A DNA stretch of 51,815 nt. Origin: Bacteroidaceae bacterium (lineage in GTDB: Bacteria; Bacteroidota; Bacteroidia; Bacteroidales; Bacteroidaceae). This document shows, one piece after another, positions 1-51,815 of the stretch (positions are counted from its first letter, which is position 1; each line of letters begins with the position of its first letter). The notes below the pieces were generated by a model that saw only the letters and a list, made by a program, of their open reading frames with translations, had not been told where the DNA came from and searched no databases. Location: assembly GCA_017483605.1 (NCBI GenBank), contig JAFUWG010000013.1, forward strand, positions 1-51,815. The letters are read 5' to 3'. A program made the position numbers and the translations under genes.

Positions 1-157
1 CCGTCCAGGAATGCGTACAGGTATCTGCGGTGAGCATGGTGGCGAACCATCATCTGTGAAGTTCTGTGCCAAGATTGGTATGAACTACGCTTCTTGTTCT
101 CCATTCCGCGTGCCAATCGCACGTCTGGCCGCCGCGCAGGCTGCTGTGGAGGAGTAA
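1..157 (+). CDS. ppdK: pyruvate, phosphate dikinase, C-terminal fragment
   Basis: Only the last 51 codons are in the window; the reading frame begins at base 2 and stops at 155-157. The translation contains [11 protein letters not shown], then [10 protein letters not shown] and IARLAAAQ, which is the C-terminal end of the PEP/pyruvate-binding TIM barrel of pyruvate phosphate dikinase. The cysteine in TGICGEHGG is the expected proton donor of this enzyme family. PPDK interconverts pyruvate, ATP and phosphate with PEP, AMP and pyrophosphate in the cytosol. A perfect 14-bp terminator hairpin follows 25 bases after the stop, so this is the end of its transcript. The family is not in doubt; PEP-utilising relatives such as PEP synthase or enzyme I lack this exact tail. 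Confidence 0.93.
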
Positions 158-182
158 TAAATTTTCAAAAATTCAACATTCT

Positions 183-220
183 AAAATGCAAGTGCTTTTA
201 ATTGAGCACTTGCATTTTTT
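183..220. terminator. bidirectional intrinsic terminator between ppdK and the AraC regulator
   Basis: A perfect 14-bp inverted repeat (183-196 with 205-218) encloses an 8-base loop and is flanked by A-run and T-run on opposite sides, so it can end transcription from both converging genes. The stop codon of the minus-strand AraC gene (198-200) lies in the loop, so its last codons are encoded by one hairpin arm. Confidence 0.85.
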
Positions 221-1148
221 GTTTTGTGCAAATACTTATTGAAGTGTTTGACTCTCTGTATTTCAACGGCGTTTGCCCTGTGAGACGTTTGAAATATTTG
301 CTGAAGAACGACGGATTGGGGAAATTCATCTCTTCTGAAATCTGGACGAGAGGCTTATCCGTATGCTTCAGTTCAATCTTGACGTGTTCTATGAGAGCCC
401 GGTCTATCCATTCTTTGGCAGTGGTACCGCTGACCTGTCGGATAACGGTGCCGAGATATCGCTCGGTGAGGTACATGCGGTCGGCATAGAAACTGATTTG
501 ATGTTCATGTGTGGCATACTGATTGACAAGGTAGATAAAACGGTCGAAGATGGTCTGTTCACGACTCTGCAATGCCTTCATCTGGTCAATGTGCTGGCGA
601 TAAGCACCATCGTAATGGTACATCATGGCAGCAACAAGGCTACTGACGGTCTGACGGTTATAGTTGGGTTGATGTACGATATGCCAGATGGTGTCAATGA
701 TGTGGCGGGCGGTGGCAATATCGCTTTCGCTAGCCTTGATTTGAAAGTCGCGCAACAGCCCGTTGAATGCAGACGGCATCTGTCCCGTAGCAAAAGGCAT
801 TGGAATGTCAGCAAAAAGACCGATACCATATATTTCGAGCTTACCTGTGAAACTGATTGGGTTGATAATGGTACCAGGACCGATGAATACCAATGTCCCC
901 GGGGTAATGTGACGTTCTACGAGATTGATACTGATACGTGCCTCGCCACCAACAAAAATCCCCATCCGGTAATCATCAAAGACGAAAGGCGGTTGACTAT
1001 GTTTCAGAGCAAACTGAATAATCAGAGGATTTCCGTAAATCATGCCCAGTTCATTACTTATATACGTGTAATTACTCAGTTGAATAAGATGAGGGTCGGC
1101 GATATCCCTCATCCGCGAGTAGTTCATCAATTTCGGTGAAATATTCAT
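198..1148 (-). CDS. AraC-family transcriptional regulator
   Basis: This 316-residue protein has the size and two-part layout of AraC regulators. The first ~190 residues form a cupin-like sensing region. Residues ~215-305 carry the double helix-turn-helix: the first helix pair around ISFYADRMYLTERYLGTVI and the second around PSFFSKYFKRLTGQTPLKYR, the usual AraC signature. The start at 1148 is 23 bases downstream of a TATCTTTG promoter box on the same strand. It is divergent from the TolC/HlyD/ABC efflux operon starting near 1303, with 154 bp between, so it is the natural candidate to control that operon; this is inference from position. The effector cannot be read from the sequence. Confidence 0.88.
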   Translation of the reverse strand: MNISPKLMNYSRMRDIADPHLIQLSNYTYISNELGMIYGNPLIIQFALKHSQPPFVFDDYRMGIFVGGEARISINLVERHITPGTLVFIGPGTIINPISFTGKLEIYGIGLFADIPMPFATGQMPSAFNGLLRDFQIKASESDIATARHIIDTIWHIVHQPNYNRQTVSSLVAAMMYHYDGAYRQHIDQMKALQSREQTIFDRFIYLVNQYATHEHQISFYADRMYLTERYLGTVIRQVSGTTAKEWIDRALIEHVKIELKHTDKPLVQISEEMNFPNPSFFSKYFKRLTGQTPLKYRESNTSISICTKQKMQVLN

Positions 1149-1170
1149 AATACATCTGTCTAATCCGATG

Positions 1171-1178
1171 CAAAGATA
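1171..1178 (-). promoter_or_regulatory. -7 box of the AraC regulator promoter
   Basis: On the minus strand this reads TATCTTTG, a match to the Bacteroidota housekeeping -7 element TAnnTTTG, 22 bases ahead of the ATG. No clear -33 TTTG was found. Confidence 0.6.
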
Positions 1179-1231
1179 ATAAAAAGGATGGAATCAAGTA
1201 GTGTGTTTTGTAAAAATCGAACAAAAAGAAC

Positions 1232-1244
1232 ATTTGTCACAAAT
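1232..1244. promoter_or_regulatory. possible operator palindrome in the divergent promoter region
   Basis: ATTTGTCACAAAT is a perfect odd palindrome. It lies between the two divergent promoters, 31 bases before the -7 box of the efflux operon. A looser inverted pair TTTTGT...ACAAAA lies just upstream at 1207-1225. Either could be a regulator-binding site; that role is inferred from position alone. Confidence 0.35.
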
Positions 1245-1275
1245 AAAAGATAACTATAGTCCGAAATAAACGTCG

Positions 1276-1283
1276 TAACTTTG
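1276..1283 (+). promoter_or_regulatory. -7 box of the efflux operon promoter
   Basis: TAACTTTG matches the Bacteroidota -7 consensus and lies 19 bases ahead of the ATG at 1303. The -33 region lacks a good TTTG, which fits a promoter that needs an activator such as the divergent AraC protein. Confidence 0.65.
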
Positions 1284-1302
1284 CCCCCAGATTAACAAAG
1301 TG

Positions 1303-2574
1303 ATGATTATGCGAAGATTCATATTGGGATTTTTGATGTTGCCGATAATGGCACAGGCGCAGACGCTGGAGGAGTGTCAGCAGGCCGCAGAACGGAACTA
1401 TCCGCTAATACAGCAGTACGGATTGATTGAGAAGACGACGGAACTGACTGTGACGAATATCCAGAAGGGGTGGCTGCCACAAGTATCGGCTTCGGCACAA
1501 GCCACGCTACAGAGTGATGTGACAGCGTTTCCTGACCAGATACAGAAGGTGTATCAGACGATGGGCATCGATATGGAGGGGCTGAGGAAGGATCAGTATC
1601 GCATAGGCATTGATGTTCAGCAGGCGTTATATGACGGCGGGGTTATCAAAAGCCAGAAGGCAATAGTTCGCCAGCAGGGCGAGGTACAGGCTGCTCAGAA
1701 CGAAATTAATATGTATATTGTGCGCAAGCGCGTGAATGAGATGTACTTCGGACTGTTACTGATTGATGAGCAGATACAACTCAACAAAGACCTACAAGAA
1801 CTGCTTTCGTCGAACGAGATGAAGTTGTCCTCGATGCTAAAAGGCGGTACTGCAGCAGAAAGCGACTACCAGAACGTGAAGGCAGAACGGTTGAACGTGC
1901 TACAACAGATGACAAGTTTGCAGGCACAACGACAGGCATTGATGAGAATGCTAACCGCGTTTTGTGGTATAGAAGTGAAAGAGACTGTAAAACCTGCTGC
2001 AGCAACGATGTTACAGAATTCGGGACAGCGACCCGAACTGAAGGCGATTGATGCACAGTTGAAGTTGGCTGATGCTCAGGAGAAAGCTCTCGATGCAGTG
2101 CTGATGCCGAAGTTAGGCGTTTTCGCACAGGGGGGCTATGGCTATCCTGGCTATAATCTGTTTGAGGACATGATGAGCCGCAGGTTTTCTTTAAATTGGA
2201 TGATAGGTGCACGACTCACTTGGAACATAGGATCCCTCTACACGCGCAAGAATGACAAAGCAAAGATACAACTGCAGCGCCAGACGGCTGAGATTAACCG
2301 CAACGTGTTTCTATTTAATAATAACCTCGAACAGATTCAGCAGAACGAGAATATCGAACGCTACCGCAAACTAATGGCTGACGACGAAGAGATTATCACC
2401 CTCCGTAGCAACATCCGCAAGGCAGCGGAGTCGAAGCTTTCGCATGGTATTATTGATGTGAACGACCTGGTGAAGGAGATTACCAACGAGAATGCGGCCA
2501 AAGTGCACAGCCGGGTGCACGAAATAGAAATGCTGAAAGAGATTTATGACCTGAAATATACAACGAATCAATAA
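1303..2574 (+). CDS. TolC-like outer-membrane efflux protein
   Basis: The product is 423 residues, near the usual length of TolC/OEP proteins. It opens with a signal peptide (RRFILGFLMLPIMAQAQ, cleavage expected after AQA). The rest consists of two repeated long alpha-helical stretches rich in Q, A, N and E, separated by beta strands (for example GIDVQQALYDGG and GARLTWNIGSLY). These are typical of the trimeric channel-tunnel that spans the outer membrane and periplasm. Starts at GTG 1300, ATG 1303 and ATG 1309 are all possible; I use 1303. It is the first gene of an operon with an adaptor and ABC subunits, so it should be the exit duct of a tripartite exporter. The substrate is unknown. Confidence 0.88.
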   Translation: MIMRRFILGFLMLPIMAQAQTLEECQQAAERNYPLIQQYGLIEKTTELTVTNIQKGWLPQVSASAQATLQSDVTAFPDQIQKVYQTMGIDMEGLRKDQYRIGIDVQQALYDGGVIKSQKAIVRQQGEVQAAQNEINMYIVRKRVNEMYFGLLLIDEQIQLNKDLQELLSSNEMKLSSMLKGGTAAESDYQNVKAERLNVLQQMTSLQAQRQALMRMLTAFCGIEVKETVKPAAATMLQNSGQRPELKAIDAQLKLADAQEKALDAVLMPKLGVFAQGGYGYPGYNLFEDMMSRRFSLNWMIGARLTWNIGSLYTRKNDKAKIQLQRQTAEINRNVFLFNNNLEQIQQNENIERYRKLMADDEEIITLRSNIRKAAESKLSHGIIDVNDLVKEITNENAAKVHSRVHEIEMLKEIYDLKYTTNQ

Positions 2575-2580
2575 CGAGAT

Positions 2581-3474
2581 ATGAAGAAACTGATGATAAT
2601 GGCAGCGGTGCTGGCGATGCTGGTAAACTGTGGAAACAAAGAAAAGGAGTATGATGCCACAGGCGTGTTCGAAGCTACAGAAGTGACGGTTGCTGCAGAG
2701 CAAAGCGGTGTGCTGATAACGTTCGACATCAACGAGGGCGACGAGGTTGCTCTTGGCAAGGAAGTGGGACTGATTGATACTATGCAGATTTGGCTGAAGA
2801 TTCAACAAGCGGGAGCCACAAAGGCGGTATATCAGAGTCAGAAGCCGGATATGGAAAAGCAGATTGCAGTTACGCGTCAGCAATTGACGAAGGCCAAGCA
2901 GGATCAGCAGCGCTACAAGGAACTGGTAGCCGATGGTGCTGCACCCAGCAAGATGCTCGACGATGCCACTAACCAAGTTGCCGTGCTGCAGAAACAGCTC
3001 GACGCGCAGGTCTCATCGCTTAGCACCCAACTCTCAACCCTCAACTCTCAGCTCTCAACGGTCGACGTACAGGTAAGTCAGTTGCAGGATCTGTTGCAGA
3101 AGTGCCATATCGCAGCACCTATCCAAGGCACAGTATTAGAGAAATATGTAGAGCGAGGTGAGTTTGTTGCCGTTGGCAAGCCGCTGTTTAAGATGGCTGA
3201 TACGCAGCAGATGTTCATCCGCGCCTATGTTACTTCGGCTCAGTTGAAGGATATCAAGGTGGGACAACAGGCGATGGTTTTTGCCGACTATGGCGACGGT
3301 CAGAAGAAAGAGTACGAGGGTACAGTTTCTTGGATATCAAGCCGCTCAGAGTTTACGCCCAAGACCATCCAGACAGACGATGAACGTGCCGACTTGGTGT
3401 ATGCACTCAAAGTAGCCATCAAAAATGATGGCTACATAAAGATAGGTATGTATGGCGAAGTAAAATTCCAATGA
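2581..3474 (+). CDS. HlyD/MFP-type periplasmic adaptor lipoprotein
   Basis: The 297-residue product starts 6 bases after the TolC-like gene. A short signal ends at LVNC (Cys17), so it is probably lipid-anchored. Residues ~25-60 and ~180-210 are the two halves of a biotinyl-lipoyl-like domain (EQSGVLITFDINEGDEV and IQGTVLEKYVERGEFV), flanking a helical hairpin at ~75-175. A beta-barrel region follows. This matches YbhG/HlyD adaptors, which link an inner-membrane ABC pump to TolC. The helical hairpin contains an in-frame low-complexity stretch (SLSTQLSTLNSQLST), encoded by a TCTCAAC-type simple repeat of the sort usually seen between genes in these bacteria. The stop overlaps the next start (ATGA, 3471-3474), indicating translational coupling. 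Confidence 0.88.
   Translation: MKKLMIMAAVLAMLVNCGNKEKEYDATGVFEATEVTVAAEQSGVLITFDINEGDEVALGKEVGLIDTMQIWLKIQQAGATKAVYQSQKPDMEKQIAVTRQQLTKAKQDQQRYKELVADGAAPSKMLDDATNQVAVLQKQLDAQVSSLSTQLSTLNSQLSTVDVQVSQLQDLLQKCHIAAPIQGTVLEKYVERGEFVAVGKPLFKMADTQQMFIRAYVTSAQLKDIKVGQQAMVFADYGDGQKKEYEGTVSWISSRSEFTPKTIQTDDERADLVYALKVAIKNDGYIKIGMYGEVKFQ
3011..3060 (+). repeat. in-frame TCTCAAC-type simple repeat inside the adaptor gene
   Basis: The motif CTCTCAAC and close variants recur four to five times within 50 bases. The reading frame stays open and encodes a Ser/Thr/Leu/Gln-rich segment at the coiled-coil tip of the adaptor. Confidence 0.6.
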
Positions 3475-4925
3475 TTGAGGTAAGTCAAATCAGCAAGAGT
3501 TACGGCAAAGTGAAGGCTTTGCAAGACGTGTCGTTCTCTGTGGGTAAGGGCGAGGTGTTCGGCCTCATCGGTCCCGACGGAGCAGGCAAAACATCGTTGT
3601 TCCGCATCCTCTGCACGTTGCTATTAGCCGACGCGGGTATGGCAACGGTGGATGGCTTCGATGTGGTACGTCAGATGACGGACATCCGTAAGCGTGTGGG
3701 CTATATGCCTGGCACGTTCTCGCTCTATCAGGATCTGACGGTCAAAGAGAATCTTGAGTTTTTTGCCACACTTTTTGGCACGACTATCGACGAGGGTTAT
3801 GACTCCATCAAAGCCATCTATTCACAAATAGAGCGATTTGAGAATCGAAAAGCAGGTGCATTGTCAGGTGGAATGAAACAGAAGCTGGCGCTTAGCTGTG
3901 CTTTGGTGCACCAACCTAGTGTACTCTTCCTCGATGAACCAACGACGGGTGTTGACCCAGTGAGTCGCAAGGAGTTCTGGGAAATGCTGTCGATGCTGAA
4001 GGAGCACGATATTACGATTGTGGCCTCTACGCCCTATCTCGACGAGGTGCGCCAATGCGAGCGCGTGGCTTTTCTAAGCGAAGGTCAGGTAATGGGTATC
4101 GACACGCCCGACATTATTCTGGAACAATTCAAGGATATTTTCAACCCGCCAGGCCTTCTCTCACCTTCCACATCTCACCTATCACCTCAAGAAAACGTCA
4201 TCGAAGTGGAGCACTTGGTGAAGGCTTTTGGCGTTTTTCATGCTGTGGATGATATCAGTTTTACGGTGAAGCGTGGTGAAATATTCGGATTCTTAGGTGC
4301 TAACGGAGCAGGTAAGACTACGGCGATGCACATGCTGACAGGTCTGAACCAGCCCACTAGCGGAACGGGCAAGGTGGCAGGTTTTGACATACGCACCGAG
4401 CACGAACAGATCAAAAAGCATATCGGCTATATGTCCCAGAAGTTCTCACTCTACGAAGACCTGACGGTAGCAGAAAACATCCGACTGTTTGGTGGCATCT
4501 ATGGGCTGACGGACTCTGAGATTGCAAGTAAGACCGACAGCCTTTTGAAACAGATAAAGTTCGAGGAGCACAAGAACGACCTCGTGGGTTCGCTACCCCT
4601 TGGTTGGAAACAGAAACTTGCATTCTCTGTGTCAATCTTCCATGAACCAGCCATCGTATTCCTTGATGAACCAACGGGTGGCGTAGATCCTGCAACACGT
4701 CGTCAGTTCTGGGAACTTATCTATGAGGCTGCTGCACGAGGGATTACCGTCTTCGTGACGACACACTATATGGACGAAGCAGAATATTGTGACCGCATCT
4801 CAATCATGGTGGATGGCAAGATTAGCGCAATGGGAACACCTGAGGAACTGAAGCACGACCTCGGACAGCCCGATATGGGCCATGTGTTTACGTATTTGGC
4901 ACGTAAGGCAAAGAGAGGAGATTAG
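3471..4925 (+). CDS. double ATP-binding ABC transporter subunit (YbhF-like)
   Basis: Two ABC ATPase domains are fused in 484 residues. Domain 1 has Walker A GPDGAGKT (34-41), signature LSGGMKQKL and Walker B VLFLDEPTTGVDP. Domain 2 has Walker A GANGAGKT, a degenerate signature LPLGWKQKL and Walker B IVFLDEPTGGVDP. The D in the first P-loop and the LPLG signature in the second are both typical of the YbhF type, in which one site is probably less active. The domains are joined by a linker (~228-242, LLSPSTSHLSP) that is itself encoded by a simple TCTCACC-type repeat. The protein energises the two ABC-2 permeases encoded directly downstream. Confidence 0.93.
   Translation: MIEVSQISKSYGKVKALQDVSFSVGKGEVFGLIGPDGAGKTSLFRILCTLLLADAGMATVDGFDVVRQMTDIRKRVGYMPGTFSLYQDLTVKENLEFFATLFGTTIDEGYDSIKAIYSQIERFENRKAGALSGGMKQKLALSCALVHQPSVLFLDEPTTGVDPVSRKEFWEMLSMLKEHDITIVASTPYLDEVRQCERVAFLSEGQVMGIDTPDIILEQFKDIFNPPGLLSPSTSHLSPQENVIEVEHLVKAFGVFHAVDDISFTVKRGEIFGFLGANGAGKTTAMHMLTGLNQPTSGTGKVAGFDIRTEHEQIKKHIGYMSQKFSLYEDLTVAENIRLFGGIYGLTDSEIASKTDSLLKQIKFEEHKNDLVGSLPLGWKQKLAFSVSIFHEPAIVFLDEPTGGVDPATRRQFWELIYEAAARGITVFVTTHYMDEAEYCDRISIMVDGKISAMGTPEELKHDLGQPDMGHVFTYLARKAKRGD
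4155..4188 (+). repeat. in-frame TCTCACC-type simple repeat in the inter-domain linker
   Basis: Variants of TCTCACC / TCACCT recur across 34 bases and encode the linker between the two ATPase domains. It is the second of three such tracts within this operon. Confidence 0.6.
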
Positions 4926-4928
4926 CGT

Positions 4929-5984
4929 ATGAAACAGTTTATATCATTCGTTATAAAGGAAACCAGGCACATCATGCGTGACAAACGTACAATGCTGATT
5001 CTCTTCGGCATGCCCATTGTCATGATGCTCCTATTCGGCTTTGCCATTTCCAACGACGTGAAGAATGTGCGTACAGTGGTGGTGACTTCGCAGATGGACC
5101 ATCTGACGCAGCAGGTCGTTGAGCGACTGGCTGTCTCGGAATATTTCACCATTATAACGACTGTCTCAACGCCAAAGGATGCAGAACTGATGATACGAAG
5201 TCAGAAGGCCGACCTTGCCATTGTCTTTGCGAAAGATTTTGCTACAAAAAAGAGCAGCATCCAGTTCATCGTCGATGGCTCCGATCCCAATATGGTGCAA
5301 CAATGGACAAGTTATGCCCAGCAAGTTGTCGCCACCCCCAACGTATCGCTGGTCAGTCGGAAGTTGCTCTATAACCCTCGGATGAAGTCGGCCTACAACT
5401 TTGTGCCAGCTATCATGGGTATGCTGTTATTGCTGATTTGTGCCATGATGACTTCCGTCTCGATTGTCCGCGAAAAGGAACGCGGCACAATGGAGGTACT
5501 CTTGGTTTCGCCAGTCAAGCCGTTGATGATTATCGTGGCAAAGGTGGTACCTTATTTGTTGTTGGCTCTGGTTATCCTTGCCGTTATCCTGCTGATGTCT
5601 GCTACCGTACTCGATGTGCCGTTACAGGGATCGCTGGGATGGATTCTCGTCGTATCGCTCATATACATTCTGCTGGCGCTCTCATTAGGCCTACTCATCT
5701 CGAATATTGCACAGACGCAGTTTGTGGCTCTGCTCGTCTCGGCAATGGTGCTACTGTTGCCCACCGTCATGCTTTCAGGCATGCTGTTCCCTGTGGAGTC
5801 GATGCCCACTGTTCTACAGTGGATATCGGCAATTATTCCTCCCCGTTACTATATCCAGGCCATGCGCAAACTGATGATTATGGGTGTTGGTATTCAGGAG
5901 GTGTGGCAAGAGGTGTTGATTCTTATCGGTATGACGACCCTATTGCTCGTTGTTTCACTTAAGAAATTCAAGACCCGCCTATGA
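4929..5984 (+). CDS. ABC-2 type permease (YbhS/YhhJ-like)
   Basis: The 351-residue membrane protein has one N-terminal transmembrane helix (LILFGMPIVMMLLFGFAI, ~19-36), a periplasmic domain of ~130 residues, and five C-terminal helices starting near FVPAIMGMLLLLICAMM. The cytoplasmic motif SIVREKERGTMEVLLVSPV is the coupling region of ABC-2 exporters. It begins 3 bases after the ATPase stop and ends in an ATGA overlap with the second permease. Together they should form a heterodimeric channel powered by the YbhF-like ATPase and connected through the adaptor and TolC-like protein. Drugs or toxic small molecules are usual cargo for this family, but the substrate cannot be told here. Confidence 0.9.
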   Translation: MKQFISFVIKETRHIMRDKRTMLILFGMPIVMMLLFGFAISNDVKNVRTVVVTSQMDHLTQQVVERLAVSEYFTIITTVSTPKDAELMIRSQKADLAIVFAKDFATKKSSIQFIVDGSDPNMVQQWTSYAQQVVATPNVSLVSRKLLYNPRMKSAYNFVPAIMGMLLLLICAMMTSVSIVREKERGTMEVLLVSPVKPLMIIVAKVVPYLLLALVILAVILLMSATVLDVPLQGSLGWILVVSLIYILLALSLGLLISNIAQTQFVALLVSAMVLLLPTVMLSGMLFPVESMPTVLQWISAIIPPRYYIQAMRKLMIMGVGIQEVWQEVLILIGMTTLLLVVSLKKFKTRL

Positions 5985-7018
5985 TAAAGTATTTACTTCA
6001 AAAGGAATTTTTGCAGATTCGGCGCAATTCATTTATGCCGAAGATTATCTTCATATTCCCAATCATGGTGATGTGCGTCATGCCATGGGTGATGAACCAG
6101 GAGGTGAAGAACATCCGTGTGGATGTGGTCGATATGGATCGCACCATGCAGTCGCAGCGACTCGTTCACCAGGTGGAGGCCTCGAACTACTTTATCTTTA
6201 ATGGACAGAAGGCCACCTATCAGGAAGCCATGAAGGACATCGAGACCTCTAAGGCCGATATTATCCTCGAAATCAGAGATGGTAAGTATCTTATCGCAGC
6301 CAATGCCGTCAATGGTACTAAAGGGTCGATAGGTTCAGCGTATCTGAGTCAGATTGTCTCGTCGCGACAGCCTGTCCTCAATTCTCATTTTTCAATTGTC
6401 AATTTGTATAACAAGGGACAGAACTACAAGGTCTTTATGATTCCCGCCCTAATGGGTATTCTGATGATGATGCTTTGCGGATTCCTACCTGCGCTGAACA
6501 TCGTGGGTGAAAAGGAGAAGGGCACAATTGAACAAATCAACGTCACCCCCATCTCGAAATGGTCGTTCATTCTTGCAAAACTCATCCCTTACTGGATTAT
6601 CGGTTTGATGGTACTCACCCTCTGTCTTGTGCTATCGTGGCTTGTTTATGGCATAACCTGTCAAGGGCCGCTCCTGTTGGTTTATCTGTTAGCGATTCTG
6701 CTGGCACTGTTCTTCTCGTCATTCGGACTTATTGTTTCCAACTATAGCGACACCATGCAGCAGGCCATGCTGGTTATGTGGTTCTTTGTGGTATGCCTAA
6801 TGCTGCTCAGTGGACTCTTCACCCCCACACGCTCCATGCCAGACTGGGCCTATCTGACCACTTATTTCAATCCCATGCATTACTTTGTTGATGCCATCCG
6901 TACCGTCTTCGTACGTGGCGGCGGTTTCCAAGCCATCGCCCATCAGGTGTTCTCATTGTTTTGCATCGCCTCCGTTATGGCTGTTTGGGCCATGCTAAGT
7001 TACAAAAAGAACAGTTAA
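5981..7018 (+). CDS. ABC-2 type permease (YbhR-like), second subunit
   Basis: This 345-residue paralogue of the preceding permease has the same layout: one helix at ~23-40 (IIFIFPIMVMCVMPWVM), a periplasmic domain, and five C-terminal helices, with coupling motif NIVGEKEKGTIEQINVTPI. Its ATG overlaps the upstream stop (ATGA). The periplasmic domain holds a short tract (PVLNSHFSIVNLYN) encoded by a TCAATTG-type simple repeat. It is the last gene of the efflux operon; a strong terminator lies about 200 bases downstream. Confidence 0.9.
   Translation: MIKYLLQKEFLQIRRNSFMPKIIFIFPIMVMCVMPWVMNQEVKNIRVDVVDMDRTMQSQRLVHQVEASNYFIFNGQKATYQEAMKDIETSKADIILEIRDGKYLIAANAVNGTKGSIGSAYLSQIVSSRQPVLNSHFSIVNLYNKGQNYKVFMIPALMGILMMMLCGFLPALNIVGEKEKGTIEQINVTPISKWSFILAKLIPYWIIGLMVLTLCLVLSWLVYGITCQGPLLLVYLLAILLALFFSSFGLIVSNYSDTMQQAMLVMWFFVVCLMLLSGLFTPTRSMPDWAYLTTYFNPMHYFVDAIRTVFVRGGGFQAIAHQVFSLFCIASVMAVWAMLSYKKNS
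6376..6406 (+). repeat. in-frame TCAATTG-type simple repeat in the second permease
   Basis: Short units of the TCTCATT / TCAATTG type sit in frame in the periplasmic loop. Similar A/T-rich units are usually intergenic in Bacteroidota. Confidence 0.5.
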
Positions 7019-7059
7019 AGATAGGTAGTTGGTTCTTTTTTGTTGCGAAATTTCCAGGA

Positions 7060-7091
7060 ATTCTTCATATTTAGATGATGTGAAGGATTCT
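7060..7091 (+). other. hairpin downstream of the efflux operon
   Basis: Arms of 13 bases (starting GAATTCTTCAT and ending GAAGGATTC) pair with two positions that become G-U in RNA. No T-run follows directly, so it is more likely a 3'-end stabilising hairpin than a complete terminator. The rest of 7019-7220 shows nothing I can name. Confidence 0.35.
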
Positions 7092-7220
7092 TTAGTGATT
7101 ATTTGACCAAATAAGGTGTCTTTTCTGCAAAAAGGAAAGTGCAATGAAAAGGGGAGGGAAGAAAAATTGTATGTTCAGTAAATCCATGCTCATAATTGAG
7201 CATCAAATTATCTCGATAAG

Positions 7221-7259
7221 AAGTGGCAAGGTTCTTTGTGAGCCTTGCCACTTTTTTTT
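7221..7259 (+). terminator. intrinsic terminator of the efflux operon
   Basis: A perfect 11-bp stem (7221-7231 with 7243-7253, AAGTGGCAAGG) is followed by a run of eight or more T. Confidence 0.88.
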
Positions 7260-7272
7260 GTTTAAGGGGATG

Positions 7273-7372
7273 TCCCTTGTCGATACCTCGTATCGTATGA
7301 ATTCATGTCGAGGTGTTGTATGATTACAATACCCGTACACGAATTAATACGCATCGAGGTATCGACGTAGTG
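7273..7372. repeat. four-unit 23-bp-pitch module (module D)
   Basis: Four 15-bp units start at 7281, 7304, 7327 and 7350, exactly 23 bp apart. Each begins with C and ends with G. They are separated by 8-bp A/T-rich linkers (TATGAATT, TATGATTA, AATTAATA). Unit 1, CGATACCTCGTATCG, is a perfect 6-3-6 palindrome; the right half of unit 4 pairs with the left half of unit 1. The flanks TGTCC (from 7271) and GGACA (to 7376) extend the outer pairing. Units 2 and 3 are poor palindromes. It lies between the efflux-operon terminator and the TonB receptor gene. The remaining ~110 bases before that gene show no consensus promoter. Confidence 0.6.
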
Positions 7373-7486
7373 GACACGCGAGTTTCTTATTTAACATAAC
7401 AGGCGTTCTAATTAAAAAAGGCTTTCTCTTTATCTATAAATCATTCCATTACACAATAAGCAGCGAGGGTTTTCGTTATTTAGAGT

Positions 7487-9898
7487 ATGGAACTACACAT
7501 TTTTAAATATAAAATCAATAGAATCTTTTCATTGGTTACGGCTGTTTTGTTTGTGTCGATTTGTACACACGCACAGTCCGTTGTCATTAAAGGAAAAGTG
7601 ATTGACGACCAGAAATCGCCGTTGGAATTGGCACAGGTTCGCGTGGAAGGCACCGCTTTTGGTGCGGTTTGCAATCTCAAGGGCGAATATCGGATGACTT
7701 GCGAAAGTAGCGATTCTGTGGTGCTCGTTTTCTCGATGGTTGGTTATGAAACGAGAAAACGCGTGCTGAAAAATCCTGTGGATTCTGTCACGGTGAATGT
7801 CATGCTGCCGTCGCTTGGGTATGAACTGGGTGAAGTTCAAGTAACAGATATTCGACGACAAACCAGCACCATGACGGATGTGAACATGAACGACATGAAG
7901 CACATGGGCAATGCCTCGGGCGGCGGCGTGGAACGATTGATTACCAGCCAAGCAGGTGTCTCGACGCATAACGAACTTTCTTCCCAATACAATGTTCGTG
8001 GCGGTTCTTTCGACGAAAACTCCGTGTATATCAATGGTATAGAGGTCTATCGCCCGTTGCTCATCCGAAGTGGACAGCAAGAAGGACTCAGTATCATCAA
8101 CCCCGACATGGTGGAAAGCATCGGTTTCTCGGCTGGTGGATTTGAGGCAAGATATGGCGAGAAAATGTCATCTGTGCTGGACATCAAATACAAGAAAGTG
8201 AAAGGTTTTGAAGGCAGCGTGAGTGCCAGTTTGTTGGGTGCCAGTGCCTACTTGGGATATGGTACGGAAAAGTTCTCCATGACCCATGCGGTGCGATACA
8301 AAACAATGAAAAACCTGCTTGGAACGCTGGACACCAAAGGTGAATACGACCCTCGGGATTTTGATTATCAAACCTACATCAGTTGGAGTCTGAATCAGCG
8401 ATGGACCATTGACGCAATGGGTGTGATTTCTACCAACGACTACGATTTCACGCCGAGCGACAGAACCACCAAGTTTGGTACGTCGGAAGATGTCAAAGAG
8501 TTTAAGGTGTATTTTGATGGTAGCGAAAGAGATAAGTTCCATACCTATTTCGGTTCTTTTTCTGCTACTCATAACTTCAATAAACTCAATTCGTTAACCT
8601 TCAATCTCTCTGCCTTTAAAACAACTGAACGAGAAACCTACGACATTAACGGCGAATATTGGCTTCAGAACGAAGGAGTTGACGAGCCTCTCGGCATCGG
8701 CACCTATCATGAGCACGCCCGCAACCGTCTGAATGCCAGCATGGTCAATGTGGGTTTGGCAGGACAAAGCCGATTCACCAGCCACCACCTCCGTTATGGC
8801 ATGCTGATGAAGATGGAGAACGTGGACGAGAGCATGAGAGAATGGGAAATGCGTGACTCGGCAGGCTATTCCCTACCCCACATCTCCGACCGTCTCGACC
8901 TCATCTATAACCTCACGTCGATGAACGAAGAAAAGTCGAAGCACGTAGAGGCGTATCTGCAAGACACCTATCGCCGTGAATTTGAAGAAGGTAGCCTTGT
9001 CATCAACTATGGTGCACGTCTGACGCATTGGGACTGGAACAAGGAGACGCTTTTCTCTCCTCGTGCCACCATCGCTTTCACGCCTGCCAAGAACGACAAC
9101 TTGACCTATCGTTTCTCCACGGGGGTGTATTACCAAACGCCATTCTACAAGGAAATGCGAGACACGGTGACGGTGAACGGCAACACGACCGCCTATCTCA
9201 ATAAGGACATCAAATCGCAGCGAAGCATCCACTTTGTTTTGGGCATGGAATACAAGTTCCGAGTGAGTCAACGACCCTTCAAGTTTACGGCCGAAGCCTA
9301 CTACAAAGCCTTGAGCAATCTTGTCCCGTATAACATTGACAATGTGAGGGTTGTCTATTATGGCGGAAACATTGCAAAGGGTTATGCCACAGGTCTCGAC
9401 CTGAAGATATACGGTGAGTTTGTGCCAGGCACCGACTCGTGGGTCAGCGTGGGCATCATGAAGACCGAGGAGAAAATCAACGGAAGTGCCTACGTGCCTC
9501 GTCCTACCGACCAGCGACTCAATCTGGCAGTCTTCTTCAGCGACTACTTTCCCAACACCGACCGCTGGAAAGCCACCATTCAGGGACATTATGCTGGTGG
9601 ACTCCCCTTCGGTCCTCCCCACTCCGGACGTGAAAAGCAAGTCTTCCGCATGTCGAGTTACCGCCGTGTTGACCTCGGTTTGAGTTATCGTCTCCTGAAG
9701 AATGAAGACCGTCATATCTACACAGGCATCGGCAAGGCATTCCGCAATATCTGGCTGGGCATCGATGCTTTCAACATTCTCGACATCGCCAACGTAAACA
9801 GTTATTATTGGGTAACGGACATTACAAATCACCAGTATGCCGTGCCAAATTACTTGACAGGACGACAAATAAATGCACGTTTGTTGTTTGAGTTTTAA
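7487..9898 (+). CDS. TonB-dependent outer-membrane receptor with N-terminal CarboxypepD_reg-like domain
   Basis: The 803-residue protein has a signal peptide (to about CTHAQS), a carboxypeptidase-regulatory-like domain (~33-115, IKGKVIDDQKSPLELAQVRV), a plug domain (~120-225, including YNVRGGSFDENSVYING and GGFEARYGEKMSSVLDI) and a 22-strand-type barrel. It ends in Phe, as outer-membrane beta barrels do. It imports a substrate using TonB energy. There is no SusD partner beside it, so it is not a classical polysaccharide SusC; the small size points to a siderophore, vitamin or metal-chelate type receptor, but the substrate cannot be read. The 468-bp upstream spacer has no TAnnTTTG box near the start, so control by an alternative sigma factor or regulator is possible. 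Confidence 0.88.
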   Translation: MELHIFKYKINRIFSLVTAVLFVSICTHAQSVVIKGKVIDDQKSPLELAQVRVEGTAFGAVCNLKGEYRMTCESSDSVVLVFSMVGYETRKRVLKNPVDSVTVNVMLPSLGYELGEVQVTDIRRQTSTMTDVNMNDMKHMGNASGGGVERLITSQAGVSTHNELSSQYNVRGGSFDENSVYINGIEVYRPLLIRSGQQEGLSIINPDMVESIGFSAGGFEARYGEKMSSVLDIKYKKVKGFEGSVSASLLGASAYLGYGTEKFSMTHAVRYKTMKNLLGTLDTKGEYDPRDFDYQTYISWSLNQRWTIDAMGVISTNDYDFTPSDRTTKFGTSEDVKEFKVYFDGSERDKFHTYFGSFSATHNFNKLNSLTFNLSAFKTTERETYDINGEYWLQNEGVDEPLGIGTYHEHARNRLNASMVNVGLAGQSRFTSHHLRYGMLMKMENVDESMREWEMRDSAGYSLPHISDRLDLIYNLTSMNEEKSKHVEAYLQDTYRREFEEGSLVINYGARLTHWDWNKETLFSPRATIAFTPAKNDNLTYRFSTGVYYQTPFYKEMRDTVTVNGNTTAYLNKDIKSQRSIHFVLGMEYKFRVSQRPFKFTAEAYYKALSNLVPYNIDNVRVVYYGGNIAKGYATGLDLKIYGEFVPGTDSWVSVGIMKTEEKINGSAYVPRPTDQRLNLAVFFSDYFPNTDRWKATIQGHYAGGLPFGPPHSGREKQVFRMSSYRRVDLGLSYRLLKNEDRHIYTGIGKAFRNIWLGIDAFNILDIANVNSYYWVTDITNHQYAVPNYLTGRQINARLLFEF

Positions 9899-9908
9899 TA
9901 ATAATGTG

Positions 9909-9916
9909 TAAATTTG
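9909..9916 (+). promoter_or_regulatory. -7 box of the panB promoter
   Basis: TAAATTTG lies 44 bases before the panB ATG and 11 bases after the receptor stop codon. Confidence 0.55.
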
Positions 9917-9960
9917 CAACTCTCTCAACAAAAACCAATCAACAATAATCCATTGAAAGA

Positions 9961-10782
9961 ATGGCAGGATATTTAGTAGAAGACCAAAGAAAGGTCACCA
10001 CCCACAGACTTGTGCAGATGAAGGCTGAAGGCAAGAAGATTGCCATGCTGACATCTTATGATTACACTACGGCAAGCATCACCGATGCTGCCGGAATTGA
10101 TGTCATCCTTGTTGGCGACTCAGCCAGCAATGTGATGGCAGGTAACTGGACCACCATCCCGATTACTCTCGACCAGATGATTTATCATGCTAAAAGCGTG
10201 GTGCGTGGCGTGAAGCGTGCCCTCGTGGTGTGCGACATGCCTTTCGGCACTTACCAGGTGAACGAGACAGAGGCTGTCACCAACGCTGTCCGCATCATGA
10301 AGGAGACCCATTGCGACGCTTTGAAACTGGAAGGCGGCGTGGAAATCATCCCTGCGGTTAGAAAGATTCTCGATGCCGGTATTCCTATCTGCGGTCACCT
10401 CGGCTTGACTCCTCAGGCCATCAACAAGTTCGGCACTTACACCGTCCGTGCAAAGGAAGAGGCAGAAGCCAAGAAACTGGTCAGCGATGCTCATGCGTTG
10501 GAAGAGGCAGGCTGCTTTGCCGTGGTGCTGGAGAAGATTCCCGCCAAACTCGCCGCACAGGTAACCAAAGAACTTCGCATTCCCGTGATTGGTATCGGAG
10601 CAGGCGGTGCTTGCGACGGACAGGTGCTCGTCGTTGCCGACATGCTTGGCATGACACGTGGTTTCTCTCCAAAATTCCTGCGTCGCTATGCCGACCTCAA
10701 CACCATCATGACCGATGCCATTGGCCATTATGTGGAGGACGTGAAAGAAGGAAACTTCCCGAACGAGAACGAACAATATTAA
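9961..10782 (+). CDS. panB: 3-methyl-2-oxobutanoate hydroxymethyltransferase
   Basis: PanB transfers a hydroxymethyl group from 5,10-methylene-tetrahydrofolate to alpha-ketoisovalerate to give ketopantoate, the first committed step of pantothenate (and CoA) synthesis, in the cytosol. The 273 residues match the family length. Landmarks are [12 protein letters not shown] (metal-binding Asp and substrate loop), [17 protein letters not shown] and the C-terminal VIGIGAG. The gene has its own likely promoter at 9909. Pgk follows after 83 bases without a clear promoter, so both may share a transcript. Confidence 0.96.
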
Positions 10783-10865
10783 AGATCATGCGTTATCACG
10801 CTGTGACGACATCCACGACATGACAATAAAAAACCAATAAAAACAACTTAAAAAACTAAAACATT

Positions 10866-12134
10866 ATGACAATTAATGAGTACAACTTTGCCGGTAAGAA
10901 GGCAATCGTGCGTGTAGATTTCAACGTGCCAATCCAGAATGGTGTTATCACAGACGACACCCGCATCCGTGGTGCAGTTCCTACGCTCAAACTCATCCTT
11001 GAGAAAGGTGGCGCCCTCATCATCATGTCACACATGGGCAAGCCAAAGGGCAAGGTGAAGCCAGAACTCTCTCTGAAGCAGATTGTTCCTGCTGTCAGCG
11101 AGGCTCTTGGTGTTCCTGTACAGTTTGCTGACGACTGCCAGAAGGCTGACGCCCAGGCTGCTGCTCTGAAGCCAGGTGAAGTGCTCCTGCTCGAGAACCT
11201 CCGCTACTATCCTGAAGAGGAAGGCAAGCCAGTAGGTGTTGAGAAAGGCACTCCAGAGTACGACGAGGCAAAGAAGGCAATGAAGGCAAGCCAGAAGGAA
11301 TTTGCCAAGAAACTCGCTTCTTACGCTGACTGCTGGGTGATGGATGCCTTCGGTACGGCTCACCGCAAGCATGCTTCTACCGCTGTCATCGCTGACTACT
11401 TCGACAAGAACGACGTGATGCTTGGTCTCCTCATGGAGAAGGAAGTGCAGGCTGTTGACAACGTGCTCAACAACATCAAGCGTCCATTCGTTGCCATCAT
11501 GGGTGGTTCAAAGGTTTCCACCAAGATTGGCATCATCGAGAACCTGCTCGGCAAGGTGGACAAACTCATCCTCTGCGGTGGTATGACTTACACCTTCATG
11601 AAGGCTCACGGTGGCGAAATCGGCAACTCTATCGTTGAGTTGGACAAACTCGATGTGGCTCTTGGCGTGGAAGAACTCGCAAAGAAGAACGGTGTTGAAC
11701 TCGTTCTCGGTGAGGATTCTGTTTGCTGCACTGGCTACGACTTCTCTACATTCGCTGTGAAGCCAGGTGCTGAAATCAAGACATTCCCATCTAACGCCAT
11801 CGAAGACGGTTGGGACGGTCTCGATATCGGTCCTAAGAGCCGCGAGAAGTTCACCAAGGCTATCGAAGGTGCCAAGACCATCCTCTGGAACGGTCCTGCT
11901 GGCTGCTTCGAGTGCGAAGACTTCACCGCTGGTTCTCGTGCCGTAGGTGAGGCTGTTGCCAAGGCTACTCAGGAAGGTGCCTTCTCCCTCATCGGTGGTG
12001 GCGACTCTGTAGCATGTGTCAATAAGTTCGGTCTTGCCGACAAGGTATCTTACATCTCTACAGGTGGTGGTGCCCTCCTCGAAGCCATCGAGGGTAAGGT
12101 GCTCCCAGGCATCGCAGCCGTAAAGGGCGAGTAA
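10866..12134 (+). CDS. pgk: phosphoglycerate kinase
   Basis: Pgk interconverts 1,3-bisphosphoglycerate plus ADP with 3-phosphoglycerate plus ATP in glycolysis. The 422-residue product is slightly longer than the ~390-400 typical of bacteria. Substrate-binding landmarks are [13 protein letters not shown] and SHMGKPKG near the N-terminus; NGPAGCFE and GGGDSVACV near the C-terminus bind the nucleotide. An extra stretch near residues 115-145 ([19 protein letters not shown]) accounts for the extra length. The codon choice is strongly biased (few rare codons, uniform C/T-ending preference), as expected for a highly expressed gene. A strong terminator follows. Confidence 0.97.
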
Positions 12135-12165
12135 TAATTACACGTTAACTCATCACATGGAAAGA

Positions 12166-12206
12166 GGGGAGGTGCTGCATTTCGCAACACCTCCCCTCCC
12201 CTTTTC
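12166..12206 (+). terminator. intrinsic terminator of pgk
   Basis: A G/C-rich stem (GGGGAGGTG pairing with CACCTCCCC) with a short loop is followed by CCTTTTCTT. The run is mixed C/T rather than pure T, but the stem is very stable. Confidence 0.8.
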
Positions 12207-12303
12207 TTCATGTGCTCTCCCTCGTCGAACGCTATGTGTGTCTCGTACAGTATTGCAGAAGATGAAGGCTGCTTTGTACTACAAAAACGATGACCTCAAT
12301 GCT

Positions 12304-12407
12304 TCAAAAGTGGTCTGAGTCAGACCGCCTCGGTGGTGTGACTCAGACCACTCGGGCGGTGTGAGTCACACCACTTTTGAGGTCTCGAGTGTGTCATTTT
12401 GTCCTAT
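12304..12407. repeat. triple-palindrome module, 23-bp pitch (module A, copy 1 of the A/B family)
   Basis: Three 15-bp palindromes start at 12312, 12335 and 12358: GGTCTGAGTCAGACC, GGTGTGACTCAGACC and GGTGTGAGTCACACC. They are separated by 8-bp linkers (GCCTCGGT, ACTCGGGC) and enclosed by complementary flanks AAAAGT and ACTTTT. The middle unit combines the left half of unit 3 with the right half of unit 1. A 104-bp copy lies at 28931-29034, matching at about 92 positions by hand alignment with no gaps, including 3' flank ending in TTTTGTCCTAT. The rest of the 12135-12565 spacer holds the pgk terminator and the next promoter. Confidence 0.88.
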
Positions 12408-12523
12408 GCGAGCATTCAAAAGAAGCGTCTTTGAGCGATGGGGGTGAAAGGTCAATGAAAGGCAAATTTGCGACTTATTTGGAAATTATCAAAGATTTTC
12501 ACGGGAGATAAGAAAAATATTTG

Positions 12524-12531
12524 TAAATTTG
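12524..12531 (+). promoter_or_regulatory. -7 box of the binding-lipoprotein promoter
   Basis: TAAATTTG, 34 bases before the ATG at 12566, matches the Bacteroidota -7 element. Confidence 0.6.
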
Positions 12532-12565
12532 CAACCTTATAGAGAAATAACAGATAGAAATTAAG

Positions 12566-13465
12566 ATGCGAAAACTGGGATATCTTTTTGTGTGGCTGCT
12601 GGCGATGGGGCTGTGCGGGGCATGTGACCAGACAGACAAGGCGGCGAATGACGATGACTCGACGGCACTCCGATTGGGTGTGTTGCCCACGGTGGATTGT
12701 CTGCCTTTCTATTATGCCGACTCGCTGGGGCTGTTCGATTCGCTGGGCGTAAATGTTCGCTTGGTCACGTTCGATGCGGCGATGGATGCCGACACGGCGT
12801 ATGTGAATGGTGACATCGATGGCATTGTGACCGACCTCGTGAAAGTGTGCATCTGGCGAGGACAAGGAGATTCGGCACAGGTGGTGATGGGTGGTGACGT
12901 GAGGCTTTGGCTGGTCACGGCACAGAATGCCCGACTGCTGAAGGCGGAGAGTATCAAGGAGAAAATCATTGGCATCACCCGCCATTCGGTGCTCGACTTC
13001 TTTGCCGACAAGATTCTGGAATCTGTGAAACTGCAGAGCCTCGACCTGAACAAGCCACAAATCAACAACATCAAGTTGAGGATGCTGATGGTTGACCAAA
13101 ACCAATATGATGGTGCCATCCTGCCCGAACCATTTGCCAGCGAGGCGGTGGCAAGGGGGGCGAAGCGGCTGACGGGCACAGAAGACCTGAAGGTGGCGGA
13201 CATGATGTGTGTGGTCTTTGCCGACTCTGTGTATAAGGCTCGGAAGGAAGAAGTCGGAAACATTCGGAAGGTGTACGACAAGGCGGTCTTGGCATTAAAT
13301 GCCGACAGCACCTCCAACGTGCTGGACTTTATCCCCAAGGAGAACTGTATCGACCTGCCCGACACACTCTTCAACTATGTCCCCTTGCGAGTTTCATTCA
13401 TGCCGACCGATTCGATGATGCAAGCGGTGGATAAATGGGTGAAAGGAAGAGGGCTGAAGAAATAA
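12566..13465 (+). CDS. NMT1/SsuA-like substrate-binding lipoprotein
   Basis: The 299-residue product has a lipoprotein signal ending at GLCGAC (Cys20). It then resembles periplasmic binding proteins of the NMT1/THI5 and ABC aromatic sulfonate groups: LRLGVLPTVDCLPFYYAD (~37-54) opens domain 1, and ILPEPFASEAVARGAKRL (~188-205) is the typical PEPF motif of these proteins. Relatives bind small ligands such as thiamine precursors, sulfonates or nitrate. No ABC permease or ATPase gene lies beside it, so it either works with a transporter encoded elsewhere or acts as a sensor. It has its own promoter. The TPR gene follows after 62 bases. Confidence 0.75.
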   Translation: MRKLGYLFVWLLAMGLCGACDQTDKAANDDDSTALRLGVLPTVDCLPFYYADSLGLFDSLGVNVRLVTFDAAMDADTAYVNGDIDGIVTDLVKVCIWRGQGDSAQVVMGGDVRLWLVTAQNARLLKAESIKEKIIGITRHSVLDFFADKILESVKLQSLDLNKPQINNIKLRMLMVDQNQYDGAILPEPFASEAVARGAKRLTGTEDLKVADMMCVVFADSVYKARKEEVGNIRKVYDKAVLALNADSTSNVLDFIPKENCIDLPDTLFNYVPLRVSFMPTDSMMQAVDKWVKGRGLKK

Positions 13466-13527
13466 GAAATAGAAGGATTGAAGGGCTGAAAGATTAAAAG
13501 AAATGAAGTTTTGAAGGATTGAACAAG

Positions 13528-15732
13528 ATGGATTTCAACGAGATAAAGCAAGAATTAAAAGAGAACAACCTGGCACTCGCCTTCCCTGCCATCCGCCAGA
13601 AAGCGGCCAGCGTCGGCAACTGGGAGGTGGAAGAACAGGTGGAAAGGTTGTGGACGACCTATCAGCAAATGATTCAGTTCATGCTGAATGGGGTGAAAGA
13701 CGCTCAGTCGGGACAGATTCGCGAGAAGATTTGTCGCGACTTGCAGTTTGCCACGGCTCGACTGGAACGCTTTGAACGACTGAAGAACAATGCCAGCGAG
13801 AAGTATGTCAGTTCTCGCAAAGAGTTGAAGAATGTGCCGTCGTTTGAGTATCTGGTCAACCTCATCGAGTCCATCTCGACAGAAATCACCCAACTGAACA
13901 ACGACGAATTGATGCGTGATTCTATCCGTCAGCATCGGATGGAGCAGTTGGAGAAAGACCACGAGGCAGCCCTCCTGCAACTCTTCAACTGGACCTGGAC
14001 AAGCGAGGTGTGGCAAAATGGCGATGTGGATCAAGCCAATCGTCTGATTTTTTCCGACCACATCAGCAGTTTCGACAAGGCGGTGTTTGTGAGTGCGGTG
14101 ACCCTCTCGCTGATGGAGTTTATCGACCTCGCCAAAATCTTCTTCCTGCTGGATTGCTATCTGGTGGAGGATGTGCAGATTTCGCAACGGGCGTTGGTGG
14201 GCTTCGTGCTGGTGACGTACCTTTTCTATGTTCAGTTTGACGACAGCAAGGAACTGCAAGACAGGTTGGCGATTTATCGTGAAGACCCTGCTTTTGTGCA
14301 TGACACATACGCCACGATGATGCAACTGCAACTCTGCTGCACCACCGACCAAGTGACCTCGAAAATGCGTGACGACATCATCCCGACGCTGATGCGGGGA
14401 CAGATGCTCAAACGCGTCCACTTGGAAGACCCTGTTGACCTGGATGTGTTTATCAAGAACGGCGAAAATCCCGAGTGGGTTGCTCAGGCGAACGTGGATA
14501 AGAAACTGCGTGAGTTGGCAAACCTGCAACTCGACGGAGCCGACATCTACTACTCCTCTTTCGCCATGCTGAAAGGGCATTCCTTCTTCGGGCAAATGCC
14601 CCATTGGTTCTATCCGTTCTCGTTCAACGACATTCTGGTGCCAGAAATCAAGCAGGTGCTCAGCGGCAAGATTGGCCGGCTGATGAAGTTGATGTTGGGT
14701 GGTGCCCCCTTCTGCAATAGCGACAAATATTCCTTGTGCTTCACGTTCAACTCGTTAGGCTCGATGGGCGAAGCGGCTGTGGAGGCACAAATCAATCAGC
14801 AACTGGACGGCGAGAACATCGACGAACTGATTGAAGACGTCGAAAAGAAGCAGCCACAGAAGTCGGACATCCGTCGTCAGTACATCTTCGACCTCTATCG
14901 CTTCTTCTATTCCTATCCCTACAAGTTGCAGTTCTGCAATCCGTTCGAATCGTTGAAGAAAAGCCCCGTCACTCCTTTCCGAAACTCGTTGTTTGCACAG
15001 ACGTTGACCGACTCGAAAGAGGACATCATGCAATATGCCGACTTCTTGATGCACAAAACGTTCTATGGGTCGGCTTTGTTCCTGTTTGAAAGGCTTGACA
15101 AGAACGAGTTTGAGGAGAAATATGCCAGCCTTTGGCAGAAGATTGGGTTCTGCCACCAGAAACTTTCGCAAACCGAAAATGCCATTAAGGCATACCACGT
15201 GGCGAACACCTTGAAACCCAACTCCAAGTGGACGCTCAGCCATTTGGCTTCTCTTTATTTTAACGGTGATTTGTATGAGGAGGCTGCCGCCTGTTATGCA
15301 GACTTGATAGCGATAGAGCCTGAAAATCAACGCTATCTGCTCCACGCTTCGCAGGCTTTGATACGAACCGGCCGCCATGAGGATGCCCAGCAGTATCTCT
15401 ACAAGGCACTTTACTTGGACGAGGATTCCATGCAAGTCAAACTGTTGCTGAGTTGGTGCCTGATAGTCAATGGACAAAAAGACAAGGCGGCAAAGTATAT
15501 CCTTGAGATTCAATCGGAAGACCCTCAGAACGAAGAGGCACAAATCTTGTTCGCCCTCATCCTGCTGGTGGACGGAAATGCACACGAGGCATACCATCGG
15601 CTCAAGTCCATCCTCACCGACGAGAACAAGATGGACGTGGAAGATAAACTCAGGACATTGGTTTATCACAAGATGATTGACGACACCACAGAGATTCTCT
15701 TTACCGATGCCCTCATGCTCAACATCGACTAA
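13528..15732 (+). CDS. large TPR-repeat protein paired with a helicase gene
   Basis: I use the ATG at 13528 (734 residues); a TTG at 13519 is also in frame. The first ~500 residues are mainly helical and match no domain I recognise. Residues ~510-720 contain tetratricopeptide repeats, for example WQKIGFCHQKLSQTENAIKAY, TLSHLASLYFNGDLYEEAAACY and RYLLHASQALIRTGRHEDAQQY. There is no signal peptide, so the protein is probably cytosolic and a protein-protein scaffold. Its stop is 7 bases before the start of an IGHMBP2-like helicase gene, so the two are almost certainly co-transcribed and may act together. Function is otherwise unknown. Confidence 0.8.
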   Translation: MDFNEIKQELKENNLALAFPAIRQKAASVGNWEVEEQVERLWTTYQQMIQFMLNGVKDAQSGQIREKICRDLQFATARLERFERLKNNASEKYVSSRKELKNVPSFEYLVNLIESISTEITQLNNDELMRDSIRQHRMEQLEKDHEAALLQLFNWTWTSEVWQNGDVDQANRLIFSDHISSFDKAVFVSAVTLSLMEFIDLAKIFFLLDCYLVEDVQISQRALVGFVLVTYLFYVQFDDSKELQDRLAIYREDPAFVHDTYATMMQLQLCCTTDQVTSKMRDDIIPTLMRGQMLKRVHLEDPVDLDVFIKNGENPEWVAQANVDKKLRELANLQLDGADIYYSSFAMLKGHSFFGQMPHWFYPFSFNDILVPEIKQVLSGKIGRLMKLMLGGAPFCNSDKYSLCFTFNSLGSMGEAAVEAQINQQLDGENIDELIEDVEKKQPQKSDIRRQYIFDLYRFFYSYPYKLQFCNPFESLKKSPVTPFRNSLFAQTLTDSKEDIMQYADFLMHKTFYGSALFLFERLDKNEFEEKYASLWQKIGFCHQKLSQTENAIKAYHVANTLKPNSKWTLSHLASLYFNGDLYEEAAACYADLIAIEPENQRYLLHASQALIRTGRHEDAQQYLYKALYLDEDSMQVKLLLSWCLIVNGQKDKAAKYILEIQSEDPQNEEAQILFALILLVDGNAHEAYHRLKSILTDENKMDVEDKLRTLVYHKMIDDTTEILFTDALMLNID

Positions 15733-15739
15733 ACTCGCC

Positions 15740-17683
15740 ATGCAAAATAGCACTCTTTATCTGCAACGACTCCGAAGCCTTCTCCAGATGGAATATGACG
15801 CCGAGAAGGAAGAGTTTCGCATCCAATCGGAGAAGATGGGCATCAAGCGGAAAATCCATCGAGGCATCTGTTGGTATCCGATTGAGGCTGGCCGAAGTTA
15901 TTACAACTCGCTGAATCAGTTGGTGGTGGAAATCACCCGAAAGGAGCATGACGAAGCAGATGAGGACATCGAACATCTGTTTGAATACGGGAAGCCTGTC
16001 CAGTTTTTCAACACTCCAACCGCCGAAGAGGGAGGGCATTATTTCCCCTTTTCATCGACGGTTTCCTATGTGGACGGCGACCGCATGGTGGTCACCCTAC
16101 CCTCCTCTCAAGCCCTCATCGACTTGCAGAATGCTGACCATCTGGGCGTGCAACTCTACTTCGACGAGACATCCTACAAGACGATGTTTCATGCCCTCGA
16201 CGATGCCATCAATGCCAAGAACAACCGTCTAGCCGACCTTCGAGACATCTTTGCGGGGGTGCAGAAACCGCAGAAACGCACTTTCGCCCCGATGCTCTTC
16301 CCGTGGCTGAACAAGACCCAAGAGGCGGCGGTGAACGAAGTGCTGTGGGCAAAGGATGTGGAGGTGGTGCACGGCCCTCCTGGAACGGGCAAGACGACCA
16401 CACTGGTGGAAGCCATCTACGAGACCTTGCACCGAGAGACGCAAGTGATGGTGTGTGCTCAGAGCAACATGGCGGTTGATTGGATTAGCGAGAAACTGGT
16501 GGATCATGGGGTGCCCGTTCTTCGCATCGGCAACCCCTCACGCGTGAACGACAAGATGCTCTCTTTCACCTACGAACGCAAGTTTGAGAGCCATCCCGAC
16601 TATCCCGAACTGTGGAGCATCCGCAAGACCATCCGCCAGATGAAGGAGAACCGCAAGCGTGGCGACAACATCCACCAGAAGATTGCCCGTCTGCGTGACC
16701 GAGCACAGGAGATTGAGATGCGTATCACGGCACAACTTTTCGACGAAGCCCGTGTGGTGGCTTGCACGCTGGTCGGTTCAGCCAACAAGGTGCTGGTGCG
16801 ACAGAAGTTCTCCACCTTATTTATAGACGAGGCGGCACAGGCACTCGAACCAGCCTGTTGGATTGCCATTCGTCGGGCCTCGCGAGTCATCTTGGCAGGC
16901 GACCATCAGCAGTTGCCGCCTACCATCAAGTGCTACGAAGCCATGAAGCAAGGGCTCGGAAAGACGCTGATGGAACGCATCGTGGAGAATCAGCCCGCAG
17001 CCGTCACCCTGCTCAAAGTGCAGTACCGCATGAACGATGCCATCATGCAGTTCTCTTCCGACTGGTTCTATGGCGGACAGGTGGAGTCGGATGCCAGCGT
17101 GAAACATCGTTCCGTTCTCGACTTTGAACATCCCATCCAATGGATTGACGGCAACGAGATTCAGCAGCAAGTGAACGAGGAATTGGAGAAACAAGGCACG
17201 CCAGATGAGAAACTGGACATTGACTTCACCGAACAATTCATCGGAGAGAATCACGGACGCATCAACAAGGCAGAAGCGGAGTTGGTTTTGACAACTCTCA
17301 GAAACTATATTGAGAAAATCGGCAAAGAACGTTTTCTCGAAGAACGGCTTGATGTGGGCATCATCTCCCCCTACAAGGTGCAGACGCAATATCTTCGCCA
17401 GCAAATCCGCAAGCGTGAGGAGTTTCGTCCCTTCCGACAGGTCATCAGCGTCAACACCGTCGATGGCTTTCAGGGGCAAGAGCGTGACATCATCATGATT
17501 AGCCTCGTGCGCTGCAACGACAGCGGTCAAATCGGCTTCCTGTCCGACCTTCGCCGCATGAATGTCGCCATGACGCGTGCCCGCATGAAACTCATCGTTT
17601 TTGGTGACAAGGCTACTCTCCAGCACCATGCGTTCTATCGCAAATTGATTCAGTATGTCGAAAAGACACAAGAAGAATCGTAG
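15740..17683 (+). CDS. IGHMBP2/UPF1-like superfamily 1 helicase
   Basis: From the ATG at 15740 the product is 647 residues. All SF1 helicase motifs are visible: Walker A GPPGTGKTT (~212), motif Ia VCAQSNMAVDWI, motif II LFIDEAAQALEP (~362), motif III LAGDHQQLPPT, motif IV region LKVQYRMN, motif V VDGFQGQERDII and motif VI NVAMTRARMKL. The DEAA/TRAR pattern places it with SMUBP2/UPF1 5'-3' helicases (SF1B) acting on DNA or RNA. A longer in-frame start at 15677 would overlap the TPR gene and has no support. The stop codon lies inside the first palindrome of an intergenic module (17680-17740). It pairs with the upstream TPR protein; the role (repair, RNA surveillance or other) is unknown. Confidence 0.9.
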   Translation: MQNSTLYLQRLRSLLQMEYDAEKEEFRIQSEKMGIKRKIHRGICWYPIEAGRSYYNSLNQLVVEITRKEHDEADEDIEHLFEYGKPVQFFNTPTAEEGGHYFPFSSTVSYVDGDRMVVTLPSSQALIDLQNADHLGVQLYFDETSYKTMFHALDDAINAKNNRLADLRDIFAGVQKPQKRTFAPMLFPWLNKTQEAAVNEVLWAKDVEVVHGPPGTGKTTTLVEAIYETLHRETQVMVCAQSNMAVDWISEKLVDHGVPVLRIGNPSRVNDKMLSFTYERKFESHPDYPELWSIRKTIRQMKENRKRGDNIHQKIARLRDRAQEIEMRITAQLFDEARVVACTLVGSANKVLVRQKFSTLFIDEAAQALEPACWIAIRRASRVILAGDHQQLPPTIKCYEAMKQGLGKTLMERIVENQPAAVTLLKVQYRMNDAIMQFSSDWFYGGQVESDASVKHRSVLDFEHPIQWIDGNEIQQQVNEELEKQGTPDEKLDIDFTEQFIGENHGRINKAEAELVLTTLRNYIEKIGKERFLEERLDVGIISPYKVQTQYLRQQIRKREEFRPFRQVISVNTVDGFQGQERDIIMISLVRCNDSGQIGFLSDLRRMNVAMTRARMKLIVFGDKATLQHHAFYRKLIQYVEKTQEES

Positions 17684-17747
17684 CCCTCGACTACGGTGTG
17701 GCGTACCCCTCGGGTACGGCTCGGTGTACCCGAGGGGTACGATTCTT
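17673..17747. repeat. triple-palindrome module, 23-bp pitch (module C)
   Basis: Three 15-bp units start at 17680, 17703 and 17726: GTAGCCCTCGACTAC, GTACCCCTCGGGTAC and GTACCCGAGGGGTAC. Unit 1 has one mismatch; units 2 and 3 are perfect 6-3-6 palindromes and exact reverse complements of each other. The linkers are 8 bp (GGTGTGGC, GGCTCGGT). The flanks AAGAATC and GATTCTT are complementary, as in module A. The first unit includes the helicase stop codon. Confidence 0.85.
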
Positions 17748-17755
17748 AAGGCAAT

Positions 17756-17794
17756 AAAAAAGAGGAAAACCAATCGTAGTTTTCCTCTTTTTCA
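17756..17794. terminator. bidirectional terminator between the helicase gene and the tRNA cluster
   Basis: A stem AAGAGGAAAAC pairing with GTTTTCCTCTT around an 8-base loop is flanked by A-run and T-run. It can end the minus-strand tRNA transcript and the plus-strand helicase transcript. Confidence 0.82.
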
Positions 17795-17801
17795 TTCTTA
17801 G

Positions 17802-17873
17802 TAGCGCCTACGAGAATCGAACTCGTGTTCCATGCGTGAGAGGCATGTGTCCTAGCCGCTAGACGAAAGCGCC
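17802..17873 (-). tRNA. tRNA-Glu(CUC), copy 1
   Basis: The minus strand folds as a 72-base tRNA. The acceptor GGCGCTT pairs with AGGCGCT (with G-U pairs), the D arm contains TCGTCTAGCGGCTAGGAC, the anticodon loop is CTCTCAC (anticodon CTC), and the T loop is TTCGATT. It is identical to the copy at 17918. The encoded 3' tail is CTA rather than CCA, so CCA must be added or repaired. Confidence 0.92.
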
Positions 17874-17917
17874 ATATCATGTACCCATTTACGATGTACA
17901 ATTGTGTCATTTCTTGG

Positions 17918-17989
17918 TAGCGCCTACGAGAATCGAACTCGTGTTCCATGCGTGAGAGGCATGTGTCCTAGCCGCTAGACGAAAGCGCC
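17918..17989 (-). tRNA. tRNA-Glu(CUC), copy 2
   Basis: Identical in all 72 bases to the downstream copy, with anticodon CTC. Here the CCA tail is encoded (17915-17917 on the complementary strand). It is transcribed after tRNA-Ser and before copy 1, with 44 bases between the two Glu genes. Confidence 0.93.
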
Positions 17990-18003
17990 ATCAGAAGAGG
18001 TAG

Positions 18004-18090
18004 CGGAAGGAGGGGGATTCGAACCCCCGGTACGGTAACCCGTACGTCAGTTTAGCAAACTGGTGGTTTCAGCCACTCACCCATCCTTCC
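18004..18090 (-). tRNA. tRNA-Ser(GCU)
   Basis: An 87-base minus-strand tRNA with the long variable arm of class II tRNAs (GTACGGGTTACCGTAC). The acceptor is GGAAGGA with TCCTTCC, and the anticodon loop TTGCTAA gives anticodon GCT. It is the first gene of the Ser-Glu-Glu tRNA cluster. Confidence 0.93.
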
Positions 18091-18219
18091 GGAACCGTGT
18101 GTTCTGAATTGCAACGACATTGCTGTGTAAACCCGTGCTAAGGGGTTCCCCTTGTCAATTGCGAGTGCAAAGGTAGCACAAATTTTGGAAACCACAAAAT
18201 AAAAGCGAGAAAAAAATCG

Positions 18220-18227
18220 TAACTTTG
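18220..18227 (+). promoter_or_regulatory. -7 box of the mazG promoter
   Basis: TAACTTTG lies 40 bases before the mazG ATG and matches the Bacteroidota -7 element. Confidence 0.65.
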
Positions 18228-18267
18228 CAGAAAATTTATCAATAACATCAAGAAGAAAAAGGAGTAT

Positions 18268-19098
18268 ATGCATACCAGACAAGAAAAGATGGAGGCTTTC
18301 GGGCGTTTGCTCGACGTGATGAACGACCTCCGAGAGAAGTGTCCTTGGGACAGAAAACAGACAAATGAGTCGCTCAGACCTAACACCATCGAGGAAACCT
18401 ACGAACTGTGCGACGCCCTTCTGAAGAATGACGAACTGAACATCTGCAAGGAACTGGGCGACGTGCTGCTGCACATTGTCTTCTACTCGAAGATTGGCGA
18501 GGAGAAAGGTGCGTTCGATGTGGCAGATGTGTGCAACAAACTCTGCGACAAACTCATCTTCCGCCATCCTCATGTGTATGGCGACGCCAAGGCGAATAGT
18601 GCCAGCGAAGTGCTCCAGACGTGGGAACAAATCAAGACCAAGGAGAAGGATGGCAACAAGACCGTGCTGTCGGGTGTGCCTGATGCCCTACCCTCGCTCA
18701 TCAAGGCATACCGCATTCAGGACAAGGCTCGCAACGTGGGCTTTGACTGGGATGACCGTCGCGATGTGTGGAAAAAGGTGAAGGAGGAAATTGCTGAGTT
18801 TGAGGTGGAGGTGGAGACGCTCTACAACAACGCAGAAACCGAAGAGGCAAATAAAGCTGCCAAGCGACATGCCACCGAAGAGTTTGGCGACGTGATGTTC
18901 AGCCTTATCAACGCTGCCCGTCTCTACAAAATCAATCCCGACAACGCCCTCGAACTGACCAACCAGAAGTTCATCCATCGCTTCAACTACGTGGAAGCCA
19001 AGGCAAAAGAAAAGGGTCAAGCCCTGAAGGACATGACCTTGGAGGAGATGGATGCGTTGTGGAACGAGGCAAAAACTGCGAATAAAACAACGAATTGA
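18268..19098 (+). CDS. mazG: nucleoside triphosphate pyrophosphohydrolase
   Basis: MazG hydrolyses (d)NTPs to NMP and pyrophosphate, cleaning the nucleotide pool. The 276-residue product has the full-length two-domain layout. Domain 1 contains LREKCPWDRKQT (~24-35) and the metal-binding set EETYELCDAL (EExxE) with ELGDVLLHIVFYSKIGEE. Domain 2 contains VKEEIAEFEVEV and EEFGDVMFSLINAARLY. It has its own promoter and converges on metH, whose stop codon is 17 bases away. Confidence 0.94.
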   Translation: MHTRQEKMEAFGRLLDVMNDLREKCPWDRKQTNESLRPNTIEETYELCDALLKNDELNICKELGDVLLHIVFYSKIGEEKGAFDVADVCNKLCDKLIFRHPHVYGDAKANSASEVLQTWEQIKTKEKDGNKTVLSGVPDALPSLIKAYRIQDKARNVGFDWDDRRDVWKKVKEEIAEFEVEVETLYNNAETEEANKAAKRHATEEFGDVMFSLINAARLYKINPDNALELTNQKFIHRFNYVEAKAKEKGQALKDMTLEEMDALWNEAKTANKTTN

Positions 19099-19115
19099 TT
19101 CTTTTTAATTATCAA

Positions 19116-21881
19116 TCATTCAAAATATTTAGGTCTTCTTTGCCGTGCCTCTTCCAAACTCACCATGTCGGACTTCTCGTCAGCCTTATCTGAACGGAGC
19201 TCGGCATACTTTTTGTCCAATTCATCGGTTAATTCGGCTCGTGTGTCGGGATTGAGCAATTTGGCACTGGCTATCACATTCTGCGAGGCATCTTTCATCC
19301 AAAGCACGGGGCCATGATAGACAGGGGCAATCTTCAGGGCGGTGTGCAGTTCGCTGGTGGTGGCACCGCCAATCATGATGGGGATATGGACACCACGCTC
19401 CTCAAGAGCACGTGCCACATTCACCATCTCTTCCAGCGAGGGGGTGATGAGGCCTGAAAGCCCGATGATATCGACATTTTCTTCGATGGCTCGGTCAACA
19501 ATCGTCTCCGTAGGCACCATCACGCCGAGGTCGATAATCTCATAGTTGTTGCAAGCGAGGATGACACTCACGATGTTCTTGCCGATGTCGTGTACATCGC
19601 CCTTCACCGTTGCCAACAGCACCTTTCCTGCTTTCTGGGCACCTTCCGAACGGCTTGCCTCGATGAGCGGCTGGAGAATGCCTACCGCCTTCTTCATTGT
19701 GCGAGCCGTCTTCACCACTTGCGGCAGGAACATCTTGCCGGCTCCGAACAGTTCGCCCACCGTGTTCATGGCATCCATCAGAGGCCCATCAATAATCTTC
19801 ACGGGATTGCCGTACAGTTGTACCGCTTCGTCAAGGTCGGGTTCCAGATAGTCGCCCACTCCCTTCACCAAGGCATGTTTCAGCCGCTCTTCCACAGAAC
19901 CGTTTCGCCAATTGTCAGCACTCGTCAGAGGTACTATGCCTCCATTTTTAATTGCTTCTTTCTCAGCATCTTTCTCTGCTTTGATTTGAGCAGCAATTTC
20001 AATCAGCCTTTCCGTCGCCCCAGCATCACGATTCAGCAGCACATCGTCGATGGCAGTCAAAACGTTTTCGGGGATGTCGCTATACAGCACCTGCGTGGCA
20101 GGGTTCACGATGCCCATGTCCTGTCCCTTGCCGATAGTGTGATAGAGAAAGACGGCATGCATCGCCTCGCGGATGTAGTTGTTGCCCCGGAAGGAGAACG
20201 AAAGGTTGCTGATGCCGCCCGACACATGTGCCCCAGGCAGGTGCTGACGAATCCATTCTGTGGCACGGATAAAGTCCAAGCCATAACTGTTGTGCTCTTC
20301 CATGCCCGTTGCTACTGCCAGCACATTCGGGTCGAAAATGATGTCGAGAGGATTGAAGCCCACCTTGTCCACTAAGAGATGATATGCTCGTTCGCAGATT
20401 TCGATTTTCCGTTCGTAGGTCGTTGCCTGTCCCTGCTCGTCAAATGCCATCACCACCATGGCAGCACCCAAGCGTTTGATTTCCCGTGCATGTGCCAAGA
20501 ACTTCTCCTCGCCTTCCTTCAGCGAGATGCTGTTCACGATGCTCTTGCCCTGCACACACTTCAATCCTGCCACGATGACCTCCCAGTCGCTGGAGTCAAT
20601 CATCACGGGCACCTTCGAGATGTCGGGGTCGCTCATCAGCAGATTCAGGAAGGTCACCATCTCGTGCTTGGCATCCAGCAGACCGTCATCCATGTTGATG
20701 TCGATGACCAAAGCCCCATCCTCCACCTGCTTGCGGGCAATCGAGAGGGCTTCTTCGTAGTTCTTTTCGTTGATGAGTCGGAGGAATTTGCGCGAGCCAG
20801 CCACGTTACAACGTTCACCTACGTTCACGAAACGGCGCTCGGGAGTCAGTTCCAGCAGTTCAAGACCACTCAGCCACATGTTTTTCGGCTTCTCCACGGG
20901 CACATGCGGCTTCTTTCCTTTCACCAAATCGGGATACAGCGCAATGAACTTCTCCGTCGTGCCGCAGCAGCCGCCGATGATGTTGACCAATCCTTCGTCC
21001 ACATACTCCTTCACCTGCTCCGCCATCATGTCGGGTGTCTGGTCGTACAAGCCCAGCGAATTGGGCAATCCTGCATTGGGGTGTGCCGAGATATAGCAAG
21101 GTGCTTTCTCTGCCAACACCTTCAGGAAGGGCTTCAGTTGACGTGCACCAAACGAGCAGTTCAATCCGATGGAGAAGATATCGGCATGCTGCACACTGGC
21201 AAGGAACGCCTCCAGAGTCTGTCCCGACAAGGTTCTGCCAGCCGTGTCGCTCACCGTCACCGACAGCATCAGCGGCACACGCTTTTGGGTCGATTCCATC
21301 GCCATTTCAGCCGCATAGATGGCAGCCTTTGCATTAAGCGAATCGAAAATGGTTTCAATCAGCAGGGCATCCACCCCACCCTCCAGCAAGGCTTCCATCT
21401 GCTCCACATACGCCGCCACCAACTCATCGTAGGTGAGGCTTCGCAAGGCAGGGTTGTTCACGTCGGGCGAGATGCTCAACGTCTTGTTGGTAGGTCCCAC
21501 GTCGCCCAGCACAAAACGCGGTTTCATCGGTTTTTTCTGTGTATATTCATCTGCCAACCGCCGTGCAATCTTCGCCCCAGCCAAGTTCATCTCCCTGCAA
21601 TATTCCTGCACGTTGTAGTCTGCCATCGACACCCGCTGTGAAGAGAACGTACACGTGGTAATCATATCTGCTCCTGCCTCCAAATACTTCCGGTGAATAT
21701 CCTCAATCACATCGGGACGAGTTAGGCAGAGGATATCGTTGTTGCCCTTCATCAGCCCCGGCACATCCTTGAACCGTTCGCCTCTGAAGTCCTCCTCTTT
21801 CAACCCATACCGCTGAATCATCGTGCCCATCGCACCGTCCAGAATCAGTATTCGCTCCTTGATGATGTCGTGTAGTGTCAT
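19116..21881 (-). CDS. metH: cobalamin-dependent methionine synthase lacking the C-terminal reactivation domain
   Basis: MetH methylates homocysteine from 5-methyl-tetrahydrofolate via methylcobalamin. The 921 residues contain three modules. The homocysteine domain is ~1-325, with zinc cysteines in NCSFGA (~243) and GGCCGTT (~305). The pterin domain is ~350-600 (NVGERCNVAGSRKF; VMIDSSDWEV). The B12 cap and binding domains are ~640-880, with the base-off motif DVHDIGKNIV (~760). The AdoMet-binding activation domain of E. coli MetH (1227 residues) is absent; the protein ends ~40 residues after the B12 fold (RRPKYFE). It is the last gene of DUF4375-smpB-metH, 11 bases after smpB. No cobalamin riboswitch is visible in front of the operon. 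Confidence 0.96.
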   Translation of the reverse strand: MTLHDIIKERILILDGAMGTMIQRYGLKEEDFRGERFKDVPGLMKGNNDILCLTRPDVIEDIHRKYLEAGADMITTCTFSSQRVSMADYNVQEYCREMNLAGAKIARRLADEYTQKKPMKPRFVLGDVGPTNKTLSISPDVNNPALRSLTYDELVAAYVEQMEALLEGGVDALLIETIFDSLNAKAAIYAAEMAMESTQKRVPLMLSVTVSDTAGRTLSGQTLEAFLASVQHADIFSIGLNCSFGARQLKPFLKVLAEKAPCYISAHPNAGLPNSLGLYDQTPDMMAEQVKEYVDEGLVNIIGGCCGTTEKFIALYPDLVKGKKPHVPVEKPKNMWLSGLELLELTPERRFVNVGERCNVAGSRKFLRLINEKNYEEALSIARKQVEDGALVIDINMDDGLLDAKHEMVTFLNLLMSDPDISKVPVMIDSSDWEVIVAGLKCVQGKSIVNSISLKEGEEKFLAHAREIKRLGAAMVVMAFDEQGQATTYERKIEICERAYHLLVDKVGFNPLDIIFDPNVLAVATGMEEHNSYGLDFIRATEWIRQHLPGAHVSGGISNLSFSFRGNNYIREAMHAVFLYHTIGKGQDMGIVNPATQVLYSDIPENVLTAIDDVLLNRDAGATERLIEIAAQIKAEKDAEKEAIKNGGIVPLTSADNWRNGSVEERLKHALVKGVGDYLEPDLDEAVQLYGNPVKIIDGPLMDAMNTVGELFGAGKMFLPQVVKTARTMKKAVGILQPLIEASRSEGAQKAGKVLLATVKGDVHDIGKNIVSVILACNNYEIIDLGVMVPTETIVDRAIEENVDIIGLSGLITPSLEEMVNVARALEERGVHIPIMIGGATTSELHTALKIAPVYHGPVLWMKDASQNVIASAKLLNPDTRAELTDELDKKYAELRSDKADEKSDMVSLEEARQRRPKYFE

Positions 21882-21892
21882 TTGCTTGTGTT

Positions 21893-22369
21893 TTATACGT
21901 ATTTCTTCTTTGCCCTGTCCATTTCCCTCCTGTCTTCTTTCTCTTTCAGTGTCTGTCGTTTGTCGTACTCCTTCTTACCTTTTGCCAAAGCGATATCCAA
22001 CTTTGCCAACCCTTTCTCGTTGATGTACAACCGCACGGGCACAATGGTGAAGCCCGGAGCCTTCGTGTCTTCCTGCAAGTTGCGGATTTCCTTCCGGTTG
22101 AGGAGCAGTTTCCGTTCTCGACGCTCCACGTGGTTGTTGTACGAGCCTTCCGAATAGAGTGCCACATACATGTTCTTCACCCAAATCTCACCATTATTGA
22201 TGTAGCAGTACGTGTCCACCAGGCTTGCCTTGCCCGCACGGATGCTCTTTATCTCCGTACCCGTCAAGACAATGCCAGCCGTGAAGGTGTCGATAAACTC
22301 ATAGTCGAACGACGCCCTCTTGTTCTTGATGTTCACCTGCTGATTCTTCGCTATCTTTGTCTTTGCCAT
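21893..22369 (-). CDS. smpB: SsrA-binding protein
   Basis: SmpB binds tmRNA and guides it to stalled ribosomes for trans-translation. The 158 residues have the family pattern: [20 protein letters not shown] at the start, [27 protein letters not shown] in the OB-fold core, and a basic C-terminal tail ([14 protein letters not shown]) that enters the mRNA channel. It sits 3 bases downstream of the DUF4375 gene and just before metH. The tmRNA gene is not in this window. Confidence 0.96.
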
Positions 22370-22372
22370 AAA

Positions 22373-22870
22373 TCACATATACTTCTCTAAGTTCTCTACA
22401 ATCATCTTCGCCACCAACGGGGTCACTTCCTCTTGATGCTCGTCCAGAAAATCATCGCCCAACTCGTTCAGTTCTTCCAACTGCTCATATAGTGCCATAA
22501 ACTCGTCGTCCGTCATGTCCTTCGACAACTCTTCTTGATGCTTATGGTACTCTTTCTTCACTTCATACAGCAATTTGGAGAAGTCCTTCATCCCCCACTC
22601 TTTTTTTGTTACCATCGGGAAGGGACCTTCCAGCACATACGGGGCATACCCGTTCAGAATCAACTGGATAAATCCGCCCTCCATTACCTCGTCCAGCACG
22701 TAGCGATAGCACAACACGGCGTGCTGCTCCGCACTCAGCATTCCCATCGTCTCGTCGGTCAACGCACCACCCACAGCAGCCAGATACCCATCCGTCACCC
22801 ATTGGATGAATCCGATGCCATCCAACTCCTCATACTTCCTTGTTGCCTCATTCCTATCCAATTGTACCAT
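22373..22870 (-). CDS. DUF4375 (DMP19-like) protein
   Basis: This 165-residue acidic protein has the DUF4375 pattern: SAEQHAVLCYRYVLDEVMEGGFIQLILNGYA, where a helix is followed by the G-G-F-x-Q-x-x-x-N motif. Family members are small cytosolic helical proteins, and the eukaryotic relative DMP19 is a DNA-mimic, but the function in bacteria is not established. It is first in the operon with smpB and metH, behind a TAACTTTG promoter box. There is no signal peptide or membrane helix. The acidic C-terminal half (EELSKDMTDDEFMALYEQLEE) would suit a DNA-mimic or protein-binding role, which is only a guess. Confidence 0.72.
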   Translation of the reverse strand: MVQLDRNEATRKYEELDGIGFIQWVTDGYLAAVGGALTDETMGMLSAEQHAVLCYRYVLDEVMEGGFIQLILNGYAPYVLEGPFPMVTKKEWGMKDFSKLLYEVKKEYHKHQEELSKDMTDDEFMALYEQLEELNELGDDFLDEHQEEVTPLVAKMIVENLEKYM

Positions 22871-22901
22871 CTTTCTGTATCTTTTTTCGTTTTTAAGTTT
22901 G

Positions 22902-22909
22902 CAAAGTTA
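22902..22909 (-). promoter_or_regulatory. -7 box of the DUF4375-smpB-metH promoter
   Basis: Minus strand TAACTTTG, 31 bases before the ATG at 22870. Confidence 0.65.
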
Positions 22910-22972
22910 CAACATATTGCTTTACAAACAAAAGATTTGACGGAAAAAACGCTTTCTTCTTTCAGAAAAGAA

Positions 22973-23002
22973 CCCCGAAAGTCTGACAAAAAACTTTCGG
23001 GG
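22973..23002 (-). terminator. terminator of the ECF sigma operon
   Basis: A perfect 10-bp stem (CCCCGAAAGT with ACTTTCGGGG) encloses a 10-base loop. On the minus strand it is followed by a T-rich run (TTCTTTTC). It separates the sigma operon from the DUF4375 operon promoter. Confidence 0.78.
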
Positions 23003-23022
23003 TCACATTCTTCGGTGAGGCA

Positions 23023-24105
23023 TTATTTCTTGCGACGATAGAAAGAAACTGCCAATGGAAGGAGGATGATGAGAAGGGTGACGACGTATGCCCAAATGTG
23101 AGTGACACGCGAGGTGGCGGTAATCACGTAGTCGCCAGGGATGAGGCGTTCGCCTGTCAGTTGGTAGTGGATGGTTCCGTCCTTGATGATTCCTGTGCCC
23201 GGGTTCCACACCGTGCCGGGCATCGTGAGAATGTAAGGAACGTCGAACGAGAATATGTTGAAATGGGTGTAAAGTTTATTGGAAAGTCCTTCTCCAAGAG
23301 GTGTCTCGTCATTGAAGAAATCGGCATAGGCGTTGGAATGATAAAATTCTCTGTAATTATCCTGAATCTCAAGGTTTAGGACCATCATCTCACTTTTACC
23401 GATGATATAATGGTAGAAAGAATCGCGTAACGCCACAAAACGCTCCTTGCTGATGGGTGGATTGGGGATGGAATCGTAGTTGTCCACCATGTATTCGAAG
23501 ACGGATTGATAAAAGTTGTCGTTAAACCATTGATCCACCTGTTCTTCCATCTTGCTGATTCGCTGCGAAACCTCAGAGCCGGTGAGTCCCTGCATGAGAT
23601 TGGGCTTTCCTGTGAACCAGTAACTGATAACATCCTTGTCGGCATAGTTGGCTACTGGCAGTTTGAAGGAATCTTCCACAGAGATGAAGGTCTCTGTATA
23701 GGTGTATTCCGTGTAGAGCCAGCAGAAATGCTTCTCCAGCGATGCCTTGGACTTGATGCGGCTGCCATTCAGGTTCAGCGGAGTTCTCTGACACATCTCC
23801 TCCACAGAGTTAAACATGCTTCTGAAGGTGGTTGTCACGGTGTCGCCCTCTCCAATGTCGGTATGCGAGTCCATGAAAGCATCGATGTTCAGACATTCCG
23901 GCAGAGGGTAAGCCCATTGTACATTGTCGCCTGCCCACAGGGAGTCACGTTCCGTCTTGGTCATCACGTTGCTGTAACTGACGTGACGCTCGCAAGAGCC
24001 GTCTTCGTTGATGATGGTGTGCAGTTGCACATTCTTGGATTTATCGCAAGAAGCGATGAATGCTGCTGATGTCAAGAGCATCAGGTATAAACTAATTTTC
24101 CGCAT
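23023..24105 (-). CDS. membrane-attached lipoprotein of the ECF sigma operon, function unknown
   Basis: The 360-residue product has a lipoprotein signal ending at FIASC (Cys20), a long soluble periplasmic part with no domain I recognise, and one C-terminal membrane helix (~335-355, WAYVVTLLIILLPLAVSFY) followed by the basic tail RRKK. It could thus be anchored at both ends. The start overlaps the upstream putative anti-sigma gene by 14 bases, so it is translated as part of the sigma-factor operon. A role in sensing envelope stress or regulating the sigma/anti-sigma pair is inferred from context only. Confidence 0.7.
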   Translation of the reverse strand: MRKISLYLMLLTSAAFIASCDKSKNVQLHTIINEDGSCERHVSYSNVMTKTERDSLWAGDNVQWAYPLPECLNIDAFMDSHTDIGEGDTVTTTFRSMFNSVEEMCQRTPLNLNGSRIKSKASLEKHFCWLYTEYTYTETFISVEDSFKLPVANYADKDVISYWFTGKPNLMQGLTGSEVSQRISKMEEQVDQWFNDNFYQSVFEYMVDNYDSIPNPPISKERFVALRDSFYHYIIGKSEMMVLNLEIQDNYREFYHSNAYADFFNDETPLGEGLSNKLYTHFNIFSFDVPYILTMPGTVWNPGTGIIKDGTIHYQLTGERLIPGDYVITATSRVTHIWAYVVTLLIILLPLAVSFYRRKK

Positions 24106-24466
24106 AAAGCATTTGTTTTAATCGGGTGTAACTGATTGGTTTGGGTTGACTTGCCTGCAAGTAGCGTGTGTACATGTGCTCGAGCGTGCTGCTATGCGGA
24201 AAGTCGGTTGTATAGGCGTGGGCATTTTGTGCCTCAGTCTTCACGGGCTGATTGACATAGATGAAAAGCCCTATCAGCAGAATGGCTGCCGCCGAGGTGA
24301 CGATTTGCAAAGCCACCAAGAAGGCATTTTGCCTCGGTGCCTCATGGGAAAGGTCATCCGCTCTGTCGGGAAGGCTCGCCATGATGTTTTCCACCATTTC
24401 ATCGGGGTTTTCCAGCACAGGCATCTGTCCCTGAAGCCTGTCCAATATTTTATCTATCTGTGTCAT
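24092..24466 (-). CDS. probable single-pass anti-sigma factor
   Basis: A 124-residue protein with a cytosolic N-terminal part of ~45 residues (KILDRLQGQMPVLENPDEMV), one membrane helix (~48-68, LVALQIVTSAAAILLIGLFIYV) and a short periplasmic tail. It overlaps the ECF sigma factor gene by 17 bases upstream and a lipoprotein gene by 14 bases downstream. This size, topology and position are those of Bacteroidota anti-sigma factors, although a zinc-binding HxxxCxxC motif is absent. Assignment rests on context more than sequence. Confidence 0.6.
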   Translation of the reverse strand: MTQIDKILDRLQGQMPVLENPDEMVENIMASLPDRADDLSHEAPRQNAFLVALQIVTSAAAILLIGLFIYVNQPVKTEAQNAHAYTTDFPHSSTLEHMYTRYLQASQPKPISYTRLKQMLYAEN

Positions 24467-25010
24467 ATCCTAATTGTTTTAGTCGTTCACGTATGGTTTG
24501 TCGAGCCACATAGAGGTTGCTCTTCACCTGTTTGGCATCCATGCCTGTTATCTCTTCCACTTCGGCTGATGAAAGTCCTTCCAGATGGCAGAGCGTGAAC
24601 ACCTGCCGCTGCTTCTCTCCCAATCCGTCTGCCAGCATCCTCACTATCGAGACCCATTCTTTGTTTTCCAGCGTCCTGTGGGTGTCGGCATCGGAGGCGT
24701 ACCGTCGGAAGACCAACTCGTCGTCGGGTAGCGGGACGGTGTGCTTCATGCTCTTCAGGCGGTCGAGACAGATGCGGGTGGCGATGGTGTAAATCCACGT
24801 GACGAAGTTCTGCTTCGTGTCGTAACTGCGGATGTTCAGCCACACTCGGATGAAGGTTTCCTGCACCATGTCCTTCGCCTCGTCCTCGTCGCACAACATC
24901 TTCAACGCTAAGGAGAACACCATCCGCTGATACGTCTGCACCACCCTTCGAAAAGCCTCCTTCTCGCCCTGCTGGCATCGTGCCACTATGTCGCTTTCTA
25001 TCTGTATCAT
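24450..25010 (-). CDS. ECF-type RNA polymerase sigma factor
   Basis: A 186-residue ECF sigma-70 factor. Region 2 (~20-85) contains DEDEAKDMVQETFIRVW, the core-binding and -10 recognition helices, and FVTWIYTIATRICLDRLK. Region 4 (~125-180) contains the helix-turn-helix LSSAEVEEITGMDAKQVKSNLYVAR. Regions 1.1 and 3 are absent, as in this class. It leads a three-gene operon with a probable anti-sigma factor and a lipoprotein. Such operons usually autoregulate; upstream of 25010 I see no clear TAnnTTTG box, consistent with self-driven transcription but not proof. Confidence 0.93.
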   Translation of the reverse strand: MIQIESDIVARCQQGEKEAFRRVVQTYQRMVFSLALKMLCDEDEAKDMVQETFIRVWLNIRSYDTKQNFVTWIYTIATRICLDRLKSMKHTVPLPDDELVFRRYASDADTHRTLENKEWVSIVRMLADGLGEKQRQVFTLCHLEGLSSAEVEEITGMDAKQVKSNLYVARQTIRERLKQLGYDTDR

Positions 25011-25091
25011 CTTGATGCGTTTCTTTGACCATTATACGACGTGGAAAAGCAAAAGTCAAATGGAATGGCTGATTTTTTTGATAAAGGTACA

Positions 25092-25122
25092 AAAAAGAGG
25101 AGAAAGCATCACCTTCTCCCCG
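25092..25122 (-). terminator. terminator of the SRP RNA/tRNA-Thr transcript
   Basis: On the minus strand a short stem GGAGAA / TTCTCC is followed by TCTTTTTT. It lies 20 bases beyond the tRNA-Thr 3' end. Confidence 0.6.
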
Positions 25123-25141
25123 TTACGTTTTGGTTTCCTTG

Positions 25142-25215
25142 AGCCTCTTGTCGGATTCGAACCAACGACCCCGAGATTACAAATCACGTGCTCTGGCCAA
25201 CTGAGCTAAAGAGGC
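25142..25215 (-). tRNA. tRNA-Thr(UGU)
   Basis: A 74-base minus-strand tRNA. The acceptor GCCTCTT pairs with AAGAGGC, the D arm contains AGCTCAGTTGGCCAGAGC, the anticodon loop TTTGTAA gives anticodon TGT, and the T loop is TTCGAAT. The anticodon stem has one apparent U-U mismatch. CCA is not encoded. It starts 4 bases after the SRP RNA end, so it is likely processed from the same transcript. Confidence 0.9.
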
Positions 25216-25219
25216 GGGT

Positions 25220-25315
25220 GGGTAAGCGAACTACATCGCGCCGCTACAACCAAGTACCCTTGCTGCGGTCAAGCCCTGGGGGATTCCGAGGGAGCTGGCC
25301 GTATAGGACTTACCC
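25220..25315 (-). ncRNA. ffs: signal recognition particle RNA (4.5S type)
   Basis: About 96 bases on the minus strand. The ends pair (GGGTAAG with CTTACCC). Internal segments match the small bacterial SRP RNA: CCAGGG before the apical loop, then GCAGCAAGGG and, near the 3' end, GATGTAG followed by the closing strand, in the same order as in E. coli 4.5S RNA. The apical loop reads TTGA between GGGC and CCGCAGC, rather than the usual GGAA. SRP RNA binds Ffh; the ffh gene lies 0.8 kb away on the other strand. The ends are estimated from pairing. Confidence 0.85.
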
Positions 25316-25336
25316 ATGTTTTTCGTTTTGCGGGTG

Positions 25337-25344
25337 CAAAGGTA
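25337..25344 (-). promoter_or_regulatory. promoter of the SRP RNA gene
   Basis: Minus strand TACCTTTG, with a TTTG -33 element 19 bases upstream of it. This is a full match to the Bacteroidota consensus, 21 bases before the RNA 5' end. Confidence 0.75.
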
Positions 25345-25401
25345 GGGCTTTTCTGTGAATTAGCAAAACATTTAAGTACAAAATTCCTCGAAATGCAGAA
25401 A

Positions 25402-25431
25402 TTCTTCTTTCTTCATTCTTCATTCTTCATT
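25402..25431 (+). repeat. CTTCATT tandem repeat at the DedA gene promoter
   Basis: Three perfect 7-bp repeats of CTTCATT (25411-25431) follow a degenerate one. They cover the position where the -33 element should lie for the -7 box at 25441. Confidence 0.8.
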
Positions 25432-25440
25432 AAAAATCCG

Positions 25441-25448
25441 TACCTTTG
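25441..25448 (+). promoter_or_regulatory. -7 box of the DedA gene promoter
   Basis: TACCTTTG ends only 8 bases before the ATG at 25457, so the transcript would be leaderless or nearly so. Confidence 0.6.
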
Positions 25449-25456
25449 CAGCCGTT

Positions 25457-26089
25457 ATGGAAGAATTTATCCTCAATCTCACAAATGGAGCCCTCGACAA
25501 CCTGAACTACGGATGGGTCATCCTGTTCATGGCCATTGAGAGTTCGTTCATACCATTCCCGTCGGAAGTCGTCATGATTCCGGCGGCATACATGGCTGCT
25601 GAAACGGGCGAGATGACTTACCCGATGATTATCCTGTGTGGCACGATTGGTGCCTTGATTGGTGCGTTGGTCAACTATGGACTCTCCTATTGGCTGGGTC
25701 GCCCCATCGTTTATGCCTTTGCCAACAGTCGCTTCGGACATATATGTCTGATTGATGCGGAGAAGGTGGAGAAGGCGGAGGCGTACTTCGACAAGCGAGG
25801 TGCTATCTCGACGCTCATCGGTAGAATGATTCCTGCCATCCGCCAACTCATCAGCATACCTGCCGGATTGGCACGGATGAACCTCCTCTCGTTCTGTCTC
25901 TACACCTGTCTGGGTGCAGGGCTCTGGAACAGCATCCTCGTAGGCATCGGTGCGGCATTCCACTCGACCATGCCAAAGCAGGAACTCATCGACATCATTG
26001 CCCACTACTCCCACATCATCGGCATTGCTGCCATCATCATCGTGGTGGCGATTGTCGCTTACCTTATATATAAAGGTGTGAAAAAGTGA
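25457..26089 (+). CDS. DedA-family (SNARE-associated) membrane protein
   Basis: A 210-residue polytopic inner-membrane protein. Family landmarks are the re-entrant motif ESSFIPFPSEVVMIPAAY (~26-43), GALIGALVNYGLSYWLGR, and FDKRGAISTLIGRMIPAIRQLISIPAGLARM (~112-142) with the conserved R-x-x-P and G-x-x-x-M pattern. DedA proteins move lipids, with undecaprenyl phosphate recycling shown for some members, and support membrane potential. The exact substrate here is unknown. It lies between divergent SRP RNA and ffh; 42 bases separate it from ffh. Confidence 0.92.
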   Translation: MEEFILNLTNGALDNLNYGWVILFMAIESSFIPFPSEVVMIPAAYMAAETGEMTYPMIILCGTIGALIGALVNYGLSYWLGRPIVYAFANSRFGHICLIDAEKVEKAEAYFDKRGAISTLIGRMIPAIRQLISIPAGLARMNLLSFCLYTCLGAGLWNSILVGIGAAFHSTMPKQELIDIIAHYSHIIGIAAIIIVVAIVAYLIYKGVKK

Positions 26090-26131
26090 GCAGGGGCAAA
26101 TCGTACATGGTAAATTGTAAAAGAATAAGAT

Positions 26132-27487
26132 ATGTTTGAAAACTTAAGCGAAAGACTGGAACGGTCTTTCAAGATACTGAAGGGTGAAGGCAAAATCACC
26201 GAAATCAACGTGGCGGAGACGCTGAAGGACGTGCGTAAGGCACTCCTGGAGGCAGACGTGAACTATAAGGTGGCCAAGACTTTCACCGACACGGTGAAGC
26301 AGAAGGCGTTGGGTCAGAACGTGCTCACAGCCGTGAAGCCCGGTCAGATGATGGTCAAGATTGTACACGACGAACTGGCTGAACTCATGGGCGGTCAGGC
26401 GACGGAATTGAACCTGACGGGTCGCCCCACGGTCATCCTGATGGCAGGTCTCAATGGTGCTGGTAAGACCACCATGTCGGGCAAACTCGCTCTCCGCCTG
26501 AAGACCCAGAACCACAAGAAGCCCCTGCTGGCAGCCTGCGACACTTTCCGTCCTGCTGCCATGGAGCAGTTGCGTGTGCTGGCAGAGCAGGTGCAGGTGC
26601 CTTGTTATCTGGAGAAAGGTGCCACCGACCCGATTACCGTTGCCCAGAACGCTATTCAGGAGGCAAAGTCGAAAGGCTACGACGTGGTGATTGTCGATAC
26701 GGCTGGTCGTCAGTCCATCGACGAGGAACTGATGCAGCAGATTGAGCAAATCAAGGCGGCTGTCAATCCGCACGAGACCCTGCTCGTGGTGGATGCCATG
26801 ACGGGACAGGACGCGGTCAACACAGCGAAGACCTTCAACGAAAGGCTGGAGATTGACGGCGTGATTCTCACCAAACTGGACGGCGACACCCGTGGTGGTG
26901 CTGCCCTCTCCATCCGCACGGTGGTGACGAAGCCCATCAAGTTTGTCGGTACAGGCGAGAAGATGGAGGCACTCGACGTGTTCCATCCCGACCGCATGGC
27001 AGACCGCATCCTCGGCATGGGCGATATCGTATCTTTCGTGGAGCGTGCCCAACAGCAGTTCGACGAGGAGGAGGCAAAGCGTCTGGAGAAGAAGATTGCG
27101 AAGAACAAGTTTGACTATAATGACTTCCTTGGCCAAATCAACCAAATCAAGAAGATGGGCAACATCAAAGACCTCGCCTCGATGATTCCGGGTGTGGGCA
27201 AGGCGTTGAAGGATGTCGATATCGACGACAACGCCTTCAAGTCGGTGGAGGCGATGATTGGCTCCATGACCCCCTACGAGCGAGAGCACCCCGAGTGCAT
27301 CAACATGTCACGCAAGCAGCGAATTGCCAAGGGTTCGGGCAACTCGATTGACGAGGTGAACCGCGTGACGAAGCAGTTTGAGCAGATGCGAAAGATGATG
27401 CGTCAGATGACCAACCCCAAGATGGCTCAGGCGATGGCTCAGATGCAGCGGATGAAAGGTGGCATGAAAGGAATGCCCAAGTTCTGA
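26132..27487 (+). CDS. ffh: signal recognition particle protein Ffh
   Basis: Ffh binds signal peptides and SRP RNA and delivers ribosomes to FtsY. The 451 residues show the N domain ([17 protein letters not shown]), the G domain with GLNGAGKTT (~108), DTAGRQ (~190) and [14 protein letters not shown] (~249), and the methionine-rich M domain (~300-451), ending in [21 protein letters not shown]. It is probably cotranscribed with the DedA gene and followed by folD after 22 bases. Its RNA partner is encoded 0.8 kb upstream on the other strand. Confidence 0.97.
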
Positions 27488-27509
27488 CATAAAGTTTACA
27501 AAAAAAAAG

Positions 27510-28388
27510 ATGCAACTGATAGACGGAAAAGCAACGGCGGCTGCCATAAAGGCTGAAATCGCCGAAGAAGTAAAGAAGATAGTAGAATCGGGAGGGAAAC
27601 GCCCCCATCTTGCCGCCATTCTGGTGGGGCACGACGGAGGCAGCGAAACCTACGTGAAGAACAAAGTGCTGGCATGTGAGGCGTGCGGATTCACTTCCAC
27701 CCTGCTCCGCTTCGAAGACGACATCACCGAGGAGTTCCTGCTCAAGCAGGTGGACAAACTCAACCACGATGCCGACGTGGACGGATTCATCGTGCAACTG
27801 CCCCTGCCCAAGCACATCAGCGAGCAGAAAGTGATTGAGGCGATTGACTACCGCAAGGACGTGGACGGCTTCCACCCCATCAACGTGGGTCGTATGGCCA
27901 TCGGACTCCCCTGCTACGTGTCCGCCACCCCTCTGGGCATCCTCACTCTCCTGCGACGCTATCACATCGAGACGAGCGGCAAGAAGTGTGTGATTCTCGG
28001 ACGCTCCAACATCGTCGGTAAGCCCATGGCACAACTCATGATGCAGAAGCAGTATGGCGATGCCACCGTGACCGTGTGCCACAGCCGCTCAAAGACCCTC
28101 AAGGAAGAGTGCCAGCAGGCAGACATCATCATCGCCGCCATCGGCAAGCCCAACTTCGTCACGGCTGACATGGTCAAGCCCGGAGCCGTCATTATCGACG
28201 TAGGCACCACCCGAGTGCCCGACCCTACCCGCAAATCAGGATTCCGGCTCAACGGCGATGTTGATTTTGAGCATGTCGCCCCTCTGTGCTCCTTCATCAC
28301 CCCCGTGCCCGGCGGCGTAGGTCCCATGACCATTTGCTCGCTGATGAAGAACACCCTGAGTGCCGGAAAGAAGGAGTTCTACAAGTAA
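27510..28388 (+). CDS. folD: bifunctional methylene-THF dehydrogenase / methenyl-THF cyclohydrolase
   Basis: FolD interconverts 5,10-methylene-THF and 10-formyl-THF. The 292-residue product has the catalytic lysine in SETYVKNK (~46-53), the substrate motif [12 protein letters not shown], the Rossmann motif [15 protein letters not shown] for NADP, and the C-terminal signature [10 protein letters not shown]. It follows ffh closely and ends before a strong terminator. Within this window it is functionally linked to panB, metH and the 5-formyl-THF cyclo-ligase, which share the folate pool. Confidence 0.97.
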
Positions 28389-28431
28389 AAAACACTCGGA
28401 CTCCCCCCACTTCCACAACTCCCTTTCCCAC

Positions 28432-28478
28432 AAAACGAAGAAAAAACAGCCCTACGCTGCATTTTCTTCGTTTTTTAT
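28432..28478 (+). terminator. intrinsic terminator of folD
   Basis: Arms AAAACGAAGAAAA and TTTTCTTCGTTTT pair perfectly over 13 bases, with an inner CAGC/GCTG stem and a following TTTATTTT run. Confidence 0.85.
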
Positions 28479-28501
28479 TTTGCCAATCCAAAAAAACTCC
28501 C

Positions 28502-28509
28502 TACCTTTG
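28502..28509 (+). promoter_or_regulatory. -7 box of the tRNA-His promoter
   Basis: TACCTTTG, 30 bases before the tRNA. Confidence 0.65.
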
Positions 28510-28539
28510 CACTCGCAAATCAGAAATGACTGCAACACG

Positions 28540-28613
28540 GTGGATGTAGTTCAGTTGGTTAGAGCGTCAGATTGTGGTTCTGAATGTCGTGGGTTCGAGT
28601 CCCACCCTCCACC
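28540..28613 (+). tRNA. tRNA-His(GUG)
   Basis: The 74-base tRNA has acceptor GTGGATG with CCTCCAC (one mismatch), the extra G at 28539 serving as G-1, D arm GTTCAGTTGGTTAGAGC, anticodon loop TTGTGGT (anticodon GTG) and T loop TTCGAGT. The -1 G is the identity mark of tRNA-His. Confidence 0.92.
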
Positions 28614-28620
28614 CTCTCCA

Positions 28621-28653
28621 AGAATCCTTGCAGATTTTGCAAGGATTCTTTTG
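28621..28653 (+). terminator. intrinsic terminator of tRNA-His
   Basis: A perfect 12-bp stem (AGAATCCTTGCA with TGCAAGGATTCT) around a 5-base loop, then TTTT. Confidence 0.85.
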
Positions 28654-28678
28654 CAAAAAAACAAAATCCGATTAACAT

Positions 28679-28722
28679 GCGGGGGGTGTACCACGAAAGT
28701 GGAGCCTCCCGCTCCGCTTTTT
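28679..28722 (+). other. GNRA-capped structured element
   Basis: Outer stem GCGGG/CCCGC and inner stem CCAC/GTGG capped by a GAAA tetraloop, followed by CTTTTTC. It may be a second terminator or part of a small RNA; no promoter is visible directly before it. The interval 28723-28930 shows nothing I can name, and module B follows. Confidence 0.35.
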
Positions 28723-28930
28723 CTTGAAAAAATCTTTGTGGAATAAATTAAAAGTTGTTTTTGAAAGTTTGGCAATCTTTTCTTTCTCCCTACATTTTTA
28801 TCCCGAATAATTTGTTTTTGTCATTTTGACACCACGATTGCAGATTCCACAAAAGCCCGTGGGTTTTCATCTTCCCCAATCTTTATCGCAATGTCAATTT
28901 CGTGTCCGCCAAAATGGTCTGCCGTTCATG

Positions 28931-29034
28931 TCAAAAGTGGTCTGAGTCAGACCGCTTCGGTGGTGTGACTCAGACCACCAAGGCGGTGTGACTCACACCA
29001 CTTCAGAGGTGACGAGCGTGCAATTTTGTCCTAT
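28931..29034. repeat. triple-palindrome module, 23-bp pitch (module B, copy 2 of the A/B family)
   Basis: Units start at 28939, 28962 and 28985: GGTCTGAGTCAGACC, GGTGTGACTCAGACC and GGTGTGACTCACACC, with 8-bp linkers GCTTCGGT and ACCAAGGC. Same strand and same length as the copy at 12304-12407, with no indels over 104 bp. Most differences fall in linker 2 and the 3' flank. It lies between tRNA-His and the convergent DUF2809 gene. Confidence 0.88.
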
Positions 29035-29073
29035 CACAAGAAAGGTTTCTGTAAGGAATGGGGATAGGCTTCT

Positions 29074-29442
29074 TTACCGCCTCTTTTCTACCCCTCTGAA
29101 CACTCCGTAAACAAGGAGGATGCCCAGCAGGTAGGCAAGGAGGTCTGTCCAGAGGAAGCCCTGACCAAGCATCATGTGGCCGAGGAAGGTGCTTCGGAAT
29201 GAAACGAGCCAAGGCCATCGAATCATCTGCGAGAACTCCACGAGGAAGGAGTGCGTCAGGCTGACAAGGGCGACCAGTTTCAGCCCTTTCTTGACCAGCA
29301 CGATACGCCAAAGGCAAAACATCATCATTGCCCAGAGAGCGTCGCCGGTCTCTTCGGGAATCCAGTTGATGTGTCGGGAACAGAGTCCCGTCGGAATCAG
29401 CACCACGATGCCTATCAAGGAAATCAGAATCTTCTTTTTCAT
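29074..29442 (-). CDS. DUF2809-like small membrane protein
   Basis: A 122-residue protein with four predicted membrane helices: ILISLIGIVVLIPTGL, DALWAMMMFCLWRIVLV, LVALVSLTHSFLVEF and LWTDLLAYLLGILLVYGVF. The pattern GDALWA, E-F-S-Q and LG...DLLAYLLG fits the DUF2809 family of integral membrane proteins of unknown function (VanZ-like in look). It starts 3 bases after the stop of the nuclease-helicase gene and is the last gene of that minus-strand operon. Confidence 0.72.
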   Translation of the reverse strand: MKKKILISLIGIVVLIPTGLCSRHINWIPEETGDALWAMMMFCLWRIVLVKKGLKLVALVSLTHSFLVEFSQMIRWPWLVSFRSTFLGHMMLGQGFLWTDLLAYLLGILLVYGVFRGVEKRR

Positions 29443-29445
29443 GTG

Positions 29446-32400
29446 TTAGGTGAGGGATTGGCAATATTGGATGAGGGCGGCATAGACGGGGTTGGTGCGG
29501 AGGAGATGCTCGTTGCCGAGGATGAAGAGTTGCTTGCGGGCACGGGTGATGGCGACGTTGAGTTTTCGGTCAATGGGGGCGGAGTCGGTTTGGGTGAGGT
29601 TGGAGAGGATGTCGAGTTCGTAGTGTTGGGTGATGGTGGTGCCGTAGATGATGATGTCGCGTTGAGAGCCTTGGTAGCGTTCTACGGTGTCGATGACGAT
29701 GTTGTGGGCTGCATCGGCGGAGACGGTCTTTTCCAGTTCGGCTCTCACCATCGTGATCTGCCGACGGAAGGGGACTATGATGCCCAGTCCGCGGGAGGGG
29801 TCGAAGGGGAGGTGATTCCTCTCGTGCAGCGAAATGGCGGCTTTGACCAGTTGGGCAATCATTCGTGCCTCCAGCATGTTGGCTTTGGGTTGGCGGTCTT
29901 CGAGTGAAGGACGGGGCACATTGATGAAGCAACAGCGACGGGTGGCAACGAGAGTCTCGATGAGGCTGTCGTGGTCGTAGGTGACATAGGGAAGCGGCTC
30001 TGTCTGGTGGGGCAGCCCGACGGGTTGCAGCAGCCCTTCGTAGAAAGCGGAGGAGGCGAAGGTGGCGATGGCGGGGTGCATTCGCCCTTGGTGGTCGAGC
30101 ATAGACACGATGCCTGGCACGTGGCGGTACAGCTCGTAAAGACGTTCGAAGAGGGAGTTGCGGCAGTTGGTCAAGCCAATCTCGTGCAGCAAGGGGGAAT
30201 TGACCGCCGACTTTTCTTCGCTCTGCACCACAACGGCAGGCAACTGCTTGTGGTCGCCAATCATGACGAATTGGTCGATGGCTGGCGAGGTGAGGATGCC
30301 CAGAATTTGTGGCTCGAGAATCTGGGATGCCTCGTCGAAGATGGCTACATGGAAATGCTTGAGGCGGAACAAGGCGGTGTGGGAATTCATCGAAGCCACC
30401 GTGCTGACAAAGATGGGGGTACGGTGGATGGCGTCGATGACCTGATGACGGTTGGTCAACTTGCCGATGGTGTTGGTGAGCAGGTGGTCGTGATACGGAG
30501 GGGCACACGAAAGGTCACGCCCCAAGCGGACATAATCGGGCTGCGGGTCGATGGAAGCGAGCATCTGGCAAATCTCATCGACAGCACGATTGGTGTAGGA
30601 CAGCAGGAGGATGTTGTGCCCTGCCGCCAAGTGCTCTTCCACCATCCGACGGAGGGCGACAGAGGTTTTCCCTGTGCCCGGAGGTCCCATGAGAAGGAAG
30701 AGGTCGTTGGGCGTGGGTGTGCGTCGGCACAGCAGGAGGTCACGCCGCTGCGGATTGCAAGTGACGAGGGAGAAAAGTCCGCTGTAAAGAGTACGGAAAT
30801 TTGCATCTACGTGGTCGTGCTCAATGGCATATCGGTCAGTTGAACTAAAGATTTGCTTGTTACGCTGTGAATATTTCAATTTCAACCAGATACGTTCGCT
30901 TTCGTAGGCTTCTACGTTGCAGCGGATGACTTGCCGAGTCGTGGCAGAATCCTTGTCGGAATTACGTTTATACAAAATAACGGAATCCCCCATGCGGAAG
31001 TTGGGCATACTCGCCATCGCTCCCTCGGTCTCCTCGCTGCCCATCGTGCTCTCCAAACAAACCGCCTCTACCCCATCGGCAAGACGAAGGTCGACAAGTC
31101 GGAGGTCGAGGAAGATGTCGCCATTCTCCAGTTTGGTGTTGAGGTCGGCATTCCAAAGCGATGCCAAGGCACGTGTGGAGTCGGGACGTGTGTCGCACAT
31201 CTTGCTCTCAAACTGTTCCCGCTCGATGAACTGGAGAAAAGCGTAAAAATACTCAGCGGTGAGGTCGTCCATCGAGTGCAGGGCATCCAAGACGGGCTTG
31301 ATGGTTGGCAGGCACCACACCGTCCAGAACTTGTCGCTGCAATCGGGGTTGCGTCGCAGGGCTTCGGGCGTGAGGCGAGGCACCCAGTTGCGGGCTTCGC
31401 CATGAAGAAGACCGAGTTCGAGGGCAACGATGTTGTTGCGGATGTTCATGGCTCGGAAGACCATCTCCTGAAAACTTCGTTGTTCTTGCAACCTCGGGTA
31501 TTTCGAGTAGAGAAGGTTGCCCATCACGTCCGACTGCCGCACGTTCATGTTGTAGAAAAGCATCTCCTTGTAGAGCAACATCTGCATGAGGTGCTCGTCT
31601 TTGGCTCGGCTGCGAAACTCGTCCCACTTGCCCGACTTCAACTCAATGAGGAACTTCTTGCCCTCGGCATCGAGGTCAATCAAGCAGTCCATACGTCCCT
31701 GCAATCCCAACGCCTCGCAGAAAAAGGAAGGCTCCAACTGAATGTTCACCTGCCCCTGCTGCATGAATGGCTGTTGCTCAATCCCCGAAACCACCTGCTG
31801 AATGTTGGCGAATTGCCGCTGGGTCTCATTGAAGAAGTCCATGTTGATGTCCTGACAGGCGGAAATGTCGATGACTCGGTCGGAAAAGGCTTTCCGCATG
31901 GAGGTGAGATAATCGGCATCAGGCAGGTTCAAAATGTCATCCAGAAACTGGTTGGCAAAATCGCCCAGCAAGGTGTGGACAGTACTCTCTTTGGGGCTGA
32001 ATTTGTCGATGAAATGGTTGAAAGCCGATTCACCCCACCTTTTGATGCATCCTGTCACGGAGGTGGTGTCGAGCAAGTAATCTGGCTCGACCACAAGGTA
32101 GAGGGGGTGATAGACGCCTTCGTGGTCAACCGTGAACGAAAGGGCGTTGAATTGCATCCCTTCCTTCAAGAGTTGTGCTGCCTGCTGGGTGTGATGATTC
32201 ATCATCATATCTACCCGAAAAGGCTGGTCGGAAGGCATCTCTTTGGAGAGGGCGTAGATGTAGGGCTCGTCGATGTGTTGTACCGTGAACCGCAACCGCT
32301 TCTGACGAGCGGCATACTCCAGACGTTCGCGAGCAATGGGAAGTTGTTCAACATCAGGCAGATGTCCCTTCAGAACATGAGGTACAGGCGTGTCTGTGAA

Positions 32401-32700
32401 ATGTGCCAGGGCATCGACAAACACACGGGTGTCGGCAAGGAAGGTGTGCTCGTCGCACTCCATCCCGTAGTTGACCACCTGCCTGGCACGCCAACGAAAA
32501 CTATCCACCCCGTAGAGCGGATAGCCCGTCAAGCGACAAACCGCCTGAAGCCGAGAAAAGAAATCGTTGTATTCGGCAGGAAGCCCTTGTGTCTTCTCGA
32601 TGCACACACGATGAAGAGCATCGTAAAAATAGCGATACTTCTGCTGCCATGTCTGCTCAGAGAAGAAGACAGCCACGATGTCCTGCCAAACACCATCCAT
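29446..32700 (-). CDS. Dna2-like fused PD-(D/E)XK nuclease and SF1 helicase
   Basis: The 1084-residue protein joins a RecB-like nuclease core (~333-356: GRMDCLIDLD then FLIELKSGKW, the D...ExK catalytic set) to a C-terminal SF1B helicase. Helicase motifs are Walker A GPPGTGKTS (~671), motif II AIFDEASQILEPQ (~786), motif III IGDHKQLPAVV, DHQGRMHP, motif V VERYQGSQRDIII and motif VI NVAITRARKQL (~1047). This layout is that of Dna2 and some bacterial repair or defence nuclease-helicases; the iron-sulfur cysteine set of Dna2 is not obvious. The start codon overlaps the pyrD stop by one base (TGATG), giving translational coupling to a pyrimidine gene. Probable role: end or flap processing; inference. 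Confidence 0.85.
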   Translation of the reverse strand: MDGVWQDIVAVFFSEQTWQQKYRYFYDALHRVCIEKTQGLPAEYNDFFSRLQAVCRLTGYPLYGVDSFRWRARQVVNYGMECDEHTFLADTRVFVDALAHFTDTPVPHVLKGHLPDVEQLPIARERLEYAARQKRLRFTVQHIDEPYIYALSKEMPSDQPFRVDMMMNHHTQQAAQLLKEGMQFNALSFTVDHEGVYHPLYLVVEPDYLLDTTSVTGCIKRWGESAFNHFIDKFSPKESTVHTLLGDFANQFLDDILNLPDADYLTSMRKAFSDRVIDISACQDINMDFFNETQRQFANIQQVVSGIEQQPFMQQGQVNIQLEPSFFCEALGLQGRMDCLIDLDAEGKKFLIELKSGKWDEFRSRAKDEHLMQMLLYKEMLFYNMNVRQSDVMGNLLYSKYPRLQEQRSFQEMVFRAMNIRNNIVALELGLLHGEARNWVPRLTPEALRRNPDCSDKFWTVWCLPTIKPVLDALHSMDDLTAEYFYAFLQFIEREQFESKMCDTRPDSTRALASLWNADLNTKLENGDIFLDLRLVDLRLADGVEAVCLESTMGSEETEGAMASMPNFRMGDSVILYKRNSDKDSATTRQVIRCNVEAYESERIWLKLKYSQRNKQIFSSTDRYAIEHDHVDANFRTLYSGLFSLVTCNPQRRDLLLCRRTPTPNDLFLLMGPPGTGKTSVALRRMVEEHLAAGHNILLLSYTNRAVDEICQMLASIDPQPDYVRLGRDLSCAPPYHDHLLTNTIGKLTNRHQVIDAIHRTPIFVSTVASMNSHTALFRLKHFHVAIFDEASQILEPQILGILTSPAIDQFVMIGDHKQLPAVVVQSEEKSAVNSPLLHEIGLTNCRNSLFERLYELYRHVPGIVSMLDHQGRMHPAIATFASSAFYEGLLQPVGLPHQTEPLPYVTYDHDSLIETLVATRRCCFINVPRPSLEDRQPKANMLEARMIAQLVKAAISLHERNHLPFDPSRGLGIIVPFRRQITMVRAELEKTVSADAAHNIVIDTVERYQGSQRDIIIYGTTITQHYELDILSNLTQTDSAPIDRKLNVAITRARKQLFILGNEHLLRTNPVYAALIQYCQSLT

Positions 32701-33611
32701 CAGGCATTCAGTTGTCCTACAATTTCACCGACAGAATGGCATCCGTGAGCATCCAACCATTCGCTGATGCCCTCGGCAATCTTCACCGTGACTGCAGGGT
32801 CAATGAAATTAGCCGTGCCAATCTCAATAGCAGAAGCACCTGCCAACAGGAACTCAATGGCATCGTGGGCATTCATGATGCCCCCTAAGCCAACAATCGG
32901 AATGTTGACCGCCTTCGCTACCTGCCACACGCAACGCACGGCAACGGGTTTCACGGCAGGTCCCGACAAGCCACCCGTGGCAATGCTCAGCACAGGACGA
33001 CGTTTCTCAATATCAATCACCATGCCCATGAGTGTGTTGATGAGCGACACGGCATCGGCACCTGCATCCTGCACGGCAAGGGCGATGTCGGCGATGGAGG
33101 TCACGTTGGGCGAGAGTTTCACGATCAGTGGCTTGTGGTACACCTCACGCACGGCTTTCACCACCGACGCGGCTCCTTCGGTCGTCACACCAAACGCCAT
33201 ACCACCCTGTTTCACGTTGGGGCAAGAGATGTTCAGTTCGATGGCAGGAATGTTGTCTAATGCGTCGATGCGAGCAGCACAGGCGGTATAGTCCTCCACG
33301 GAAGAGCCGCTCACGTTGACAATCACGTTGGTTTGAATGTCTTTGATTTCTGGATAGATCTGTTCGCAGAAATAGTCAACACCCTTGTTCTGAAGTCCCA
33401 CACAATTCAGCATTCCGCTGGCTGTTTCCACCATGCGGGGATAGTCGTTGCCTTCGCGGGCATGGAGGGTCGTTCCCTTCACGATGATGCCGCCGATGTC
33501 TTCAAGATTCACAAAGTCTGCAAATTCAACGCCATAGCCGAAAGTGCCCGAAGCGGTCATCACGGGGTTATTCATCGTGAGACCCGCCAATTTTGTAGTC
33601 AAATCTGCCAT
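32700..33611 (-). CDS. pyrD: dihydroorotate dehydrogenase B, catalytic subunit
   Basis: A 303-residue class 1B enzyme that oxidises dihydroorotate to orotate with FMN, passing electrons via PyrK to NAD+. Landmarks: [16 protein letters not shown] (FMN loop), [11 protein letters not shown], and [11 protein letters not shown], where the cysteine is the active-site base of class 1 enzymes, then [20 protein letters not shown] near the C-terminus. It starts 3 bases after the pyrK stop. Its stop overlaps the start of the nuclease-helicase gene. Confidence 0.96.
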
Positions 33612-33614
33612 ATC

Positions 33615-34391
33615 TTACACATTCCAAGTTAAATCGTTGATATCAAACACGGGGCCTTCCTTGCACACGCACACGTTTCCCCTTACGGTCTTCTCCACAC
33701 AGCAGAGACAGGCTCCCAATCCACATGCCATCATGTTCTCCAGCGACACCTCACAAGGGGTTTGGGTCGCCTTGGCGTATCTCGCCACACTCACCATCAT
33801 GGGTTTAGGACCACAGACGGAAATGCGGTCGAACTTCTCCGCATTCAACAAAGAGTGTTGGGTGACAAAGCCTTTCTCCCCTTCCGAGCCGTCCTCTGTC
33901 GTCACATAGACAGGTGCTATCGACTTGAAAAGTTCCTGCTCCAAGAGGTCGCTCTTGCTTCTTGCCCCCAACAGAAAGACGGGTTGTGCCCCGTTGTCCT
34001 TTAGGTATTTCCCATAATCGAGCATCGGTGCAACACCTACTCCACCGCCCACCAGCAGCACTTTTTCGCCCTGCTTCAGCACGGGTGAGAAGCCATTGCC
34101 CAAAGGAAACACAAGGCTGAGTTTGTCACCCACTTTCAATGTCGCCAGTTTGTGAGTGCCTTCACCCACCTTCTTAATCAGCAGCCACAGTTGATTCTTC
34201 TCTCGGTCAACAAAGTTGATGGAAATGGGACGACGAAGGAAGGTCTGAGGGCTTCCCTCCACCTTGACCTCTACAAATTGTCCCGGCACCGTCGCTGGAA
34301 GTGGCTCTGCGTCCGTCAGTTTCAGCAAAACATAAAGTTCGTGCGGAAACTCCACCGCTGCCACCGTCAGGTCTTTAACGTATTTCTTCAT
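33615..34391 (-). CDS. pyrK: dihydroorotate dehydrogenase B, electron-transfer subunit
   Basis: I use the ATG at 34391 (MKKYVKDLTV, 258 residues); an in-frame ATG at 34439 would extend into the upstream gene. PyrK carries FAD (RRPISINF near ~54), an NAD-binding fold (LLVGGGVGVAPML) and a [2Fe-2S] cluster bound by the cysteines of ACGLGACLCC plus the later VCVCKEGPVF. It links PyrD to NAD+. The gene directly precedes pyrD and follows the nuclease gene by 20 bases. Confidence 0.95.
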   Translation of the reverse strand: MKKYVKDLTVAAVEFPHELYVLLKLTDAEPLPATVPGQFVEVKVEGSPQTFLRRPISINFVDREKNQLWLLIKKVGEGTHKLATLKVGDKLSLVFPLGNGFSPVLKQGEKVLLVGGGVGVAPMLDYGKYLKDNGAQPVFLLGARSKSDLLEQELFKSIAPVYVTTEDGSEGEKGFVTQHSLLNAEKFDRISVCGPKPMMVSVARYAKATQTPCEVSLENMMACGLGACLCCVEKTVRGNVCVCKEGPVFDINDLTWNV

Positions 34392-34411
34392 TATATAATA
34401 ATATGTGTAGT

Positions 34412-35368
34412 TTAAATTCCCCATGCACTCGGGTTGCACACCCTCTCCAGTTCTTTCTCCTTTTTGTCGTCCAACTGATAGAAGAAATCGTAGCCCGTCA
34501 CTTCCTCCACCTTGTCCACCGACACGGCATAGTCACGCATGTCACCGCCGCAAGCACGGTTCGGATAGATGAAACCAATGGCTTTGGGCACACGTCCCAG
34601 CGTAAGAACGACCTTGAAGAAACGGTCGGGAACGGCTATTTTCATCTTGTTTCGCCTGCCAATGGTCTTAGGATTTTTGCTGTCATAGATAGGGCCGCAG
34701 CAGATATACAATGTGCCGTAGTTGCGTGCCCAGTCACGACATTGCATCTCCAAGTCATTCCATGCTCCTGTGTTCAGGTTGTGGTTCTGTGGACAGATAT
34801 TGGTCATGGAAAAAGACTCATCCATCGCTTTCGTTGTGTTTTTGTTGTCGCCCGCTGGACACATGTGCCCACGGTCGTAGCCAGAACCGTTGTAGTCGAA
34901 GAAATCCACACGGCAACGCTCACTCATCACATCATCTGCATGGAAATTATTTGAACGCTGTACCCGTCCTTTGGCTCTGTTGGGGGTAAGACTCCAACAG
35001 ACGTAATTGGGACAGAGCGTTCCCACATTGTAGGAAATGATGAACTGCGACTTAAACAGTAGCATCTCTTGCTTGTTGCGTAGTTCAGCCGGCTGTTCAA
35101 GGTTTTCGTACACGGCTTGGGAAAGTCCATTGGCTTGGGCTTCCACGTTGGCAAGTTCTGCTTCTGCCGCCTCTTTTGCTTCCGTTTCCTGTGCCGCATA
35201 GAGTGCGTTGCGTTCCTCGCTGCTCTCGATGGGACGTTCGAGGGTCGTCTCCGACGGCAGTTTGTCATCACAATTGACACATCCCCACAAGTAATTCATG
35301 CCAATCACTGCCACGATGAGCAGTAAGCATGTGATAAGAATGGATGTTGATTTTTTCTGTTTTATCAT
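34412..35368 (-). CDS. DNA/RNA non-specific endonuclease (NUC1/EndoG family), membrane-anchored or secreted
   Basis: The 318-residue product has an N-terminal hydrophobic segment (~9-30, TSILITCLLLIVAVIGMNYLW) that acts as signal or anchor, an Ala/Glu-rich spacer (~55-85), and a beta-beta-alpha-metal nuclease domain. The signature GYDRGHMCPAGD contains the catalytic His, and the metal-binding Asn lies in NICPQNHNLNTGAWNDLE. These enzymes cut DNA and RNA without sequence preference and in Bacteroidota often scavenge nucleic acids outside the cytoplasm. It has its own promoter (35421) and leads the operon with pyrK and pyrD, a sensible link between nucleotide salvage and synthesis. Confidence 0.92.
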   Translation of the reverse strand: MIKQKKSTSILITCLLLIVAVIGMNYLWGCVNCDDKLPSETTLERPIESSEERNALYAAQETEAKEAAEAELANVEAQANGLSQAVYENLEQPAELRNKQEMLLFKSQFIISYNVGTLCPNYVCWSLTPNRAKGRVQRSNNFHADDVMSERCRVDFFDYNGSGYDRGHMCPAGDNKNTTKAMDESFSMTNICPQNHNLNTGAWNDLEMQCRDWARNYGTLYICCGPIYDSKNPKTIGRRNKMKIAVPDRFFKVVLTLGRVPKAIGFIYPNRACGGDMRDYAVSVDKVEEVTGYDFFYQLDDKKEKELERVCNPSAWGI

Positions 35369-35420
35369 TATTTTGAGTGATTTTATACCGATGAAATCGT
35401 CTTTTTTTCAGTATTAAGTG

Positions 35421-35428
35421 CAAATTTA
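35421..35428 (-). promoter_or_regulatory. -7 box of the nuclease-pyrK-pyrD operon
   Basis: Minus strand TAAATTTG, 52 bases before the ATG at 35368. Confidence 0.6.
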
Positions 35429-35461
35429 GGAAAAAGATGTCGTTATAACAAAAAAAATTAT

Positions 35462-35469
35462 TACCTTTG
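35462..35469 (+). promoter_or_regulatory. -7 box of the tRNA-Thr(CGU) promoter
   Basis: TACCTTTG, 43 bases before the tRNA and divergent from the nuclease promoter. Confidence 0.65.
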
Positions 35470-35512
35470 CACCGCTTTTAACAAAAGACGCGTTCTTTTT
35501 GCTATCTGCATT

Positions 35513-35585
<73 letters not shown>

Positions 35586-35596
35586 CAAAAAATATG

Positions 35597-35624
35597 CCTC
35601 TTCTGCTAACGGAAGAGGTTTTTT
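35597..35624 (+). terminator. terminator of tRNA-Thr, directly before the DUF4286 start
   Basis: The stem CCTCTTC / GGAAGAGG is followed by six T and ends 4 bases before the ATG at 35629. With no other promoter in between, the downstream genes depend on read-through or an unseen start site. Confidence 0.8.
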
Positions 35625-35628
35625 CTTT

Positions 35629-35934
35629 ATGTTAATATACAATACAACATTTCAAGTAGGCATCGACGATGCACAAAACTTGGTCATCTACCTGCATGAG
35701 AAATATATTCCAGATGCACAAGCCTCGGGGGTGATGAAGAACGCTCGGATGTGCCGAATCCTTTCTCATCATGATGAAGAATCTGAATGCTTTTCAGTTC
35801 AGTTTGATGTGGAAGATACGGCTCAACTTCACAAGTGGTATGCTTCTGATGGAACGAGACTTAACGATGAAATGCTAAAGTTGTTCAAGAATAAAATAGT
35901 CGGCTTCCCAACCATGATGGAAGTGATAGAATGA
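35629..35934 (+). CDS. DUF4286 family protein
   Basis: From the ATG at 35629 the product is 101 residues; a longer frame would run back into the tRNA gene. It is a small alpha/beta cytosolic protein ([10 protein letters not shown], then [18 protein letters not shown]) matching DUF4286, a Bacteroidota family of unknown function that resembles ferredoxin-like or antibiotic-monooxygenase-like folds. Its stop overlaps the ruvC start (ATGA), so the two are translated together. Confidence 0.8.
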
Positions 35935-36512
35935 TGGGCACAAAAGTAAACTCAAACTTGGAGAAAATCATCCTGGGTGTTGACCCTGGCACCAACGTGA
36001 TGGGTTATGGTGTGCTGAGGGTTGTTGGCAACAAAGCCGAGATGATGGCAATGGGGGTGATTGAACTGAAAAAATACGAGAGCCACTACCTTCGCCTTGG
36101 CAAGATTTTTGAACGTATCACCAGCATCATCGAATCATATAAACCCGACGAAATGGCCATCGAGGCTCCTTTCTTCGGGAAAAACGTGCAGTCGATGCTC
36201 AAATTGGGCCGAGCACAGGGGGTGGCCATTACTGCCGCCATCATGCGAGACATCCCGATTACAGAATACGAACCTCGAAAAATCAAAGTTGCCATTACGG
36301 GCAACGGAAGTGCCGCCAAAGAACAGGTTGCTGGCATGTTGCAGAGGATGCTGAAAATTCCGAAGGAAGACATGGATGTACAATTCGATGCAACGGATGC
36401 ACTCGGGGCGGCTTATTGCCACTTTATACAGATGGGCAAGCCCGAAGTGGAGCACAAATTCCGCTCTTGGAAGGATTTTGTCCAGAAAAATGCAGATAAG
36501 ATACATGAATAG
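35931..36512 (+). CDS. ruvC: crossover junction endodeoxyribonuclease RuvC
   Basis: RuvC resolves Holliday junctions with RuvAB. The 193 residues show the RNase-H-like core: [15 protein letters not shown] (catalytic Asp), [22 protein letters not shown] (catalytic Glu) and [16 protein letters not shown] (catalytic Asp pair). Starts at 35931 and 35934 (ATGATG) are both possible; 35931 overlaps the DUF4286 stop. RuvA and RuvB genes are not in the window. Confidence 0.96.
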
Positions 36513-36536
36513 TTTTGTAGTGTAAGGATAAATGCC

Positions 36537-36544
36537 TATCTTTG
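36537..36544 (+). promoter_or_regulatory. promoter of the DUF4199 gene
   Basis: TATCTTTG with a TTTG -33 element at 36514-36517 (19-bp spacing), a complete Bacteroidota promoter 26 bases before the ATG. Confidence 0.75.
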
Positions 36545-36569
36545 CATAGTTTTTGAAGAATAGAAAAAG

Positions 36570-37142
36570 ATGGCGACAGCAAGCAATGTTTATAGAGCCT
36601 ATTCTATGGAATACGGCACCTTTGTAGGACTGGGATGGGGAGGCTTGTTTCTGTGTTATGTGGAAGGAATCAGCACAGGCAATGCCCTGCTGATGCTTCT
36701 GTGTTTCGCCCTGTTCGGTATATGCGGCATTCTGCCTTTCTTCTTAGCCTTCCGACTCAACCACAAACTCTTTATCGCTGGAGAAAAATTGAGTTATCTG
36801 CAAGGACTCTTTTTCGCCTTCTCCATGTTCATGTACGCCTGCTTGATGAACGGAGTCATCGCTTTTTCTTATTTCCAGTTTATGGACGACGGTACATTGT
36901 ATGAACAACTGAACGGGATGCTGACGCAGCCAGAGATGGTGTCCACCTATCGGCAGATGGGAATGGGAGAACAATATTCGCAAATGATGGCTATGCTGAA
37001 GGAGGTGAATGATTTGTCTGTCAGGGAAAAGGCTTTGGCGGTTTTCAACAACAATTTCTTTTTCAGCATCTTCATGTCATTCATAGTAGCGATAGCGGCA
37101 TCTTACAACCTCAAGAATTTTAACAAAGGAAAGCAACAATAA
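36570..37142 (+). CDS. DUF4199 membrane protein
   Basis: A 190-residue protein with four predicted helices: FVGLGWGGLFLCYV, ALLMLLCFALFGICGILPFFLAF, YLQGLFFAFSMFMYACLMNGVIAF and FFFSIFMSFIVAIAASY. The amphipathic region between helices 3 and 4 has NGMLTQPEMVSTYRQMGMGE. This is the DUF4199 pattern, common in Bacteroidota next to a dolichol-phosphate-type glycosyltransferase, exactly as here (5-base gap to the next gene). Function is unknown; the pairing suggests a role in lipid-linked sugar handling. Confidence 0.78.
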   Translation: MATASNVYRAYSMEYGTFVGLGWGGLFLCYVEGISTGNALLMLLCFALFGICGILPFFLAFRLNHKLFIAGEKLSYLQGLFFAFSMFMYACLMNGVIAFSYFQFMDDGTLYEQLNGMLTQPEMVSTYRQMGMGEQYSQMMAMLKEVNDLSVREKALAVFNNNFFFSIFMSFIVAIAASYNLKNFNKGKQQ

Positions 37143-37147
37143 GCAAT

Positions 37148-38107
37148 ATGGATATTTCAGTAGTAGTGCCTCTTTTCAATGAGGAAGAATCAATTGCAGA
37201 ACTTCACGCGTGGATTAAACGTGTGATGGATGAAAACCATTTCTCCTACGAAGTTATCTTTGTAAATGATGGTAGTACCGACCGCTCATGGGAGGTGATA
37301 GAGGAACTTCATAAAGAGTACCCCGAGGTACATGGCATCAAGTTCCGTCGTAACTACGGCAAAAGCCCTGCCCTTTTCCACGGTTTCGAAAGAGCCGAAG
37401 GTGATGTGGTCATTACGATGGACGCCGATTTGCAAGACAGCCCTGATGAAATCCCCGAATTGTATAACATGATAAAGGCCGATGGATATGACCTTGTGAG
37501 CGGATATAAGATGAACCGCCGCAAGGGAGACCCCTTGTCTAAGACTATCCCGACCAAATTGTTCAATGCGACAACCCGAATGGTGAGCGGCATTCATAAC
37601 TTGCATGATTTCAACTGCGGATTGAAAGCCTATCGAAAGGATGTTGTCAAGAATATTGAAGTGTATGGTGAAATGCACCGCTTTATCCCCTATCTTGCCA
37701 AGAATGCGGGGTTCAGCAAAATCGGCGAAAAGCCTGTGCATCATCAAGCACGCCAACATGGTGTGAGCAAGTTCATGGGATGGAACCGATTTGTAAATGG
37801 CTATCTCGACTTAATCAGCCTATGGTTCATCGGCACTTTCGGAATGAAGCCTATGCACATCTTCGGATTCATCGGCTCGCTCATGTTTGTGATTGGTTTC
37901 ATTGCTGTTGTGTGTGTGGGAGCATTCAAACTTGTTGCCCTGTACCACAACGAGCCTCATGCTTTAGTGACAGATAGCCCTTATTTCTATATCTCGCTGA
38001 CAATGATGATTCTGGGCACTCAACTCTTTGTGGCTGGATTTCTTGGTGACCTCATCAGCCGCAACAGTCAGGAGAGGAATAAATATCAAGTGGCAAAGGA
38101 AATTTAA
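37148..38107 (+). CDS. family 2 glycosyltransferase with C-terminal membrane helices (DPM1/GtrB-like)
   Basis: The 319-residue protein has a GT-A fold: VVVPLFNEEESI, FVNDGSTDRSWEV, VVITMDADLQDSPDEIPEL (metal-binding DxD), and HQARQHGVSKFMGW. Two C-terminal helices follow (~240-262 and ~280-305). Relatives move a sugar from a nucleotide sugar to polyprenyl phosphate at the inner leaflet of the cytoplasmic membrane. The gene follows DUF4199 by 5 bases and precedes the DUF6452 lipoprotein gene by 16. Acceptor and sugar are not readable. Confidence 0.92.
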   Translation: MDISVVVPLFNEEESIAELHAWIKRVMDENHFSYEVIFVNDGSTDRSWEVIEELHKEYPEVHGIKFRRNYGKSPALFHGFERAEGDVVITMDADLQDSPDEIPELYNMIKADGYDLVSGYKMNRRKGDPLSKTIPTKLFNATTRMVSGIHNLHDFNCGLKAYRKDVVKNIEVYGEMHRFIPYLAKNAGFSKIGEKPVHHQARQHGVSKFMGWNRFVNGYLDLISLWFIGTFGMKPMHIFGFIGSLMFVIGFIAVVCVGAFKLVALYHNEPHALVTDSPYFYISLTMMILGTQLFVAGFLGDLISRNSQERNKYQVAKEI

Positions 38108-38123
38108 GTATATTTATTTAAGA

Positions 38124-38729
38124 ATGAGTGTCTCACGGCGAAATAGAGTTTTAAGCATTCTCAGCATGGGTGTCACCCTGTTGATGGTCGGTTGCTATTC
38201 CAACAACTGTCCTCTCAACAACACGGTGACATGCAATTATTATTTTTATGACTCAGAGGGCACGGCCATCACATACGGCGATACCATCACGGTTACCACG
38301 CTGATGCCTGGGCAAAAGATGATGTACATTTACCGTAAACTCGGAAACACGACCGTAACCAAAGCATATCAAGACACGACGCTCATCAACCAAGGATATA
38401 CAGAATCGACAACGTGGCAGAGAAACGATACCGTCTTAATCAACAAACTGTATGGTGCATCCAGCATGGAGATTCCCATGAGTTATTTCCATGATGCCGA
38501 CACGCTGATTTTCACCTACGGTAGCATTTCCTTGAAAGATACCATCAAAATTCAGCATAACAGTTATCCACATGTGGAACTGCCTGAATGTGGTACGTAC
38601 CGATACCACACCTTGAAGTCTATCACAACGACAGATGCAGCCATTGACCATGTCGAGATAAGCAATCCTCTTGTCAATTACGATGGTAGCGAGAATATCA
38701 AAATCTTTTTTAATGGAGTTGTCGAATAA
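38124..38729 (+). CDS. DUF6452-like lipoprotein
   Basis: I use the ATG at 38124 (201 residues); an upstream in-frame start overlaps the glycosyltransferase gene. The signal ends at LLMVGC (Cys24), then YSNNCPLNNTVTCNYYF. The rest is beta-rich with no enzyme motif. Sequence and neighbours (DUF6048 and ApbE next) fit the DUF6452 family of Bacteroidota surface or periplasmic lipoproteins. Function is unknown. The next gene starts 6 bases after the stop. Confidence 0.68.
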   Translation: MSVSRRNRVLSILSMGVTLLMVGCYSNNCPLNNTVTCNYYFYDSEGTAITYGDTITVTTLMPGQKMMYIYRKLGNTTVTKAYQDTTLINQGYTESTTWQRNDTVLINKLYGASSMEIPMSYFHDADTLIFTYGSISLKDTIKIQHNSYPHVELPECGTYRYHTLKSITTTDAAIDHVEISNPLVNYDGSENIKIFFNGVVE

Positions 38730-38735
38730 TTGCAG

Positions 38736-39656
38736 ATGAAAAGTCCGGCATCACATATTATCACTTTCGTGGCGTTATTTTGGCCATGTGTGTTTCTTCA
38801 AGCCCAAGAAGAACAAACACAGCCACTCATGCCTGGCGAATCTCCAAAGCCGACGAAATATGTTGCCATAGAAGAAGAAAAAGAGCATTTGGTCTTCTTC
38901 CAAGGCTTCACACTTTCGGTGGACGCTTACGGCCCCATTTCTTACTTGGTGTCTGACTATGGTACGGCAGAAGCGGCATTGCGAATCAATCTCAAGAACA
39001 CCTATTTCCCTATTGCTGAATTGGGATACGGGAAATGTGAAAAGACCGATTACAACACGGCTGTATCGTACAAGGTTAAAGCCCCATACGCACGCTTTGG
39101 CATCGACTTCAATATGCTGAAAGACAAATTCCAAGACAATCGCCTGTATGTGGGTGTACGATATGGCATATCAAAATACAAATATGACATTGCAGGCCCT
39201 GCTATGATAGACCCGATATGGGGAGGAAGCCAGCCTTTCGATTTTGACGGCATTGACTGCACAAGCCATTGGGCAGAATTACTGCTCGGAGCGGAGGTGA
39301 AGATTTATAAGAATTTCCACATGGGATGGGCATTCCGATATAAACGCGAACTGTCATCGACAAAAAGTGATTATGCCAAACCGAGTTGCATCCCTGGATA
39401 CGGATACACCACAAACTCCACTTGCTGGGGAGGTACATACAGCCTAATTTTTGACCTCAATTGGGGCAAGAAAAAGAGTCACAAACGAGGCGTGAATGTA
39501 GAAATCAGAGACATTCCTCAAGAGGAAACAGAAAAAGCAGATGATGAGCAAGAGGAAGGAGCGATTGAAAATGTAGAAAACAACGACGAAATCGGAGAAA
39601 CAAACAATGGAAAAGCAGACGAATCAAACGACAACGAAGGAGGAACAGAAGAATAA
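38736..39656 (+). CDS. DUF6048-like outer-membrane barrel protein
   Basis: The 306-residue product (start at ATG 38736; a TTG at 38730 also exists) has a signal peptide ending near VFLQAQ. It then shows alternating strands that look like a small outer-membrane barrel (FTLSVDAYGPISYLVSDYG, ALRINLKNTYFPIAELGYG, YVGVRYGISKYKYDI, AELLLGAEVKIYKNFHMGW). The last ~40 residues form a very acidic, low-complexity tail rich in E, D and N. The match to DUF6048 is from remembered family sequences. It overlaps apbE by 50 bases, and the acidic tail is encoded partly within that overlap. Confidence 0.7.
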   Translation: MKSPASHIITFVALFWPCVFLQAQEEQTQPLMPGESPKPTKYVAIEEEKEHLVFFQGFTLSVDAYGPISYLVSDYGTAEAALRINLKNTYFPIAELGYGKCEKTDYNTAVSYKVKAPYARFGIDFNMLKDKFQDNRLYVGVRYGISKYKYDIAGPAMIDPIWGGSQPFDFDGIDCTSHWAELLLGAEVKIYKNFHMGWAFRYKRELSSTKSDYAKPSCIPGYGYTTNSTCWGGTYSLIFDLNWGKKKSHKRGVNVEIRDIPQEETEKADDEQEEGAIENVENNDEIGETNNGKADESNDNEGGTEE

Positions 39657-40725
39657 GTTCGACCCGTATGCACCACATAAAATTAAATGGTGGGGATGGC
39701 CATTGCTGATACTGCTAATAGTTGGTACGATTTACATTTCCCGAACCATGCATAGCAATACGGCAAAAGAAACGATGGGCAACGCATGGAAAGAATCAGA
39801 AACTCAACGATGTGAAGGTGGAGTCTTTGGTACATTCTACCACATCACTTATGAAGCATCGACTGACATGCAGAAAGGGATTGATGAAACACTTCAGAAG
39901 GTTGACTACTCCCTCTCCCCTTTCAATCCCAATTCGGTCATTACTGCCATCAACAACAATACGAACATGGCCGTTGATTCCATGTTTGCAGAGGTCTTTT
40001 CTCTGTCGAAAAAAGTATCGGCAGAGACTTCTGGTGCTTTTGACATTACGGTGGCACCGCTTGTCAATCTGTGGGGTTTCGGATTTAAGAACATTGATAA
40101 CGTCAACCAGGAAAAGGTGGATAGCCTGTTAGCATACGTCGGGATTGAGCATGTAACACTTTCTGATGGGCAGATACAAAAGAAATATCCCGAAACGATG
40201 CTTGATTGTAGTGCTATCGCAAAAGGCTATGGCGTAGATGCCGTTGGAATATTCCTTGAAAGTCGAGGCGTGAAGAACTATATGGTGGAAATTGGAGGCG
40301 AAGTGAGAGTGCGTGGAACGAACCCACGAGGTGAGTTGTGGAAAATCGGCATCAACAAGCCAGACGACGATAAAGAGAGCATCAACAATGAACTGGAACA
40401 AGTTTTGCAGGTGACGCAACTTTCGATGGCAACATCTGGCAACTACCGTAATTTCTACGAAAAGGACGGAAAGAAATATGCCCATACCATCGACCCTCGT
40501 TCGGGGTATCCTGTTCAGCACAGCATTCTCTCCTCTACCGTACTGACACAAGATTGTGCCACCGCAGATGCTTATGCTACGGCATTCATGGTGTTAGGTC
40601 TTGATGAGGCAAAAAAGGTTCTTGACAAGCACAAGGAACTGATGGCTTTTTTCATCTACACCAATGAGAAAGGCGAGACACAGACTTGGCACACAGAAAG
40701 TATGGAGCAGATGATGCTTCAATAA
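39607..40725 (+). CDS. apbE: FAD:protein FMN transferase (ApbE)
   Basis: ApbE attaches FMN covalently to threonine of flavoproteins such as NqrB, NqrC and RnfG. The 372 residues have an N-terminal membrane anchor (~30-47, WGWPLLILLIVGTIYIS) and the catalytic domain with GTFYHITYE, DCSAIAKGYGVDAVG, VEIGGEVRVRG and the signature SGNYRNFYEKDGKKYAHTID, plus the Mg-binding DCATADAYATA. The ATG at 39607 lies 50 bases inside the upstream gene. A shorter start at 39748 would lose the anchor, so I prefer 39607. Confidence 0.92.
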   Translation: MEKQTNQTTTKEEQKNKFDPYAPHKIKWWGWPLLILLIVGTIYISRTMHSNTAKETMGNAWKESETQRCEGGVFGTFYHITYEASTDMQKGIDETLQKVDYSLSPFNPNSVITAINNNTNMAVDSMFAEVFSLSKKVSAETSGAFDITVAPLVNLWGFGFKNIDNVNQEKVDSLLAYVGIEHVTLSDGQIQKKYPETMLDCSAIAKGYGVDAVGIFLESRGVKNYMVEIGGEVRVRGTNPRGELWKIGINKPDDDKESINNELEQVLQVTQLSMATSGNYRNFYEKDGKKYAHTIDPRSGYPVQHSILSSTVLTQDCATADAYATAFMVLGLDEAKKVLDKHKELMAFFIYTNEKGETQTWHTESMEQMMLQ

Positions 40726-40771
40726 CTTAACAAGAGACGATTAGACAAATAACAATAAAAGCATTTACATT

Positions 40772-41446
40772 ATGGAATTGACAATGTTTGAGCGATTACT
40801 GCAACTTCCGCTTTTTCAGGGGTTAAGTACCCCCGAAATATCGGATGTCATGGCTCATGTTCGTCTCGATTTTGTCAATTATCATGCTGGCGACGAGATT
40901 GTTTTGCAGGGAGAATCCTGTCAAAACCTCTTGTTCATTATTGGCGGAAATTTGTCAACCATCTATACAGATCCGAAAGGACGCTTCAGATTTGCAGAAA
41001 AACTTCCTCCTATCGGCGTGCTGGAACCGTATAACCTATTTGGCATGTACCAAAAATATTCGCGGACATACCTGTTTGATACAGAAGGAAGCACCTTGTC
41101 GATTGAGAAACAAGTGTTGGTGAATCAACTCATGAAGAGTCAAATCGTGAAGATAAACTTCCTCAACATTACTTGTAACCGTTACCAGCAGACGCTGAAA
41201 ACGCTTTGGGAAATGCCCGATGAAACCGTTAAGAAGAAGATTATCAAGTTTATTTACTCCTACTCATCTGTTCCGCGGGGCAAGAAGGAACTGCAAATCA
41301 AGATGACAGACCTTGCCGACATCATTCATGAGACAAGACTGAATGTGTCGAAAGCATTGAATGAGATGCAAGAGAAAAAACTGGTCACCTTGCAGAGAGG
41401 CGGTTTTGTCATTCCAGAAATTCAGAATTTGAAAACATCTAAATAA
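40772..41446 (+). CDS. Crp/Fnr-family transcriptional regulator
   Basis: The 224-residue protein has a cyclic-nucleotide-binding-like beta roll (~10-120; LFQGLSTPEISDVM and GDEIVLQGESCQNLLFIIGG) and a C-terminal winged helix (~150-220) with the HTH MTDLADIIHETRLNVSKALNEMQ. The Fnr cysteine set for an iron-sulfur cluster is absent, as is a complete cAMP pocket, so the ligand is unknown. It ends 4 bases before the M3 peptidase gene and is likely cotranscribed with it. Confidence 0.9.
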   Translation: MELTMFERLLQLPLFQGLSTPEISDVMAHVRLDFVNYHAGDEIVLQGESCQNLLFIIGGNLSTIYTDPKGRFRFAEKLPPIGVLEPYNLFGMYQKYSRTYLFDTEGSTLSIEKQVLVNQLMKSQIVKINFLNITCNRYQQTLKTLWEMPDETVKKKIIKFIYSYSSVPRGKKELQIKMTDLADIIHETRLNVSKALNEMQEKKLVTLQRGGFVIPEIQNLKTSK

Positions 41447-41450
41447 TGAT

Positions 41451-43511
41451 ATGAATCCATTTTTTACGACATACAAATATATTCCTTTCGACCGTATTGC
41501 TGAGGCTGATTACGAGCCTGCCATCATGAAAGGAATAGAAGAGGAAGACCGAGAGATTGATGCGATTGTCAACAATCCTGAACCTCCGACGTTTGAGAAC
41601 ACGATTGAAGCCCTCGAATGCACAGGGGAACTGTTGGGTAAGGTAACAGAGGTCTTTTTCAATCTTTTGAGTGCTGAGACCACAGACTTTCTCGATGAGT
41701 TGGCACAAAAGATTTCACCCGTCTTGTCGGAACACTCTAATAACATCACACTTAACGAACAACTTTTCAAGCGAGTTAAAGCCGTGTATGATGACCATGC
41801 ATCAGACCAATTTGCACGACTCTCTACGGAACAAACAACCCTCTTGAAAAACTCCTATGAAGGTTTTGTTCGTAATGGTGCAAATCTGCCGGACGAGAAA
41901 AAGGCACAATTACGAAAGATTTCTGCAGAACTGGGCGTTTTATCGCTTCAATTCTCGCAAAACAAACTGAAAGACACCAACGATTTCATCTTGCAAACCA
42001 CCGATGAAAACGACCTCTTGGGGCTTCCTGAGAGTGCAGTGGACTTGGCACGCCAGACGGCAAAAGAAAAAGAGATGGAGGGATGGGTCTTTACACTACA
42101 AGCCCCGTCATACACCCCATTCCTCACCTACTCTTCCCGGCGTGAGTTAAGAAAGCAAATGTACTTGGCATACAATACGTTGTGTACACACGACAACGAT
42201 TGCAACAATGTTGACATCGTCGGAAAGATAGTCAATCTTCATCGCGAGATGGCACAACTGTTGGGTTTCAAGACCTATGCTGATTATGCCTTGGCACGTC
42301 GAATGGCAGAAAAATCAGAGCATGTGTACAGTCTTCTGAACTCTCTCATCAACGCATACATGCCCACAGCCAAAGCAGAAGTAGAGGAAGTGAAAGCCCT
42401 TTATTACAAGGAAGAAAATATTGACGAAACCACGCTATCAGAAGATGACGAGCGTCGTTTTAAGCCTTGGGACTTTTCCTATTATGCAAATAAATTGAAG
42501 GAAAACAAGTTCTACATCAACAGCGAAATGCTTCGACCATACCTTGAACTGTCTAAAGTGAAAAAAGGTGTGTTCGGATTGGCGGCCCAACTATATGGCA
42601 TCACATTCAGAAGAAACACGGAAGCACCCGTTTATCATCCTGATGTAGAAGTCTATGATGTCATCGACAAGGACGGGACGTTTCTTGCCCTCTTCTATTG
42701 CGATTTCCACCCTCGTGCATCGAAGAAGTCAGGCGCCTGGATGACCTCATTCAAGGAGCAATGGAAAGAGAAAGACGGCACCAACTCTCGACCGCAAGTT
42801 TCTATCGTGATGAATCTGTCAAAGCCAACAGACGAGAAGCCAGCCTTATTGACGTTGGGCGAGGTGGAGACATTCCTGCATGAGTTCGGGCATTCACTCC
42901 ATGGCATGTTTGCCAACACAACATACCGCTCCCTCTCAGGAACAAACGTCTATTGGGATTTTGTGGAGTTGCCGTCGCAGTTCATGGAGAATTTTGCGAT
43001 AGAAAAAGACTTCCTGTCCACTTTTGCGACCCACTATCAGACAGGCGAGCCTTTGCCACAGGAACTGATAGACAGAATTGTTGCAAGCCGTAACTTCAAC
43101 GCCGCTTATGCCTGTATGCGTCAAGTTAGTTTTGGACTTCTAGACATGGCTTTTTATACGCTCTCCACACCTTTCGACGCCGACTTAATGCAGTTTGAAG
43201 AGGAGGCATGGAAAGCCACACGGATTCTTCCGAAAGTGGACGGAATGTGTATGACGACTCAGTTCTCTCACATTATGGCAGGAGGCTATTCTGCTGGCTA
43301 TTATAGTTACAAATGGGCAGAAGTGCTTGATGCCGATGCCTTTTCGTTGTTCAAGGAACGTGGCATTTTTGACAAAGAGACCGCACAAAGTTTCCGTGAC
43401 AACATCCTTTCACGAGGAGGAACAGAACATCCGATGACTCTCTACAAACGCTTTAGAGGACAAGAGCCCACGATTGATGCTCTACTCCGTCGAAATGGTA
43501 TAAAACATTAA
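41451..43511 (+). CDS. M3-family metallopeptidase (oligopeptidase A / Dcp-like)
   Basis: The 686-residue zinc peptidase has the HExxH motif in TFLHEFGHSLHGMF (~474-487), with the third ligand in the downstream segment FVELPSQFMENFAIE. The long helical N-terminal half and GGYSAGYYSYKWAEVLDADAF near the end are family features. There is no signal peptide, so it is probably cytosolic, degrading short peptides. It follows the Crp/Fnr-like regulator by 4 bases. Confidence 0.95.
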   Translation: MNPFFTTYKYIPFDRIAEADYEPAIMKGIEEEDREIDAIVNNPEPPTFENTIEALECTGELLGKVTEVFFNLLSAETTDFLDELAQKISPVLSEHSNNITLNEQLFKRVKAVYDDHASDQFARLSTEQTTLLKNSYEGFVRNGANLPDEKKAQLRKISAELGVLSLQFSQNKLKDTNDFILQTTDENDLLGLPESAVDLARQTAKEKEMEGWVFTLQAPSYTPFLTYSSRRELRKQMYLAYNTLCTHDNDCNNVDIVGKIVNLHREMAQLLGFKTYADYALARRMAEKSEHVYSLLNSLINAYMPTAKAEVEEVKALYYKEENIDETTLSEDDERRFKPWDFSYYANKLKENKFYINSEMLRPYLELSKVKKGVFGLAAQLYGITFRRNTEAPVYHPDVEVYDVIDKDGTFLALFYCDFHPRASKKSGAWMTSFKEQWKEKDGTNSRPQVSIVMNLSKPTDEKPALLTLGEVETFLHEFGHSLHGMFANTTYRSLSGTNVYWDFVELPSQFMENFAIEKDFLSTFATHYQTGEPLPQELIDRIVASRNFNAAYACMRQVSFGLLDMAFYTLSTPFDADLMQFEEEAWKATRILPKVDGMCMTTQFSHIMAGGYSAGYYSYKWAEVLDADAFSLFKERGIFDKETAQSFRDNILSRGGTEHPMTLYKRFRGQEPTIDALLRRNGIKH

Positions 43512-43544
43512 TGTCACCTCATATCTGCTCAACATCTATCATCA

Positions 43545-43985
43545 ATGAGAAAAGCATTCAACATATTATCACTTTTATTGTTGGTTCTGACATTTTCCTC
43601 TTGTTCGCTCGAAGACGACCTTGACGAAATCTTCTATGGAAAAACGTGGTACATGAATGGTGCGACCATCAACGGCATGAAACTCAATAGCGATGTCAAG
43701 AACTTTTATACAGACACCGGCACTAACGCTTACTATGTCTCTTTCTCGTCCGGCACATTTCAGGGAGCCCTTTCTGCAGGTGTTACTTTCTCTGGCACAT
43801 GGACAGCCGACGGGAAAAAGCACACGATAGCATTGACCGTCACTCAGAAGCCCAATGCGGATACTGCATTTGACAAACAGATATACAACATTCTCTCGGC
43901 TGTCACCTCATACGAAAGTGGTGCCGAATTCCTTTTGCTGAAGGAAGATGGAGACAATCAAATCTTTTTCGGAAGTTCCAGATAA
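43545..43985 (+). CDS. small lipocalin-like lipoprotein (DUF4847-like)
   Basis: A 146-residue product with a lipoprotein signal ending at LTFSSC (Cys20), an acidic linker (LEDDLDEIF), and a compact beta-rich domain (GKTWYMNGATINGMKLNSD; VTFSGTWTADGKKHTIALTV). It resembles the DUF4847 lipocalin-like family of Bacteroidota. Function is unknown. It lies between the M3 peptidase and dCMP deaminase genes on the same strand. Confidence 0.7.
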   Translation: MRKAFNILSLLLLVLTFSSCSLEDDLDEIFYGKTWYMNGATINGMKLNSDVKNFYTDTGTNAYYVSFSSGTFQGALSAGVTFSGTWTADGKKHTIALTVTQKPNADTAFDKQIYNILSAVTSYESGAEFLLLKEDGDNQIFFGSSR

Positions 43986-44009
43986 CAACAAATACATATC
44001 GATAAAACT

Positions 44010-44435
44010 ATGCAAGAAGACAAACAATACAACCTTGACTGCCGCTATGTGCGTATGGCTCGCATCTGGGCAGAGAACTCTTACTGCCAACGCCGCCAAG
44101 TTGGGGCTTTGGTCGTAAAGAATAAAGCCATCATTTCCGATGGTTACAACGGAACACCTTCTGGATTTGAGAACGTGTGTGAGGATGAGAACAACGTGAC
44201 CAAACCTTATGTGCTTCATGCAGAGGCTAACGCCATCACCAAATTGGCTCGGTCGCACAATTCCAGCGATGGAGCCACCCTCTACATCACGGCATCGCCT
44301 TGTATTGAGTGTGCAAAATTGATTATTCAGGCAGGCATCAAGCGTGTGGTTTATTCCGAGAAATACCGACTGGAGGACGGCTTGAATCTGCTGAAGCGTG
44401 CAGGTATTGAGGTCGAATACATAAATCCAGAATAA
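44010..44435 (+). CDS. deoxycytidylate (dCMP) deaminase-family protein
   Basis: The 141-residue zinc-dependent deaminase has the HAE motif in VLHAEANAI (~70) and the PCxxC motif in ASPCIECAKLIIQAG. It also has the dCMP-deaminase hallmarks SYCQRRQVGALVVK and SDGYNGTPSGF near the N-terminus. It should convert dCMP to dUMP for dTMP synthesis. It is followed by the S41 peptidase gene after 19 bases. Confidence 0.94.
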   Translation: MQEDKQYNLDCRYVRMARIWAENSYCQRRQVGALVVKNKAIISDGYNGTPSGFENVCEDENNVTKPYVLHAEANAITKLARSHNSSDGATLYITASPCIECAKLIIQAGIKRVVYSEKYRLEDGLNLLKRAGIEVEYINPE

Positions 44436-44454
44436 AACGTCGAATTTTACCATT

Positions 44455-46182
44455 ATGAGCAATAACATAAATCGTAACAACCGCTGGATGCCGCTCATCA
44501 TTGCCGCGAGCATCATCGCTGGTATCATCATTGGCACCTTCTTTGCCAACCGCTTTGCAGGCAATCGACTGAACATCATCAACACTTCATCTAACAAATT
44601 AAATGATTTGCTTCATATTATTGATGACCAATATGTTGATACAGTCGATATAGCCAACATCGTAGAGCAATCCATGCCAAAGATATTGGAGGAGTTAGAC
44701 CCTCATTCAAGTTATATTTCCGCCAAAGACGCCAAAACAGCCAACGACGACTTGAGAGGCTCTTTTAGCGGCGTTGGTGTTCAGTTTGTCATTCGTGAAG
44801 ACACGGTTCGCATCACGGGCATCATCAAGGGCGGTCCTTCTGAAAAGGTCGGTATTTTGGCAGGCGACAAGATTGTATCTATCGATGACAAGCCTTATGT
44901 CGGCGAGGAAGTGACCAATGAAGAAACGATGCATCGCCTCAAGGGTGAGAAAGGTACCAAGGTAAAAATCGGCGTGCTGCGTCACGGACAGGAAAAGCCC
45001 ATTTCCTTCTCGGTTGTCAGAGGCGACATTCCTGTGAAGAGCGTTGACGCCACCTACATGATTAACAAGGAGTTGGGATATGTTAAGATCAAGAATTTCG
45101 GCGAAACCACCTACCCTGAACTGCTCACCTCTTTTGCCGAGTTGGAAGCCGAGGGCTTCAAGGGACTTGTGATAGACCTGAGAGGTAATGGTGGCGGCTA
45201 TATGGCAGTTGCCATCCAGATGGTCAACGAGTTTCTGCCCAAGAATCGACTGATTGTTTACACCCAAGGTCGCAAGTCTCGACGCGAGGAATATCGCAGC
45301 GACGGACGCGGCTCCTATCAGAATCTTCCTCTGATTGTGTTGATTGACGAAACAAGTGCTTCTGCTTCAGAAATCTTTGCCGGAGCCATTCAGGACAATG
45401 ATCGTGGTATTGTCATCGGACGTCGCTCTTTCGGAAAAGGCCTTGTGCAATATCCTGTCGAATTCTCAGATGGCTCTCGCATCAATCTGACCATCGCACG
45501 CTATTATACTCCTTCAGGGCGTTGTATCCAGAAACCATACGTGAAGGGGCAGCCAGAAGAGTATGAAATGGACTTGATTACCCGATATGAGAGAGGCGAA
45601 TTTTTCAGCCAAGACAGCATTCACCAGACGGGTGAAAAGTATTATACGAGCATCGGCCGTGTGGTTTATGGAGGTGGTGGCATCATGCCCGACTACTTTG
45701 TGGCAGAAGACACGACGGCCCTCACACCTTATTACTCCGAGTGTGTCACAAAGGGAACCATCGCACAGTTCTGTTTCAAGTACACAGACGACAATCGCGA
45801 GAAACTTCAGCAGTACACAAATGCGGCTGAAATGGAGAAGTATCTACGCAAACAGAGCGTGGTTGACCTGTTTATACGTTATGCCGATTCGAACGGGATT
45901 ACACGTCGCAACAACATGATTCTCAAGTCGCAGCATCTCTTCGAGCAAGCCATCTATGGCAGCATCATCTATAATATGCTCGATATGAACGACTACGTGC
46001 AATATCTCAATCGTGACGACCCAACCATCAAGGAGGCAATAGAACTTTTCAACGAAAAACGTACAAAACCGATACTCGATGAACAAACAGGAACTCAGAA
46101 CGCTGATTCGTCAAAGAAAAAAGCAGCATTCCACCGAGGAACTTTCGGCATCAAGCCAAAGACTCTCACGTTTACTGCTTGA
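44455..46182 (+). CDS. S41-family C-terminal processing peptidase
   Basis: The 575-residue protease has an N-terminal membrane anchor (~12-32, MPLIIAASIIAGIIIGTFFA), a PDZ domain (~90-185; IRITGIIKGGPSEKVGILAGD-type core) and the S41 catalytic domain with Ser in SASASEIFAG and Lys in RSFGKGLVQ, the Ser-Lys dyad of CtpA/Prc proteases. It acts in the periplasm on C-termini of envelope proteins. The last 34 codons overlap the next gene by 104 bases in another frame, and end in a basic tail (KKKAAFHRGTFGIKPKTL). Confidence 0.94.
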   Translation: MSNNINRNNRWMPLIIAASIIAGIIIGTFFANRFAGNRLNIINTSSNKLNDLLHIIDDQYVDTVDIANIVEQSMPKILEELDPHSSYISAKDAKTANDDLRGSFSGVGVQFVIREDTVRITGIIKGGPSEKVGILAGDKIVSIDDKPYVGEEVTNEETMHRLKGEKGTKVKIGVLRHGQEKPISFSVVRGDIPVKSVDATYMINKELGYVKIKNFGETTYPELLTSFAELEAEGFKGLVIDLRGNGGGYMAVAIQMVNEFLPKNRLIVYTQGRKSRREEYRSDGRGSYQNLPLIVLIDETSASASEIFAGAIQDNDRGIVIGRRSFGKGLVQYPVEFSDGSRINLTIARYYTPSGRCIQKPYVKGQPEEYEMDLITRYERGEFFSQDSIHQTGEKYYTSIGRVVYGGGGIMPDYFVAEDTTALTPYYSECVTKGTIAQFCFKYTDDNREKLQQYTNAAEMEKYLRKQSVVDLFIRYADSNGITRRNNMILKSQHLFEQAIYGSIIYNMLDMNDYVQYLNRDDPTIKEAIELFNEKRTKPILDEQTGTQNADSSKKKAAFHRGTFGIKPKTLTFTA

Positions 46183-46615
46183 CCGCATACAGAAGGAGGA
46201 TGGCATCCGTACCATCCTCCTTTACCATTCCATGCCCGATGAAGTAGAGACCCATCAATTGATAAAAAATCTCCATTCCATCGGCAAAAAGATACTCTTG
46301 CCCACCATTGTCGGCGACGAACTTGAGTTGCATGAATACCTCGATGAAACCGCCTTTTCCACATCGGCTCATTTCAGCATTCAAGAATCGACAGGCCCTC
46401 TCTTCACCAATTATGCGGCGATTGACCTTGCCATCATTCCGGGCATGGCGTTCACGCCACAAGGCGACCGATTGGGCAGAGGGAAAGGCTACTACGATCG
46501 CCTGCTTCCCAAACTCCAATGTCCCCTCATCGGTTTGGCTTTTTCATTCCAAGTAGTGGATGCCATACCAAGCGAGGTTCATGACGTGCGAATGACAGAA
46601 ATCGTTAGTGGCTGA
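46079..46615 (+). CDS. 5-formyltetrahydrofolate cyclo-ligase
   Basis: The 178-residue enzyme converts 5-formyl-THF to 5,10-methenyl-THF using ATP. Landmarks are LRTLIRQRKKQ at the N-terminus, LLYHSMPDEVETHQLI, and the signature DRLGRGKGYYDRLL near the C-terminus. The start at 46079 lies within the S41 peptidase gene; the N-terminal helix encoded in the overlap is conserved in the family, so the overlap is real. It complements folD in recycling folates. Confidence 0.94.
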   Translation: MNKQELRTLIRQRKKQHSTEELSASSQRLSRLLLDRIQKEDGIRTILLYHSMPDEVETHQLIKNLHSIGKKILLPTIVGDELELHEYLDETAFSTSAHFSIQESTGPLFTNYAAIDLAIIPGMAFTPQGDRLGRGKGYYDRLLPKLQCPLIGLAFSFQVVDAIPSEVHDVRMTEIVSG

Positions 46616-46617
46616 AG

Positions 46618-46686
46618 GCAAATACCCTGAGCCGTGCAGGGTAATTATCGTGAGCCGCATAAGGTAATTGCCCTAAGCGGCAGAAG
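46618..46686. repeat. 23-bp-pitch tandem module (module E)
   Basis: Three 15-bp units start at 46626, 46649 and 46672: CCTGAGCCGTGCAGG, CGTGAGCCGCATAAG and CCTAAGCGGCAGAAG. The 8-bp linkers are GTAATTAT and GTAATTGC, with a related 8-mer GCAAATAC before unit 1. The units match one another at 10-11 of 15 positions. Palindromy is weak except in unit 1. It starts 3 bases after the cyclo-ligase stop. Confidence 0.6.
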
Positions 46687-46712
46687 CCAGCAGCCGATAC
46701 CTATCAAAGAAA

Positions 46713-46743
46713 GTCGCAATTGCCCTTCATGAACAATTGCGAC
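46713..46743. terminator. hairpin between convergent genes
   Basis: A perfect 10-bp stem (GTCGCAATTG with CAATTGCGAC) encloses an 11-base loop. There is only a weak T-run, so it is a probable rather than classic terminator for the cyclo-ligase and the DUF1573 genes. Confidence 0.55.
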
Positions 46744-46771
46744 CATTTCCCTTTGAGTTATTTCAACTGTA

Positions 46772-47182
46772 CTATTTCTTCGTTTTCTTGCTGACTGGCA
46801 CATCGATCATGTCACCCTGAATGAAAATGCGGGTCATGTCTTCCTTGCAGTTGGAGAACACCTGAATGTTCTTTTTGAAGCGTCCAGGCATCTTATTAGA
46901 ACCATCGTAGGTGACGGTGATTTCTCCGCTGGCTCCAGGGGCAATGAAGTCTTTGGGATAATCTGCCACCGTACAGCCACAAGAAGCGTGAACCGCATTG
47001 ATGACGAGTTTAGCATTGCCGACATTGGTGAACTTGAAGGTGCATTTCCGAACGGGTTCGTCCATGGAGAATGTACCAAAGTCGATGGTGGTCTTCTCAA
47101 ACTTAATTTGTGGATATTTCTTTGCCTGCAAACCCAGCGAAATGGAGAAGATGGCAAAGAGAACCAAGAGTTTTGTTTTCAT
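46772..47182 (-). CDS. DUF1573 periplasmic protein
   Basis: From the ATG at 47182 the product is 136 residues. It has a signal peptide (LLVLFAIFSISLGLQAK) and an immunoglobulin-like DUF1573 domain: IDFGTFSMDEPVRKCTFKFTNVG, then NAVHASCGCTVADYPK with the family's CGC motif, and GEITVTYDGSNKMPGRFKK. Members are secreted or outer-membrane-associated in Bacteroidota; function is unsettled. It is monocistronic, with a TACTTTTG promoter box at 47213. Confidence 0.92.
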   Translation of the reverse strand: MKTKLLVLFAIFSISLGLQAKKYPQIKFEKTTIDFGTFSMDEPVRKCTFKFTNVGNAKLVINAVHASCGCTVADYPKDFIAPGASGEITVTYDGSNKMPGRFKKNIQVFSNCKEDMTRIFIQGDMIDVPVSKKTKK

Positions 47183-47212
47183 GTTTGTCAAGAGTTTTTG
47201 TTAATTTGCCCA

Positions 47213-47220
47213 CAAAAGTA
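47213..47220 (-). promoter_or_regulatory. -7 box of the DUF1573 gene promoter
   Basis: Minus strand TACTTTTG, 30 bases before the ATG at 47182. Confidence 0.55.
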
Positions 47221-47274
47221 CAACAAAATCTCATTAAATGTGCTATTCATAGGTGACTTTTAATCTTTTTTTTG

Positions 47275-47282
47275 TAATTTTG
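47275..47282 (+). promoter_or_regulatory. -7 box of the yidC promoter
   Basis: TAATTTTG, 113 bases before the yidC ATG. This gives an unusually long leader of about 100 bases containing a weak CCCG/CGGG hairpin. Confidence 0.55.
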
Positions 47283-47395
47283 CACGATTTTTGCAAAAAA
47301 TAGTATTTGACAACAGCAGAACAAACTATATTTTGTGACCCGTGGCGTAGCGGGACAGCGATAACAGCAATAGAAAAACAAAAACATCAATAAAA

Positions 47396-49288
47396 ATGAA
47401 CAAAAACACGCTGACAGCCTTTTTCCTGATGGCACTTGTCGTTTTCGGTTTCATGACATACGAAAACTATACCCGTGGCATTCAGCAAGAAGAAATGCGG
47501 ATTCTCGATTCCATCGCAAATGTTGAGGCATTGAAGGAAGCCGCTAAGCAACAAGAGAAACTGGCAAAGATTGCCGAGGAGAAAACCGACACGCTCAACC
47601 CGCTGTTTGAGGCCAGAAGCGGCAGCGAAGGCACCACCGTGATTGAGAACGAACTGCTTCGTGTGACCCTCACCAACAAGGGCGGTCAGATGCAAAAGGT
47701 GGAACTGAAAGACAGCACCTACAAGAGTCGCGAAGGTGGCAACGTTGTCCTTTTCGACAAGGGCGACCAGAACCTGAACATCCTGCTCGATGGCAAGACG
47801 ACAAACATTGCCACCGAAGAACTTTTCTTCACTCCAACCGAGGCAACAGCCAATGGTGTGACGATGCACCTGCCCGTTGCCAGTGGCTCCCTCGACATCA
47901 TCTATTCGCTCAAGCCCAATTCCTACGTCCTCGACATGGACGTGAAGGCAACCCGTCTTGATGGTTTCTTCCCATCAAAGACCAAGGAGATGCAGTTGGA
48001 ATGGACAGAGCAGATGAAGCAGCAGGAGAAAGGCTACGACTTTGAAAACCGCTACTCCACCATCACCTATCGTGACACGGATGGCGACACACACGAACTG
48101 TCAACGACTGGCGGCGACGAGAACGAAGACGAGTTTGAGGAAAAGACAAAGTGGATTGCCTTCAAGACCCAGTTCTTCAGCCAGATTCTCATTGCCGACA
48201 CTCCCCTTTCTGTCAGCACCATGTCGTCCGAAAAGCAGGAAAACGGCTCTGGCTATCTGAAGACGTACAAGACCTCTTTCACTGCCGACTTCGACACCAA
48301 AGGCGTGAAACCCTCCAGTTTCCACCTCTATTTAGGTCCTAACAAGTTCTCCACGCTGAAAGAGAACGAGAAGATGATTGGTTCCAGCGACGACCTCGAC
48401 CTCCAGTCGATGGTTTACATGGGTTGGCCAATCATCAAGTGGATTAACCGTTTCTTCTTCCTCTACGCATTCGACTTCCTCACAGGCTTTGGTCTCAACA
48501 TGGGTATCGTACTCCTGTTGCTCACCATCATCGTGAAGATGATAGTGTTCCCGCTGATGAAGAAATCCTATATTTCGTCAGCCAACATGCGTGTACTGCG
48601 TCCCAAAATGGATGAAATCAATGCTAAGTATCCCAAGCCAGAGGATGCCATGCTGAAGCAGCAGGAGGTGATGAAGATGTATAGCGAATATGGTGTGAGT
48701 CCGATGGGGGGCTGTCTGCCTATGCTCATCCAGATGCCTATCTGGATTGCCCTCTTCAACTTCATCCCTAACTATATTGAGATGCGTGGCGAGTCCTTCC
48801 TTTGGGCTGACGACCTCTCCACCTACGATGATGTCATCAATTGGGGCTTCAACATCTGGGGCATCGGCGACCACCTGTCGCTCTTCTGCATCCTGTGGTG
48901 CGTGGTGACGGTTGCAAACTCCATCATCACCCAGCGTCAGCAGTCATACGCCATGACGCCTGAGCAGCAACAGCAGATGAACATGATGAAGTGGATGACC
49001 TACCTCATGCCTGTCATCTTTTTCTTCTCATTCAATAGTTACAGTTCTGGTCTCAACTGGTACTACTTCATTTCGGGTCTTATCAGCATCCTCATGATGT
49101 GGTATCTCCGCAAGACGACAGACGATGACAAGTTGTTGGCAAAACTCGAGAAGCGTCATGCCGAGCGTAAGGCAAACGTTGGCGAGAAGAAAAAGACCTC
49201 CAGCATCATGGAACGCCTGCAAGCCATGCAGGAGAAGCAGTTGGAGATTCTCAAACAGCAACAAGAAGCACAGAAAAACCGGAAATAA
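47396..49288 (+). CDS. yidC: membrane protein insertase YidC
   Basis: YidC inserts and folds inner-membrane proteins, alone or with SecYEG. The 630 residues show the N-terminal helix (~7-20, AFFLMALVVFGFMTYE), the large periplasmic domain (~55-345) and the conserved insertase core (~350-600) with GLNMGIVLLLLTIIVKMIVFPLMKKSY-type helix 2, MGGCLPMLIQMPIWIALF and MNMMKWMTYLMPVIFFFSF. A basic and Gln-rich C-terminal tail follows, as in species where YidC binds ribosomes. It precedes an S9 peptidase gene by 5 bases. Confidence 0.96.
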   Translation: MNKNTLTAFFLMALVVFGFMTYENYTRGIQQEEMRILDSIANVEALKEAAKQQEKLAKIAEEKTDTLNPLFEARSGSEGTTVIENELLRVTLTNKGGQMQKVELKDSTYKSREGGNVVLFDKGDQNLNILLDGKTTNIATEELFFTPTEATANGVTMHLPVASGSLDIIYSLKPNSYVLDMDVKATRLDGFFPSKTKEMQLEWTEQMKQQEKGYDFENRYSTITYRDTDGDTHELSTTGGDENEDEFEEKTKWIAFKTQFFSQILIADTPLSVSTMSSEKQENGSGYLKTYKTSFTADFDTKGVKPSSFHLYLGPNKFSTLKENEKMIGSSDDLDLQSMVYMGWPIIKWINRFFFLYAFDFLTGFGLNMGIVLLLLTIIVKMIVFPLMKKSYISSANMRVLRPKMDEINAKYPKPEDAMLKQQEVMKMYSEYGVSPMGGCLPMLIQMPIWIALFNFIPNYIEMRGESFLWADDLSTYDDVINWGFNIWGIGDHLSLFCILWCVVTVANSIITQRQQSYAMTPEQQQQMNMMKWMTYLMPVIFFFSFNSYSSGLNWYYFISGLISILMMWYLRKTTDDDKLLAKLEKRHAERKANVGEKKKTSSIMERLQAMQEKQLEILKQQQEAQKNRK

Positions 49289-49293
49289 AAACC

Positions 49294-51444
49294 ATGAATA
49301 AAGTTCTCATTCTCGCATCTCTCATAGCAATGACACACATCGATGCTGATGCACAGACCTTCATCGGTCGTCAAACGCCCAAGATTGAAAACCGCACACT
49401 CACCCCGGAGGCTCTTTGGGCGATGGGACGAGTAGGTGGTGCTTCAGTCTCACCCGATGCCAAATCCATCACATACAACGTTTCCTATTACAGTGTGGCT
49501 GAAAACAAAAGCCATACGGTCATCTATGTAATCAATAGCGACGGTACCGGTGAGCGACTCCTCACCACTGCCAAGACCTCCGAACTTTCACCTAAGTTCA
49601 TCGCTGGAGGAAAGAAAATCGCTTTCCTCACAGCCGACAGCGAAGGAACCATGCAGGTGTGGCAGATGAATCCCGACGGTACGGAGCGAGTGCAACTTTC
49701 CCACGAAAAGGAGGATGTGGAAGATTTCACCTTCTCAGCCAATGAGCGGAAGGTCATTCTCATCAAGTCCATCCAATATGGGAAACGTACGAAAGACCTC
49801 TATCCTGACCTGGAGAAAGCGTCCGGACGTGTCATCACAGGGCTGATGCATCGCCATTGGGACGAGTGGGTGGAAAACATTCCCCATCCCTATGTGGCAG
49901 ACTTTGACGGTACTGCCATCAGTGGTGCCAAAGACATGCTTGAGGGTGAACCTTACGAATGCCCGATGAAACCATTTGGAGGGATTGAACAGTTGACCTT
50001 TTCTCCCGACGGGAAACAGATTGCCTACACCTGTCGCAAACTGGAAGGGAAAGACTACGCTTGCTCCACCGATGCCGACATCTACATCTATGACATCGAA
50101 ACAGGTAAGACAAAGAACATCTGCAAGCCTGAGGGTTACGTGCGTCCAGCCGTTGATTACACCGAATCGTTGAAGAATCAGAAGGTCAACACCGAAGCCC
50201 CCGTTGTGGGTGGAATGACTTTTGCGGGTTACGACATCAACCCTCAGTATTCTCCCGATGGCAAGTATCTCGCTTGGCAGAGCATGAAGCAAGATGGGTA
50301 TGAGAGCGATGTGAACCGTCTCATCATCAAAGACCTCACCACAGGAGAATGCCGACAACTGGCAACAGGTTTTGACAGCAATGTGGATTCCTACTGCTGG
50401 AGTGCCGACAGCAAGCGTCTCTATTTCAATGGTGTCTGGCACGGTGAGACACACATCTACACCGTTGACCTGAAAGACCAAGTGAAACAGTTGACCGATG
50501 GGCAGTATGACTACACCTCCGTGCAACTCATGGGCAAGAACCTCCTCTGTGCTCGTCAGAGCATGTGTGAGGCGACAGAACTCTACACCGTCAATCCTGC
50601 CAAAGGTACCGTTACCCAGTTGACCCACGAGAACCAATACTTCAGGGACAACATCGACTGGGGAACCGTGGAACCTCGCTGGACAAAGACCGTCGATGGT
50701 AAAGACCTCCTCTCCTGGGTGGTGCTTCCTCCCCATTTTGACAAGACCAAGAAGTACCCCACCCTGCTGTTCTGCGAAGGTGGTCCTCAGAGCCCTGTGT
50801 CGCAGTTCTGGTCGTTCCGGTGGAACATGATGATCATGGCTGCTAACGGCTATGTGGTGGTTGCTCCCAATCGTCGGGGTCTCCCCGGATTTGGTAAGGC
50901 TTGGAACGAAGAGATTTCCGAAGATTACGGAGGTCACTGCATGGATGACTATTTCTCAGCCATCGACGATGCTGCCGAACATCTTCCCTATGTGGACAAA
51001 GACCGTCTCGGTTGTGTGGGAGCCAGTTTCGGTGGTTTCAGCGTCTATTGGTTGGCTGGTCATCACAACAAGCGTTTCAAGGCGTTCATTGCTCACGACG
51101 GTATCTTCAACATCGAACAACAGTATCTGGAGACCGAAGAGATGTGGTTTGCCAACTGGGACATGGGTGGTGCCTTCTGGAACGGTCACGACAAGACCTT
51201 CCGCAATTCACCCCACCGATTCGTCGATCAGTGGGACACCCCCATCCTCTGCATTCAGGGAGAGAAAGACTACCGCATCGTCACCTCCCAAGCCATGTCT
51301 GCCTTCAATGCTGCCCAACTCCGTGGTATTCCCTCCGAGTTCCTTTGTTTCCCCGACGAGAACCACTGGGTGCTCAAACCTCAGAACGGCATTCTCTGGC
51401 AGCGTCGTTTCTTCAATTGGTTGGATAAATATGTAAAATACTAA
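49294..51444 (+). CDS. secreted S9-family prolyl-oligopeptidase-type peptidase
   Basis: The 716-residue product has a signal peptide (VLILASLIAMTHIDADAQ), a WD40-like beta-propeller (~35-450; repeated SPDGK-type turns such as FSPDGKQIAYTC and YSPDGKYLAWQS) and a C-terminal alpha/beta hydrolase. The nucleophile is in CVGASFGGFSVYW (Ser ~580), the Asp in CIQGEKDYR and the His in PDENHWV, the S9C acylaminoacyl/dipeptidyl peptidase triad. It acts in the periplasm on oligopeptides. It is likely transcribed with yidC. Confidence 0.93.
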   Translation: MNKVLILASLIAMTHIDADAQTFIGRQTPKIENRTLTPEALWAMGRVGGASVSPDAKSITYNVSYYSVAENKSHTVIYVINSDGTGERLLTTAKTSELSPKFIAGGKKIAFLTADSEGTMQVWQMNPDGTERVQLSHEKEDVEDFTFSANERKVILIKSIQYGKRTKDLYPDLEKASGRVITGLMHRHWDEWVENIPHPYVADFDGTAISGAKDMLEGEPYECPMKPFGGIEQLTFSPDGKQIAYTCRKLEGKDYACSTDADIYIYDIETGKTKNICKPEGYVRPAVDYTESLKNQKVNTEAPVVGGMTFAGYDINPQYSPDGKYLAWQSMKQDGYESDVNRLIIKDLTTGECRQLATGFDSNVDSYCWSADSKRLYFNGVWHGETHIYTVDLKDQVKQLTDGQYDYTSVQLMGKNLLCARQSMCEATELYTVNPAKGTVTQLTHENQYFRDNIDWGTVEPRWTKTVDGKDLLSWVVLPPHFDKTKKYPTLLFCEGGPQSPVSQFWSFRWNMMIMAANGYVVVAPNRRGLPGFGKAWNEEISEDYGGHCMDDYFSAIDDAAEHLPYVDKDRLGCVGASFGGFSVYWLAGHHNKRFKAFIAHDGIFNIEQQYLETEEMWFANWDMGGAFWNGHDKTFRNSPHRFVDQWDTPILCIQGEKDYRIVTSQAMSAFNAAQLRGIPSEFLCFPDENHWVLKPQNGILWQRRFFNWLDKYVKY

Positions 51445-51475
51445 CGCATTTCCCCACCCTAAACTCTCAAGGCTC

Positions 51476-51815
51476 ATGGATGTCCGCACATTTCTTTGTA
51501 TTACGTCTTTCTCCTTGCTGACCATCATGGGATGTACTGGAGACAAAGAACGCGTGCCGACAGACAACTTTTCGACAGAGAAGATTCCTCACATCGTGGA
51601 GCGGGTGATGACGCTTGCGGCGGAGGAGCCGGAGCGGGCGCTGGAGGTCATCGACTCGTTCAGGACGGCGGGGCTGCCTGACTATGAGGCAGAGTGGCTG
51701 AGGGCTAAAGTCTATAGTACGTCGCCAGAGGCCGCGAGACTCGACTCGGCCATCGTCATCGCCGAGCGGCTGATGGAACAGCCCGTGGCAAAGGAGAACC
51801 GGGAGTATAGGGAGG
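51476..51815 (+). CDS. lipoprotein, N-terminal fragment, probably helical-repeat (TPR-like)
   Basis: The frame from the ATG at 51476 is open to the window edge (113 codons). A lipoprotein signal ends at TIMGC (Cys20). The mature part is helical, with a pattern typical of TPR-like repeats (VMTLAAEEPERALEVIDSF; EAEWLRAKVY; DSAIVIAERLME). In Bacteroidota such N-termini often belong to long sensor proteins with later regulator or kinase domains, but the rest is outside the window. Base use is more G/C-rich than in the upstream gene. Confidence 0.7.
   Translation, partial: MDVRTFLCITSFSLLTIMGCTGDKERVPTDNFSTEKIPHIVERVMTLAAEEPERALEVIDSFRTAGLPDYEAEWLRAKVYSTSPEAARLDSAIVIAERLMEQPVAKENREYRE

Follow-up and report, generated by a model that had tools for sequence, protein, structure and literature searches.

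Short intergenic arrays, mostly of three palindromes at a fixed pitch, are scattered in well over a hundred places of the 3.06 Mb genome of an uncultured gut bacterium of a rumen-type Bacteroidaceae/Prevotellaceae lineage. They fall into several families with unrelated sequences, and their pitch is close to two turns of the helix. Spacing has been conserved more strictly than sequence, and this points to a protein able to measure DNA. With a confidence just short of even, we interpret the arrays as dispersed triple binding sites for a putative oligomeric DNA-binding protein, copied in the manner of MITEs.

Dispersed repeats of bacteria are usually defined by their sequence; here the best-kept trait is a distance. 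It is kept while linkers and words change, and it differs by 1 bp between species. If a protein reads this distance, the arrays would be a natural system for co-evolution of a protein and more than 100 scattered sites, and possibly a new layer of chromosome organization in rumen bacteria.

Arrays in the window

The window (the whole analyzed stretch, 51,815 nucleotides of contig JAFUWG010000013.1) was said in a preliminary description to contain five modules of 15-bp units at a 23-bp pitch. All coordinates were read; the observation was confirmed, with the corrections given below, and the case proved to be understated. Four of the modules, named here by the start of the first unit, can be assigned to three families with dispersed copies: 12312 and 28939 to family B, 17680 to family C, and 7281 to family A. 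The features are as follows.

7279..7366, no strand: family A element, an 88-bp near-palindrome centered at 7322.5 and flanked on each side, at a distance of 23 bp, by a weaker dyad (7299.5 and 7345.5)
10866..12134, + strand: phosphoglycerate kinase gene, upstream of the first family B element
12292..12384, no strand: first family B element (GGTSTGASTCASACC units), units 12312-12326, 12335-12349 and 12358-12372, 8-bp linkers, complementary outer arms GACCTCA..AAAAGT / ACTTTTGAGGTC
15677..17683, + strand: AAA_11/AAA_12 helicase gene, upstream of the family C array
17679..17741, no strand: family C element (GTACCCNNNGGGTAC units), units 17680-17694, 17703-17717 and 17726-17740, 8-bp linkers
17757..17792, + strand: intrinsic-terminator-like hairpin with T tract behind the family C array, read directly
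28931..29010, no strand: second family B element, units 28939-28953, 28962-28976 and 28985-28999
46626..46686, no strand: single-copy 23-bp direct repeat of three non-palindromic units

At pitch 23, modules 12312, 17680 and 28939 each have a 6-3-6 palindrome score of 17/18 matched arm positions. The next-best place in the window at this pitch scores 14/18, and the maximum per shuffled window was 12–14 (20 shuffles). Four places score at least 14 at pitch 23, and at most one does so at every other pitch from 15 to 44. Module 7281 is mainly one long palindrome: in the phase proposed earlier its units score 6, 3, 1 and 3 of 6. Dyad scoring of 27 family A copies gave matches at no fewer than 6 of 11 positions about 7322.5 in 25 copies. 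The dyads at 7299.5 and 7345.5 were found in 14 and 12 copies, hardly better than off-register centers 14 bp either side (9 and 11), so membership of family A in the 23-bp class is only partly supported. Our argument rests on families B, C, F, G and T rather than on family A.

Module 46626 is a 23-bp direct repeat, as described (27/38 positions, equaled in none of 20 shuffles), but it is not palindromic (10/18) and is single-copy in the genome. Units had also been described as alike within modules much more than between them. Likeness within a species is supported. Modules 12312 and 28939 represent the same family, their two copies having 88% identity across 104 nt.

Copy numbers and pitch in genome samples

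The suggested copying within the genome is borne out by dispersed copies of families A, B and C. In the own genome we parsed 42 copies of family B (at least three more exist), 26 of family C and 37 of family A. Family B matches there are 88–98% identical; such recent amplification fits selfish copying.

In a 400 kb sample of the genome, picked by round coordinates from large contigs already named by earlier matches, triple palindromes peak at pitch 23 and at pitch 21, which revealed further families. Pitch 23 exceeds its shuffled controls, an enrichment that the preliminary description had proposed to check: the higher threshold yields 11 places and the lower one 14, against none in three shuffles of whole stretches rather than of intergenic DNA alone. 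On reading, every one of these places belongs to family B, C, F or G. Pitches 21, 37 and 39 are also prominent at the lower threshold (10, 9 and 8 places, of which family T explains 5, 3 and 4, respectively). A 388 kb sample from 12 members of the genus without family A or B matches has no place at pitch 23.

Conservation of spacing

The pitch is 23 bp in families C, F, G and in family B of some species, 24 bp in family B of other species, and 21 bp in family T. Family C has 93 different linker sequences, yet each of its 130 spacings is 23 bp. Likewise, the 86 spacings of family B in the own genome (G000) are 23 bp without exception, across 29 different linkers, and the 83 family B spacings of five 24-bp genomes are all 24 bp, across 43 different linkers. 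The array parser accepted spacings of 21–27 bp; the relatives are best BLAST matches and not a random set, so the lack of irregular arrays depends in part on how these relatives were found. The geometry is thus conserved beyond the sequence, as had been proposed, and unit spacing is conserved in related species.

The pitch of family B is 23 or 24 bp by species and near-uniform inside most genomes. Besides G000, it is 23 bp in G007 (31/32 spacings), G032 (17/18), G035 (6/6) and G023 (12/14). It is 24 bp in G010 (16/16), G011 (14/14), G013 (19/19), G034 (20/20) and G036 (14/14), and also in G030 (12/12), G014 (4/4) and G021 (9/10). The pitch is mixed in G003 (3 and 1). Comparison of G032 with G010 or G011 at three orthologous places shows a different pitch and a different linker style; one of the G032 arrays concerned is mixed 23/24.

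The number of units is exactly three in 65/65 family C arrays and 122/130 family B arrays, and four to six in a few B arrays and in the T arrays inspected. One array (L449) runs through six units, three from each of two families, in a single unbroken 23-bp register. The pattern RVYRYRBY fits 87 of the 130 family C linkers, from which it was itself derived (1.1 expected at random). Flank columns -2 and 62 of this family split by class 39:26 and 41:24. Shared ancestry and transition bias may explain part of the conservation of linker class.

Persistence at orthologous places

Arrays are kept at orthologous places between species. One family C pair (L033 in G000, L333 in G002) has a single difference in 45 unit positions, with six transitions in linker 1 and one transition plus one transversion in linker 2. 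Another pair (L031 in G000, L358 in G002) is poorly conserved, with 8/45 unit and 5/16 linker differences, four of them transversions. Between G002 and G014 a whole array was inverted in place (L338/L345: 0.87 in direct and 1.00 in inverted comparison), and in L111/L115 a single unit center was flipped. One orthologous place carries family C in L245/L269 and family B in L279; since the presence of arrays was the criterion for selecting these loci, this coincidence may be due to chance.

Placement relative to genes

Genes were called with a purpose-written codon-usage script. Placement classes covered 53/65 family C copies, 35/42 own B, 79/88 other B and 29/36 family A; the other copies lie at locus edges or inside ORF calls. 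Family C is placed at 3' ends, directly behind stop codons: 34/59 arrays lie within 30 bp of one (control 7.8%). In the window the first unit of the array even provides the stop codon of the helicase gene (TAG 17681-17683), and the helicase orthologues in G002, G003 and G014 likewise have a family C array, about 33 nt past the stop codon. The genes preceding family C arrays have no functional bias: no Pfam family was shared by more than two of the 41 proteins scanned (from 47 listed genes, near-duplicates and one short ORF omitted).

Family B placement in the own genome is close to chance, with no gene-end bias. Location downstream of a gene, ascribed earlier to all five modules, is a property of the families of 17680 and 7281 but not of the family of 12312 in this genome.

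Interpretation and alternative explanations

We propose that an array would usually consist of three palindromic protein-binding sites about two helical turns (21, 23 or 24 bp) apart, a spacing that would let three dimers of one sequence-specific protein sit adjacent and touch. Each family would serve one such protein, or one binding specificity, as its set of sites. Short, palindromic and MITE-like, the arrays would spread through the genome by copying and could then remain at a site for long periods. Selection would act on the words of the units and most strongly on the spacing of the units. Binding, cooperativity, the copying mechanism and any effect on transcription or chromosome structure are parts that we infer. 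We count against the binding-site interpretation the array-level pairing signals given below, family B with its amplification and without gene-end bias, arrays of 4–6 units, the weak 23-bp register of family A, the poorly conserved pair L031/L358, and the 388 kb sample without pitch-23 places. A bolder version is rather doubtful: a protein family of this lineage would bind as three dimers with a built-in ruler, a 1-bp shift of the ruler in some species would be followed by their arrays, and several coexisting protein/array pairs would form a chromosome-wide architecture or mark gene ends.

The arrays might instead be purely selfish MITE- or REP-like palindromes, copied by a putative transposase, the ruler being its binding layout or a by-product of palindrome replication, with no host function. 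We consider this possible but on the whole unlikely. It agrees with the many near-identical copies (family B; family T, with 18 places 99% identical to the query), with long complementary outer arms (in families B, F and T, not in family C), and with one orthologous gap (L017) where G000 has a family B array that G003 and G014 lack. End motifs like GAGGNTGTGTCAAAAT lie within 150 bp on at least one side of 27/186 arrays (both sides in 3) against 3/186 control positions, and CCTCAAAA or its mirror lies near an end in 97/189 arrays against 2/189 controls. However, family C has no common ends beyond a few flanking bases, very diverse linkers and orthologous persistence. Among nine GAGGNTGTGTCAAAAT end pairs in the fetched DNA no autonomous parent was recognized and no mobilizing enzyme was seen; six short pairs have by eye no clear target duplication, and three longer ones resemble chance pairings. 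Selfish copying alone also leaves unexplained why linkers change in sequence and not in length. The same constancy makes a neutral origin very improbable, in which tandem duplication and palindrome-driven template switching keep units alike and spacing constant without selection. The flip in L111/L115 and the inversion in L338/L345 indicate that such processes act here, but drift should alter linker lengths (0/130 changed in family C, 0/83 in 24-bp B), and one pitch throughout a genome is left unexplained. Least credible is spread of REP elements by a RAYT (Y1 transposase), a link raised in the preliminary description. The palindromes are intergenic and dispersed and the genome has one PF01797 gene, the sole Y1 transposase found; yet no A, B or C motif lies near it, its flanking repeats differ (by eye and pattern), and PF01797 has no match in the five B-rich relatives searched (G007, G010, G011, G013 and G014, 83–91% complete).

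Another alternative is that the arrays are RNA elements, transcribed in 3' UTRs, whose hairpins terminate or stabilize transcripts. The stop-codon bias of family C speaks for it, as does the window: a terminator-like hairpin lies behind the array, which may therefore sit in the helicase 3' UTR. We nevertheless find it improbable. Covariation was scored in distinct three-unit arrays (38 own B, 21 other 23-bp B, 50 24-bp B and 65 C), and pairing within units does not go beyond column composition in three of the four sets (z = 1.7 in C, 0.8 in own B, -0.4 in 24-bp B). Pairing signals do exist at the array level: for unit 1 versus unit 3, z is 4.7 in family C and 4.0 in the other 23-bp B arrays, for the outer arms it is 6.5 in 24-bp B, and for three-hairpin pairing it is 3.2 in the 21 other 23-bp B arrays, but the values for own B are negative (-5.8 and -3.5). 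Family B also occurs between divergent genes (5/35 own, 16/79 other), and Rfam at the gathering threshold has no match at the window modules. Terminator-like hairpins are found at 12/47 family C arrays (8 of the 12 overlap the array) and 36/162 other gene ends; with a frequency no different from control gene ends, family C as a terminator replacement was rejected. Between the two mechanisms originally suggested, sites for a putative oligomeric protein are thus better supported than a row of tight hairpins.

A reading as phage or plasmid operators was also rejected: four exact two-unit pattern scans (B, C) of viral contigs gave no matches, nor did BLAST of one B element against plasmids. A search of genome contigs with the exact family B pattern gave no matches.

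Comparison with known systems

Lambda-type OR and OL have three palindromic sites of about 17 bp with centers about 23–24 bp apart, on which adjacent dimers bind; such operator triplets occupy one locus per phage, next to promoters. The arrays resemble them in having three palindromic sites at a similar center distance, but they exist in more than 100 chromosomal copies, and family C lies directly behind genes.

With REP/BIME elements and their RAYTs the arrays have in common that they are short dispersed intergenic palindromes; a fixed three-unit 23-bp ruler is not described in the available parts of that source (PMC3733652), and no matching RAYT was found here. More generally, a triple-palindrome layout at fixed pitch was not found described in the accessible portions of the open-licence literature (including PMC3733652, PMC5771137 and PMC10969869).

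Among published elements, the nearest counterpart found is the 23-nt BrickBuilt MITE of Porphyromonas gingivalis (PMC4596501). According to the sections of that paper at hand, it is an intergenic 23-nt tandem repeat with 19 dispersed copies in one strain, found at common loci among strains. Its direct repeats have one sequence, no spacer and 1 to 22.8 copies, between a leader and a tail with IS5-like ends; the stem "palindrom" is absent from the main text. Of BrickBuilt or IS5-like terminal repeats (GAGACCTTTGCA and kin), three GAGAC-type ends were found on both sides in 0/186 B and C arrays and an ISPg3-type end in 1/186. Its strong variation in unit number is not seen in families B and C; the T arrays seen have 4 to 6 units. 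The arrays share with BrickBuilt the Bacteroidales host, shared loci and the character of a dispersed intergenic element with a 23-nt period, but they differ from what is reported there in being built of palindromic units with spacers, usually three, in several families.

Arrays in the window and in its genome

The coordinates of the five modules were read, and all are present as the preliminary description had them. The features used here are the following (modules are named by their start positions in the window).
7281: module of family A
12312 and 28939: modules of family B
15677..17683 (+): AAA_11/AAA_12 helicase gene, upstream of the family C array
17680: module of family C
17801-17989: tandem pair of tRNA-Glu genes (99% over 81 nt), adjoining the family C array
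46626: fifth module

In a scan for 6-3-6 palindromes at a pitch (unit-to-unit start distance) of 23 bp, modules 12312, 17680 and 28939 each score 17/18. No other place in the window scores above 14, and the peak scores of 20 shuffled windows are 12-14. The family of 7281 is one long palindrome centred at ~7322.5; it has dyads 23 bp to either side, but these are weaker (14/27 and 12/27 copies at ≥6/11 positions), close to the counts for off-register centres (9/27 and 11/27). Module 46626 has a real 23-bp period but is a single-copy direct repeat.

The window is contig C49 of a 3.06 Mb genome (56 contigs, 81.5% complete), and its phosphoglycerate kinase is closest to those of uncultured rumen and hindgut Bacteroidaceae/Prevotellaceae genomes. 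BLAST of the modules found dispersed copies: 42 parsed arrays of family B (a lower bound, with 40 of 99 candidates scored), 26 parsed arrays of family C and 37 rows of family A, some of them degenerate. With three further families, none of which occurs in the window, the total in this genome is ~165 arrays by our count, in which B is a lower bound.

Further families in the window's genome
Family F: units like GACCACGTCGTGGTC, pitch 23, 18 places
Family G: GATGTGCCCCACATC, pitch 23, 3 places
Family T: AT-rich, pitch 21, ~38 places by our count, 4-6 units in inspected copies

The ends of family T (loci L439-L448) are long palindromes, which in several copies read CTTTTGCCGCAGG..TCTTAAAAC. The family was probably amplified recently, since many copies are 99% identical over the query. 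At one locus (L449, G000:C22:30344 onward) units of two families, three from each, follow one another in a single unbroken 23-bp register.

We scanned 400 kb of the same genome (20 stretches of 20 kb) for triple dyads at pitches 16 to 60. At the higher threshold pitch 23 yields 11, pitch 21 yields 7 and each other pitch 0-3. With the lower threshold the count is 14 places at pitch 23 and 10, 9 and 8 at pitches 21, 37 and 39. Three shuffles of the whole stretches gave no place at pitch 23, which is therefore enriched over controls of this kind. On reading, all 14 places proved to be family members (8 B, 4 F, 1 G, 1 C), and three of the eight B arrays are new, outside the 42 parsed. Five of the seven pitch-21 places belong to family T; the other two, AT-rich, may be chance.

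Conservation of spacing and linkers

All 65 family C arrays have three units, and all 130 spacings are 23 bp. Three units are also found in 122 of the 130 family B arrays, where, with poor units removed, 154 spacings are 23 bp and 115 are 24 bp. In 13/14 genomes family B keeps to one pitch or almost so; the mixed genome (G003) has two arrays. The spacing is kept in related species. At three orthologous places the pitch differs between relatives: 23 bp in G032 (one array mixed 23/24) vs 24 bp in G010 or G011.

Linkers are constant in length and variable in sequence. In family C their columns hold the purine/pyrimidine class with both bases common (e.g. Y 58/65, R 59, Y 58, R 63), unlike columns -2 and 62, which split 39:26 and 41:24 by class. 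The motif RVYRYRBY, drawn from these same linkers, fits 87/130 of them vs 1.1 expected at random. Transitions outnumber transversions by a ratio of 2.4 in the core of the linkers; in the flanks the ratio is ~0.5.

Double-stranded sites or folded structure

The units had also been considered as a row of tight hairpins. This reading is not supported: in three of the four sets, pairing inside units is no higher than the composition of the columns predicts (z 1.7, 0.8, -0.4); a small fourth set gives z 3.2. Across the array the picture is mixed. Pairing between units 1 and 3 has z 4.7 in family C, 4.0 in relatives' 23-bp B arrays, 0.6 in 24-bp B arrays and -5.8 in B arrays of the window's genome; for the outer arms the values are 1.3, 2.6, 6.5 and -3.5. 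Given the class conservation of linkers and these pairing results, we read the units as sites in double-stranded DNA inside an overall palindromic element. Most simply, such an array would be a platform for three adjacent dimers, because its words are palindromic, its ruler is about two turns, its linkers are conserved by class and its units are mostly three. In the operators of lambda, which it would resemble, adjacent dimers are bound side by side.

Location relative to genes

Control placements fall within 30 bp of a stop codon in 7.8% of cases. The corresponding counts are 34/59 for family C (P 8e-23), 14/35 for family A (1e-7), 18/86 for B arrays of relatives (9e-5) and 5/42 for those of the window's genome (0.22). 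Divergent gaps, expected at 11.5% (stretches of the window's genome) or 29% (genus stretches), hold 2/53 C arrays, 0/29 A arrays, and 5/35 B arrays of this genome and 16/79 of relatives; against the former value the deficit has P 0.047 for C and 0.029 for A. Terminator-like hairpins are not rarer with C arrays (12/47) than at other gene ends (36/162).

Distribution and change in place

Families B and C each match 14/61 genomes, A 2/61 and F 5/37, and every matching genome belongs to the window's genus. The array class is not universal within the genus, because 388 kb sampled from 12 members that lack A and B hits (one, G017, has one C and one F hit) contain no place at pitch 23. Isolated arrays of different sequence, with a pitch of 21-22 bp, occur in related taxa (loci L205, L203, L175 and L420, and by eye L165, downstream of phosphoglycerate kinase). 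Together with L368, these are other families of 21-23-bp pitch, each seen singly.

Family C stands at the helicase 3' end in 4/19 genomes with the orthologue (the window's genome G000, G002, G003 and G014); in G019 the site carries a 22-23-bp array of another type (L368, by eye). One family B array of G000 (L017) is missing in G003 and G014. The arrays L033 of G000 and L333 of G002 occupy the same place; their units differ at one of 45 positions, their linkers by seven transitions and one transversion. A second orthologous pair (L031 vs L358) is less conserved: its units differ at 8 positions and its linkers at 5, four of the latter by transversion. Between orthologous flanks, G002 and G014 have the same family C array, identical in sequence but opposite in orientation (L338/L345); this is an in-place inversion of ~60 bp. 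In L111/L115 one unit centre is flipped. Inversions at palindromes have reportedly been seen in plastids (PMC2903610).

Relation to known elements

Copying looks MITE-like in families B, F and T, all with long complementary arms. The suggested link to RAYT genes is not supported: the window's genome has a single match to the Y1 transposase family (PF01797), a gene near 2041-2500 of L382 (G000:C9:91500-96500), and this gene is flanked by REP-like repeats of its own, which are of GCCCTGAAGGGGCGA type (by eye) and do not resemble the arrays. Among published elements the closest one found is BrickBuilt of P. gingivalis, also of Bacteroidales, an intergenic 23-nt tandem direct repeat in 19 copies (PMC4596501). 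The ends of BrickBuilt are absent from the arrays of families B and C, its repeat number is widely variable, and the stem 'palindrom' is nowhere in the main text of the paper. On these grounds we class the arrays as a distinct variant of dispersed intergenic repeats and not as BrickBuilt.
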